Shown here piece after piece: positions 1 to 64,000 of a stretch of DNA of 64,000 bases. The position numbers and the translations under genes are program-made. The notes under the pieces are model-generated. The model saw only the letters and a program-made list of their open reading frames with translations. It did no database searches and was not told the origin of the DNA. The first letter of the stretch is position 1; each line of letters opens with the position of its first letter. This stretch comes from Styela clava (Eukaryota; Chordata; Ascidiacea; Stolidobranchia; Styelidae): assembly GCF_964204865.1 (NCBI RefSeq), contig NC_135251.1:24056001-24120000 (forward strand). Reading direction: 5' to 3'.

Positions 1-43
1 GTTCCGGTGTCCGCCATCTTGATTCACATACTTCGGGAATACT
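1..43. mobile_element. MITE terminal fragment cut by the window edge
   Basis: The first bases read as the right end of the same MITE family found complete at 17693-17928 and 57390-57574: a CCGCCATCTTG core followed by CACATACTTCGGGA. The left part lies outside the window, so length and target duplication cannot be judged. Confidence 0.6.
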
Positions 44-84
44 AACCTTTCTCTCTCATCCCTTCCCCTAAAAAAACACTCATT

Positions 85-215
85 TCGCTAAACTCGGTTC
101 AAAAAATAAAAAAAAACTGCCGCTCACGAAACTCCAGCACGTACTGTCTATCTTTATTGTTACGTAACAATAGAGGCAGGTACTGCGTAACAGAAGGTAA
201 ACGACATAGAAAGGT
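85..215. repeat. Dispersed repeat, copy 1
   Basis: This stretch is similar to 61289-61415 in the same orientation. Both share CTAAACTCGGTTCA, a CTGC.GCTC.CGAAA segment, ATAGAGGCAG and TAA.AGAAAGTAAACG-like endings. It is probably a fragment of an old transposon. The 61-kb copy is preceded at about 61098 by hAT-like terminal sequence (GGCGCCCAAACTTTTTGTTCG). Confidence 0.55.
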
Positions 216-617
216 AAAATTAATTTATTGATTCATATACACAACAAGTGAATAAGAAACAATGAAAATTTTATAATAAATACAATGTAAAATATGCAAT
301 CGTATTTTAGTTATGTTTGCCTTATTCAGTTCATTTTCGCGGCGCACAACTTGGAGACCGCTGCGGTAGGAAAACTCAATTTTATAGAAAAACACCTTAC
401 ATTTTTCCAAAGTTGAATTTATATGCATTGTATTTTTAGAGAAAAATAATGATCGGGCCGTTTCACGAGCAAACGTAGGAAACATTGGAAAAACATTGCA
501 AAAAAAGATTGCCGAAGGTATAAGGTTTATATATATTGAAAACGGTTGGCAGGTCACTTCTCTTATGATAAGATAATCTAAAAATTTACTTTTCATTCCA
601 AACCGTTTTATTTACAG

Positions 618-1137
618 CTGAACATCAAATACTCAACGACTTTACAATGATAACTGATTATGAAAATTATTTTGTTGCTATTTTCTGTGGAGCAAGCACT
701 AAAGGTAATGGAGAGATTAACGTTTGAAATATGTAAAAGCACTGAACGCACTGCCAGATATGTGCTATATCCTATAACGGGCAATTCCGATAAAGGAAAG
801 TATTCGATTATGACTCTGAATAACATATTCAACTTATGAAATATCCATAATACCCAATGAATCACCACTTGATGCTATTACATATTGTGAGAATAACTGC
901 GAGGAAATCGCATTCCCTGACTCGGGTCCTTTAGCTTAAATTATTCAATACAAGTTTAAAAAAAACGGTTACGGATCGTCGGATTTCTTTTCTGCAGGAG
1001 ATATTGCATCAATCAAGTTAACTACAACGAATCCTACAGTTGATCAACTAGTGGATCTTTGGAATGTTCTTGACGATCACAATATAACAGGAAAATTATT
1101 CTACAAAAAGAAATGCCTGAAGGAGATGGAAAAGTAA
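618..1137 (+). CDS. Putative 3'-terminal exons of an unrecognised plus-strand gene
   Basis: Two exons can be read on the plus strand. Exon x is 618-704, after a TTTATTTACAG acceptor and before an AAAG/GTAATG donor. Exon y is 998-1137, after a TTCTTTTCTGCAG acceptor and ending in TAA. Their phases match (1 to 1), and together they encode a 75-residue C-terminus. Exon y contains TTTNPTVDQLVDLWNVLDDH and a lysine-rich tail, which loosely resembles the last helices of a death domain (MyD88/IRAK style). That resemblance is weak. Upstream exons would lie before 618 or outside the window; a small candidate (about 479-517) has compatible phase but a poor acceptor. No minus-strand gene explains this region. 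The splice model is moderately supported and the family assignment is a guess. Confidence 0.4.
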
Positions 1138-1688
1138 TTCATGAAGTTAAAAGATCATTTCAAATATATATACAGTATTTCAGCTATACCCTCTCTTGTC
1201 TTCGTGTCTAACAATATATAACCTGAAATATTAGACGGATTTACTATTTTCCATATGTACTCTTCATTAATTTCCATGAGTATGAATATTTTTCCCCAAA
1301 ACAAATCGCGGCTTCTCTTTATGGTTCAATTCGTTAAATATATCTCAAATAATTCAAATCTTTCAGTTTGTGGTCCATGGAAACGATTTTTTTTATTGTA
1401 GTCCTACATTTCATTTTCGTATGTCGAAAGATTCAGTAAGTCAATATAAGGGTACAAACGCACTTGTTGGCAATCTTCGCAAAAACTTTTCCCCTTTTAA
1501 TATTTGAAGTTGTTGGGAATGATTGCAGTGTTATAATAAGGACGCATTCCTTATTACTATGGGCGTAGAATGTGAATAATTCTAAACGAGCCTGTGATGG
1601 AACTTGAAGTAAAAGTTTGTATAACTAGAAGATCTATCCAAAACAACTAAACAAACGTATATATGAGTATATTTGCATTGCAGTAGTC
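1138..1688. other. Intergenic, no gene seen
   Basis: AT-rich sequence after the putative plus-strand terminal exon. No reading frame with splice support and no recognisable repeat was found before the hAT-like element starting at 1689. Confidence 0.5.
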
Positions 1689-2065
1689 CAGCGGTTCCCA
1701 AACTATGGGTCGCGACCACTGGTGGGTCGCAAGAGAAATCTTTAAAAGATGTAGAAAGCTTTGATCAATTATACTGGTTATTAGGATCGGTGGCAAAGCA
1801 AGTTTAAGAGCAAATTTCCAAATGAACTGCAACATTTCAATTTTTACGTCTAAAACTATCTGAAATTAAAATAAATGTCAAGTATATTATGGAAAATAGC
1901 AAGAAACAATCTCATCTTTCTCACTAGCTTCACTGAAAATTCAATTTGACAAATTAAATTTGTTTCCTCCACCAATGTTTTATTAATTTATTAAAGTTAA
2001 ATGGGTCGCCATGAGCTGTGGTAAAAAATAGTGGGTCCCAACTCTAAAAAGTTTGGGAACCACTG
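1689..2065. mobile_element. Non-autonomous hAT-like element with perfect 8-bp TSD
   Basis: A 377-bp element bounded by CAGCGGTTCCCAAAC on the left and GTTTGGGAACCACTG on the right, with subterminal GGGTCGC repeats. It is flanked by the perfect 8-bp direct repeat cagtagtc at 1681-1688 and 2066-2073. Terminal CAGnGGTTCCCAAAC with an 8-bp duplication is typical of the hAT superfamily. It has no transposase and lies downstream of gene A. Confidence 0.85.
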
Positions 2066-2472
2066 CAGTAGTCTATTGATTAAACACTTGTAAAATGATG
2101 AAACTGTCCGGTAGACTTCGCAAGGTTTGAGTAATCAGATGAAGTCGATGCCTTTGGAAAGTTTGAGTTGTCGACATTCATTACGATATTATCTAATCAT
2201 TTGATTTTGCATTTTTGAATCCGTTGCTGTGACGCCATCTGGGTTAATATGTATCTTCAGAGATATGAAAAACATTAACAACTTTTACTCATTTAATTTA
2301 TATATGAAATCAAAAGTTTTTAAAACCCGGAAATGATTCACAAAGGATTGAAAGATCAATAATGTACATGATAAAGTGATATTGAATGACATTTAAAGTC
2401 CAACTGCTACATTTCACAGTCATCTACCTCAAGCTTGCAACAATTAAACGAAACCAGACATAAAATACAATT

Positions 2473-2478
2473 TTTATT
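2473..2478 (-). terminator. Polyadenylation signal of gene A
   Basis: AATAAA on the minus strand, about 113 nt past the stop codon of gene A. Confidence 0.5.
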
Positions 2479-2590
2479 ACACTTATATATACATTTCCCT
2501 GACTTCAAACTGTGATTCTGAATACGAGTTTTGAGCAAGTTCGTGTTTGGCGTCACAAAGATATGCCTGCGTAGGAACCATATCGATTGT

Positions 2591-5500
2591 CTATATATAC
2601 TGATCAACGACAACCTTATTCTTGCAGTCATCAGTACGGCAACGGAAACATGTTTCCATTTTTCTTTGACCTGAGTAAAAAATGATTTATGTCAGCATAG
2701 TAAAAAAAGGGTTTCTGCAACGAATTTCCTTAAAGTTGTATTTCATTTATCTTGTTATTTTGATAGATACGCCATAAAATGAATAAAAGCGAAAATATGT
2801 AAAATTCAGAATTATAATCAGGTCAATTTAAAGTTTTTGAAATAAGAGATAAAAATAACACTAAAGATACTTACGGACGTCCTTCTTCAGCTTTTTGACT
2901 TTAAGAAATGCTTTGCAGTTAAAAGCGTAATTGTCAGAATTCTTTTTCTTCTTGCAATATTCAAAACCTATCAACTTGTCGAAACATACTGCTGCTACTC
3001 CGCCCGCGGTAGTGGACTCATCTCCTGGCGTACTCCTTCCGGACTATAACGATATATATATAATGTAAGCTTTAAATGCAAATAACAACGCTGGTTTGGT
3101 CGAAATCTCTATTACCTAAATTGCATATGACATTCACTAACATCCCCATTTTGCCTTGAATCAGATTGAGCGCTAGCGACCCAAGTTTTTCTATAGTTAT
3201 TATTAATTTAGCATTATCGCTATAGATTACACTTTACTTGTAGTTCTGTCGCAGCTGGATCTGGGAATATATCCAAATCAAAATCTTCGGATTCTGTTTC
3301 GACATTTCCCAAATATCTTGATTCTTTGCCCAACCAGAAATCAGCTAGTTCACCGGCGTTGTATATGCAATAAGCCTGAATAAATTCATATGTTCTATTA
3401 TTCTCAGTCTAATTGTTTTTGAAGTGGGGTTTGTATCTGTCTTGCGTTATAAATCCCTATGTCCTCCGACAATCGAAGCAACTAATGACACCTCCCTTCA
3501 AAAAGTTTATTCCCCGCCGTTCAAATACGCGAGATACACCATTTGAAGGTTTGTTCAAATGATATCGAAGCATTGACAAGCGCTGATATTTGCGGAAATA
3601 TTTTAAAATATAACAATATTTGCGTACCAACCGATAATAATATATTTTTCACGTTGACGTTAAATCTACTCTAACTCAATATATATAATGGGACAAGTGC
3701 AACAAATATCAGACAAGGAAGACATGTGGAACAAGTCTGAGGCAAGAGAGACAATAAGTGTGGAATAAGTGGTATGGCCTTTGTGAGACACCGTTCAAAT
3801 ATTATTTTCAGGCTTTTTGGACGATTTAGCTAATTGGACGATTGTTCCCATCTACGTTTACGAAAATGTTAGGGTGTTTTAACCTCCCTAGTACTTTTGA
3901 TTTCAATTGAGTGTCTTTTAATCTACTGTGGTCATGAGGCAGACGCATTAGCAATATTTCGAAGCGGCGTCAAAAAAATACCGTCACTCCCTGGTACCAT
4001 ACTGCAATGGAATTAAGTCTTTTGGGCTAATAGTAGTTATATTCATGAACTCACAAAATTGGTGATTTCGCAGAGTTGAGCTTCCCACGCAACAAGTTGG
4101 CATGATTTCTCTGGCATAAATTTTCCGTTCTGACAATCGACTCGCGAACTTTTTTCTAATACGTAGTTTGGCTGGCATGCAACATAACATCTTTTGTAAA
4201 AGTCATTATTGATTCCGTCTCGACATTTTGTTTTTTCAAGGTCAGCTCGTGGCCCAAGCATGTTCCTATCACAGAAGTTTACAGCATTCCAGCCTACATT
4301 TGAAAAACAACACATATTTTCAAACTGCAAAACTATTTCCACAATAACATAAATTGCGTTTGTCAACTATTTAATAAAACTGAATATTTCATCGTATATT
4401 TTGATTTTTATAACGGTCCATAAAAACAAACAAATGAAATGCGCTACAATTTACAACAGGAAAATACCAGAGAACTCTGTTGTAGCCTATGTATACGCGA
4501 CCCTTAGCGACGTTGATTATAACTAATGCAACATACTTTGTAGGCATAACTTACTATTATAAGTAGCATTGAATCCTTTGAAATTATTGAATTCGTCGCT
4601 TAGGAATTGAACTATGACAAAATTTGTTTTTGATCGATATTTCATGGTTGCTCCTGTATTTGATCCAAAGAAATATTCACCATCTCCGTCGATGTCTTCT
4701 TCAAAAATCTAATTTGAAAATATAAACTAGGCGATAAATATTGTGCACATGATTTTGTTGTTTATAGCCAAACTTGAAAGATTAAACTTAGCCAAACTTA
4801 TTGAGAACGTTTAACAGATGCAATTGCCAGAAAACCGAGTCAAATTGCAGTAAAAATCGCAGAATATAATGTCATGTCAGTGTATCAACAAACCAATTTT
4901 ATCCTCGACAGCTTTGAAGCTGGCCTCCCTTACTGAGATGCCAGAATCGTAGATGTCCCTTCAAACAAAAGATATTAGAAAAGAGCCTTCCTATTAAAAC
5001 CCATTTAATTACAATAACCTATTTGCTTTGATCAATTGCAAGTGCACCATCCATTTACGTAATTAAAAAATTAAAGTATTATTATGCAACTTTTGTGATT
5101 AATGACCTAATGAACTGAGCAGTTTCAATTTCAGATTCTCAAGAAATCACGAAGTAATATAACGATTCGTATATCGTATTATAATATCGATTAGTTTCCA
5201 AACCATGTTTTCAAACACAAAAAATTTCTGACACGGGAGCGACTGAGAGCGAAAGAAAGTGAGAGGTATAAAGAGAGAAGGTGTCTATTCCAGAGACGCA
5301 CTAAAACTCAAATATTACAGCCTCACTTACCATAATGTAATCGGTCATTTCTCCGCCAGGCTCTCCAACTTGAAAATTGTCAAATTTGATTTCGACTATG
5401 TTACCAGCTTCAACCTCAATTACCCATTCACATAGCATATCTGCTGGATAATTAGCAGGGAACAACGGACTAGTGAAACGTCCCGATGGGGCTGTCATAA

Positions 5501-6158
5501 ATGATTCCCCGCAAATGTCCACTTCAAAATCGAATGGCGAAACATCCAAATTTGCTTCGATGAATGAATCTGAACATAAAAACAAATTAAAAAAAAAATA
5601 ATATAAAAATATTATCAATAGTATTATTCATAACAGTTACACTACATTTCAAGGGATCAGAATATTGGATCAATCATTTTGCGACGGTGACTCCTGGCAG
5701 TTTTGAGCGCAAATTAAATTCATAAATCGTTTTGCTAAAATGTTGTTATCGTCAGTGAACTTTGAGTTTATATTTGTAGTTGCCGGGATTTTGAGGATGT
5801 GGTGTAACTTATCACCAAGAAGCTTTTTGCCGGGTGATGTTGCTGTAATGAGGCCGTCGTGACAATATATTTGTGCAGTGGCGTTTGATTTTCTTTATCG
5901 TATCCGTGTGACAGATATTTTCGTGAATATTTAGTCAAATATTTATTAAATTTAGAAGATTTCGACACGTCCCAAATGAATATCGAACAACTTCCGTATA
6001 CATACTAACAACAAAAAGTCGAAACTAGAAAAAACAAAAAAGGCAGAATACCATATAGAGCCTGAAGCAACTGTATCCGTGATAAATATTAAATTACCTT
6101 GGGCGATCACGTGAGCACAAAAAATAGCTAAGATACATATCCATACATTCAACTCCAT
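2591..6158 (-). CDS. Gene A: secreted CUB/sushi-like 16-cysteine protein, 359 aa
   Basis: Seven coding exons on the minus strand, in transcript order: 6158-6098, 5569-5331, 4708-4555, 4293-4055, 3375-3238, 3043-2875, 2670-2591. All junctions are GT/AG, the phases are 1,0,1,0,0,1, and the total is 360 codons with TAG. Residues 1-20 form a signal peptide (MELNVWICILAIFCAHVIAQ). Exons 2-3 (about 40-151) make one CUB domain: CG..SGRFTSPLFP.NYP, LCEW.IEVE, the DY motif, then RSK.NFVIVQF.SD and the terminal GFNATY, which contains an N-glycosylation sequon. Only the first CUB disulfide pair is present. Exon 4 (152-231) is sushi/CCP-like with seven Cys. Exon 5 carries ELADFW and the acidic FPDP motif. 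Exon 6 is Lys-rich with three Cys. Exon 7 holds ETCFRCRTDDC. The protein is predicted to be extracellular; its role is unknown. It is closest to gene B, since both share KCRD, ITNF and a 138-nt exon 5. Confidence 0.88.
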
Positions 6159-9100
6159 TTTGGTTAAATAAGTTTTGCTAATTTTACTATTTTACTGTTG
6201 TAAGCTGAAACGGCAACAATTACATTAGATTATTAGTAATATATATTTGAACCCACAATTAACGAACAAAAATGCATCCTTTCAATTGGAATGCAATAAA
6301 TTGAGGACTAATATTTTGAGGACTAATATTTGCCTTTTCTTTTCCAAAAAGAATTCAGAGACTAGTTTGTAACCATCGATAATTCTAACCAACAGCACTA
6401 CTGTGATCCATTTTGAATTTCAGACTACCTGCCATGCAAAATATCATAACGCTAAACCTTGCGCCCTATTATTCTGGATGAACGACTTCCTCACATTTCT
6501 GTTCAACGTAAGAAATCTGACCTATATACTAACGTGTTTTTAAAAAACTTGTCTAAACGTTCCTGCATTTATTTACTATTTGGGTCGAAATAGTAAACTC
6601 CTGGTAAGTATGTCACGGTATTCGAAATAAGCTGTTTCCGAAAATACTTCATGAAGGGCTTAGCTAAATATAAGCTTTATAAATGAGATTGCTCAAGGCG
6701 ACTTGTCTGCAACAACTAATGTCGACAATTTTTAATTTGATGATTTGCGATCGATCGAGATATCTCGTGTCAGTTAGTTTCTCGGGAGAATGCAATTATC
6801 TGGTTTCTTTTGAAGTAAATTTGGGTCATGACGTCACGAAAATTTTTGTCGGTAATTTCCACTTTTATAGTTTTCTAAAAAATTGATAAAAATGACCAAT
6901 TGGTGCAATTGTGAATCAACTGAAAGTAAGTAAAACTAACTGTAATTTTGTAGTATACGTGGTATTGCGATATGTTTTGTTGACACGGATAGTATACTTA
7001 TCGAGTCTCACCTACCTACAACTATGCATAAATTGGACGGAATTCGTAAATATACTAGTTAAAAGTATATTCGTATTTGACCGGAAACTGTGTCGGAACA
7101 ATTCAACATGGGATGCTTTCATATTAGCACAAAATGAAGCGGTTTTAATTGCTACTTCAGTAAGACTTCACGTTACCACCACACTTATTATAGAAATTGT
7201 AGAATTTCACACAAAAATTGACCACTTCGAGTTAACGTTCCTTATATTGCTAATTTTCTGTCGTTCTTATTGTTGACAAAATCGCTTTTATACATAAAAC
7301 TGGACTTATTCTGGACAATTTGACGCTTCCAAATTTTCAATAAATAATTTCTCAAAGAGCCGAATTATTTTTATATATTAAATATTATTATCGTATATAG
7401 GCTTGCATTGGTTTTGTTTTATCCTAAATATATATTATTTTAAACAACTTAGACTTAAGTGAAGATATTCTAATTATTCATTACGGCAAATTAGGGATCA
7501 AAGGGCATAAACACGTACGACCATCTACAGATAACCATTAATATCCCTCGTGTACTTATAGGAACATGACAAGTACTGCATATTCAAAAGGGGACAAATT
7601 GATGATGCAAATTAATAAGATATTACTGACCATCACTGTACGCCGTGTCCATGTATCTGTACATTGCTCATCGCTCTGAATGCATGATAAAATTGGTTTC
7701 CAACACTATTTTGATGTATACTTAACAACAAAAAAGTGAATAAAACAAAATGTATCAATAAAGTGAACCACTTGTCGTTTGTCACCTATCAGAACTGAGA
7801 TCCACGACACGTAATACGTACCATTTCATCATCGTCACCATAAGCGTCCGGGTGTGTTCTATGTAAGGCATATTTTGACACCAGCTAGCGACGTCGCAAA
7901 ACATTTCGTCCTCAACGTACGTCAGATGCTAAATTGAAATTAGCTCAAACAACGCACCTTATCACAACTTTTCTGATGCTTTTTGTTTTACTTTCACAAT
8001 AATGAGGTAATATGTTATATCATTGTTATTCTGTGTACCTCAGCACTTTTGAGTTCAGTTTCAAAGGTCATAACCTGGAACACTTGTTTCGCTTTCGAGT
8101 TACAAATCCATAAAAAACATCATTGCGCTGAGTTGTTATGTGTTCTGCAGTTCTGGCATCATTCTCTTTTCATATAGGCCTACGTTCGTGGTGCATTTTG
8201 TCGGGAATACGCTTTACAATATATTTTAATGATATTGTTCATGATGGTCAATTCAATTAATGCACATTGTGGCGCTTTTATTTAAATATTTGCCAAAATA
8301 TATGCGAATTCATTAGAATTTATAGGCCATGGTAGACCACGAAAAAAATGATATTCATAAAAAACATAGTAAACGAAAACAATTATATTACTGACAATGA
8401 TATTTCAGCTTATGATAGAATTCGGTTTAAAGATTCTTCTGATAAAACCACTTATAGTCAAATTGGGGTCAAGAAATAGGACAATGATATATATATACGT
8501 AATGGGATATTGCATTCGTGGTTACGAAGAGAATTTTTATGACATACGATATTTCAATCTAAAGCGACATCGTCTCGCTTATGCGTTATCTCACGAATAA
8601 CTTTTTTTTTTATATATATTCCTGTAGCAAAACCTTTTATACTATGCACACACAACACACAAAGTAAAATCAATAATTCATCATTTATTAATTATTCATT
8701 TACTTTAAAAATATAACTCATTCATTAATAAATTAGAATATTAATTATAGTAACTACCATTGCTAACTGATGTACACATAAGTTATTCAATATAGCGCCA
8801 ATAATATACAATAGATGATATAAAGACAATACACAAGAATATATAAGTCCAATCATGATTACAGAATTACAATGCAATCTAATAAAATAAAAGGAAAATA
8901 CCTTTAATGCCATTTCTGCTATCCTTCCTACTTACCGTAGAAACTATTGGGTGTGGAAGGCAAGGCATGGTCCCCGTATAACATGAGTTATCCAGTTTCT
9001 CCCATCTTGGGATTGTAATAAGACTTACAGAACCCACGGTTAAGCAAAGTGCTCACTATGAAGTATGTAAAAGTTGAAACCATACTATTTTTTTGTGTTT

Positions 9101-9238
9101 GTTTACGACGCATTACATTGTTTATTGAGGTAAGCAGAAAAAATAGTACATAGAAAGTTGCAACGATATATAACAGAATGGTTACTCCATTTTGTACGTT
9201 TTATTAGTCCTCCTTGTGAAAATCATCACCATAAGCTT
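6159..9238. other. Intergenic between genes A and B
   Basis: About 3 kb of AT-rich DNA holding the unidentified promoter of gene A and the 3' untranslated region of gene B. A plus-strand open frame at 6911-7276 has no recognisable domain or splice context. No repeat with clear boundaries was found. Confidence 0.5.
9201..9206 (-). terminator. Polyadenylation signal of gene B
   Basis: AATAAA on the minus strand, about 33 nt downstream of the gene B stop codon. This placement supports the short exon 7 as the true last exon. Confidence 0.55.
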
Positions 9239-12200
9239 TTATATGTAAACTGGAACAGAGCAATCGACTGCCCTACACTCAAAACACGCCTTCACTTTTC
9301 TTTTTGCTGAAAAATTACAAAATATTATTGATTTAATAATATTCATGCTTTAGAGCAGCAAAGACTGCCAGGATGCCACAAATTTTGCAATAGATGTTTA
9401 TTCATTTGCAGTATGCGTTTTAAATAACATGATATGAAACATTCACTGTTCACGGAATGAAGAGCTTGACATAGCGAGAAAAATATTAGAAGCTTGTTTT
9501 TACGTTTATCTACAAATTTAAATTGTGATGAGTAATGGTGAATAAGCGACCAAATTAGTGAGTCATCTAATGCTAGTTGAAATTGGCTTGATATTGATGG
9601 AAATGAGTTTATTATAATAAATATGAGTAGTTTTAACAAGTTGTTGTTGTTGTTGTTGCTTTTCTCAACAAGCAATAGGCAAATCGTTTCAGTACTTAAA
9701 AAGATGGTTGAAGGCGCTTGAATGTTATTACTTTTCCTTTTTATTTAATTTTCCATTGAGTCATATGTGACCCGATACAGTTTTATTTTGATTTATAGGA
9801 ATCTTTTTTCTGTATATATAGAAACACATTAACCCGTCTCGCATGTAGGTCATTTCAGAACACTCGATGCTCTAAAAAGCCTTACCGTACCGGTACCTAT
9901 TGGCGACATTAATGTCCATATATTTGAGCATTGCTTTCATGTAAATATTGTAAATAGTCAGTATCCCAGTACCAACCTGTTCTACCAACCTATCTTGCAT
10001 GATGTTACACGAGAGATATTTTTTCTGTTTTGTATTATTTTAAAAATATTGTGTATAATTAATATTACACACTCACCAACTTCTTCCTTCAATTTCTTTA
10101 TCTTCAGAAACGCTTTGCAGTTAAAAAGATAATCGGTATTCAATTTCCTCACACAATAACTGTACTTCAACAAATTGTCTTTACACGGCGTAGGTTTGTT
10201 TACGGCTGTACCACCATCTGGAACTCGTCCAGTCTATAAAACGAGGAAAAAAGAATGAAATTTTTGTCAAAAAAACATCCTTTCCTTCCTAATCAAGATA
10301 ACGAACTGTTTTCGTAAAAATGAGAACCTCAGCACAAAACTCATGGTCGGCCGGTTAGCCAGCGAGTCCTAACTATTTTGAAGCCATAACACGATGTTCA
10401 ACTTATGTGAAGAAATTTAGAATAACTATTTATAAACGTAAGATTTGTTACTCTTTCCCAAATATTATAGTTCTATGCGTATTGGTGGATGTTTATACAA
10501 AACAGGATTTTGCTGGAAATATTATTTGGAGGAATGAAATATTTCACACCAAGAGTTGTGTCGACAAGCTTGCTTAACTTGGGTCAATTCTTCTCCAAAG
10601 CCATGTTTGAATACAAAATATTAAAAAAAAACAATAAGTAGTAAATGTTCAATCATACATGAATGTCTACTCCCGTCGGATCTGGAAATATGTCCAAATT
10701 AATTTCCACGGGATCTGCTTCAACTCCTTGCAAATACCTTGATTCTTTTCTCAGCCAGAACTCAGTAAGTTCACCGGTGTTGTATAAACAGTAAGCCTAA
10801 AATTAATCATTCGAATAAAAATAAATTGCATTAATTAATTTAATTTAAATTAAAAAAAATTTATTTAACATATGAATGTAACTAATAGTTAGTAATTACT
10901 AGTTAGTAATAAGAAGATTTATTGAGGGTTCTAGTTAGCCTCAAATGTTAAACCACATGCCTTAACACAATATCTTTTGATTAAATTTGTTCGTTAGAAT
11001 ATTCAAATGATTATAGCTATGCACATTTTCGACGCCTTGTCTCAGTCTACGAGCAATACTTTTAAAATTTGATTATATAACTTACAAAATTTGTAATTTC
11101 ACAAAGTTCAACTTCCCAAGCAACAAGTTCACAAACGTTCTCAGGTATAAATTTCCCGTTTACGCAATCAACTTTTGAACTTTTCGACAGAATATAGTTG
11201 GGATTGCAAGAAACGTAACATCTCTTATAGAAATCATTTTTGTTCTCGTCTCTACACTTTGTTTTCTCCGTGTTAACGGTTTGCCCAAATCCAAGGGAAT
11301 ATTTGTCGCAATATTCAATAGCATTCCAACCTAAATATTTTTCAAAAAATCGCATTTTCAGATACTCAGATAAATTCATCCACGATATGGTTATCCGATA
11401 ATCTGATCTATTTTTTTTTACATCGAACTCGGTTGGTAAAGATATCATGACGTCATAATTCAGGCAACTATTCTACAACCAAACTTTGAGTAAGAATGCT
11501 TTTAAGTAAAAACTCGTTTTATATGGAAAAATTCAGTTGCAATTACAGATAAATAATTCCGTATTTCATAAGGATTCGAGTGCTTGGTCCTGGGTTATGT
11601 GTTCATTTTAAATCTAACACAAAATTCTTTTGGCTTGAAAAAAGAAGACTTCGGATCTAAGCCAATTTCAGATCGAGGGTGTTTGGTGACCCCCTTCATG
11701 GGATACTTGCAATAACAAACCAGCAAACATTTTAGAAAAAAGTTTTATAAGATGAGTTATTGGTGATCTTCTTTTATAGATACCATTTCATGTATAAATT
11801 AGTTTCACACAATTAACTAAAAACTGTGGGTCGTGGCAATATAAAGTTTGAGTGTGGAGGAATTTGTGAAAATGTTTACTATTTCATGGAGTATAAACAT
11901 ATTATACCGATCAAATAGACCTACTATCAAACGTTGCTTTGAATCCTCTGAAATTATCAATGTCATCGCTGAAAAACTGAACAACAACAAAATTCGATTT
12001 TGATCTATATACGGCGCCAGTTTGCTGACCATAAAAGTACTGTTCCTTAGCATCTTCGTTGCTCTCAAATATCTGTAGACATTGATGTGAAAATATTGTT
12101 AAAGTTTCGTCCAGTCACTCTAGTGCAACGACGGTTTATGAAACATATTTGGTGACGAAATTTGCGCAACAATAAAAAATGAAATAAGGTTTGAAAACTA

Positions 12201-13082
12201 ATATTCTAAATTTGTTCAAGTATTCTGTTGCCCAAAATATGTCTTAACATGCTTATTTTTTGAGTTTAAAAGATGAGAAACTGTGAAAAAAATTGAAAGT
12301 ACCGATAAAAGTATTTCAGATTCAATTCTAGTAAAACGAACAACTTTAAGCGAGATTATGAATATAGTTTAAAAAGTTTCAATTTGAACCGCAGTGGATT
12401 TTTTATTTCCAAGAATATGATCATTACAATTTTGCTCAAAGGAAAATAAAATCATATAAAAGTTAAAATCAAGGTGTAGAAAAGTCAAAAAGCGTGACGC
12501 CAAGTTGGAGGCGAACTAAAGAAGCAATTTTGAACTGCTCAAAAGATAATTATAATGATCATTTACGAAATAAAATATTACCATGACGTAATCATTTATA
12601 TCTTCTCCAGAAATCCCGACGTTAAAATCATCAAATTTGATTTGAATTACATGGCCAACTTCCACTTCTATCACCCATTCACAAATTGTATTATTTGGAT
12701 AATCATTAGGATAAAACGGTGAAGTAAATTGTCCTGATACTCTGTCTAAAAACATTCCTCCACAACTACTCGAATCCACGAATACGTCATCTGGGTCCAC
12801 CGTCAGAGATGGAGGAATAAAGTCTCCAAAATTTGCTTCAATAAGGTCAAAAGTGTCTGGAAGACAATTAAAAATTCCATAAAAATGTTTTACTGTTTAA
12901 ATTAGTTTTACTCGTTTTTAGATTTTACGTTGAAATAACAAAACATATGAAATATCTGATATTATTATTGATTAGATTTGATCATTTTTTGCTTAATCAT
13001 TCTTTCGTAGTTTTTTTCACTCACCTTCCGCTGAGGCGTAGAGCCGGGAAAGTAAACAGATATAAATCCATATATTTTTCAT
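9239..13082 (-). CDS. Gene B: secreted CUB/sushi-like 16-cysteine protein, 362 aa
   Basis: Exons in transcript order: 13082-13025, 12856-12582, 12072-11925, 11330-11086, 10796-10659, 10233-10077, 9306-9239. All introns are GT/AG with the same phases as gene A, giving 363 codons with TAA. The start encodes a signal peptide, MKNIWIYICLLSRLYASAE. Exon 2 has a longer acidic linker (about residues 20-45) before the CUB core SSSCGG...SGQFTSPFYP. Exon 3 ends GFKATF, so the N-glycosylation sequon kept by the other five genes is lost here. Exon 4 is sushi-like: WNAIEYC, TKCRD, DFYKRCYVSC, VDCVNGKF. Exon 7 reads KVKACFECRAVDC, then VYI and stop. The mature part has 16 Cys, as in all paralogues. Gene B is the nearest relative of gene A by exon 5 length (138 nt in both) and exon 4 motifs. 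Confidence 0.88.
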
Positions 13083-14517
13083 CTTATCTCTTGATGGCAA
13101 AACAATTATTCTTCTGTATTCGTACTATAAAAGCTATACGTGTAAAAGTAAAAACAGTAGATAATAACTGTGTGATAAAAAGAGTTAACAAATGTGAAAT
13201 TTATAATATAAAATTGAAATGAAAATTTTTGGAGTCTTGTCTCACACATACACAAATTAAATTTTCGTATTGTTACAAGACTTCAGAAGAGTTAGGTTTG
13301 TGCCAGTGTGGAAGCAATCACAGGAATACTTTCTTTTATAAGCTTTCCCAATAGGTTCTAGTAACATAATTATTCAACAATCACATGAGCCGAAAATGCA
13401 AAGGTAAAATGTAATTTCATCAAGTTTTAATTTCTGTACAATTACAAAAAAATATATAATTCACAGGGTAAAGTACCTAACTGCGTCACTTTATTTTTGG
13501 ATTGTGATCTGTATACACCTGACAACGATGTAACAGTTTGCGTTCTTGTTACGAGGCATTACACTATCAATCACATGGTACGAAAGTGCAAGTGCATGAT
13601 CGTACTTTCATCGATATTCAAGTGATACAAAAAAACAAGATTATCATATTTTGCATACTATAGCGACTTTTTTTCCAATTTTCTCCCAAGGTAAAATAAC
13701 ATATTTCTTTTCAAACTAGCAACCGTTGGATAAATGTCAAACAGAGGCGGGTTAAGCCGTGTTATGGCATAATCTATGTTTAGATTATAGTTAATACTTT
13801 TTAAACCGTTAATTTAACTTTATAGATATTTATTTTATATGCCCATGATTTAATTTTGTTTATTTTCAAAATACAGATTTTCTGTCTGCAATTTGTCGAA
13901 AGTTTTTTATATATATATTTTTTTTATATATATAGAGATGTGTCATATACTCACAAGGCAGGACAAGAATAATTTCGAAAATAAAACGAAGAACAAAGTA
14001 ATGACTATGCAGGTTTACTTTATATTAAAAAACCCACTTTGAAAAACTATACTCTGCATGAAGTCCTGAAGCAATTTCAAAATAGTTTCATAAAATTTCT
14101 TTTTACTCCAAAAAAACTACTATAAACAGAGATGGATGTAAACAAAAAGTTCGATGACTCGTTTCAAACCCAATTTCCGACCTGGACTGACTTACAACAT
14201 TGTTCCATAAAATAAATTTACTCGAACAACCTTGGAATAATCTGCTCGAAACCTAACAAGAAGTGAAGTATCAATGAAAAATCGCTTTGGCAGTCAATGC
14301 GAAACCTATCTCGGCAACAAATTTAATCTCTATTAGGCCCAGTCTCAAAAATGTTACACACGTGATAGTAACATTGCTCTGGGCGGGTGGCCTACTTTGC
14401 TTTTGAAATATAATTTATATATAATTATGATTTTGCGTCACAACGAGATATCCCTATAATTTGCATTTATGTAATTTTTAGAATAATTATATAATTTTAA
14501 ATTATTGCAAAAAGACG
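13083..14517. other. Intergenic upstream of gene B
   Basis: AT-rich sequence that should contain the gene B promoter. No domain-bearing frame and no bounded repeat was recognised. Confidence 0.5.
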
Positions 14518-14791
14518 TGGAATCGAATATTTCTTTACATCATTGTTTACCGTGAATGTACGGTACAATGCGTCGATGCGGCATGTCAATCCATTATTTG
14601 TATTAAAAAGTGAAAAACTCTTTTTTGCTGGCTGATTTTGTTTGCGTGGAGCAAACAAAATCAGCAAACAAAATCAGCCAGCAAAAAAGAGTTTTTCACT
14701 TTTTAATACAAATAATGGATTGACATGCCGCATCGACGCATTGTACCGTACATTCACGGTAAACAATGATGTAAAGAAATATTCGATTCCA
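14518..14791. repeat. Perfect palindrome with two 128-bp arms and an 18-bp spacer
   Basis: Positions 14518-14645 and 14664-14791 are exact reverse complements over all 128 bp by manual comparison. The spacer 14646-14663 holds gtgga plus a direct duplication of gcaaacaaaatca, the innermost part of the right arm. The symmetry stops abruptly on both sides (gacg on the left, gttac on the right). There is no target duplication and no known transposon terminus. Open frames here are mirror-image by-products of the repeat. Confidence 0.95.
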
Positions 14792-16029
14792 GTTACATAT
14801 AAATTCACTTTTATTTACTCGAAGTTGATAGCAGCGCAATTGGTATATTGTTTCTGAGAATATTTCGCTGAACGGGTATATCTTTTTTCTATATATAATA
14901 TTTGAATATTTTCTGAGAGACAGACCTATTTTTGGAGTCTTGAAACTAAATCGAACATAGCACAGTATAGGTAAGTGAAATAACGCATCAACATTCAAAC
15001 GATTTTGACGCGTTTATTTCGGAAATGTACCATAACTTTCCACTAAGTTGAACTTGTTTGAACTGTTGCACAGGCAACCTCATCAAACTTGGAGGTTGTC
15101 CGCTTATGTCAGTGTGTCGGGGATGTTTGCTACAACACTCCTAGTCTTTTCAAAAATCCTATTACATCTCTGAACCATAATGACTCCGGATTAAAAAAAT
15201 TCACACTTCGACTCCAGCTCCGAAAAAACAACAACATTATGTATTGGAAACTGTAAGACTGGCAAGTCTTTTTCTGGAAATTTTGAACGGAGTAGTGAAT
15301 TTCGATTCAGGCTTTACTTGTGGTGTCTGAAACTCCAACTCCGGTTGAATAAAATCTCGACTACGACTATTATATACCTTAAACTCTTCGTCTACTCAAA
15401 ACTAAACGTCCATCGCCCGGGAGAGAACATGTAATTTGGAAGTCCGAAATAAGGTCAAAGATTATAATGGCGCACCAATTGAATATCATTAGTCATCAGC
15501 TCTGACTGAATGTGACTATCTATCCTAAAAGGATGACCGTGAGCAATTTTGTCTATTTGCCATATATATCGAAACCATGGGCATTATGCAATTATGCAGT
15601 TACGTCACCACTGACCCGTAGTTCTCTGAGTGTCTCTCTGACGTCACATTTGACTGGACTGCAGACAGTGAGAGAACTCAAACCGTACAACTTTTGATTG
15701 TTAAATGATCAAGCCTATCAAATGATTGAAACCATCACTAGTTTTCTAAATAGGTTCTGCCGTTGTTCTTTTGGGCAGAAACATAATATACTATACTCAA
15801 TGTCTGGTACCTGTATTTCATTAAAAAGCTCATTTCTTGGTTGTCTTTTATTATTTAAAATTTTTAAGACTCATACACCAAAAAACAAAAAGACGGAAAC
15901 CATTTTTTTGTGTTTGTAGAGATGTATCAAAGTATTTCGGATATAGGAACAAAAAAAACGACAAAAAGTTTTTTTGAGGTTCAGAAAGTGACACAATTTG
16001 ACGTTGAAAATAACTTCAAGAAGCAGCAA
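14792..16029. other. Intergenic downstream of gene C
   Basis: Contains the 3' flank of gene C, with an AATAAA on the minus strand at 15847-15852, about 180 nt past the stop. No other gene or bounded repeat was seen. Confidence 0.45.
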
Positions 16030-19000
16030 CTAGATATACACGGTTGCTGTGCAGTCAATGGCGCGACACTTGAAACAAGCGTTCATTTTCTTTTCGGCTG
16101 AAAACAAATCAGTTTGTTAAACATAATATGCATATAAAAGTTTTCACAAAATTTATTTTGAAATGTTAAAAAACTTTGAACTTTGTAAATTTTATCGTGT
16201 CAAGTTTAATGGTTCACAACAATTCCCGGCATCTGCTACCAACTATTTGCTATTATACCGAGGTGCGGCTAAAATGAAACGGGACTGGCGTCACAGATTG
16301 CGCAAAACGATTAACCATCGGTAATCAACACTTTTGCAGTGTGGCGTAATATGTGTTCTTTGTTTAACAGCTGTTTTGACACAATATCGCAATTATTTTT
16401 GCTTTTCAGGATCCATAAGTGAATGTGATAAATTTCTTGTTGAAAAAAAATAAGCGTATAAGCATGAGCATTTTAATATTATTTTTTTTTTTATAAAAAT
16501 TATGGTAACATCTAATATTACTAATTATTCGTGGATTATTAGAGTTGATTTTGCTATAAAATAGTAGATCAAATATTCGAAAAGTGAAGAATGCGAACAC
16601 GCAATTTATTTTTGAAGAGAATTACTACATGCAATGTCAAGCGCACTTATTCAGAAGTGAAGGAGACTCCTTGAGCAAAAGTAGGAATGACCTCAGGATT
16701 GCCAAGTGTTGCTGAAATTATATAGATTTATGGTGCTGCCTGAAAATACCGATTGACGAGAGACTCGACTAAGTTCAAGTCAATAAAATTTATATGTGAG
16801 TTGAAGGCACATTTAAAATGTTAAGAACGTTCAGCTATAAAATCTAAGTCTAGGCTTCTTTTTTATAAAATAAAATTGCGCATTACAGCGTCAAGTACAT
16901 AAATTAAATTCGGTATTCAACGATAATAATCTTGGTATGAGTCAAGAAAATAAATTATGGTTGCATATACATTTTATTTATCTATTTTTCAAAATTTACC
17001 ATTTTTTTTGCTGAGTTTTTTCGGTGGAAATTTAGTGAACGCCTTGCAGTTGAATGCAAATTTCTTGGTTTTTTTCTTTCTGGCACAATAGCTGAATCCT
17101 ATTAACTTGTCAATGCAGCTCACTTCAGTACTGGTTGTTCTTCCAGCAACAATTGACTGTATAAGAAAAAAGTTGCGATTACTTAGAATAGAATGTATAT
17201 ACAAAATGGTTTTGATTGGTAGTGGTCGTATGCGGGTTCACATCTTCATTATGATTGCGTAGTTTGTGGATAAGGCTTCATTTTAGTTATACGGCAAATG
17301 AGCTATACAGCTATCACTCTCACCAGAGTCACCACTAAAGCCCAATTAGTTTAGTATATCGCACAGCATGTGCTAAGGCCCGTTTACAACAAACGTTCTA
17401 AGTGTACAATTAAAAAAAAATGTACATTTTACGCTTTAGTATTGTTCAATATGCTGGATATAAAATAAGAAATGAGAATTATATAAAACATAGATTCAAA
17501 GTCATTACATCCTGTATTATGTGAAACATTATTGCAGGGTATTATAATTAAAATATATATTCAGAGCTGTTAATCATAATCACATAAATCCATTAACCAC
17601 TTTCGTCGAATTTATTTCCCAATGTAAAATAGATTTAAGTTTGTTATTATTACTTATCAATCCTAATCGGTAAGTATGTTGATAGATATTTGGGGGCTCC
17701 CGAAGTATGCGAACCAAGATGGCGGACATCGGAATGTAATATGAGTACTAGGTTAGGGTTAGGCCTTAATTTTAGGTATAAATACTACAGGAGGCTCTTG
17801 GCTAGTCTTCGAACTGATAACAGGACTAAAATAAGGAATATTGGAAAAAAATTATCGCCTAACCCTAACCTGTTACCCATGTTACGTTCCGATGTCCGCC
17901 ATCTTGGTTCGCATACTTCGGGAGCACCGATATTTGTTTATTTGTCTGTCTGTCTGTCTGTCTGTTAGACATTTTCGTATGTTACGCGATATCTCACGAA
18001 AGCGAGGTTGAATCTGCTAATAATTTTGCATGTGCATTCATCATATCTCGGACCAGAAGCCCTTTGATTTTGAATGAATTATATCGTATAATTAGCGAGT
18101 TATTAATTAATTACTGAGTTAAATTTCAATTTTTATTTTTTTTTTATATTTAGCGAGCTCCTAATTAAATTTTTCGCGGAAGACCGATAAGTCGGCGGTC
18201 TCCGATCGCTATCTCGTTATGTAGTTATAGCGTTTTATTGGCAAAGAAAATTCTCAACTCAAAACAGCAAACAATGAAAGCCATTTCGAAAAATCTTACG
18301 ATAATCTGAGGAAATGAGTCAAAGTCGACGTCATCAATTTGGTCTGGATCTATGGGAGGTTCCTTTCTTCTCCAATAATCTGCCAGTTGATCAGGGTTGT
18401 ACAGGCATGTATCCTTAAATTTAAGAAGACGATGCCAGATTAATTAAAATGGATTTACTATAATGAACTAACTCAATTGATTCCCACTACCTACAGATAC
18501 GAAACAATCAGTGGTACAGATCTTCATAGATTCTGTAACTGTCGATTTGTTTTCACATTTCAACAAAAGCTATTGTACTCTAAGAGTTTTTTCGTATTTC
18601 TGTTTAAAAACGCACGTTTTTACACAAATATCAGGTACTCAGTTCAAAAACACACCGATTCAATTCAGGAATTGAAGAATTATATGTTCCTTTATGAAAT
18701 GACATATGAGGTATATATATATGGTATTTTGTTACTTTATTTGCCGATACGTACGATTATTGCTTACTGATAGCAGTTATCGTAGTTGGCTCATTCTCAA
18801 GGGATGCCAAAGGATGGGTGAGTCATGAATGAGTGGCTAAAAAATTAAGACAAAAAAGTTCATTGACTGACCAGGTTGGTGTTCTCACATTCATCAACTT
18901 TATACGGTATCAGATCGCAGACATGATTTGGACGAAAAGAGCCATTTTCACAGGTAACTTTGGTGGAGAATCCTGATAACATATAGTTGGTGTTGCACCA

Positions 19001-21280
19001 CAAGTAACAGGTTGAATAGAAATATTTTCTTGTTTTTTCCCCAATACAGTGCGTGAACATCAGATTGACAGTCCCGTCAATCGCCAACGATTCCTTGTCG
19101 CAAAGAGTGTCCCAACATAAAAGTAAAGTAAAAAAAATGTTTATTTTATTTTCTCAATCTTACTTAATCATGCATCTCATTCAAAAAAAAATTTTTTTTT
19201 TTTAAATACAATAGGTATTGATTAACAGATAATTTCACCCACTCGCATATCGTGTTGACGATAATACGCATCCTCCTTGTTCATTGGGTTTCTTATAAAT
19301 TTATAGCGGGCAACTTTGATGATCACAAGCAAATTAAAACTTACTGAAACACTTACTACGGTAAGAAGCATTAAATCCTTTGAAATTATAACTCCCATCG
19401 CTCCAAAACAAGACAATAACATAGTTCGATTTTGATGTGTAAGTGAGGCTCATGTTAGGATTTATTGTCATTGAACCTTTAAAATATTTTTCTACTTGGT
19501 CTCCGTTTTCCTCCATTTCATATATCTGCAAAATTTGTATACGATTTATTAATAATACATAAATATATAAGAATATTAAATTTAGAATTGGATATTAGAT
19601 TCCAGTATTATCGTAAGTGAAAAATAGCTACTCGAATTTGCTAGTTTATAATCATTATCTTCGGGAACAGATATTTTGACATATGGCAGGAATGAACCAA
19701 ATTGAAATTCTGAAATAATTCAGAATTTAAAAGCATTCACCAATTAAAATAATTCAATTTAATTCAACAATTGATAATGATACAAAATTGATTACTTCAA
19801 ATGATCTGAAAATTTTTCCTGATTCAAATTTAATAAATTCCGTTCACCCCCTTTATCAAATCATGACAAATGTGATAAAATATGACAAACGTACCAATAC
19901 GTAATCATCAAGATATTTATTATTTCCTAGTTCAAAATCATCAAATTTAATTTCGACAACATGATTTTCTTCTACTTCTATAATCCATTCGCATAAACCG
20001 TTTGCTCGATACTTTTTGGGATATCGTGGACTGGTAAACTGGCCGGAGCTGGCAGTTAAATGAGAAACTCCGCATTCGTCTTGATCTAACAAATCTTCAG
20101 AGATTGAAGTCGTACTGCTGGAGTCGTCTCCTGAATTGGAGAAAGAGTTTCAATTAAATAATTTAAAATATTCCCTTTTTAGAATTGTGTTGTAAATAAT
20201 AAGAAATTAGTTTAATAAATTCAATGCGCCATAGAAAATTACTGCAGGGGCACTGCGAAACTCGATCCAGGCCTAAAACGGACATTTTTTGTTAATCAAC
20301 ACCGGATTTAGATGTCAAATTTTTGTATTGGAATATAGAAAGGTTGGCAAAGCAACAGTCTGGAGTCGATATTTGGTTGCCTACATTTCGTAAGCTGTCA
20401 TCAGTGCCTAAATTTTTTTACTCGTCACAGCAGATGAGAGTTCGAACCAGCTCCGAGTTGAAGATTTATCAAATTTTTATTTTAAATTCGCTGCGCTGTC
20501 TGGCTGAGTATATAAAAGAGTCCTGTTTCAACACAATATTAGTTATTGGGAGTGTAATTTACGACTCTGACAAAATATTTGTTTGAATGGCTGTTTGAAA
20601 ATTCTTTGTGACGTGATAAAATGTGTTTTTACGTTGATATAGCTGGTAATGATGATAATAAATACTACATCGTCCTCTGACATAATCTTGGAAAATAGCA
20701 TCAAAGATAATGAGTCACTGACAATTATCTATGACTAAAACGTGTCTAGCTATTTTCTCTGATTATATAAAATATTTTCGTGAATATAATTGCCGTTGGC
20801 AAAAACGTCACATTCCTATGTCTTCAAGTCTTTCACATTTTGATAAAAACAGCTATGGTAGGAGATAAAGTATTATCATTGATGCGTATTCCGATATATT
20901 TCATTTTTATCTAGTACTGAACATTATTTACTATTGTATTTTTGATCAGTAACACTACTTGCCTATACGTCAACAAAAGCGAAATTTATGCCCAAAAGTG
21001 TTAATATCGCTTGCGTTTTTAGTATTGCCATAACTACCGAATACTCATTCTTTATCTGAGAGTCCTCAGTCATAAATAACTGCTGTTATGCGTCTCATTG
21101 AGTATAGTGGTCGTGTAACTGTGAACCTATCTATCTTTGGTCAAGTTTGAACGTAATTCTCTACGGTTCTTTGTTGTGTGTCTAGTAACTGAAAACATAT
21201 AAAAAAAATAATAAATTTTACTCACCCTCTACTGTTGCGAATAGGTAGGATGCTAGGAATATCAATATTATTTTATGCAT
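16030..21280 (-). CDS. Gene C: secreted CUB/sushi-like 16-cysteine protein, 347 aa
   Basis: Exons in transcript order: 21280-21226, 20130-19895, 19525-19357, 19116-18872, 18413-18300, 17156-17000, 16097-16030, giving 348 codons with TAG. The signal peptide is MHKIILIFLASYLFATVE, followed by a Ser/Thr-rich linker and the CUB core (ECGVS...SGQFTSPRYP, LCEWIIEVE, DDYVL). Exon 3 is long and carries NPNMSLTY, with an extra N-glycosylation sequon. Exon 4 (WDTLCDKESL...CENTNL) is the sushi-like block. Its upstream intron appears to end in AT, not AG, after a strong pyrimidine tract, as in gene D. Using this site keeps both frame and the 16-Cys count. Exon 6 could read through its donor to a nearby TGA, but exon 7 (KMNACFKCRAIDC, VYI, stop) matches the family and is preferred. 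Its closest relative is gene D. Confidence 0.85.
17693..17928. mobile_element. MITE, 236 bp, perfect 8-bp TSD, in gene C intron 5
   Basis: Terminal inverted repeats GGgGCTCCCGAAGTATGCG / CGCATACTTCGGGAGCACC enclose CCAAGATGGCGGAC and its complement. The element is flanked by the perfect duplication gatatttg at 17685-17692 and 17929-17936. It has no coding capacity. The 8-bp duplication fits hAT or Merlin-type elements. It lies between exons 5 and 6 of gene C. Confidence 0.9.
17944..17965. repeat. TCTG microsatellite
   Basis: A short run of about five TCTG/GTCT units just beside the MITE, within gene C intron 5. Confidence 0.8.
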
Positions 21281-23536
21281 TTTGAGTTGAAAATTTACAA
21301 TTTGACCTGTAGAATACAAAATGTAGACGATGATTTCTAATCAACTTGGCGAATTTAAATTACTGATATTCCTTAACGTAAAATCCTCAAATTTGACCAA
21401 ATTTTTTATCCTCCTCCAAGTATTAAGCATTTTGTATCACATATTGCGAATATTTTCTATAACTAACTTCAAAGCGTCAAAATCAACGTAGAATCATATA
21501 TTTTGTTGTCAAATTGCATCTGTATAAAACAGTTCAATTTGGTCGATAATTCAAAGCGATAAATCGACATTTCCATTTCCACGATTTCCCCCTAAATATC
21601 TGTTCGCCAGCATATCTTTCTACTTTATTGGCTAAATGCGTCCTAACAACGAATCTATGTAAACTAATTCTATTTTTAAACAAGTATTTGTGAAACGTCA
21701 GAGTTTCCATTTATTAATTATAAAGATTTTGAGGTCATATATGGAAGCTCTCCTGTGACATTGCTTGCGGCGACTGATAATGTTATTATGTTTTGTTCAT
21801 ATACAGTGCATGAACATTTTATACCTGTCATAGTTTAAAATAGATTACCACAAACGATGATATTGTATATGAAGGAGTGAGATCGCTTGAACTTTTGTCA
21901 CATCTCCATTTTCTTGAGTCCTGTGGGCTCGATACTTCACCTCTTTTTACGTATATTCCGCTTCCATATGGCATTCCGTTAGGTCATTCCGCCATTTTAT
22001 ACAGACCCATGCTCAGGCTATGGTGGCCGTGCTTGTTTTAAATTTATCAAACTAAAAAGATAAGCTCACATTTTACAACACAAATGTCTACACCAGATTG
22101 CTTAACTTCAGGACAAAATTACCTCATTTTTAAAAATAAATTCCGTCAAGCTTGACGGCTACGCCATTGTCCTGGGTTTTGCGAGCGCCGCTCAGCCCCA
22201 GTTTGGTGTAAATCGCATAATCTACCGGTACTGCGACATTTGACTTTTGAGTCCATATTTGAGCATTGCTCTCTTTCTAAGAAATCATTCTAATTATAAT
22301 TTGTCACAAAATTTAGTCCATGCAAGATTCAGGCTGTAGTAGGCCTACTCTTCAATGGACACGCTTTGCGCTTGTGGTCCCGGTTTCTACGCAGATCACC
22401 GCGTTTCCATCTCATAACCCAAGATGCGGTTACCGAGTATAATTTGTATCTGACCTCAATCATAAAATCACTATATATCACAGCCGTAAGTTCAGTACTC
22501 CTGTTCCACATATATCAACTCCAAAAATACTAGTAAACTCCTAAAATTTGAAGTAGTAATCTAGGCTTAGAATTCAACGATAAGGTTGCGGGAATGGATG
22601 TCGCTCTTTTTCTAGTTTCATTGCTTTTCGTTATCTTATGATTATGTACAGGAGTATGCGAAGACAGAGTCATGGCTACAAAATATTTATTTACTCCCAA
22701 TGTAGATTTTGATATTTTCGGCTGACACGGGCACCTCTGTCTATACATGAGCCCGCTTTAGTATCTGTTCAATCCGACTGCTGTATAAAAAAGCCCTCAA
22801 ATTCATCATTAAACTTCAGCGTCCTTAAACGAGCCAACCTATTGTGTGGTATTGCAGCACCTCTTAATGAATGAATACTGTACCTATTTACGAAATCCTA
22901 CTGCAAAAATAGCATCCAATACCAAGTGTCGCCAACCAAGTCTATTATAAATATAAATTTATGGTTTGTATCAGTGTGTCAAATGTTATGACTTAGGCAT
23001 TGGTGCTGCTCTCATCATAATCAAACAACTAAATGGGCCGTCTATTCTCAATTTTACTTTCCCTTATACAATTTCCTTATATACTTTTCTCAACACACGT
23101 CCATTCTATAAGTAATCTAATCATTATTCGCGGACGTCTTTTTATTACCGTCAAGCGAATTAAAAGCCGTGCACACACCCAACATGTTTTCCTCAAGTTG
23201 AAAAAAGATTTGGAACAAGTTGATAACCTCGAAAAAAGTTTCCGTTTCAGATGTGGGTCACAACGGCCTTCAATGAACAAATCGTGTACAAATTTAAGCT
23301 CTTATAATAGTAATGCGAAAACAGGAGAGACAGCCAAGCTCCACATGCGTGCCGAGCAATTGAAAGACTTCAAATATTCTTCTCGTCTTCAAATAACCAC
23401 CGCAGTAATGCGGTAACCACCACATGGTAAAAAAGTAACAAACGCAACAATAACGTCATGAGTTATAAACAGAAAAATCCAGAAAAAATGTTTTTTATTC
23501 ATTTCTATTAAGCATGAACGTCATTACCATGCATTA
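21281..23536. other. Intergenic between genes D and C
   Basis: Holds the gene C upstream region and the gene D 3' flank. An AATAAA on the minus strand at 23494-23499 lies 38 nt past the gene D stop. The open frames here (for example 23033-23416) show no domain or splice context. Confidence 0.5.
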
Positions 23537-26500
23537 TCAAAGGTATATCGTAGCGGTGCATTGAATAGCACGACATTTATAGCACGCTTCCATTTTTTTG
23601 TCCCCTGAAATATAAGAAAAAACTTCAAGATCCGGTTGGAGTTGCATGGAACAAACAAAATTTCTGAAAATTTATGTCTTGCCAGACTTCAAGATCCGGT
23701 CGAGTTGGGGTTAAATGAAACAAACAAAATTTCTGAAAATTTATGTTTTGCCAGACTTCAAGATCCGGTTGAGTTGGAGTTAAATGAAACAAACAAAGTT
23801 TCTGAAACTTTATGTCTTGCCAGACTTCAAAATCCGGTTGAGTTGGAGTTAAATGAAACAAACAAAGTTTCTGAAATTTTATGTCTTGCCAGACTTCAAG
23901 ATCCGGTCGAGTTGGAGTTAAATGGAACAAAGAAAGTTTCTGAAATTTTATGTCTTGCCAGACTTCAAGATCCGGTCGAGTTGGAGTTAAATAAAACAAA
24001 CAAAAATTCTGAAAATTTATGTTTTGCCAGACTTCAAAATCCGGTTGATTTGGAGTTAAATGAAACAAAGAAAGTTTCTGAAATTTTATGTCTTGCCAGA
24101 CTTCAAGATCCGGTCGAGTTGGAGTTAAATGGAACAAAGAAAGTTTCTGAAATTTTATGTCTTGCCAGACTTCAAGATCCGGTCGAGTTTGAGTTAAATA
24201 AAACAACGGAAATTCTGAAAATTTATGTTTTGCCAGTCTTCAAGATCCGGTCGAGTTGGAGTTAAATAAAACAAACAAAAATTCTGAAATTTTATGTCTT
24301 GCCAGACTTCAAGATCCGGTCGAGTTGGAGTTAAATGAAACAAACAAAATTTCTGAAAATTTATGTCTTGCCAGACTTCAAGATCGTGTCGAGTTGGAGT
24401 TAAATGAAACAAACAAACATTCTGAAAATTTATGTTTTGCCAGACTTCAAGATCCGGTCGAGTTGGAGTTAAATGAAACAAACAAAGTTTCTGAAATTTT
24501 ATGTCTTGCCAGACTTCAAGATCGGTCGAGTTGGAGTTGAATGGAACAAACAAAGTTTCCTAAATAAAGTTATCGTATTTATAGAACATAATGCAGCAGG
24601 CCATCAAAGATTATATGTTATTGTTAATTTCATCTCAAATGAACTTCGTATTAAACGTCTATAAAAACAAAGGCTAAAGAATATTGGTGTTTTACAATGA
24701 TATTTTTTAGGTAAAAAAGATATTTTGAATAAATTCGTCACTTTACCTATTGCTGGTTTCAGTTTGGGAATCTTGGTAAAAACGTTACATTTGAAAGCAA
24801 ATTTTTTGTTTGGCTTTCTTTTGCAATAACTGTATCCAATCAATTTGTCAATGCAACTTGTTTCTATGAATTGGCCACGTATGCTTCTTGAACCAGTAGC
24901 TTTTTTCTTAAAATTAAATTATTAACTAGTTTAGGATGTATAAATTTAGTGACATATCTTTGAGTGGTGATGTTTGAAGTGGTAAACTTCATTTGAGTCA
25001 TAATAAAATTTATGGGCTCGATAATTTTATCAACTGAATATCATGTCCCCAATAATTACGTTCATAAACTTGAATTTTTTCTATAGGAGTATTTTAAAAT
25101 ATCATGTTATACACGCTGTTAGAAATTAATGTCGTGTGGCATGTAATAAGCATGAGTATAGATTTGTGACATTTGCGAATAGAGCCCTGTTTCAAGTTGT
25201 AGAACAGCATATTTAAATATCATTACACAGGGTGGTCCAAAGTTGCGAGTTCATAGGGCCGCAAAAACTTTTGAGGAGGTATCGCGGGCCGCAGTCGGAG
25301 AAAACCCAAAAGTGATCAAAATATAGTTTACTCACTTTAAATATATTTAAAAATAAGAGTTTGTCGTTCTAATCAATTTTCAAAGGAAACTATATAAAGT
25401 CTTTAGTTATTTTAAAATTGCTTCCCGTGGTATTTTCTCGTGTTTGGTTGTGTAATGTCGCTTAAAATTATATTATTTTGTAACAGATATTACTTGAAAA
25501 CACATCGCGTTGTTGTGAGTTAGGAAATACGTTTACTCTCAGTTTACTTCGGTCACCTTTTTTTCTACACTCATTGCATGATGAATTTATATCTTGTAGC
25601 GTGAGCAGGCCTAGTGCTACCATCAAATAACAACCAAGTCCGTCTAACTTGGGACCTCGTACTCAGATAAATGAAAAAACTGGATTGCGCGGCGCTAAGT
25701 CAACTCTGCAGTTCGTCACTGCTGTCAATGGCCAACGCTTGAAAATAGAGGAGTGTTTTGACTAAAATAAAGGCACGAAACGTCTTTTCAAATGAGGAGT
25801 TACTTAACGCAAGCTCATTTCATCGGCTTGGTCTTGTCTGCACAAGACAATTCATTCTCCTTTTACCGATCACAGGACATCATTCACATATAGCCCCGTC
25901 TCGACGTTTATTTTAACTAACATCAATCCCGACATCGGGATCAGGAAAAGCACTATTCCCAGTTGGAATAGTTTAAAAATAAATCAAAATTACTCAGCTT
26001 ATAAATACAAATATCTGCCAATGGCTTAGTAGTGTACGCCAAAATTGTTATGCGGGCAGCACGGAATGTGTCGGCGGGTCGCAGTTTGGTCCACCCTGTC
26101 ATAACACATTACAGATACCTGTATATCCGGAAACAGGTCGAAATCTACCCCTTCTGCATCATCGGGACCCAATGGCTCTTTCCTTCTCCAATAATCTGCA
26201 AGTTCCTTTGGAACGTAAGGACAGTTTTTCTAAAAATATAAGGAGTCAATTATTTTAAACAATTAAATAATCAAGTCAGACTCAAGAATTATCTCTTGTA
26301 TTTAATACAGTTGTTATAAGAATTTAGGGCGCTCCCGAAGTATGTGCACCAAGATGGCGCACAACCTGAACCCTAACCTTGTACATATACTATGTTCAGG
26401 TTGTGCGCCATCTTGGTGCACATACTTCAAGAGGTCCGAATTTAGTTTAGTTATTCCTGTTGCAGAGTGCTACATGTTGGATTCTTTTGTTTATATCCTG

Positions 26501-29319
26501 TCATTATTACATTATTGTTTTTGTGTTGTAATCACTTATTATCGTTTAGCGGCAATGGACTGTCCAATTAAGTTTGGCTATAGTCAATGATTCAGTCTGA
26601 TTATGTTGCACGTTATTGTGTTCAGGTAAAGATGTGTGTTTACGGAGAAATGAATAATTTCATGATTTTGTCAGGTGTGGGAATGCAGACTTGTTGTTAA
26701 CACTAAAATTTCTTTTCTTTTCAATGCGATAAACGTATGATATTGCGATTTTCGTATTTATCCCGGGGAGAGGAAACCCGATCAGGCGACCTAATCATAT
26801 GGCGGCCCGTGCTCTATTGCCAGTATAACGGTCCGTGTCGGGTATGTGTATAATTAACCAGTTACTTATTGCAGATGCAGGTTGCTTATCGTATCAGCTA
26901 TTAATAGACGAATAAAGAACGTACCAGATTCGTATTCTCGCATTCTGTAACTTTGTATGGTATCAAATCGCAAACATTTTGTGGTTGAAATGAACCATCT
27001 TGGCATACGACTTTTGTAGAGTTTGACGACAACATATATTTGCTGTTACACCAAACGTAACACTGCTTGTAAAAGTTTTTTCTGTTTGTTCCCCTGTTAC
27101 AAAATGTGAAGTCCAAATCTATGGCCCCGTCAGCAGCCAAAGAGTCCTTGTCGCAATACGTGTCATAACATGTAATGTAAAAAAATACTTTCAGTTGTGT
27201 AATATCAAGGTACTAGGTAAGGACAGCAAGTCACCAACTTTGTAGATCACGCTATGCTACGATAGAAGGTTCGTATTCAAGATTCATATTTGCCAAATCA
27301 GATATATATATTTGTGTATACAAGTATAAAGCATATTCGACCAATTTATGATGAGAAAATCGAATGTCGTTTATTACTTATCCCGATTTAGCGTTCACAA
27401 ATCAGATGACGCAAAAAATGAAAAGTTTAAAATATTATTGAGGTCAAAGATTCAATACTATTTAATAACACTGGCACACATTTAGAAATTGTGTACATTT
27501 GCTACTCATCTGTACTGTTTTCTGTGATTTTGTGTTTGTGTCTAACAAGAAGCACTTGATATATATATTCAAATGCAACGCAATGCTACAAAATTTAGAT
27601 AGTTTCTGGAAACACGATTCGTTACAGTGACCATGTTTTTAGTAAAACAGTCTAAGCTTGATAAGAAAGTGTGGGAATGTACATCATTTAACAAAAAGTA
27701 ATGATGGATTTCTTGGATTCAAGAGAACTCCCAAGGCTCAGAAGTTATCACACTTTTACAGACTGTACTGATCACACACTACAACACATTCCCATTATTC
27801 TTATTCTATCGATGCATTTGTTTTTACTTTACTTACTGCGATAAGATGCATTAAATCCTTTAAAATTCATTCTGCTTCCGCTTGAAAATTGAACAATTAC
27901 AAAATTAGATTTTGATCTGTAAGTAACACTCATATTTGGGTTCAATGTCAAGGAACCGTCAAAGTATTTTGTGGGGCTTCCCCCGTCCTCGCCATTAACT
28001 TCTTCGTAAATCTGAAAAATTGCATGCGTTACTAATCTTATCAAAATACTTGCATCACAAATCAAGCACCGTATCGCAATATTATATCAGAATTTTCATA
28101 TTGTCGGTATTGATAATAGCAATCATGCGGCAATCGATACCACTATATTCAGAAAGTCGTGAAAACGAAAAGTACATGGAACAAGTAACAAAAAATTGAA
28201 TTTTAGTAATTATAAAACATTGAGGAAAAGCGGAAAAAGTCTTTTAAATTTGTTTTTAATCCTCTGGGCACGACATAAATTACAGTGTTTTCTTCACTTA
28301 TGCGACCGCATTCGAACATTTGCTATGACTTAATTTGTTGCAAATAGCAATATTTTTCCGTTTGTTCTTTAAGTTACCGGGTCACAACTCCTCTGTAACT
28401 CTCACGGTTCTTCACTAAACGAAGCATTTTTGCCCGCCCATTGTCACTATCTGTCGCGATCATTTGCATTTGTATTTAGATTAAAAGAAAATATCGACTC
28501 ACCAAAACATAATCATCAAGATTGTTTTTGTTTCCAAGTTCAAAATCATGGAATTTTATTTCTACAACATGGTCTGGTTTTGCATTTATTATCCATTCAC
28601 AAAATGTGTTTTGAACATATTTGTTGGGATATCGAGGACTAGTGATCCAACCTGAAGTTTCCTTTAGATTTATTTCTCCACACGTACTAGGGTCAAATAC
28701 ATCATCCGATACTCCTAAAAGAAATGTACGGATTGATAGACACGCGTTCATGTATAAAGCGGGAAGGTATGTGAATGCGTGTAAATATTTTATTGAATAA
28801 GCCCAAATTCACGGTATCTATTACCAACAAGGTGCCGTCTAGTTCTAGTACTATGCTTACTTGATTTTATTGTTCTTTTTATTTCATATATAGAAATTAT
28901 TGTTACAAAAATTTGCCAGATAAAATGTGAACACTGTAAAGTATATTAGCCACAAAGATTATAGGCCACGGCACCATGGAGTGAGAAATTGAATAAGTTT
29001 CTGTAAATCCCGAAGAAAATCAAAAGTGATAGGACAATTTATTCACAAAATGCATAGACAGTTACTAATACTGACTAATTATTTGTTTCAGATACGTAGA
29101 AAAATGCCGTGAGCGACGTGAAACCACGTTGGAATACTTTTGGTTGCAATTAAACAGCATCGATTCTGCACATTTTACACAGGAATCACTTCTAAGCTTA
29201 GCAGAAAGCGTCATAGTTAGGCATCTATTTAAACATAGCTTGAAATAAATCAAGAAAACATAGATCTACTTACCCTCAGAAATCAAAGAGATCACAAGTA
29301 TCGAAAAAATTACAATCAT
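23537..29319 (-). CDS. Gene D: secreted CUB/sushi-like 16-cysteine protein, 338 aa
   Basis: Exons in transcript order: 29319-29274, 28714-28503, 28011-27837, 27169-26925, 26229-26119, 24906-24747, 23604-23537, giving 339 codons with TGA. The signal peptide is short (MIVIFSILVISLISE). The CUB domain spans exons 2-3: TCGEI...TSGWITSPRYP, FCEWIINAKP, DDYVL, RSKSNFVIVQF, GFNASY. Exon 3 also has NPNMSVTY, as in gene C. Exon 4 (YDTYCDKDSL...CENTNL) again starts after an apparent AT acceptor. Exon 5 encodes ELADYWRRKEP, nearly the gene C sequence. Exon 7 (KKMEACYKCRAIQC) lies 1.14 kb downstream of exon 6, on the far side of an intronic minisatellite. Intron 5 holds an hAT-like element and intron 4 a MITE. 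It is the sister gene of C. Confidence 0.85.
23622..24560. repeat. 69-bp minisatellite, about 14 copies, in gene D intron 6
   Basis: The tandem unit begins acttcaagatccggtcgagt and ends tatgtcttgccag. Copies start near 23622, 23686, then every 69 bp (one 68) to 24513. The first copy is shorter (64 bp) and the last is partial. Since 69 is divisible by three and the unit lacks stops in some frames, long open frames appear on both strands (23625-24206 minus, 23636-24265 plus). They have no start or splice context, and splicing of gene D removes the whole array. Confidence 0.93.
25228..26098. mobile_element. hAT-like element in gene D intron 5
   Basis: 871 bp bounded by CAGGGTGGTCCAAAG and GTTTGGTCCACCCTG, with GGGCCGC-rich subterminal sequence. 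The flanks tcattaca (25220-25227) and tcataaca (26099-26106) match at 7 of 8 positions as a target duplication. No transposase frame remains. Confidence 0.8.
26328..26437. mobile_element. MITE, 110 bp, perfect 8-bp TSD, in gene D intron 4
   Basis: Inverted termini GCTCCCGAAGTATGTGCACC / GGTGCACATACTTC around AAGATGGCGCACAACCTGAA and its complement. The 8-bp repeat gaatttag flanks it at 26320-26327 and 26438-26445. It is the short subtype of the family also present at 46839, 47707, 49053 and 56965. Confidence 0.9.
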
Positions 29320-30048
29320 TGTTTTTTCTACGATTGCTTGAAAACAATGGTCATCAATTAAATGATTTTTCTAGCAAATATGTGAAATTTAATTATTTAT
29401 GTAGATGTATTTTTAACCAAATTTCTCACGTTTGTCTTACAAAAAAACAAAACAAAAAAAAAACAGGAAAAGTCAAGAAATGAATGATGGAATGAGGATA
29501 TTAAATCAAAATTTTTTTTTATATAATTTTAATGATTTGCAACTAAATCCAGTGGACGCTTCTCGTTTCCGTATTGCTTGCTATTAGCTACCTAATTATT
29601 GTTCTATAGTCGTTTCTGCATATCATATAATATCTATCGTTTCTGACTAAGTATACTGTACAATGTAGCTTCAATGAGTCATAGTGAAGATAACTTCTGC
29701 TAATTTTAGATAAACTATGTAAACAGTCAGATCGTTTTTACGCCAACTTTTAAGATGTTATTACAAAACAATTGCTAGCGGCAATAGAAAATTACAGTTA
29801 TGTAAAATGGAAAAATATGTGAAGCACTTCTTCAATTTTTACTTAGCTTCGAATGACGTTCAGCTTATTTAAACAAAAGGTTGCTGTTACAGCCGCTTTA
29901 TTTCCTTAATTTTTACAAACAAGCGGTATTCAATCACAAATGCACATCAAAAATTTCTATTTTGCCAATTAAAATAACGTAATTTAACGTAAAAATAGCC
30001 GCCAATTTGCACGTAGTTTTTCTTTATTTGTAATTGCTTCATTGGTCG
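29320..30048. other. Intergenic upstream of gene D
   Basis: AT-rich; presumed promoter region of gene D. No gene or bounded repeat recognised. Confidence 0.45.
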
Positions 30049-32966
30049 ATGATCAAGTCGGATTATTGGTACTAGACAAACTTATTGCTGGGCTTAACAA
30101 ATCTATTGGTTTTATACAAGTTTCTTGCTTTCAGTTGGTTTACCAGCTAGTCTAGTACAGCGAGTTACAAGTAATATTCGGTGAACGATCACTTAGTCGA
30201 ATTGATCTGAACTGCATGCCGAAACCGAAAAAGGTTTATATGGAATTCTAATGCCGGTATTCATCCTCAATTACTACCATAGATACAGATTTACACAAGA
30301 GACACCATCATGGAGGAGGAAACTGTTTCAGAAGAAAGAAAGTACGACCTATACAATTGTTAGGAAATAATATACCTACTGACTTGGAACTTTTTCTGAA
30401 ACATATCAATAATGTAAATAAAACATTGTAAAAATTGTATTCAAAAAAGGGGAATGATGAAAGGGAGATGATGAGAACACTCAACAACATAATCGCGTTC
30501 ATATGGCGTATGAATCGACTTGATGTTTGGAAATAATTAAAAATGACATCAATGTACTTGGTTGTACTTCTTCAGCAAAACACGAAAATTATTTATTTTA
30601 TTGTCCCATTTGCCATTCACTTATTCATTTTATGGCTTTTTGAGTTATGTTTTCTAATAATGCATTAAATACGGATCATCAGAGGTAGTATAATCAAAAT
30701 GTTCTATGAATAATATTCTACAAATCTTTGCCTTAAAATGAGCCTTTTCCATTAGTATAATACACAATCTAATAATATGTAACGATCTTTGATATTTCAG
30801 GTGAGGATACATTCAATACACCTGACACTGATTATTTTTCTTTTCTTTTTGAGAAACTAAAACATTGCCAAAACAAGGGCATTGACTTCCCTTTCTACCG
30901 TTTCATGAACAGCTCCGCACTTGTGAGTTTGCGGGGTATACGGTTTTTGACAGGACCGCGGATGAGCCATTCCGATTCCACATACATAACCCTAAAAAGC
31001 GGTACTACTGCACGGCGTTGTATATAATTACAGAATTACATCCATTTATTATCAGGATATGTTTTACCCACCTTGCGCTTATAAAGTTGGCAGACTATTC
31101 CAATCTATATTCCTTGGCTAGCAAAGTATAAAACCTTTTTAATAAACAGCTCGTATTAAAATTGAATATATATATATAGCCAAAGGAGTATGCCCCGCTA
31201 TATTTGATGTTACTTTATTTTTACCAGAAATATGTCTTTGACTTGAATAACACTGTGCAAAATATATATCAACAAATGAATAAAAACATTTAGGTTTTAT
31301 GAATATTTCATTCCAACTAAAAATCTCTAATTACCAAGAAGACCAGATTCTTATTTTTTGTGTATATTTAAACAAATCGATGTGCTGGTAGCTCATACGA
31401 TGTTCGATATGTGGACCAACACGTGCAATCATCTGAGAACTGCCATTTATTATCAGTCAAGTTATGAAGACTTTCCATGCACATACTATTTCTGTCAGAT
31501 TATCCAGCATCTGACGGAGTGTTGCTGGCTGTAGATGCGACGCCATCAATCCACATTCACGCACCTTCTTCTTTAGCAAAAGGTAGTCCGACCCACATGT
31601 TTTCACCATTTATTGTAGAAAATTCTGGAATTAATAATTATAAATCATCGGATATCTAATTCCGACAGTTGCCAGATTAGCATCCATGGATTCACATAAT
31701 TTTTTGCGTCATTTCATGTCAACTATTTTTGACTAACGATGCAGCGGTATTGTTTCCGTGCCACTTCTCATCCTGCGTATAAGCGAGAAATAGTAGTATT
31801 TCATGCGTATGATTACAGGAACAATGTATGGTATAATGTATTATAACATATATATACATCATGAATTGTGCACTTTACTCAACTTTTATTTTCTAGCCAA
31901 ATGCTTTAATTAAACAAAATTTAAATAAAATAAAACCAACACGTTACGCGTCACAATGATTCATAAATGCTAACTCGTAGCATAATTTCAAATCAATCTC
32001 TGGCGATATTTCAAAGTAAAAAATGAACTACTGGAATGTGGTATGTAAGAAATATTCACACATATCCCACACAAGCTTTGTAGTATACCAATTGACCAAC
32101 TATAGAGTATAGATCACTTACTCTCTGTGGCAGTACATTTGTTCAGAAACATTCGTTATAAAATAAATGCTAACCACTAAACTTAATATTTAATAGGAAA
32201 TTATTTTAAAAATAGAATAGATCACACACGCTACCAATAATAGCAGTATGAGGCTATTCTGCTGCTTATTAAAATTCAGCTATTCGAACAGATCTTAGAA
32301 ATAAAAGTTCCGTGATTATCAGTCGGTTTCGGCCCAGGTCAAGTTCTCTGCCCACGAATATGATCAACATTATGACAACATACCATCACTCACCCATTTT
32401 CATTTTTCAGACGGACAAGCTTTTCTTTTGTCGGTAAGGTCTGAGATATCCGAGAAAAAGCCATTTGTCGCGGTTAACAAAACGATTAACATAATATTCT
32501 AATATATATACTATATCTAATACTGAGAATCATTCTCAATTAGGTTTTAAAATAGTGGACGCTTATCACGTGTTTTTTTAATCACATGATGTGATCAAAC
32601 TTGAAAATCGCATTTTGTAGTGTAGTGTTTCTGTAGTGCCGTTGCTTTAACCGAAATTAAAATCGACCGCTTCATTAGTTGGAAGAGCGAATTTTCCTTA
32701 ACAACAAAGTCAACAAGCAGAAAAACCCAACAACAATTTAATTTAGCGAATTTCCAACTTTGCTTTGTAACAGAGATGATTCTCAAATTCAGATCAAAGA
32801 AATTTTAAGGGTCGTGTAGAGATTTTTCGAGATCGCCTAACTTTCGCCGAACAGAGATGATCCTCAAATTTAGATCAATGAACTTTTAATATTGAAAAAA
32901 GTCATTGATTGGACCATTGTTCTTTCATATGCAACAAAGAGATAAATTAGCTCAATTAATCTATAT

Positions 32967-33418
32967 CAGTGGTTCCCAAACTGTGGGTCCCGACCCCGAG
33001 TAAGGTCACCAAACTTGAGCTGAACGTGCAATACTTCGCGCACAAGTCACTAGGATTTGACTGCTGGGAAATGAAATTTGTTCTGGTTGGGTAGTAATTA
33101 AACGCAATTGGGTGATACTGTTACGAGCGCTTTGCCGAGCTTTTTTTATAGCTTTGCCGAGTATGTTACATTCCGCCGTACTAATTTGGCGGCCTTTCTC
33201 CATGCAGCTCAACCGCAATGCTAGTTTTGGGTTGACTTCAATTTACATGTTAAGATGAGATTTGAAAGAGTTTTCAAAAACTCACAGACGATAAGCAGGC
33301 GCATTCATGCATTAGAATTTACTGTTTTTAAACTGCTTTACTTTTCTTGTTGTAGGGTCGCATAAATCTGCATTTTTGTACGAAAATTATGGTCGCGAAA
33401 CAAATTTGGGAACCACTG
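32967..33418. mobile_element. hAT-like element in duplication unit 1
   Basis: Bounded by CAGTGGTTCCCAAAC and AATTTGGGAACCACTG, with GGGTCCCGACC and GGTCGCGAAAC subterminal sequence related to the element at 1689-2065. The flanking 8-mers atctatat and atcaagtt match only partly, so the target duplication is weak or decayed. No transposase. Confidence 0.65.
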
Positions 33419-34181
33419 ATCAAGTTCATATACCGATTTACTTATGACCATAACTGGAACTTTGATAATACAATGCATGCTCGACATAGAAAATGCCTTG
33501 GAAGTAGTGTGCATAATCCGATAATTGATTTTCCGATTCGTGCAATGTGTGAGGTCGTGATCATATTTAAAGATAATAACACTATATATGTGCTCTCACT
33601 AAAATATCAATTCTACCGCGTTATTAAGCGTATTTGAGGCGTTTATTATCAATCAAATAGACTCAAATGACGCGAGTATAGCTTTCAATCATATTGTTTC
33701 AGAATACATAATTGTTTCGTCATATATTTTGGTTTCCACACAGGACATGGATGCGTCATTTCAAAAATATATGATTCGCTCAAGTCATTGGTTTATGTCA
33801 TGACAACACTCCGAAACTGGTTACTTGAATTACTTCCTTCTTTCTAGGCTGCTTTGTCCTATTGTTATCATTCGAAATTGTTCAAATGTAGACAGTGATT
33901 GAATGGACTAATTAACAACTTCGTTTCGTAATTTCTCAAGTGGCGAGCAATTTCTGCAAACTGAAGACGTATCGTGATTATAGAAAGCTTGTAATTTCAT
34001 GACTTCCTAATGTAATTTGGGCAGTCAAACAACGTAGTTGGACATAAAATATTCATAGAGATTGTGACATACGGATGCTTTATTCAAAACACAAAATTAG
34101 TGGACTCATAGGTCGATAGAAGATCGAGGCAATATATCACAGGAGGATACAGTTTTCGGACTTACGTACCTTTCGTGGAAT

Positions 34182-35201
34182 ATGATTAACGTTACGGAAA
34201 TACCAAATTCTTCAGAAACCTCTGATAGTAATAGCGAATTTGGAACCTTGTTTGCTGCTTGGGAATTATACCAAATATTTTGTGCACCGTTGGCGGCCAT
34301 TGCCCTTTATATAGCTATAACCCAAACTGCTTTTTGCTTTATAAAACTGAAAAAGAAAGACAAAGGGAGCGTTACTGACACACGATCTTCTTCGCAAGCA
34401 TACGAACAGTATGCAAGCACTCTCAACGTTATGATGGCCTTGGCTGCAATTCTTGGTCTTCTGCGATCCGGATTCGATTTTCTTTGGGTGCTGGAACGCT
34501 TCAAGGATTTTTCGTGTCAGTTTTCGTCCAAATTCAAAATAGCTGCCTATACTTTATCTTTGTTGTTAGTCTATCTAATTTTATGGCTTCGGCAAAGAAT
34601 ATTTTACCAACATCCTCAGTTGAAGCATCTCAGTTCCCGGACAATTAAAATACTTAGTTGGACAATGAGCATCATGCTTGTAATAGGAGTTTTATTTACC
34701 GGAGTACTATATCTCGTAACTTCTATTTATATTGGAACTCCTATCGGATGCCAAGTGGTGAAAAACACTTGGACGTCAATACGATATTACGTGTTAATAA
34801 TCGTAACGGTATTCTTTCAAGTGTGCTTGCTGGGCCTATATTCATACCCTCTTATACAGCACAAGCGAACATCCCAAAGCATTTCACAAAAAGAAAATTT
34901 GGTCATACCTCTTATAAGAAGAGCGGGAATTGCGGCTGGATGCTGTGTGGCAACAGACGTAGCAATAGCACTGATTTTTTTGGGACCTATTTGGAATGGA
35001 CAAGTCGTTACTTTGGCAACTTTGCTTTACGACGTTAATAACATCATCAACCTGATAGCAGCAATATTTGCATTCCCAAACTGGAGGAATAGACTTATGC
35101 CATGGAGAATCGGCAAAGACGAGAAAACTCGTTTGGCTGGAAATGAATCGTCAACTCAAAACCATGGCACCAGCGAAACAAACATTTCGTCAGCAGTATG
35201 A
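34182..35201 (+). CDS. Seven-transmembrane protein, intact copy (339 aa, single exon)
   Basis: An uninterrupted 339-codon frame in one exon. The N-terminus (1-27) is polar, with two N-glycosylation sequons (NVT, NSS). Seven hydrophobic segments follow at about 29-55, 76-98, 116-137, 152-177, 194-217, 235-260 and 266-292, then a hydrophilic Ser/Thr-rich tail to 339. I see no clear DRY or NPxxY motif, so it is GPCR-like in topology only and I cannot name a family. Cys residues lie in TM1, in the TM2-TM3 loop (SCQF) and in the TM4-TM5 loop (GCQV); the last two could form the loop disulfide common in GPCRs. AATAAA at 35286-35291 lies 85 nt past the stop. The gene converges with CUB pseudogene E and has a damaged paralogue at 44309-45362. 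Confidence 0.8.
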   Translation: MINVTEIPNSSETSDSNSEFGTLFAAWELYQIFCAPLAAIALYIAITQTAFCFIKLKKKDKGSVTDTRSSSQAYEQYASTLNVMMALAAILGLLRSGFDFLWVLERFKDFSCQFSSKFKIAAYTLSLLLVYLILWLRQRIFYQHPQLKHLSSRTIKILSWTMSIMLVIGVLFTGVLYLVTSIYIGTPIGCQVVKNTWTSIRYYVLIIVTVFFQVCLLGLYSYPLIQHKRTSQSISQKENLVIPLIRRAGIAAGCCVATDVAIALIFLGPIWNGQVVTLATLLYDVNNIINLIAAIFAFPNWRNRLMPWRIGKDEKTRLAGNESSTQNHGTSETNISSAV

Positions 35202-35409
35202 GAAACTTGCTTTGTAGCTTTACATAATTTGCTACCACTGGGTTCAACCATTTTGGTCAAAAAGTTTGTTCTTATTCATGTTGATAATAAATTTATTTTG
35301 TTCGTTGTCGTTACTACAATGAATTTATAATTACAAACTATAATACAACAAGCACACATTGTTATGAAACAAATATATCCATTTAATCAAGTTGAGGCGT
35401 TGTTTAGTT

Positions 35410-36851
35410 TTAATATATACGTTGTTGAATTGTTTGTATAAAAACCATATTTTGCCAATTTATTTTCCCGACATTTGTAACAAGTTTCCATTTTCCTTGC
35501 AGCTGAAAAATATTTTAAATATAATAACTATATATCATATGGAGTGCTCGACCAAATAAGTTCAAAATATGAGGGGATTCGCACGGGTGTGGTATCATAG
35601 TCCAATGGTCTCTGGCCGCTGGTCCGCAACCCATGACTGTTTGTTATTGAATCATTTTTGGTGTTTTGTAATTTTTTGTTCTGGTGCGCGCAAAAACATT
35701 GGAGTATGTTACTCAAACAAAGCTATTATTTTCTGTTTCATTAATTTCAATATTTAGTTACCGGTCCGTGAGGTCATTTTATTTGATTTACCCGATCACG
35801 AAGGTAAAAAGGTCGGGAACCACTGGTGTAGTCTAATATTCGACACTTGAAAGAGATTCTGACTTAAATGTAAGATGCGGAGGTGGCTAAATTAGTAACG
35901 CACGGATATTGCTATGCGGATCAAAAACTCATTAAATACTACTCATTGGTACTTGTTTCGTTCTTAGATATTGTAATAACAAGAAAAAAACAGATAAGTT
36001 GTGCTGGAGAAGTGCAATTCATAATGACAGCAATGTAATATTAGTAAAATGAATAACATCCAGGGCGATGATATCGGTGAAATATAATCTCATATTATGT
36101 CATCACAAACGTTTAATTAAATGAGGCCGCCAAAGGAAACCTAGCGTGCATTCACAGGATCTAAGTAATTTATTGGCCTTGTACTGGCGTTTTACGCACC
36201 AGTTACGATTTTACGTGTTTTTTTTTACATTATTTTCCCTTGGAGAGCATCTAAAAAAGCATCTAAAATAAAATCTAAAATTTACTCTATCATTAACAAA
36301 TCTGCTGCATCCCTTAATCCACAATTTAATATATATTAATATATATGAGTTACTTGTTTCTTTGGTTTCACTTACCTGATTCCAAGTTATCGTCGGTCAC
36401 ATGTACAAGCATTGAAAAGTAAATTTACCGTCATCATCCATTTCACAATAGCTGTAAACTAATAATTCTTCATCAATACAGGAAGCCTTTATTTCTGTTG
36501 TTAATGCTTCTCTCCGCGGTGTCTGTGAAATAAATAAAATATATATTACACTATTATTATTTACATTAAATTCTGGAAGGACCTTCGAATGTTTGTTCCA
36601 CTATATCACAAATATTTTTAAATTTTATTGATTCAGCCTTTAATACAGTATTCTTGTTATTAATTCTTTTTGTAGTACATATATTGAATTTAAATCTAAC
36701 TACGTCATTGTTTTCAGAATGAAATGTGTTTGCTAGAAACTAGTGGATCGGGGAATTTATCTAAAAGCATCACATCTCCTCTCCTATCTGTCCGAGATGA
36801 TTTTTTTGTAAAATAGTTGGCCAGTTCGTAGGATGTATAAATACAATATTT
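35410..36851 (-). pseudogene. Gene E: 3' fragment of a CUB-family gene (exons 5-7 only)
   Basis: Remnants match gene F exons 5, 6 and 7: about 36851-36735, 36522-36376 and 35502-35410. Exons 1-4 are absent because the duplication boundary falls in intron 4. Exon 5 keeps YELANYF and FPDPLVS, but its 3' end and splice donor are deleted. Exon 6 has a 7-nt deletion relative to F (147 versus 154 nt), causing a frameshift and a TGA a few codons later. Exon 7 has a 1-nt insertion after the CYKCR motif. There is no signal peptide or promoter. It was probably non-functional from the moment of duplication. Confidence 0.88.
35603..35825. mobile_element. hAT-like MITE, unit 1 copy without nested insert
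   Basis: Degenerate termini CAATGGTCTCTGGCC and GGTCGGGAACCACTG enclose 223 bp. The right flank gtgtagtc partly matches the left flank tcatagtc. It corresponds to the outer element at 45705-47548 but lacks the 1.19-kb element nested there. Confidence 0.7.
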
Positions 36852-37039
36852 CTGCAGGACAAAACATATTAGTAATATTTTCTCACAATTTAATAGTAAA
36901 AGTAGAATACTTTAGGAGAAGTAATTTAACCAGACACATATTATTAAGTACGAATTTATACATAAAAATGTTTTCTAATTAAACACTTGAGCCGTATTAG
37001 TCGTTTTATTTAGAAATATAAAATATTTTTTGATTGTGG

Positions 37040-39385
37040 ACCAAAAAGTCATATGAACTTCTTAGAGATGCCGTCAAGACCTGGCGATTTCTCCATTTCC
37101 TTTAAAATAGTAAGAACTTCTTTTTCAGATGTCCATTTAGATATTTCCGAATCGTTTTTGGTTGTTAAAGTTGTTCCATTCATTGTGTCCAAATATTGAT
37201 TTTGGGTAGCTATATCTACGGGTGATATAGTTCCCAAAGATCCGTGTAGAAGCTCTCTACTATTTTTACAATTTTATTGGGGTCCTTTTTTGTATTTTCT
37301 TTATTATCTTTAAGTTGCAGGATCGTAGTATCAGACTGTCTTTTCTTTATCTTTTGAAAAAAAAAATAGATGGTTTTTCATATATTTCCGAGCTTTCTAT
37401 TTTGGCTTTTAACTTTATATAACCTAATTTGTTTCCCTGCTGAAGTAGAAGTTCTCGGCAAAGTTTAATGATGGTATTATTATCGATCCCTTCTTTTATT
37501 AGATCCTGTATATCCACCTCCTTTCTTTTGTTTTCCTTCGCTTTTTGAATGGAATAAGAAATGGACATCTTTCGGATGCAATTTTTTACAAGTACCACCA
37601 ATTCTGGATGAGTGGAAAATCCTCCAGAAGGTGGACCAACTCTTCAAATTTATGTTTAATTAGGTTTATATATGCTTTGTACACAAACTAATGTTATTTT
37701 TCCAGGCATTCTTGCCCCACCCAATCTTCGTGGAAGATTTGAATACTAGGACTAAGGATGTGGTCTGTAACGGTGTTTAATATATGGTGGATGTCTTTGA
37801 AACAAGCCAGCAGGTAGATATACTTTCTGTCTATCCTGCGTGACTGTGTTCCAATTTGGCAGGTGTAAGTATGCCCCGTAGGATATTTTCTACGATAGAC
37901 ATCCACCACACCTGAAGTTTGTATAGTTGAGCCACCTGAAGTTTGTATAGTTGAGTCAAGGATTTGAAGAGCTGAAATCATCAGTAAGTATTAGCAAAGG
38001 ATCGAGGATCTGAATCACACCGCACATCTTTCCCATGAAGTCTGTCTGGATGAGGCCTCTGACAGACGGTACATATGCATTGATGATGCAAAGGGTATTA
38101 TTATTAAATGAAAAATCCAGTCTGTGGAGCCTATTAGGAATTAATATATTATACAATATATCTGAACAAAGGATGTTGTTTTTGATCAAGAACCAGATTT
38201 GAAATATTTTATAGATGAATCTTTATGGAAGATGGTATTAAGATGTGCGGTGTAGCCCAGATCAGTTGCCCAAGATTGGATAGTTCCTTCCTTACGGCGA
38301 TGTATTTGCTGTAAGGAAACCATATGAGGGGTGTGTCTCTGGAGCCAGAGACACAGCTTAGGCCAATTTGTGCTAAGACCATTAACCTTAGAAGTAACGA
38401 GGCTTAGCGAATCCATTGAAACGGGGCGAGATGGGAAAATACTATAGCAGCATATATAATTACTAAACACTAAACAATTAACTGAGGAAGAATACTCAGT
38501 TGATATTATATTATTTTTAGGAGTTATGAAATTAGCTGGCAAAATATATTGCCAAAAAAAGTTGTCCACCAAAACCACTACAGACGGGGAAGTGGTGAGA
38601 CACAGGAAATTGGAAGTATTTATAGAAAATATAAATATTTAAATATAGGAGCCTCGGAAAAAACCCGAAATTTAGTTGGCGGAAGAAAGGAGGACGCGTT
38701 TAATGACGAGCTCTCCCGCCCCCTCTCATCGTCCAGTAAGATGGGATTTCCTCCAATTTGTGAAAAATTCTAGTCTGGACCCGATTCCTTGGCTTTCTTA
38801 TGACTGCGAAATTTATTGCGAAACGACGCGAGATTTTCATCCGAACCCTCTGAGAGGATGGCTATGTTATGATAGTCTTCTCCCAGAGAGCTATCCAACT
38901 CGATGATTTTTGCTTCATTCTTTCCGAAGTTTTCCGGGTCACTTTCTACATTATTATTTTTTTTTGTCCCCAGCTGCTTCCATTTTATTATTCGGGAATC
39001 TCGATTCCAAGGGTTAGGATATCTCCCGAATTTCAGCCGGAATAGGGTGTATGTCCACCCTGACCAGACTGAGAAATTTAGATTGGTCGACAGTAAATTT
39101 TTCCTCGCTGTTAATATTATTATTTTTCTTTTCCAGCAGTCCTTGCGACGATACAGCCACCGATGTTACTTCGGTGAAACCGTATCGCGATGACGTCTTT
39201 GGAGACATTTCGGCGGAAGATCTGACTGTAGAATCCTCAGCAGGTGTTATCCACGGGAAATCAGTACAATCTCGCTGTACATGGCCGGATTTTTTACAAA
39301 AGCGGCAGGACGGTGGTAAGATGCACTCTCTGGCCAGTGGTCGATGAATTATTGGTACAAGGTAAATTAGCGCTGCCTGCACCTA
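37040..39385 (-). mobile_element. Decayed L1/Tx1-like LINE, truncated at its 3' end
   Basis: Read on the minus strand, the 5' part (39382-39014) encodes an ORF1-like tail with a CCHC knuckle, CRFCKKSGHVQRDC. Next comes endonuclease-like sequence (about 38578-37700): SLVTSKVNGLSTNWPKLCLW followed by PHMVSLQQIH, matching the L1-type ..NVNGL..R.. / ..DI..LQETH.. region. At 37237-37049 the start of reverse transcriptase is seen as EMEKSPGLDGISKKF. The element stops there, so nearly all of the RT domain and the 3' end are missing. Frameshifts and stops break it throughout. It occupies the junction between the two duplication units. Confidence 0.8.
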
Positions 39386-41420
39386 ACAAGTCTATTGGTT
39401 TTTACAAGTTTCAGTTAATTTACCAGAAAGTATATGAAATATGATGCTTGGTAAACGATCACTTAGTCGAAGAGGCGCAGTTCTTACCACTTCATGGCAG
39501 CCCCTTCCACGAACGAACCGCAGCGTCTCTTGCCATGGTCTCATGGCGGTATTACCGGTATATTCTCAAAGTCATGTACCAGATTTCAGTTTATCATGCT
39601 GAATTGTATCTACTTAAACCTGAAACCTAACTCCAAATCCATCGAAACTGTATCCATAAAGAAAATTTTCTAACTCACCCAAAGTATATCACCATCGGGG
39701 GAAGTCCTGCCATTACAGCCTACATGCCTTGGTTTGTGGCAGCTCAATTTTACCCGCCATGGTTTTCAATTTGCTGCCGTGGTACACGCTTCACGCCATT
39801 GGTTTGTTGCAGCTAAAAACTCAGTCGCTAATCGCTATGGTTTGAAAATAGCTGCCATGGTTTAGAAATCCCGACATGGTTTAGCAGCAGCTTCATACGC
39901 CACAAAGTAATTAAAACTGCACTTGTAGTCGGATTGGTCTGAACTGGATGCCGAATCCGAAAAGGGTTTGAATGGAATTCTAATGCTAATATTTAAGCTC
40001 TATATTACTACCATATGTACAGATTCACATAAAAGACACCATCATGGCGGAAAAATCTTTTTTCTTTTTCATATTTTGAGCCGTTTATTCTGTATATTCA
40101 TTTCATTTTGCTGGACTAACGCAGAGAGAGATAAATGTAGTTTTTATTCAGCGACTAAGAAATCTTCTCGCGACACACATTTTATCACCAGATTGCTTTG
40201 AAAAACGTTTGTCAAGTGACCCACTGTACCCCAACTTGTTGGGCACATTCGGACAGAACCTTGGGCACAATGGGGCATTCTGTCCAAATTCAACGAAGTG
40301 TGCTCCTAAAAATAAGCAAATAATCAGAATTATTACCTAATGGACAGGGAGACTTCAAATTTGAAGATTTCAGATTTTTAAAATCAAAGTTCAACCAAAA
40401 TATTTCAGATTTTTTAAAAAAAAATCCGGAAAAAAATGTAATTATTTCCTTTTTCGAATCTGAATCTGGAACTGTTTTTGATGTTTGAATATATTCCATA
40501 TTGGGCCACGGGCCGAAAGATACCATAATATCACACAAATTATATGGCATCTTTAGGCCTCTGAGCAATTATTGTATCAAACCCTGCCGAATTGTGCCCA
40601 GCAGGGCATGTCCCACTGAACCCCGGTTCATTGTTCCCTATAAGAAACAAATATTTTCAGACCATCCCACGGCAAAATTAGAAAAGCACATCTACTCGCC
40701 AACGGTATGAATATTTCACGGTGGACTAAAGCTAAAAAAATAAAAGAGGCTGGTTTGTCCTGTTGGAAAGGCCAAGTAGAAAAAATAAAAAACTGGAATA
40801 GTGAAATTTTAGTTTCAACCCCCCAAAGCAAATTTCGGCTAGCCATGCGTCGCTCTACACGGTCGTTGTCCGTTTGCAGGGACGTTGTAACTCACACAAG
40901 GGCGGATTCAAACATCGAAACGCAGACCGGATTCCGGATATAGTATGAGTGTGAGAGTTGATTTTCCACTGTGCCCCATGTTTCCTCTACTGACTTGAGA
41001 ATTTTTTCTAAAGCATATTAACAATATAGATACACACTGAAAAAATTGTATCCGGAAGAGGAAAATAATAGTAGGGATATGATGAAGACGTACAAAAACA
41101 TAATCAAACACTGTATTTATATCATTAATCCTGTAATAAACAAAAAAAATTGTTCTGTCATGCATGGTTGCGTTTCTTCAATTTCATTGTTCTTTTGGGT
41201 ATTTGCTTTTTTAGGGTTTTTCTAGTTATGGTATCTAATAATGTTTTGAATGCGTGACTTTAGAGCTAGTATAATGAAAATGTTCTTTGTGTTCTTTGTA
41301 TAATATTCAACAAATCTTCGCCTTCAAATGGTTACCAAAATATAGTTTGGAATGCATTGGGAGTAGTTCAATTTGCATTACAATACATGGATTGTAAGGG
41401 ATTATACAGACATTTTAAAC

Positions 41421-42188
41421 CAGGGGTGGGCAACTTCTCTAGTCGGCGGGCCAGACGTATGAAGTACTCGGCGGGCCGGATGATTACAAAAAATACTTCG
41501 GTATCCAATCTTTATTAAATGCTCATGGTGATGCTCTGGAATATTATACTGTCTATCTTGATACATTCTGGTTTAAACAAAGAATTATTCATAACCTTTT
41601 ATTTGTATGGATTTGGATTAATCAAGAAAAGCATGCAGCAGAGCGGAGCGCTTTCGCGATGAATCGGAACCGGAAAAGTGTGATTACTCATTGCCAAGAC
41701 GTCGCCGGGCCACTAATACCGCACTTATCAAACACCAATATGACACGGAAGAGAAATTGCGTTATAAACCAACGTAACTTCGACCTATTAATCAAGAAAG
41801 GCATGCAGAACGGAAAAAGCACTCATGCTGATTTCCAGGCTTCTGAATCTTGCGAGATTTGACCAAGCGCTTTCGCGATGAACCGAAAAGTATGATTACT
41901 CGGCGCCAATACGTCGCCGGCCATCGCGCACTTATCAAACAGAAATATGATGGCGGAATTGGCGGAACTGTTTTTGTGGATATAGATTATGTTTATGGAA
42001 TGTCTACAACGTTTTCTGCTTTGACCTTATATTATTTGTTTAAACAAGTGTGCTAACGCAATTGTTTGTTCACTAAGGCAATTGTTTATTTCACCAGCTT
42101 GCACCGACAGTGCCACCTTACAGGGTGCGGTTGGATACAGTCAGCGGGCCGGTCAAAATATCGTCGGGCCGTATGTTGCCCACCCCTG
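41421..42188. mobile_element. hAT-like element, 768 bp, with internal repeats
   Basis: Termini CAGGGGTGGGCAAC and GTTGCCCACCCCTG, followed internally by GGCGGGCC-type sequence. The flanks ttttaaac and ttataaac match at 7 of 8. Two related internal segments (about 41640-41765 and 41863-41955) share CGCTTTCGCGATGAA, GATTACTC, CGTCGCCGG and GCACTTATCAAAC, indicating an old internal duplication. No transposase. Confidence 0.82.
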
Positions 42189-44308
42189 TTATAAACTATG
42201 CTTTGTAACTTACACCGTTTCAACATTATACAAATTTATACTTGTCATAGCAAATACTTGATATCCTTACTACTACTAGCCTTAGAGATTTGATTGCTGA
42301 AACGAAAAAAAAAATGCTGTGGAATATAAAGAGGGTCGTTGTCACTGCCTGAATCGAGTCTGACTTAATGTTAGAATTTAAATAAGTTCATTATATTTAT
42401 TTCACCGACCGGGTAGACTTGATAAACAGTTTACAAGTTTCTCCATGTATTATATATATTCAAACAATCTGATAAAAAATTAATAATTAATGAAAACAAG
42501 CTTATGACCTATTTCCTATTCTACCCTTTCGTAAACAACTCCGCGACTTGACGAACAGTTTACAAGTTGCTCCATTTATTATATATAGTATATTTAAACA
42601 GTCTGATAAAAAATTAATAATCAATGAAAATAATGATATGACCTATTTCCTATTTTACCATTTCGTAAACAGCTCCGCGCTGGTGATTGTGGGGACTAAT
42701 ATTCTTGATAGACCGCGCCTACACATACAATCCTAAAAAGCGACACTGTTGCGTGGCGTTGTATAACAGTGACCTATTTTCATTTATAATCAAGATTGCC
42801 ACGCCGGGCTATAATAACAGCTCAAATTAGAATTAAGTATGGACAAATAAATACACACGGCTATATTTCATGCTAATTTAGTATTGCCAGATATATGTCT
42901 TTAGTTTGAATATCACAGCGCAAAATATATATATATATTACAACTGATTGAAAATGTTTAGATGTTATTATTATTCCATTTCAACCATAAACCTCTAATT
43001 GTCAAGATGGCCACTTCTTCATTTTTAGTGTTTTCAAACAAATCGATGTGGTTGTAGCTCACACAAAGCCCGATATGTTGAACAACAAGTGCAATAGTCG
43101 ACTTCACTAACAATCTTGCCTTGACCCGTAATCGCCGGGTTCTCCAGCATCTGACGGAGTGTTGTTGGTTGTAGATGCGACACCATCAATCCACATCCAC
43201 GCGCCGTTGCCCAATTAACCGGAATTGAAATTGATAAATCAATTAGTTAGAAGAGCGATTTTTTCCGAATAACAAAAAGAAAAACTCGACAACAATAATT
43301 TAGCAAAACGATCCATATGTAGCCTACACATCGTGTCCAACAAGGAAATCTGTTATAGATAAATGATGCAATGGGCACTAAATTTTTTTTTTTTTGCATG
43401 TCGTTTATCATTCCCGTCGGCTGATCATGTCATTTTGGAGGGTCACTTATCATGAAAAAGTTTTAATACCATATTGCAGCATGTGATATTATAACAACAC
43501 GAACCTGAATAGGGGACAAAGCGGATTTCGAATTTTGCTTTGCCACAGAGATGATTCTTAAATGCAGACCAAGGAAATTTTAATAATGAAAAAGAGTCCA
43601 CGATGGGGCTATTGTTACATCAAATGCAGTTCAGATAGATATGCAGTTTCAGAATGCATAATTGTTTCGTCATGTATTTTGGTTTCCACACAGGACATGG
43701 ATGCGTCATTTTAAAAATATATGATTCGCCTAGGTCAGTGTTACCAAAGTCAGGGGTTTTGACTGAGGGCCGGGTATGACTCAAACTGTGTTGAAACGAG
43801 CCGGATGAAAACTTTTGTCTATGCAATAAATTCACAAAAGTTGAGAAATCCATTCAATTCATTCAACAATATATATTCAACATTTCTGAATAATAAATTT
43901 TAGCTATATCGCAGAATATAGACATCCTAGGAAAAAATAAAGTGGAAAAATATACAAGATTTCCATGTCTAGACAACTGTCAGTTTAGCTGTTATCAAAA
44001 CGTTGATGTCATAAATTAGGAATGTTACAAAATCCGCTTTTTCGCGCCGAAAAAATGTATGCATCACGTCTGCTAAGTACCGTTATGACGTGATTATAAA
44101 AAGCTTGTAATTTTGTGACTTCTTGATGTAATTTGGGCAGTCAAACAATGCAGTTGGACATAAAATATTTATAGAGATTGTGACATACGGATGCTTTATT
44201 TAAAACGAAAAATCAGTGGATTTATAGGTCGATAGAAGAACGAAGCAATATATCACAGGAGGATACAGTTTTCGGACTCTTACTTACGTACCTTTCGTGG
44301 AATATGAT

Positions 44309-45362
44309 TAACGTTCCAGAAATACCATATACTTCAGTAACTTCTGATAGTAATAGAGAATTTGGAACGTCGTTTCCGGGTTGGGAATTATACCAAATAT
44401 TTTGTGCACCGTTGGCGGCCATTGCCCTATAACCCAAACTGTTTTTTGCTTTATAAAACTGAAAAAGAAAGGCAGCGTTACTGACACACGATCTTCTTCG
44501 CAAGCATTCGCAACAGTACGCAAGCACTCTCAACGTGATGATGGCCCTGGCTGCAATTTCTGGTCTTCTCCGGTCAGGATTCGATTTTTTTTGGGTGCTG
44601 AAACGCTTCAAGGATTTTTCGTGTCAGTTTTCGTCCAAATTCAAAATAGCTGCCTATGCTTTATTTTTGTTGATAGTCTATTTAATCTTATGGCTTCGGC
44701 AAAGAATATTTTACCAGCATCCTCAGTTGAAGCATCTTAGTTCACGAACAATCAAAATACTCAGTTGGACAATGAGCATCGTGCTTGTAATAGGAGTATT
44801 CTTCACCGGAGTACTATATCTCGTAACTGCTATCTATATAGGAACTCCGATCGGATGTCAAGTTGTGAAAAACTCTTGGACGTCAATTCGATATTACGTG
44901 CTAATAATCGTAACGGTATTCTTTCAAGTGTGCTTGCTCGGCCTATATTCATACCCCCTTATACAGCACAAGAGAACGTCTCGAAGCATTTCACAAAAGA
45001 AAAATTTGGTCATACCTCTTATAAGAAGGGCAGAAATCGCGGCTGGATGCTGTGTGGCTACAGACGTAGCAATAGCACTGATTTTTCTTAGACCCATTTG
45101 GAATGGACAAGTCGTCACTTTGTCAACTTTGCTTTACGACGTTAATAACATCGTCAACCTGATAGCAGCAATATTTGCATTCCCAAACTGGAGAAATAGA
45201 CTTATGCCATGGAAAATTGGCGAAGAGGAGAAGGCTCGTTTGGCTGGAAATGAATCGTCAACTCAAAACCAGGGCACTAGCGAGACAAACATTTCGTCAG
45301 TAGTACGAGAAACTTGCTTTGTAGCTTTAAATAATTCGCTACCACTGGGTTCAACCATTTAG
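44309..45362 (+). pseudogene. Seven-transmembrane protein, damaged copy
   Basis: Paralogue of the intact gene at 34182-35201. The ATG-equivalent is at 44309, but a 10-nt deletion in the first membrane segment puts a TAA in frame. A 6-nt in-frame deletion follows, then a 1-nt insertion, so the net change is in frame and the rest reads open. From Met at 44535 a 275-codon frame keeps the later six segments but lacks the N-terminus and TM1. The original stop is mutated (TGA to CGA), adding about 17 residues before TAG. It may be a pseudogene or a 5'-truncated protein using an internal start. It converges on gene F. Confidence 0.75.
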
Positions 45363-45483
45363 GTCAAAAAGTTTGTTCAAATTCATGTTGATATTAAATT
45401 TATTTTGTTTGTTGTTGTTACTACAGGGAATTATAATTACAAACTATAATACAACAAGTACACATTGTTGGGAAACAGATATA

Positions 45484-45489
45484 TTTATT
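45484..45489 (-). terminator. Polyadenylation signal of gene F
   Basis: AATAAA on the minus strand, about 27 nt past the gene F stop codon. Confidence 0.5.
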
Positions 45490-45515
45490 TTATCAAGTAG
45501 AGAAGTTGTTTAGTT

Positions 45516-48500
45516 TTAATATATACGTTGTTGAATTGTTTTTATGAAAACCATATTTTGACAATTTTTCTCCCGACATTTGTAACAAGTTTCCATTTTT
45601 CTTGCCGCTGAAAAATATTTTAAATATATTAAATATATATAATATGAATTGCTCGACTAAATAAGTTTAAAATTTAAGGGAACGCGCATGAATGTGGTGT
45701 AGTCCAGTGGTTTCTGACCGCTGGTCCGCAACCCATTTCTAGTCGCTTTTGTGCCGGTCCTCGAGATGCTTGACCAAATCCGCTGGTGCAATTATAGTCA
45801 TCCTTATATGAGACGTTATAATTTTATATTATGATATTATTAACTTTTTTAAATTAAAAAAAGCGCGTATATTTACTTTTAGAATTTCGACATATTGAGT
45901 TGATAAAAAGAGTTTGGATAGCCCGGCTCATGATTGGACATTGAACAATAAAATCTTTTTATCGACACCTTACCATCTATTTGCAGACAATACAAGCGAA
46001 CGAAGTAGTATAGAATATTTTTCAAAACCGTGCGCAGAATTAGATTACCTTTGTAAAACGCCATCGTCGTACGCGTTTTATATTTTCAAATTTTGCTCGA
46101 ATGTTCCCAGCCCACGTGGATGTAAAAATGTGTACTAGATTCTAATTGTTTGCTAGAGCTGTTTGTTGTCGAATCATTTTTGGTGTTTGGTGATGGTTTG
46201 TTCTAGTCCACGCCAAAACATTGGAGTATGTTACTCAACCACAAGCTATTATTTTTCGTTTCACTAATTTCAATATTTAGTTACCGGTCCGTGAGATACT
46301 TTTATTTGATTTAACCCAGTGGTTCCCAAACTAGGGTCCGCGGACCTTTTGGGGTCCGTGAAGTACTTTCCGAGGGTCCGCGAAAGAAATCTGTTGGATG
46401 GCTCAAAGTTTGATAATGCAAAAATTAACTGCTCAAATTTGGAAAAACACATTTATCGCATTATGATGCTTTACAATCTCTGCTGAGGACACTGATTCTT
46501 CACTTTTTGTTTCGATTAGGCCTTCCCGATTGTGACGTCACAAAGCTATGGCAGCTCCTGCCACGAACAAACCGCGGCGTCTCATGCCATGGTTTAATGG
46601 CGCTATAATTTAGTAATCAGTATTATCGGCATATTAACAAAGTCATGCGCCGTATTTTTGTTTAATATACCAAAAAAAGTACCAACCTACTCATTGTTTG
46701 TCACCAACAGGGGCAGCCCTGCCAATACATCCGACATGCCTTGGTTACGGCATCAAAATTTTACCCGACATGATTTTTTAATTTGCTGCCGTGGTACCGG
46801 TTCGGGGCAGCTAAAAATTCAGTCGCCGTGGTTTAACCGGAGCTCCAGAAGTAATCTATGTGCACCAAGATGGCGCACAACCTGAACATGGTATTGTGTA
46901 CCGGTTAGGGTTCAGGTCGTGCGACATTTTGGTACATATGCTTCTGGAGCGCCGTTTAGCCATAGCGCAAGTGTTTGGAAATCCCGCTAAATACTTAAAA
47001 CTGCACTTGGAGGAGTAGATGGCGCTGCCTTTTTGCATGCTTGTTGTTATAGGAGAGAATTACAGTAGGTAGTTGATAAAGTATGCCACTCCGTTTCTAA
47101 ATGCTGATTTACGCTTTTGTTTTGAAAGGTGGATAGCGTTAAATATAGCGCAGTCAGAAAGGCACTACGTTTTAGTTTTTAGATGTCAAATTTAGTCTTT
47201 GACACACGGTAACGGTAGGCATATATTTTTACGTTTTCAACTCTGTATTATCAATTTCAAAATGTCTTCTAAAATTAAAATTGAGATAATCGTATGTAAT
47301 TTTATCGTGATAAACGCAGGTGGAGATATGTTTTGCACTACACCGTGTGGAGCATTTATTTTTGTTGTGATCTTGTTTTATGTGATATCTTTCTGTCTTT
47401 CTTTGATAATGTTTTATTTTAGTCAATTAGGGCACAGGGCCGCGAAACAAAAACAAAATTGCAAGGGGTCCGTCAGACAATTTTTTTGAAAAAGTTTGGG
47501 AACCACTGATCTAACCGGTCACGAAGGTAAAAAGGTTGAGAACCACTGGTGCAGTCTAATATACGACACTTAAAAAAGATTCTGACTTAATTGTAAGATG
47601 CGGAGGTGGCAAAATTAATAATGCACGGATATTGCTATGCGGATCGAAAACTCATTAATCACTCATTGCTACTCGTTTCTTAGATATTGTAATTACAAAA
47701 CAAAACGGCGCTGCCGAAGTATGTGCACTTAGATGGCGCACAACCTGAACCCTAACCTGGTACACATACTATTTTTAGGTTGTGTGCCATCTTGGTGCAC
47801 ATACTTCTGAAGCTCCGAAAAACGATAAGTTGGGTTTTCCTAAACAAATAAGTTGTGCTGGAGAGGTCTCTCACAAATATTTTTTTTTTTAACTTTTGTT
47901 TGATTCATTTTGTCGGAATTTACCTACATCGAGTTACAACGCAATGCCAAGAAGCAATTCATAATGACAGCAATGTAAGTTTAGTAAAGTAAATAACATC
48001 CAAAACAATAATTGAGAAATGTGTGCAAGGCAATGTGTAAACACAGAGTCCAGAAATGGACTTTTGAAGGAAACCCAATATGACGTTACAGTCAATTTTC
48101 CCTTGTTGATTCGATGAAATATGATTTCATATTATGTCGTCACAAATTATAAATGAAGTCCCCTCAACGAAATCCAGCGAGCGCAACTTGCCACTAACTA
48201 ACATATTGTGTTTTTTTAACCAGTTGCTACTATACGTGAATTCTTTTGACAATATTTTATCTTGAAGAGCATCTAAAGTAGAATCTTTTGCATACTACAT
48301 CGTGAAACATCAAAAATAAAAATTAATCTATCATTAACAAATCTGCTACATCCCATAATCAACAACTTTATATATATTCATATAAAATTATGAGATACTT
48401 GGGTTTCACTTACCTGATTTCAAGTTATCGTCGTCCACATGTAGAAAATCCAAGCATTGAAAAGTAAATTTACCGTCATCATCTATTTCACAATAGCTGT

Positions 48501-51500
48501 AACCTAAAAATTCTTCATCGAAACAGGAAACCTTTATTTCTGTTGTTAATGCTTCTCCCTGTTGCGTCTGTGAAATGAATAAAATGATAAAGTATACTAT
48601 TATTTGCATGAAATTCTGGAAAGGCCTTCAAATGTTTGTTTTACTATCATGACTGTCAAATCGTTGAATAAATGTCAAATATATTTAAATTTTAATTTCG
48701 ATTTAGCTTTCAGTACAATAATTCTTTTTGTATTATAATGGAGGTAAATTTGAATACTTCATTGTTGCCGGAAAATAATGCGTTTTCATGTACCTGGTAA
48801 AATGAGTCAGAAACTAGTGGATCAGGAAATTTATTCAAAAGCGTCATATCTCCTCTCATATCTCTCCGAGATGATTTTTTTGAGAAATAGTTGGCCAGTT
48901 CGTAAGAAGTATAAATGCAATATTTCTGCAAGACAAAAGAATTAGTAATATTGGTTTTACAATACAATAGTAATAGTAGAATTTTTCGAGAGACTTACTT
49001 GAAAATATTTACCAGACACATACTATTGAGTAAGAATTTATACATAAAAATGAGCGCTCGCGAAGTATGTGCACCAAGATGGCGCACAACCTGAAGCCTA
49101 ACCGGGTACACATACTATGTTCAGGATGTGCGCCATTTTTGTGCACATACTTCTGGAGCTACAAAATGTTTTTTAATTAAACACTTGAGTCGTATTAGTC
49201 GGTGTAATGAGGTTTTAAGACTGAAAAGACGCAAATACAGAAGAGTAGAAATCCAAACGAAGACTAGTTTAAAACCCTATTTACCATGTTAGTTATGTCA
49301 CACAAAATGACTTCAAAATCAATCAGTCCACATGACTCTTCCGGAACGAATTTCCCCTTTTGACATTTGACCTTTGAACTGCCTTTCAGAATATAGCCAT
49401 CATTACATAACACGTAGCAAGTTTTGTAAAAATTGTTTCGTATTTCATCTTCACAGGTCGTAACATTTCCCGACTCTATTGAAGCTATGTCACAATAATC
49501 GATCGCATTCCAGCCTGTGAAATGTTTAGAATATCATAAACTTGGTCCCCGTATTGACATGCAAGAGATTGATATTGACCAAGCAGGACTCGAAAGAAGC
49601 ATATTCAAAAAAAAGATTGTCTTTTCGTTGACTTCTCCCACTTTATGAATATTATACGTTTTGTTGGGAAAGGCTCATAGATAGCAGCTACCTATGGTAT
49701 ACTCATTTTCCTGCTAAAATATATGTAGAGTATAAGCTTTATAATTACTGGCGATGTCAATTTATTTGATGTCAGTTTTCCAAAGGAAAGAAAACTACGT
49801 CCATATTGTTATCTCATGTTTATAGATTCCAAGCAGTTCGATGTATACACTGATGCAGCTTTGAATGTAAATAGTTTCTTCTCCAACGATACAACTACAA
49901 ATAATCTCTATATTCCACTTACTATCATAAGTAGCATTAAATCCTCTGAAATTGAAATCGCCATCGCTAATAAATTGTATACTGACTCGATTTGATTTAG
50001 AACGATATTTTGCATCAAAAATAGGAGTATAGAAATAGACACCATCTTCATCTTTCCCATCCTCAAAAATCTAAAATTTTTTGTATAAGTTCTCTACAGA
50101 AAACAAACATGAAACACGCTTTTCTTCAATAAAACGTTTTAGACTTCCATTTTAACAAGACCCTTGACAAACTGTCCAGTTATGCGTATTTAAATGCTGG
50201 CTTTGAGTGGGACGCAATTTTAGCTCCATAAACGTCCCAAGTTCTTGAACCTTGAATAAAGTCATTGCATAATTTCAAATTAAGGAGAGTAAGGTTTGGG
50301 TCGTTTCTAGTTTGTGTGCCCAACTCACAAGAAGGATCTATCTATAATATTTTTGCGTATCATGGCGCTTGACCTCGAGGTATGTTAGATAAAACACCAG
50401 CATGAAAATGTCACAATTACAAATCATCACGCTTACAAATTATTTTTTAGCAAAAGTATTATCTTTATGTTGAGTATAAACTTATTTCAACAAAGGCAAT
50501 TGACAGACAGCAGAGAAAAATGCCAATGCAGTACAGCGATTTCAATTCAAAATGCCCTACAAATCATGTTTCGAAACAGTTTAAATCGAGTATATATACA
50601 AAAAGATAAAAGTCAACAACACCAGTAATATAATTATTTTTCTTCAAAAGCTGTAATTTTTAGTTTTCACATTTCTCAATTCTTACCACCAAGTAGTCAT
50701 TTCTAGTTTCGTTCCATGCCAAGAACCGATCGTCAATTTGAAAATCCGCAAAATTGATTTCAATAATATGTCCGGAATTAACTTCGATCTTCCACTCACA
50801 AAACTGGTTTCTTGGGTAGTTGAGTGGATATAGAGGTGATGTGAACCATCCTGTTGTCGATGTAAATATATTTTTACCGCAGACATCATCTTAATACAAA
50901 ATATTAAAATGCTTTAATTCAATGTTAACTTCAAACAATAAAGGTAGGCATATAATGATTGTTCCGTATTAGCATTTTCAATTTTTTCTCATACCCTCAC
51001 GAATACATATACCTTCTTACAACATTCTATGTAAAGCTATTTAAGTAAGTTTATGGAGCAAGATATTAATTTAAAGATTTCATGCATTCCTAACACTGTT
51101 AGGTCTTAACTACGGACATTTGTTTTTCATACCTTTCATAACATTTTGCTTTAATTTGGAGTTGAAATGATTATATTAAGATTAGATAGGCTCATTTATC
51201 GACTCGATTCAAGTGAGACGTGAGACATCATTCATCGAAGAATAACAGTGACTCGAATTATCTAAATGCAATAACTCGCATTCGTCATCAATTAACTGTC
51301 AGTGAGACTTGACTTGGATTCGGACTGGAATCACCCGTGACTAGAATAGATTCGCATTTTAAAGGGTTCTACTCAACACAGCTGAATATGCAAGTATGAG
51401 GAATGAAACTGTCATTAGTGACAAAAAAACTCATAGTGACATGATCCGATCATATCAGGTTTTGTAATTCGATCGTTCTGATAACCATGAAAGTGAATCC

Positions 51501-51767
51501 GGATCGGCTTTTGAAATTCGGGAATATATGTTTGAAGAATTTATTGACAAAAAGACATATTTTCCTATGAAACGTACAAAATAGTTTTCAATGCTGCATG
51601 CTGGAAGAGAATTATATCTCGTCGATATGATTTCTGCCACAAATGTATATTATATTGATCTCAAAACACAAATGTCAAAACAGTTTAAAGGATTTGTAGT
51701 AGATTTTACCTTCTTCCGCATTAACCATCCACATCAGTAAAACACATATACAAAATGTTGTTTGCAT
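45516..51767 (-). CDS. Gene F: secreted CUB/sushi-like 16-cysteine protein, 338 aa
   Basis: Exons in transcript order: 51767-51710, 50889-50687, 50070-49923, 49514-49285, 48925-48794, 48567-48414, 45607-45516. All introns are GT/AG, giving 339 codons with TAA. The signal peptide is MQTTFCICVLLMWMVNAEE. CUB: VCGKN...TGWFTSPLYPLNYP, FCEWKIEV, NDYLV, RSKSNRVSIQF, GFNATY. Exon 4 (WNAIDYCD...CGLIDFEVILCDITNM) is sushi-like with seven Cys. Exon 5 has FPDP, and exon 6 is unusually acidic for the family (EIDDDGKF). The last intron is 2.8 kb and holds nested hAT-like elements and a MITE. Exon 6 could read through its donor to a stop three codons on, but exon 7 (KMETCYKCREKNC) completes the motif and the 16-Cys set. 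It is paired with gene G by the shared GLIDFE motif and 148-nt exon 3. Confidence 0.86.
46317..47508. mobile_element. Nested non-autonomous hAT-like element, 1.19 kb
   Basis: Termini CAGTGGTTCCCAAAC and GTTTGGGAACCACTG, with GGGTCCGCGGACC and GGGGTCCG subterminal sequence. Flanks are atttaacc and atctaacc (7 of 8). It contains a MITE at 46839-46953 and no transposase frame. Confidence 0.83.
46839..46953. mobile_element. MITE (short subtype) inside the nested element
   Basis: GGAGCTCCAGAAGT...CACCAAGATGGCGCACAA at the left and the diverged complement ending CTTCTGGAGCGCC at the right. The flanks gtttaacc and gtttagcc match at 7 of 8. Confidence 0.78.
47707..47816. mobile_element. MITE (short subtype), unit 2 only
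   Basis: GGCGCTGCCGAAGTATGTGCAC to CACATACTTCTGAAGCTCC around GATGGCGCACAACCTGAACC. Unit 1 at the corresponding site (about 35990) has no insert. The flanking 8-mers match only loosely. Confidence 0.8.
49053..49161. mobile_element. MITE (short subtype) with an empty site in unit 1
   Basis: AGCGCTCGCGAAGTATGTGC to GCACATACTTCTGGAGCT, in gene F intron 4. The flanks taaaaatg and acaaaatg resemble an 8-bp duplication. Unit 1 (about 36961-36980) reads cataaaaatgttttctaatt with no element, the expected empty site. Confidence 0.85.
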
Positions 51768-53975
51768 TTTTATTCCACTGTAAATAAAGCATCAAATAGA
51801 CATGCAATCAGTCACTAAATCCATTCATTACAATGCAGCTTACAGGTACTTGAGCATTTAGCAGTAGATGGAAATTGACATTGTCGTTTCACGTGATCCC
51901 TTTTTCATGTTATCTTTGAGCAAACTACATTGCTGAAAGTCACTTATTCGGCTAATTTTATCTTAGCGTTAAACTTTTTTTGCTACAACTACTCCTTCAC
52001 CGTTGTGGGATACTCATTCACTTATCCTTTGCAACTTTCTCTATCTATCACTCTCAGTCATGACCTAGCTTTGATATAATTTTATTTGTCTGGCATATCA
52101 AAACCAATGGTTTACAGTTTAGCGGATAAAAGCCCGCGTGGTTCGCTTTTTCATTAAGCTGTAATTATACTCTATCCTAATATAAGTTGTCAGTAATTAC
52201 CATGTGTGCTACCATTTTTACGCTGAAATAATGGCAATAAAAACTGATTCGTCATGTGCTAACTTGGATATATTATTAAATGCAACATGAAATCTAGTTT
52301 GAATATATAAATCTATTTATATTCTCTACATGCAAAAATTTTGAAGTTACGTAACTGCCTAAATTTTGGCTTTTTACTATAAGCAAAAATAATCATCGAC
52401 AATGACCTTTCGAGCAGAACATACGGCAACAGTGCTTGAGGCAATCGGCGGAAATAAACTATAGTTGTAGTGAAAAGGATAACAAATGCGGTAACCGCCC
52501 TAACAACGATAGCGCAAAAGGCACGACAAAAGATTCAAATAATTTTAAAATCTGGAAAATAAATGATAAATCGGAAAATTCTGTATTTTTCGTTATTGCG
52601 TAGGACACTGACGTCGAGCAAAAAATATGAAAATTACTATTTACCCGATGGCTTCCTATTTTTATAGTATCTCCCACTCGATGAGTTTTATCTTTGTGTA
52701 ATATTGTTTAAAAATATTTGGAAGAAGTTCGCAAGTAGAACATTTCGTAGAATGTTATGTTATGACACAAACCTTGCAACTAATTTTTTATCCTCGTGCT
52801 GGTTGCTGGCTGGCAAATATACATATACGTGACTCGACTTGGTCAATTTATTTATCGTGATTCTACTGTTTATTCATATGCCATATTATTGCATTTACCC
52901 CGGCTAAACCTACATTTTATTGTAAAGTATGGTGTCATGCAACTGAACTTTCCCTTACCAATAACAATGACTACAAAATGATTACTATCACTATTTTATT
53001 CTGATAAAATTCTTCTTATCCTTATTCTGATAAATCATTTTTTACTTTTTTGTCACTATCGACCACAAGTGATTTTAGGTATATATTTTCATGTGAGATC
53101 TATTTCCCTTCGGTAAAAGAACTTACAAAGTCTGTGTTGGAGCGATATATTCGTGTTCGCGGTGGGGATGAAAATAAAACACAAGTATCTGTCTGCTCAC
53201 GCCCGATGGATACATTTCGGTGGACAAGAAAACAACTTATAACTGAGGCAAATATCGCATGACGTTCGTTTCAGCATTTAGGTCAAATGAAATGAAATAA
53301 TTTAAAAAAAAAATCCTGTTCCTTCAAAGGCTCGAATAGATCGACAGCAACATTTGACAAGGAGATACGTGGTCAAACATGTTTTCACATTCCAATTATG
53401 ATGTCACGAACTCGGAAGAGTCGACTCGTGTCTTTGACACATTACTTTTATTCGTTTTCGTCGAATCCGACCATCGACTGACTCGTCCCATCCTTGTGGT
53501 ATGTTGTTGCTACGCTCAATTCATTTCAAAGTTGGTCCGGCTTCCGCTCACGCAAACCGCTGCACATCCGCTTCTTAGTAGCATTTTTTATTGCTGCGCT
53601 TTATTTTGAAATCATTCTTGATTTATTCTTTCCATGCTTTACATTCAAGTTGAATAAAATCTTTTATCAGGGTATACTCAGTTTATAAGTCATCACAATC
53701 AGTTAACAACTCAACAAACTATTTCTTCATTTTAATATTACTCTATTTTTACAGGATATCTTATTTTCTCAAATCTGATTTGATATCAGCATTAAGAGAC
53801 TCTAATGAGAAAATGAATGCAATGATTGTCGCTATTTATTATTAATAATCTGATTATTAAGTAAGGAACAAAGTTATACAGAGAAGAAAACAATCAAAAT
53901 GTTAACACATAATGTTGTGCTAAATTGTTGAGATAGATTTGTCATGAGGTTGCTTTGTTTTGTTGAAATTACGGG
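51768..53975. other. Intergenic between genes G and F
   Basis: AT-rich DNA with the gene F upstream region and the gene G 3' flank; AATAAA on the minus strand at 53835-53840 lies 136 nt past the gene G stop. The short open frames here have no recognised domain. Confidence 0.5.
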
Positions 53976-56900
53976 TTAAATGTAAACAACATTCGTGCAT
54001 CCAATTGCTCGACATTGGAAACATAACTCCATCTTCACCGAGGCTGAAAAATAAATATGATAATTTCCATTCGATTTTTATTTAAATTATTTCATCTGAT
54101 TTCATTTTATCAAATAACATATGTTTGATCCTTTTTATTTTAAATTGATTTGTTCGCAATTCAGCTTCTGGCAAATAAACTGATCTCAACTTGATGATAT
54201 TTTACATTTTTAACAACTTTCTTTTTATTTGAAATGAATTTGTACCTAAACGAATAAAATTCGGATTTTTCTCTAACTGAATCACGCAAAATATTGTAAA
54301 CTTAAAATATATTTGCGGACAGATTATAACCGTTTGAATTCGTGCACAAATATTATTAAGTACAAGCCTGTTTTTAAGCAGCATGTTACTTAGTCCAAAA
54401 TGATTCTTATTTGTGTAAATAAATTTTGTTGTATTCAATCATTTGGTTGCAATTCAGTGACACTAGCATACCTGCTTTGTAGCCCAATTTCCTGATTTTT
54501 AAAAAATCTTGACATTTGAAGGCATACTTCTTATCTTTCTTTCTTGCACAGTAATTGTATTTCAATAATTTATCGAAACAGGATGCTTCGATTCCAGGAG
54601 AAGAGTTTGGGCCAACTCCAGATGGCGTGTCCTATAAAACGAATATTTAATTGTACGTAAAATTCTAAATATATTTCCACCATTTCAGGCATATTATTTT
54701 AAATTCAAAACAAAGTATTAGAAGACACATTTTGTTTGCTTTAATGACAACATTTTAATCTTAATTTTCAAATTCAGTGCAACATTTTATTGAAAATTTA
54801 CGTTAATCCATACATATCTTCGTAATTTCGATAGAAAGACGTGAACGACTTAAGTGTTGAATGTTAGTGTGAGAATAAGCGCTAATAATAATTATTTTCT
54901 ACTCAAATAATGTATTTAAAATATGTGTTTCTTACTCAAGTAAATATATGAGATAATAATATACACACAGGTCAACGTGTTATATGATAGATAGTTTCAA
55001 ATATAAACTATCAAGGAGACTTACTGTCGGTGGAGCATTTTCTAACGGATCAGGAAATATATCTAGAACTGATTTATTATCATCCATATCGCCATCGTAG
55101 TGTGTGTTAGAAATTTGGTTCCATAAATATTCCGCCATTTCATACGTCGAATACAGGCAATATCCCTAAAACAAGTAGAAAAGTTTTCTGAGGCAACAAT
55201 GAAACTTCGTCTACTGTGAAAACTAGAATCGCCGTTATTCAGCCAGATGAGTGACCTATTCCTTGATAGATGCATATATGTAAGTATGTTGACTTTTTAT
55301 CCCAGTAAATATAGGAGAAAATAAGACAAACGAGAACAAAATGAGATTCGCTTATGTAACAATTTATTACTTTCACACGGGGGAATGATACTTTTCTTCG
55401 TGCCCAACTACATTACAAAATAGAAAGCCTGAGATGCGTTGCATAGGTTTCATTTTCTTTCAGCCAAATGTTATTCCTATGAAACTTGTAACTCGCAATT
55501 CGGATAAGGGGGCTAAATTATTTGTTTCAGCAAAAGATAAATTCAAATGTTTTGATTATTAAACATTTAAATCTCGTTACCATATCTGTTAATTCACACA
55601 GGCGAGCTTCAAAATCTATCAATCCGCATGGACTTTCCGGTAAAAATTCTCCGTTGTTACAGTGAACCTTCGAACTTTTTTTAAGAACGTATCCTTCCAA
55701 GCATGTAACGTAACAACGTTTATAAAAATGATATTTGCTTTCATCAAAACATCTTGCTTTTTTCACTGATTGTATTTGAATTGTATACTTCTCGCAGTAG
55801 TCAAGTGCGTTCCAACCTGTTTGAATGAGCCAGTGAATAATTTGAAAGTGATGTAAATGCAGACATATAGACCACCGTGTTTGAAGATAAATACTCATTT
55901 ATGTATATTGAACTTGGAAATTTCTATCTATGTTTTTTCTTGCAAAAATCATTTTGATGAAATTTTAATGTTTTTTTTATGTGCTTTATGTAATTTTCGT
56001 TTTGAATCGTTCCTTCTTTCATTTCATTTGGTGTAGATATCTATGCGAGTGTAGTAGTTTAAAAAGACAATCACAAGGCAATAAATAAAGTGGTGAAATT
56101 CAAAACTTTAAGAAAGCGTTCTCATTTGTACCACCTCACCGCCAACATTTCCTCATTCCAGAAAATCTTACCACGTAACTACGTGGTAGCTCGTGACACG
56201 CTTTACATAAATCTGGTACAAACATTTAATACAAAATAAATAAAGCTAGTAGTCAGTTTCGGTGCACGTTATCCCTTTGTATACCGAAAACGTTGGACGA
56301 ACTACGGCCCACGGGCCAAATTCTACCCGCTTTTCAATCTGGCCCGCCTGATGCTGCCACAACCAAACTAAAACCAAATTTTGCCGTTTCAGCTGAAAAA
56401 TATTGCAGGAAATTGTTGAGATTGCGAGTACACCCCCCCCCCCCCCAATCTGACCACTGAATCTGTACGTTTTCAACAATGACAGTATATATGAAAGTAA
56501 TAATTAGTTGAACGAAGACTCAACTTACTCTCATAAGATGCGTTAAATCCTCTGAACTCATCTACTTCGTCACTCACAAACTCAACGATGACTTTATTCG
56601 ACTTTGAACGATATGTATTATGGCCAAAAATGGATGGAAAATAACGTCCCATGTCCTTTGTATCGTTTTCGTATATCTTAAATGATGAAGTAGGATAAAT
56701 GTGATATAATATTACTTGTAGAAATTCAACAGATTTTCGATGAAATTTGAGTATTGGCTATATACTAAAATATATTAATTGCACGTTTTTATCTAAATTT
56801 CTTAACGAATACGAATTCTGGTAAAAAATTATTTTGCATTTTGGTATTGTAGCGTGATATAGTCAAAAGCAATTCAATTCATTGGACAGAAACAAATTCG

Positions 56901-58633
56901 ATTCTAAAACAAGTAAACAAGGCAAAATTGGACGCTGAGAAAATTAAAAACAAAAAAACGGGTCGGACCTCCTGAAGTATGCGCACCAAGATGTCGCAAA
57001 ACTTGAACATATTATGTGTACCAGGTTAGAGTTAGGGTTGTGCGACATCTTGGTGCGCATACTTCAGGAGCACCAAAGGGTCTATTAACTTCTTCCATCT
57101 TTAATCACTGAAAATATGGAATCGATTGGTACATTAGTTACTTTTTAAAACAGTAAAGTATTGCATGTTTAAGATCTCAGTTCCAATGAGGGCCTATGAT
57201 AATCCCAGCTGTTAACAAGAGCCTAACTCTCTTATCCAATATACAAAAGACAGTAAAATGGTAAAAAAATTCCTATTCGTATCATTTTGAACCTCAACCA
57301 ATTTTGATTTAAAGTACATTCAGTTACCTGCTGCTTAGAGACTTTTATGGCGATCGTGTTGCACACATCACGAGCAAATTAGGCGTTTTGGTACTCTCGA
57401 ATTATGTGAACCAAGATGGCGGACCGGAACGTAGTATGTGTATAAATACTACGGGAGTCACTTGGATAGTCCCCGAACTCGTGATAGAACTAAAATATGG
57501 AAAACACATACTAGGTATGTACACATACTACGTTCCGATGTCCGCCATCTTAATTCACATACTCCGGGAGTACCGGCGTTTTAATCCAACATATTATGAT
57601 TTATTCAGTATTGATTTTTGATTTTTGAACTTTTACCAATACATAGTCATTTATGATATCGCCAAGTGGAAATAAACCGCTTCCTAATTCAAAGTCATTG
57701 AACGTTATTTCTATGATGTTTCCAGGTTCAACTTCGATCACCCAATCACAAACTTGATCGCTAAGATATTCCAACGGATAAAACGGACTTGTGAACGATC
57801 CTGATGGTGAAGTCATCAATTTTGGTCCACATATTTCTGATAAAATAAAAATTAAAAAAAGTGACAAAAAGTTCTCGTGGATGGAGTTTACCAGGGCATC
57901 GACTTCCTTCTTAATTTTTGTAAACAATGGCTAAACATCAATAACCTAACGGCGAGGCACTAATAGAGGATTGAACAACTGCTTAGGTGCATTTCGCGCG
58001 AAGACAATTTTTAAAGCATGGTTGCAAACTCCTTATTTCTGGGATTTTTCTATTTATTTGTCAGTTTTCAGTCGTATTTCCAAATGTAAAACATAAATGA
58101 AATAGATCCCCAAAGTTCTTTTAGTTTCCGAGAAGTTGTAGTGAGGAGGCAGTAATCGAAAATTAGCCATGAAAAACTACTATATACTTGGACAAAGTTA
58201 ACTATCAGTATTTTTAAATAGCAGGCGATCAAATAATCTGAATCCAAATGGTGATTGTGAAACATATAAAGCATTTTGTACGCGCAAAAATACTTCAAAA
58301 ATGAGAACCCACAATTTTGCAATGATAATGTGTAAGAATAATGTTTCTGTGCTCAAGAAGAGGGGAAATATTCACTGCAGGCGCCGATTTACAGCACCTT
58401 CGGGTTAGAAAACTGCAAACAATTTTCATTACATTACAAATTTGGCTGGCACATTGCAAGCTGATTTGAATCCTTCAAGATTTTTGCAAGTAATACGAGT
58501 TTGCCATTTTTACAATGAAAATACAGTAAGAGTAAAGAAATTAGAGTTAACGTGACTTACCTTCTGGCGCTGGCACAATGATGCATTGAACAATCGGTAT
58601 ACTGATCAGTAAAAACTTGGCTACACTCAACAT
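53976..58633 (-). CDS. Gene G: secreted CUB/sushi-like 16-cysteine protein, 341 aa
   Basis: Exons in transcript order: 58633-58561, 57836-57637, 56676-56529, 55816-55581, 55165-55025, 54631-54472, 54043-53976. All introns are GT/AG with family phases 1,0,1,0,0,1, giving 342 codons with TAA. The signal peptide is MLSVAKFLLISIPIVQC plus a few residues. CUB: ICGPK...SGSFTSPFYPLEY, VCDWVIEVEPG, NDYVL, RSKSNKVIVEF, GFNASY with a glycosylation sequon. Exon 4 (WNALDYCEKY...HFYKRCYVTC...CGLIDFEARLCELTDM) is sushi-like with seven Cys. Exon 5 has the acidic FPDP motif. Exon 6 carries SCFDKLLKYNYCARKK, close to exon 6 of genes A-C. Exon 7 is KMELCFQCRAIGC, then VVYI and stop. The mature protein has 16 Cys. 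Confidence 0.88.
56433..56446. repeat. Poly-C tract
   Basis: Fourteen consecutive C residues in gene G intron 3, next to degenerate transposon-like GGCCCACGGGCC sequence. The length may be imprecise, as homopolymers are error-prone. Confidence 0.7.
56965..57074. mobile_element. MITE (short subtype) in gene G intron 2
   Basis: GGACCTCCTGAAGTATGCGC to GCGCATACTTCAGGAGCACC around CCAAGATGTCGC. The flanks aacgggtc and aaagggtc match at 7 of 8. Confidence 0.85.
57390..57574. mobile_element. MITE, 185 bp, perfect 8-bp TSD, in gene G intron 2
   Basis: GGTACTCTCGAATTATGTGA to TCACATACTCCGGGAGTACC, with CCAAGATGGCGGAC inside each end. The perfect duplication ggcgtttt lies at 57382-57389 and 57575-57582. 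It is a relative of the 236-bp element at 17693. Confidence 0.9.
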
Positions 58634-61600
58634 AACGAAGTTCGAAACACTGTACTTTAAATAAGCTGGAATAATATTCGTTGCAAATTGAGTCGACACA
58701 ATGGTTGAATGATAACATAAATATCACATATAACTAAGTCACGAGTTGACCACACGTCACAAGTTAATAAAATGCAGGACTTGGTGGGAGAAATTAACAA
58801 AACTTGAATAGTTCTAAATATTGACATACCTTTTTGAACGTTTGAGCAATCAAGCTGCTATTGAAGTTGGACCTGTCTGCTAACCGTGTTTGCTAAAGTA
58901 AATTTTGCATTGCGATTTTAATCACACAAACTAATATAAATAGCAAATACCTAACTGATCTTTTTATTACTAATATTTTTATGCGTTCAACCTGCGATAT
59001 ATTTTATCGCGAGACCATTTTGATAATATTTAAGCATGGAAACCGGATTACTGCAAATATTAACTGTTTTTAAAAATTAAGGCAAGTAGTCATTCCATAT
59101 AATAATTCCCTGACAGTGTTGACTTGAAGTTAAAATGTATCTTTTAGCTCGATAATGTTTGATCAAGACACCTTTTGCAGCAATATATCTACTTTAATTT
59201 AAGAGTAGGATATCGAAATTTACACATCCGTATTCAAATGTATGTAAACTTTGTCAATCACTAGGCATGTTAAGTACGTGAATTTGGGTTACAAAATAGT
59301 AAGTTCTTTTCACGGTTTTTACGAATAAAAGACGTATTAGCTATACTACATAGGTGATTACTTAACTCCATTCATTCCGTTGTCTTCCATTAGACAGTAC
59401 ACTAAATAATAAACCCAGCTTGTCCATACCATTCTAATCTAGAATAAAAATAAAAGTCTTATATAAAGTCCTGTTCTAACATTCGTACTACATCAAATAA
59501 TATTATCGTTCGAATGAATCACCCCAAGCTATATTTTGCACCTTGTTAAAGTTGATTTGATAATCATAATAATTTGCTTGAACGGGACGCGCGACACGTA
59601 CCGCAACCACAAAATACGAAAGAAGATCGTGAACATATTTCAAATTTTCTGTAAACAATACAATAAAAATATGGGATAATTTGCATAACAGTTTTGAAAT
59701 AACTTTATGGATGCAAGCGTGTAATAACAAGAAGTCTCCTTATTACCATGCCTCAATATTTCATGCAAAAGAAAGCCAAAAGCTATGGTAAAATACCCCC
59801 CACAATACTTTCAACTTATGACCATGTACATTTTAAACGCTTCAACGTGAACTTATATATACTTGGAACAATGTGATTCTTCTATTTCTGCGTTTGTGGA
59901 CGGTCTTCATTGTTATTCTAATGAATTTAATTGTTTTTATGTCACAATAACACGAGATTCTTATCATACGCTGTCTTTTTTGCCTCATTTATCTCTTTCT
60001 ACGTGCGTTTTATCACGAATTCACCCGACAATCATTATCAAGGAAACCCAAGTAATATATAAAGATTTCGTGACACGCATTTCTTGTATTCAAATATTTT
60101 TGAGATTCAACACATATATAATCACTGTGGCTACTTTTTGTCATCATTGTTAATTGTTTAACTAAACTATTATAGAAAGATAGCATGCCCCTGATACATA
60201 TATCATATAACTATAAGCCCATTATTTGAATTCAATAATGTTGCGGAACTTTTGCAAATAGTCAGATATTCGCCTACAAAGTCTATTTTTATTATTAAAA
60301 AGCGTTTAATAATTAGACCTTGCAACGCTAAAATAAATAAAAATTATTTTAATATGTGAAAAACTTGCAAGTTTTGACCACATTGTTTTACACATTTAGA
60401 GTCCTTTACTCCGTAATTTTAGATAATCAACCATAAGAGTAAATGAATGAATTTGCAAAAACACATTATCACTAATCACGACAAATTAATTGAAAAACTA
60501 TTTTCAAATCCTAATTAATTTCCAGCTTCGTTTAAAAAAAGACAAAGACCTTTTAACCTATACATTCGCCAAGTTTTTTTTAACAAGGTTGACATTTGAA
60601 TCTCGTGTTTTCTATTATGCTAACCCAAAATTGGATTTTATTTGTATTCTTATTTATTGACTTATTGAACCAGGCTATGTGGACATAAAATATTCGCAGT
60701 GCGGCTGTTGCGATACGTATTTTTAATCTAACATATCTTTGTTAAAGTTTTCTTTCCAAACAAAGGAAAGCAACGAAATTCACCCACTTAATATTTATCA
60801 ATATCAGTGCATGTTGTGTTTATGGAAGTACCAACAATTTGCGAACATTATAAGGAGATTTACTTAACTTGTTAAATCGGCCCCTCTTGCTGCGGAAAAA
60901 TGATAAAATATTGGGAAGTATGTAAGACAGAAAGCTGAAGACTTCAAAATTAGCTTCATTTAAATACTGCATTTAAAAACAACCACTTTATAGATTATTC
61001 TATCTCTTTCTACAATGCTGAAATAAACACATTTGACCGCACGTTTACATACCTATTTGGTTTTGTATCCCTTTCCGTGTTATTTCATTCTATACAGTAG
61101 CGGCGCCCAAACTTTTTGTTCGTGCGGCGCCAAATCATCACGGAAAGAAGTCGCGACGCACTTACACGAAAAAAAATGATGCTTTTAAATAAAACTCAAC
61201 TTTGTGATCGCAATGTAAGGAAAATGATCATCTCTTCTTCCTCATCTCTGTTTAATTTTTCTTCAAATGCTAAAAAAATCACTGATGTTTGCTAAACTCG
61301 GTTCAGCAGATAAATAAACTGCAGCTCGCGAAATTGCAGCAAATGGTGACTACCTCTAATATTACCTAACGATAGAGGCAGACACTATACGTAATAGAAA
61401 GTAAACGCCATAAACACCATACATTATAATGTCAATTATTGCGGAATTTGATATATCCCTATACAGTATTTAAATATATATATATATATATACGTTAAAT
61501 CTATTGTTTGTTATTATATGCAAGTAAAAGAACTATATACACCAAATAAAATAGAATAACATATTAAAGTGAATACATGTTTTAACGTGTGAAAATGATA

Positions 61601-61696
61601 GATATCAATTTTTTTTTCCAGTTTTGCAGTTCGTAAATGTTGAAGTTTACTGAATGAAATTGAAATCTAACGCATCTCGGAAATATATAATACACT
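58634..61696. other. Intergenic between gene G and the RNB gene
   Basis: About 3 kb of AT-rich DNA with no supported gene. It contains the repeat copy at 61289-61415 and a TA microsatellite near 61476-61492. The 59863-60153 frame lacks any domain. Confidence 0.5.
61289..61415. repeat. Dispersed repeat, copy 2
   Basis: Matches 85-215 in the same orientation. Preceded by GGCGCCCAAACTTTTTG-type hAT-like terminal sequence at about 61098-61140, suggesting a transposon fragment. Confidence 0.55.
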
Positions 61697-63844
61697 TCAT
61701 TTGCTTTTGGACTGTTCAATTTCGCTTTCAGATTGAAGACACTTTGGAATTTGTATAATTTCCACTGAAAAACAACCAGTTCCACAAGATTTGCCATCTT
61801 GTGATAGAGTGCAAACCGAGAACAAAACTTTTTCGTTTGCAACTTCTCTGACTATTCCATGTGCAACCCAAACATACGATTCACCATCGCATTCGGGAAT
61901 GTCTTGACGAATACAAAGCAAATCTCCTACGTGACCCGGCTCCGTGGATGTGAACGAGCCGCCCGAATAGAATGTTGAATCCCACTCAACTTCAACATTT
62001 TCCAGTCGTACAATCAAAGGTTTGTGACCGCTTGTAAATGAACATTTTAAAAATTCTACCTTCTCCAATATTCCCAAAGCATATATGTCTGTTCTATCTG
62101 ATTTGAATGCTAATTCGGGATTTTTTATGTGAGTCAAACACAAATGACAATTTGGCCCAATACTGAGTAATCTTAGGCTGAGTTCTTTGTTTTTATTAAC
62201 GTCATATTCTGATACTTGAAGCTTAACCAGAAAGTTGGATTCCACGGTAAACAAGGTATCACAACCACTCTTCTTGTATGGATATAGAATTGATTCCGGT
62301 TGAGGCCCTTCAAAATATTCTATAACTTCCTCCGGAACATCCCTTCCCCAATCCTCCAAATAATCATCAATGTTTCCGCGATTTAAGGTAACGTATTCCT
62401 GATTGAAATATTCAGATTCACAATAAACATTCTTCAGAAGAAGAACTGTCTTTCCATTTTCAGTTTCTACTTCCATGTTGTAATGAAGTTGGTTGTATTG
62501 AATTCTTTTGGTTGGTCTCATTATGAGCAGTTGGTGTTTTAGATTATTAAAGATATATGAGACTGAAAAACCATTGGCACCAACATTTGTTATCACAGCG
62601 TCAGCCAAGTGTGGATTGTAGTAACGAATACAAAGCAGGCCAAGCAAATCATTTCGCGAGTACAGTGTTGAGCTCGGTGACACACAAGAATTAATTAAAA
62701 TTTGCTGATTGACCTTGCTCGAAAGTTTTCGCAGCGGCGAAGTGAAATGCGCTGCATCTTCTTCAGGTAAGTTTGATGCTAATTTCACGTCAAGCTCGAA
62801 TTTAACGCTCCTTTTAGCCGAGTCCGTGGGTTCTACAGAAAGAAACAAATCGGAAGATGCTAAAAAAGGCGCTAGTTCCTTAACACCAAAACATGTTTCC
62901 GTTTTATCTCTTTTTACTTCATCGTAAATATCACGTGGTACCAAAAGAATTTTGCTTTCTCTTTTCATTATTTGAATTGATGTATGTTTAGTGATTACAT
63001 GACCAAAAACATACTTCTTTGCGCATTCGTTGTAACAATGCAATATTTTACCGACAAGTAAATTTAATTTCCAATCTTCAATTTCTCTTTTCCGAGAAAC
63101 AATGTTATAACGACTCCATTGAAGATATTTAGCATCCATAAATTTGTTCCAAAGAATTTCAAACTCCCTTCCTTTAAATTCCATGAAAGAATACTCCTTG
63201 AAGATTTTCACTAGAGTAAAAGTGGGTGCGCTTGCATTTGTCGAACAGGTATGAAAATAAAATGAAAGAGCTAAAGTAACACGACCTTCTAAAAACCCGC
63301 TTTTACGGTGATGCACGGGAATTTCATCTCTATGATGGGCAGAAATGTGTATTCCAATTTTATTACAACCGGGTTTTCCGCATTTCTGACACTTTTCAAT
63401 ACTAAAAGCGTCATCATGGCGTTTGGTTCCTTCCGTGTCTATTGTAAAAGCTTGGACCATATTTGACACCACATTAAATTTCATCAGATCGACTTTAGGT
63501 TGGATTGCTTTTGATAATATTTTAACTATTCTACCAAGGGTATAATCACGTGGCTGTCTCCAACTATCTGACATTTCTCGCATCCTCTTCATTTCTTTTG
63601 ACTTTTGAAATAACACAAGATCATCAACTTCAGCATTGTCTAGACACCATGGATTATTCGGAACAAAATAAGTTTCGGGAATATTTGCATCAATTCTTTT
63701 GATTTGAATTATATTTTTTGGGAGTTCTACTACAGTAGCCACAAATAATTCCGGGTCGAAACGTTTTTCTGCTGGATGACGGTAATTACACCTATACCCG
63801 AGTTTGCATGATCCATAAGTCATATAATTTCGACATGTTTCCAT
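61697..63844 (-). CDS. CCCH zinc finger / RNB-domain protein, HELZ2-like, 715 aa
   Basis: A single uninterrupted 715-codon exon. Residues 4-23 form a C-x8-C-x5-C-x3-H zinc finger (CRNYMTYGSCKLGYRCNYRH). An RNB (RNase II/DIS3-type) exoribonuclease region follows. The catalytic loop is seen as FTIDTEGTKRHDDAFSIE at 133-150 and the later HFTSPLRKL block at 366-374. RNase II has four Asp in the pattern D-x5-D-x-D-D; here D136, D144 and D145 are kept but the second position is R142. A CxxC-x4-C insertion (152-160) lies just before the IGIHIS strand. This CCCH plus RNB combination is known from HELZ2-type proteins, but both helicase regions of vertebrate HELZ2 are absent. The upstream frame is open for a short distance, so further 5' exons cannot be excluded. 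It may act in RNA turnover or antiviral response; activity is doubtful given R142. Confidence 0.82.
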   Translation of the reverse strand: METCRNYMTYGSCKLGYRCNYRHPAEKRFDPELFVATVVELPKNIIQIKRIDANIPETYFVPNNPWCLDNAEVDDLVLFQKSKEMKRMREMSDSWRQPRDYTLGRIVKILSKAIQPKVDLMKFNVVSNMVQAFTIDTEGTKRHDDAFSIEKCQKCGKPGCNKIGIHISAHHRDEIPVHHRKSGFLEGRVTLALSFYFHTCSTNASAPTFTLVKIFKEYSFMEFKGREFEILWNKFMDAKYLQWSRYNIVSRKREIEDWKLNLLVGKILHCYNECAKKYVFGHVITKHTSIQIMKRESKILLVPRDIYDEVKRDKTETCFGVKELAPFLASSDLFLSVEPTDSAKRSVKFELDVKLASNLPEEDAAHFTSPLRKLSSKVNQQILINSCVSPSSTLYSRNDLLGLLCIRYYNPHLADAVITNVGANGFSVSYIFNNLKHQLLIMRPTKRIQYNQLHYNMEVETENGKTVLLLKNVYCESEYFNQEYVTLNRGNIDDYLEDWGRDVPEEVIEYFEGPQPESILYPYKKSGCDTLFTVESNFLVKLQVSEYDVNKNKELSLRLLSIGPNCHLCLTHIKNPELAFKSDRTDIYALGILEKVEFLKCSFTSGHKPLIVRLENVEVEWDSTFYSGGSFTSTEPGHVGDLLCIRQDIPECDGESYVWVAHGIVREVANEKVLFSVCTLSQDGKSCGTGCFSVEIIQIPKCLQSESEIEQSKSK

Positions 63845-64000
63845 CGCTAGAGTCGATGTGAGAAGCTAAAACGCTTGGAGTGTAGAAATCACAGACAACT
63901 TTTATATTTTTACTAATTTTTGTCTTTATTTACGTAAAACATAAAATAATATAATGAAAGAAAACAAATTGACTCGCTCGTGTGGCAGACAGGTATTATT

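Follow-up and report, generated by a model that had tools for sequence, protein, structure and literature searches.

Gene Array and Gene Models

The stretch of the Styela clava genome analyzed in this study (hereafter, the window) comprises 64,000 nucleotides of contig NC_135251.1 (C2:24056001-24120000), and the genome searched for homologues comprised 376.6 Mb in 379 contigs. A single exon of glycoside hydrolase 6 (35.4 bits) in this genome agrees with a tunicate, animal GH6 being tied to the tunicate cellulose synthase, but represents one weak marker; COX1 gave no match in the genome. On the minus strand of the window, between positions 2591 and 58633, six complete genes (g1 to g6) and one decayed 3' fragment (gf) are arranged head to tail, from the ATG of g6 at 58633 to the stop codon of g1 at 2591. 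This arrangement had already been described in an earlier sequence-only reading, and the coordinates obtained here are identical. Gene models were built by scanning per-exon profiles in all frames, with splice sites set by phase, and by a separate scan for signal-peptide exons. All six models feature seven exons with the intron phases 1,0,1,0,0,1 and a spliced frame closing with a stop codon, and a signal-peptide-like exon 1 was detected for each of them by the sequence scan.

Gene g1 (2591..6158, 359 aa) consists of exons 6158-6098, 5569-5331, 4708-4555, 4293-4055, 3375-3238, 3043-2875, and 2670-2591, and is followed by g2 (9239..13082, 362 aa) with exons 13082-13025, 12856-12582, 12072-11925, 11330-11086, 10796-10659, 10233-10077, and 9306-9239. 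Gene g3 (16030..21280, 347 aa) comprises exons 21280-21226, 20130-19895, 19525-19357, 19116-18872, 18413-18300, 17156-17000, and 16097-16030, and g4 (23537..29319, 338 aa) exons 29319-29274, 28714-28503, 28011-27837, 27169-26925, 26229-26119, 24906-24747, and 23604-23537. The remaining complete genes are g5 (45516..51767, 338 aa; exons 51767-51710, 50889-50687, 50070-49923, 49514-49285, 48925-48794, 48567-48414, and 45607-45516), featuring an acidic exon 6, and g6 (53976..58633, 341 aa; exons 58633-58561, 57836-57637, 56676-56529, 55816-55581, 55165-55025, 54631-54472, and 54043-53976). The fragment gf, located at about 36851-35387 on the same strand, contains exons 5-7 only, exons 1-4 not being found by the exon-profile scan of the window. 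Compared with g5, its exon 5 shows differences at 16% of 126 nt and its exon 6 at 10% of 114 nt; a phase-0 donor was looked for at exon 5 and none was found, and exon 6 reads into a stop.

GT or AG was present at 70 of the 72 intron ends. The two exceptions, out of 36 acceptors, concern exon 4 of g3 and g4, where AT is present at the homologous position. The nearest in-frame AG upstream would, in both genes, place the exon-4 start at 19152 (g3) or 27187 (g4), and its use would yield a longer exon 4 with one additional Cys (LLLC-WDTLC and YITC-YDTYC, respectively), so that the count of seven Cys in this exon is uncertain for g3 and g4.

Domain Architecture of the Encoded Proteins

The mature proteins contain 16 Cys in all six models, two of them in the CUB part followed by seven, one, three, and three in exons 4 to 7, whereas the precursors carry 16-18, since exon 1 contributes between zero and two. 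In the alignment of the mature proteins, 67 of the 286 ungapped columns were invariant, including all 16 Cys-bearing columns (hypergeometric P 1.8e-11). The invariant 16-Cys plan proposed previously was thus recovered in every model, with the exon-4 count being less certain for g3 and g4 because of their non-AG acceptors. The assignment to a secreted CUB/sushi-like family was supported by the CUB and CCP matches together with the signal-peptide-like exon 1. As predicted from these features, the architecture is a signal peptide, a CUB domain without the second disulfide, a six-Cys CCP domain, and a C-terminal unit of eight Cys, designated C8.

The Pfam CUB profile (PF00431) matched all five models scanned (g1-g5) over profile positions 1-110, with E-values of 4e-18 to 1e-22 and 66-81 bits compared to a cut-off of 21.4, and the CUB exon of g6 alone (C2:24113613-24113831) also scored above this cut-off. 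CUB domains usually, but not universally, have two disulfides (four Cys); in all six genes, two Cys instead of four are present and the second disulfide is absent. The Glu of the FxxFxLE motif, a calcium ligand in complement CUBs, is replaced in all six, by Gly in five and by Asp in one. Comparison of the g2 CUB domain with PDB sequences revealed cubilin as the best match, with enteropeptidase and MASPs also among the closest solved relatives and C1r and C1s likewise being matched.

Exon 4 (4055..4293 on the minus strand in g1) encodes a predicted CCP/sushi domain, six of its seven Cys fitting the six-Cys CCP pattern of selectins and the seventh being the first Cys of C8. Four of the six exon-4 peptides matched Pfam Sushi (PF00084) at E<=10 (best 2e-4), exon 4 covering the second half of the profile. 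At the level of whole proteins, Sushi scores of 15.0 (g1) and 18.6 bits (g5) fell below the cut-off of 20.7, and none was listed for g2-g4, while a homologue from C1:1.21 Mb, described below, exceeded the cut-off with 22.1 bits. A profile of exons 4-7 yielded eight PDB matches at E<=10, all of them CCP-containing proteins aligned to the exon-4 part only (best E 0.0011). AlphaFold modelling of exon 4 alone from a six-row alignment gave a mean pLDDT of 47.3. The earlier proposal that exons 4-7 together form a module without a named family holds in part: according to the Pfam and PDB matches, exon 4 supplies six Cys of a CCP/sushi domain, while its seventh Cys, together with exons 5-7, gave no significant match to a named family in the libraries searched.

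Homologues Outside the Cluster

A composite exon 6-7 query against the genome gave 11 matches at E<=10 among the best candidates scored, all 11 within the window. With the exon-4 query, nine matches were obtained among the best candidates scored; six lay in the window, all at E<=3e-14, and the other three, at E 0.098-2.07, came from different parts of the genome. One of the latter, at C1:1.21 Mb on another chromosome, is a distant homologue with the order CUB-CCP-CCP-C8, in which both CCPs have six Cys and all eight Cys of C8 are present. Its spliced frame is open; each junction has AG/GT, and the phases after successive exons are 0,1,1,0,0,1. A query with its CCPs led to a further place, C1:15.70 Mb (E 0.004), which encodes CUB-CCP-C8 and is likewise a distant homologue. 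Its CCP also has the seventh Cys, exons 5 to 7 were all recognized, and exons 4-7 show the phases of the cluster; its exon 6 holds two Cys, not three, so that one C8 Cys is lost. Another CUB lies upstream at this place and possibly belongs to the same gene. The C8 exon phases are common to both C1 homologues and the cluster. Since the composite query missed both places on C1, and the search scores only the best candidates, further relatives may exist in the genome.

In the tree, g1 grouped with g2 (0.84) and g3 with g4 (0.78), and g5 and g6 were set apart from the rest (0.99). The C1:1.21 Mb homologue was placed beside g3 and g4 (0.99), but its branch measures 1.9 changes per site, and because of this length its position is not read as the root.

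Several other candidates were rejected. An exon-6-like match at C2:23988505 (E 1e-4 / 2.4e-4) was judged to be due to chance, as an exon-7 match was absent in 26 kb and one exon-4 match (E 0.48) lay on the opposite strand. This match adjoins LDLa-like exons, CUB/LDLa exons lie upstream of it, and a stretch resembling a protease by eye is close by; another reading of the match is possible. The exon-4 query also led to sushi exons at C18:6500453, with only exon-4 matches in the surrounding 10 kb, and at C1:8713023. Around the latter, at C1:8708-8718 kb, exon-4 matches were accompanied by one exon-6 match (E 0.01) and, for exon 7, by two weak stretches (best E 0.55), the exon-6 and exon-7 findings being attributed to chance. 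A CUB array at C3:8193-8201 kb comprises CUB exons and one exon-6 match (E 0.39), and matches to exons 4, 5, and 7 were absent there.

The C-Terminal C8 Unit

C8 combines the final Cys of exon 4 with the remaining 1+3+3 Cys of exons 5-7 (2591..3375 on the minus strand in g1) and represents a candidate orphan extracellular domain. In the cluster, its pattern opens with C-x7-C; a variable linker is followed by C-C-(F/Y)xC and, close to the C-terminus, by C-(F/Y)-x-C-x4-C. As this linker joins its two halves, C8 may also be two units. All eight Cys are invariant in seven of seven sequences, namely g1-g6 and the C1:1.21 Mb homologue, which is 19% identical to g1. None of the searches with C8 reached significance, be it against Pfam (best E 0.02, in one of seven sequences), the prokaryote-oriented NCBIfam library (best E 0.16, in one of seven), or PDB sequences (a single match at E 1.9), and exons 6-7 alone (eight sequences) matched nothing in the PDB at E<=10. 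The net charge of exon 6 ranges between +6 and +12 in five genes and is -10 in g5.

It could be argued that C8 is a strongly degenerate CCP and the proteins consist of CUB plus two CCPs, since in the C1:1.21 Mb homologue the stretches preceding the second CCP and C8 appear similar by eye (PDPAYHC...C and PDPDVLHVC...C). However, hhalign of exon 4 against C8 aligned only the 12 residues common by construction, Pfam Sushi was absent from the matches at E<=10 for all seven C8 sequences, and the Cys count is eight instead of four or six; this reading is regarded as very unlikely. Being defined by its eight-Cys pattern, by conserved intron phases, and by its occurrence at three separate genomic places, C8 provides a profile for other tunicate genomes.

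Evolutionary Rate of the Paralogues

With exon 1 left out, pS was saturated (0.75-0.89) and pN ranged between 0.24 and 0.41 in all 15 pairs; by NG86, corrected dS was infinite in each pair, and the ratio is therefore not computable. As synonymous sites are saturated and replacement sites are not, the coding sequences indicate that the cluster consists of old duplicates under purifying selection on average. The description of the family as fast-diverging is consequently not supported, pN being well below saturated pS throughout, and one ground for assuming an immune or fertilisation role is thereby removed. Identities among the paralogues amount to 40-62%, which alone does not imply fast evolution. 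Mean identity was lowest for exon 5 (37%) and exon 6 (39%), with 46-51% for exons 2-4 and 48% for exon 7. A few positively selected sites may occur in the cluster genes, by analogy with fester, for which part of the published account (PMC3549757) describes most codons as purifying and 15-27 codons above 1.

Proposed Function and Alternative Explanations

A signal-peptide-like exon, many Cys, between one and four N-glycosylation sequons per precursor, and no hydrophobic segment seen after exon 1 in g1-g6 by inspection suggest that the products are secreted glycoproteins. Judging from sequence features, we give an even chance to the reading that the family comprises disulfide-stapled recognition or adhesion glycoproteins with paralogue-specific partners engaged via the charged tip of C8. 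Both CUB and CCP domains bind proteins and glycans, and in these proteins they would jointly act as an arm that binds extracellular partners of either type. The tip, C8, is strongly charged, being basic in five proteins and acidic in g5, and would give each paralogue its own partner; such partner-specific binding is suggested by the charged tip being diversified while the scaffold is fixed. The array would thus supply several specificities that arose when old duplicates diverged slowly, not by rapid change.

A structural role in the extracellular matrix, the tunic, or the egg coat, with CUB and CCP cross-linking matrix parts and diversification reflecting tissue and not ligand, appears rather unlikely. 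Slow average evolution fits such a role, and larvacean house proteins carry CUB (oikosins 4 and 6) and CCP domains (17a and 23), as a section of the corresponding report describes (PMC3390340). However, the cluster proteins are single short CUB-CCP units without repeats, and the exon-6 charge of g5 differs strongly from that of the others. Soluble complement regulators or decoys, whose CUB-CCP arm would bind complement fragments or proteases, are in our view quite unlikely: the CUB-CCP order corresponds to that of C1r/C1s/MASP, and the g2 CUB matched these proteins in the PDB, but each cluster gene encodes one CCP only, the protease domain is absent, and Gly (five genes) or Asp (one gene) stands in place of the calcium-ligand Glu. 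The model for this explanation would be the SEZ6 proteins, which carry CUB and CCP and inhibit complement, as stated in part of PMC8081827.

The sequence-only reading had inferred that the family could act in immunity, self/non-self recognition, or fertilisation. That the genes encode proteins of gamete recognition, self-sterility, or allorecognition which diversified through positive or balancing selection seems very unlikely. In favour of this explanation are the local array and the predicted secretion of the proteins, and excerpts of the tunicate literature mention sushi domains in Botryllus allorecognition receptors (PMC12065747) and binding of egg-coat proteins by the CUB domain of Halocynthia proacrosin (PMC9265791). 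On the other hand, the average signal is purifying with saturated dS, the Ig domain and membrane segment of fester/FcoR were not seen, and the polymorphic Ciona sushi protein vCRL1 is reported, in part of PMC9265791, not to be active in self/non-self recognition at fertilisation. A bolder idea takes C8 for a new disulfide fold and the CUB-CCP-C8 proteins for a soluble repertoire of recognition molecules specific to tunicates, with a conserved staple and paralogue-specific charged tips for allorecognition or gamete choice; it is regarded as highly improbable. The array offers a small, bounded gene set for expression and binding work, and its proteins follow a domain grammar that complement proteins use as well.

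Comparison with Known Systems

What is new here, as far as the predicted proteins show, is the combination of known CUB and CCP domains with an unassigned C-terminal C8. No account of a CUB-CCP-C8 architecture in a tunicate was found among the open-licence papers listed in literature searches, and one may be published elsewhere. The CUB domains match PF00431 strongly but lack the second disulfide and the calcium-ligand Glu in all six genes. The CCP domains share the six-Cys pattern of selectin CCPs, whereas the whole-protein matches of g1 and g5 to PF00084 remain below the cut-off.

C1r, C1s, and the MASPs have the domain order CUB-EGF-CUB-CCP-CCP-SP. The cluster proteins resemble them in having CUB followed by CCP, a second CCP being present in the C1:1.21 Mb homologue, but carry C8 in place of EGF/protease; no EGF or serine-protease match at E<=10 was obtained for five window models (g1-g5) or for this homologue. 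With the Botryllus fester family and FcoR, the cluster shares the occurrence of tunicate sushi-domain proteins in gene families; however, according to part of PMC12065747, those proteins feature Ig domains and transmembrane segments, neither of which was seen in the cluster proteins (Ig remained unmatched in g1-g5 at E<=10). Members of the SEZ6 family likewise combine CUB and CCP within one protein, as part of PMC8081827 indicates, but while SEZ6 has two to three CUB and five CCP domains, the cluster proteins have one of each together with C8.

Duplicated block and features of the gene array

A duplicated block carried with it the decayed fragment of the CUB-sushi family (gf, exons 5-7, about 36851-35387, minus strand), which corresponds to a g5-like gene's 3' end. 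The same block includes both copies of a single-exon ORF on the plus strand, copy 1 (34101-35201) and copy 2 (about 44357-45362, its frame split), with 92% identity between them over the 300 nt compared. The product of this ORF looks like a multi-pass membrane protein; no Pfam match was obtained for copy 1 at E ≤ 0.001. In the interval between gf and the complete gene g5, broken frames on the minus strand (37350-39382) are retroelement-like. A CCHC-like knuckle was recognized by eye in one of them, and a Pfam scan of two frames gave no matches.

Within the complete genes, g3 and g4 have in common a non-AG exon-4 acceptor at a homologous place (regions 18872-19152 and 26925-27187, respectively, both minus strand), with an in-frame AG present upstream in each. 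A 69-bp tandem repeat of ~1.1 kb (23511-24637), featuring open frames on both strands, lies mostly within the last intron of g4, and the g3-g2 interval harbors a perfect inverted repeat (14518-14791; arms of 128 nt, spacer of 18 nt) that resembles a hairpin-type mobile element. Adjoining g6 is a 722-aa open frame (61697-63865, minus strand) in which Pfam identifies a zinc finger of the CCCH type at 21.8 bits.

CUB-exon arrays elsewhere in the genome

Profile matches also revealed an array of eight CUB exons on another contig of the assembly (C3:15714168-15809810), located in open frames of 145-161 aa. Seven of these exons match the profile from position 1 to 110, and the eighth from 5 to 110. 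Further CUB-exon clusters were located at C3:8181-8222 kb and C14:13363-13408 kb.
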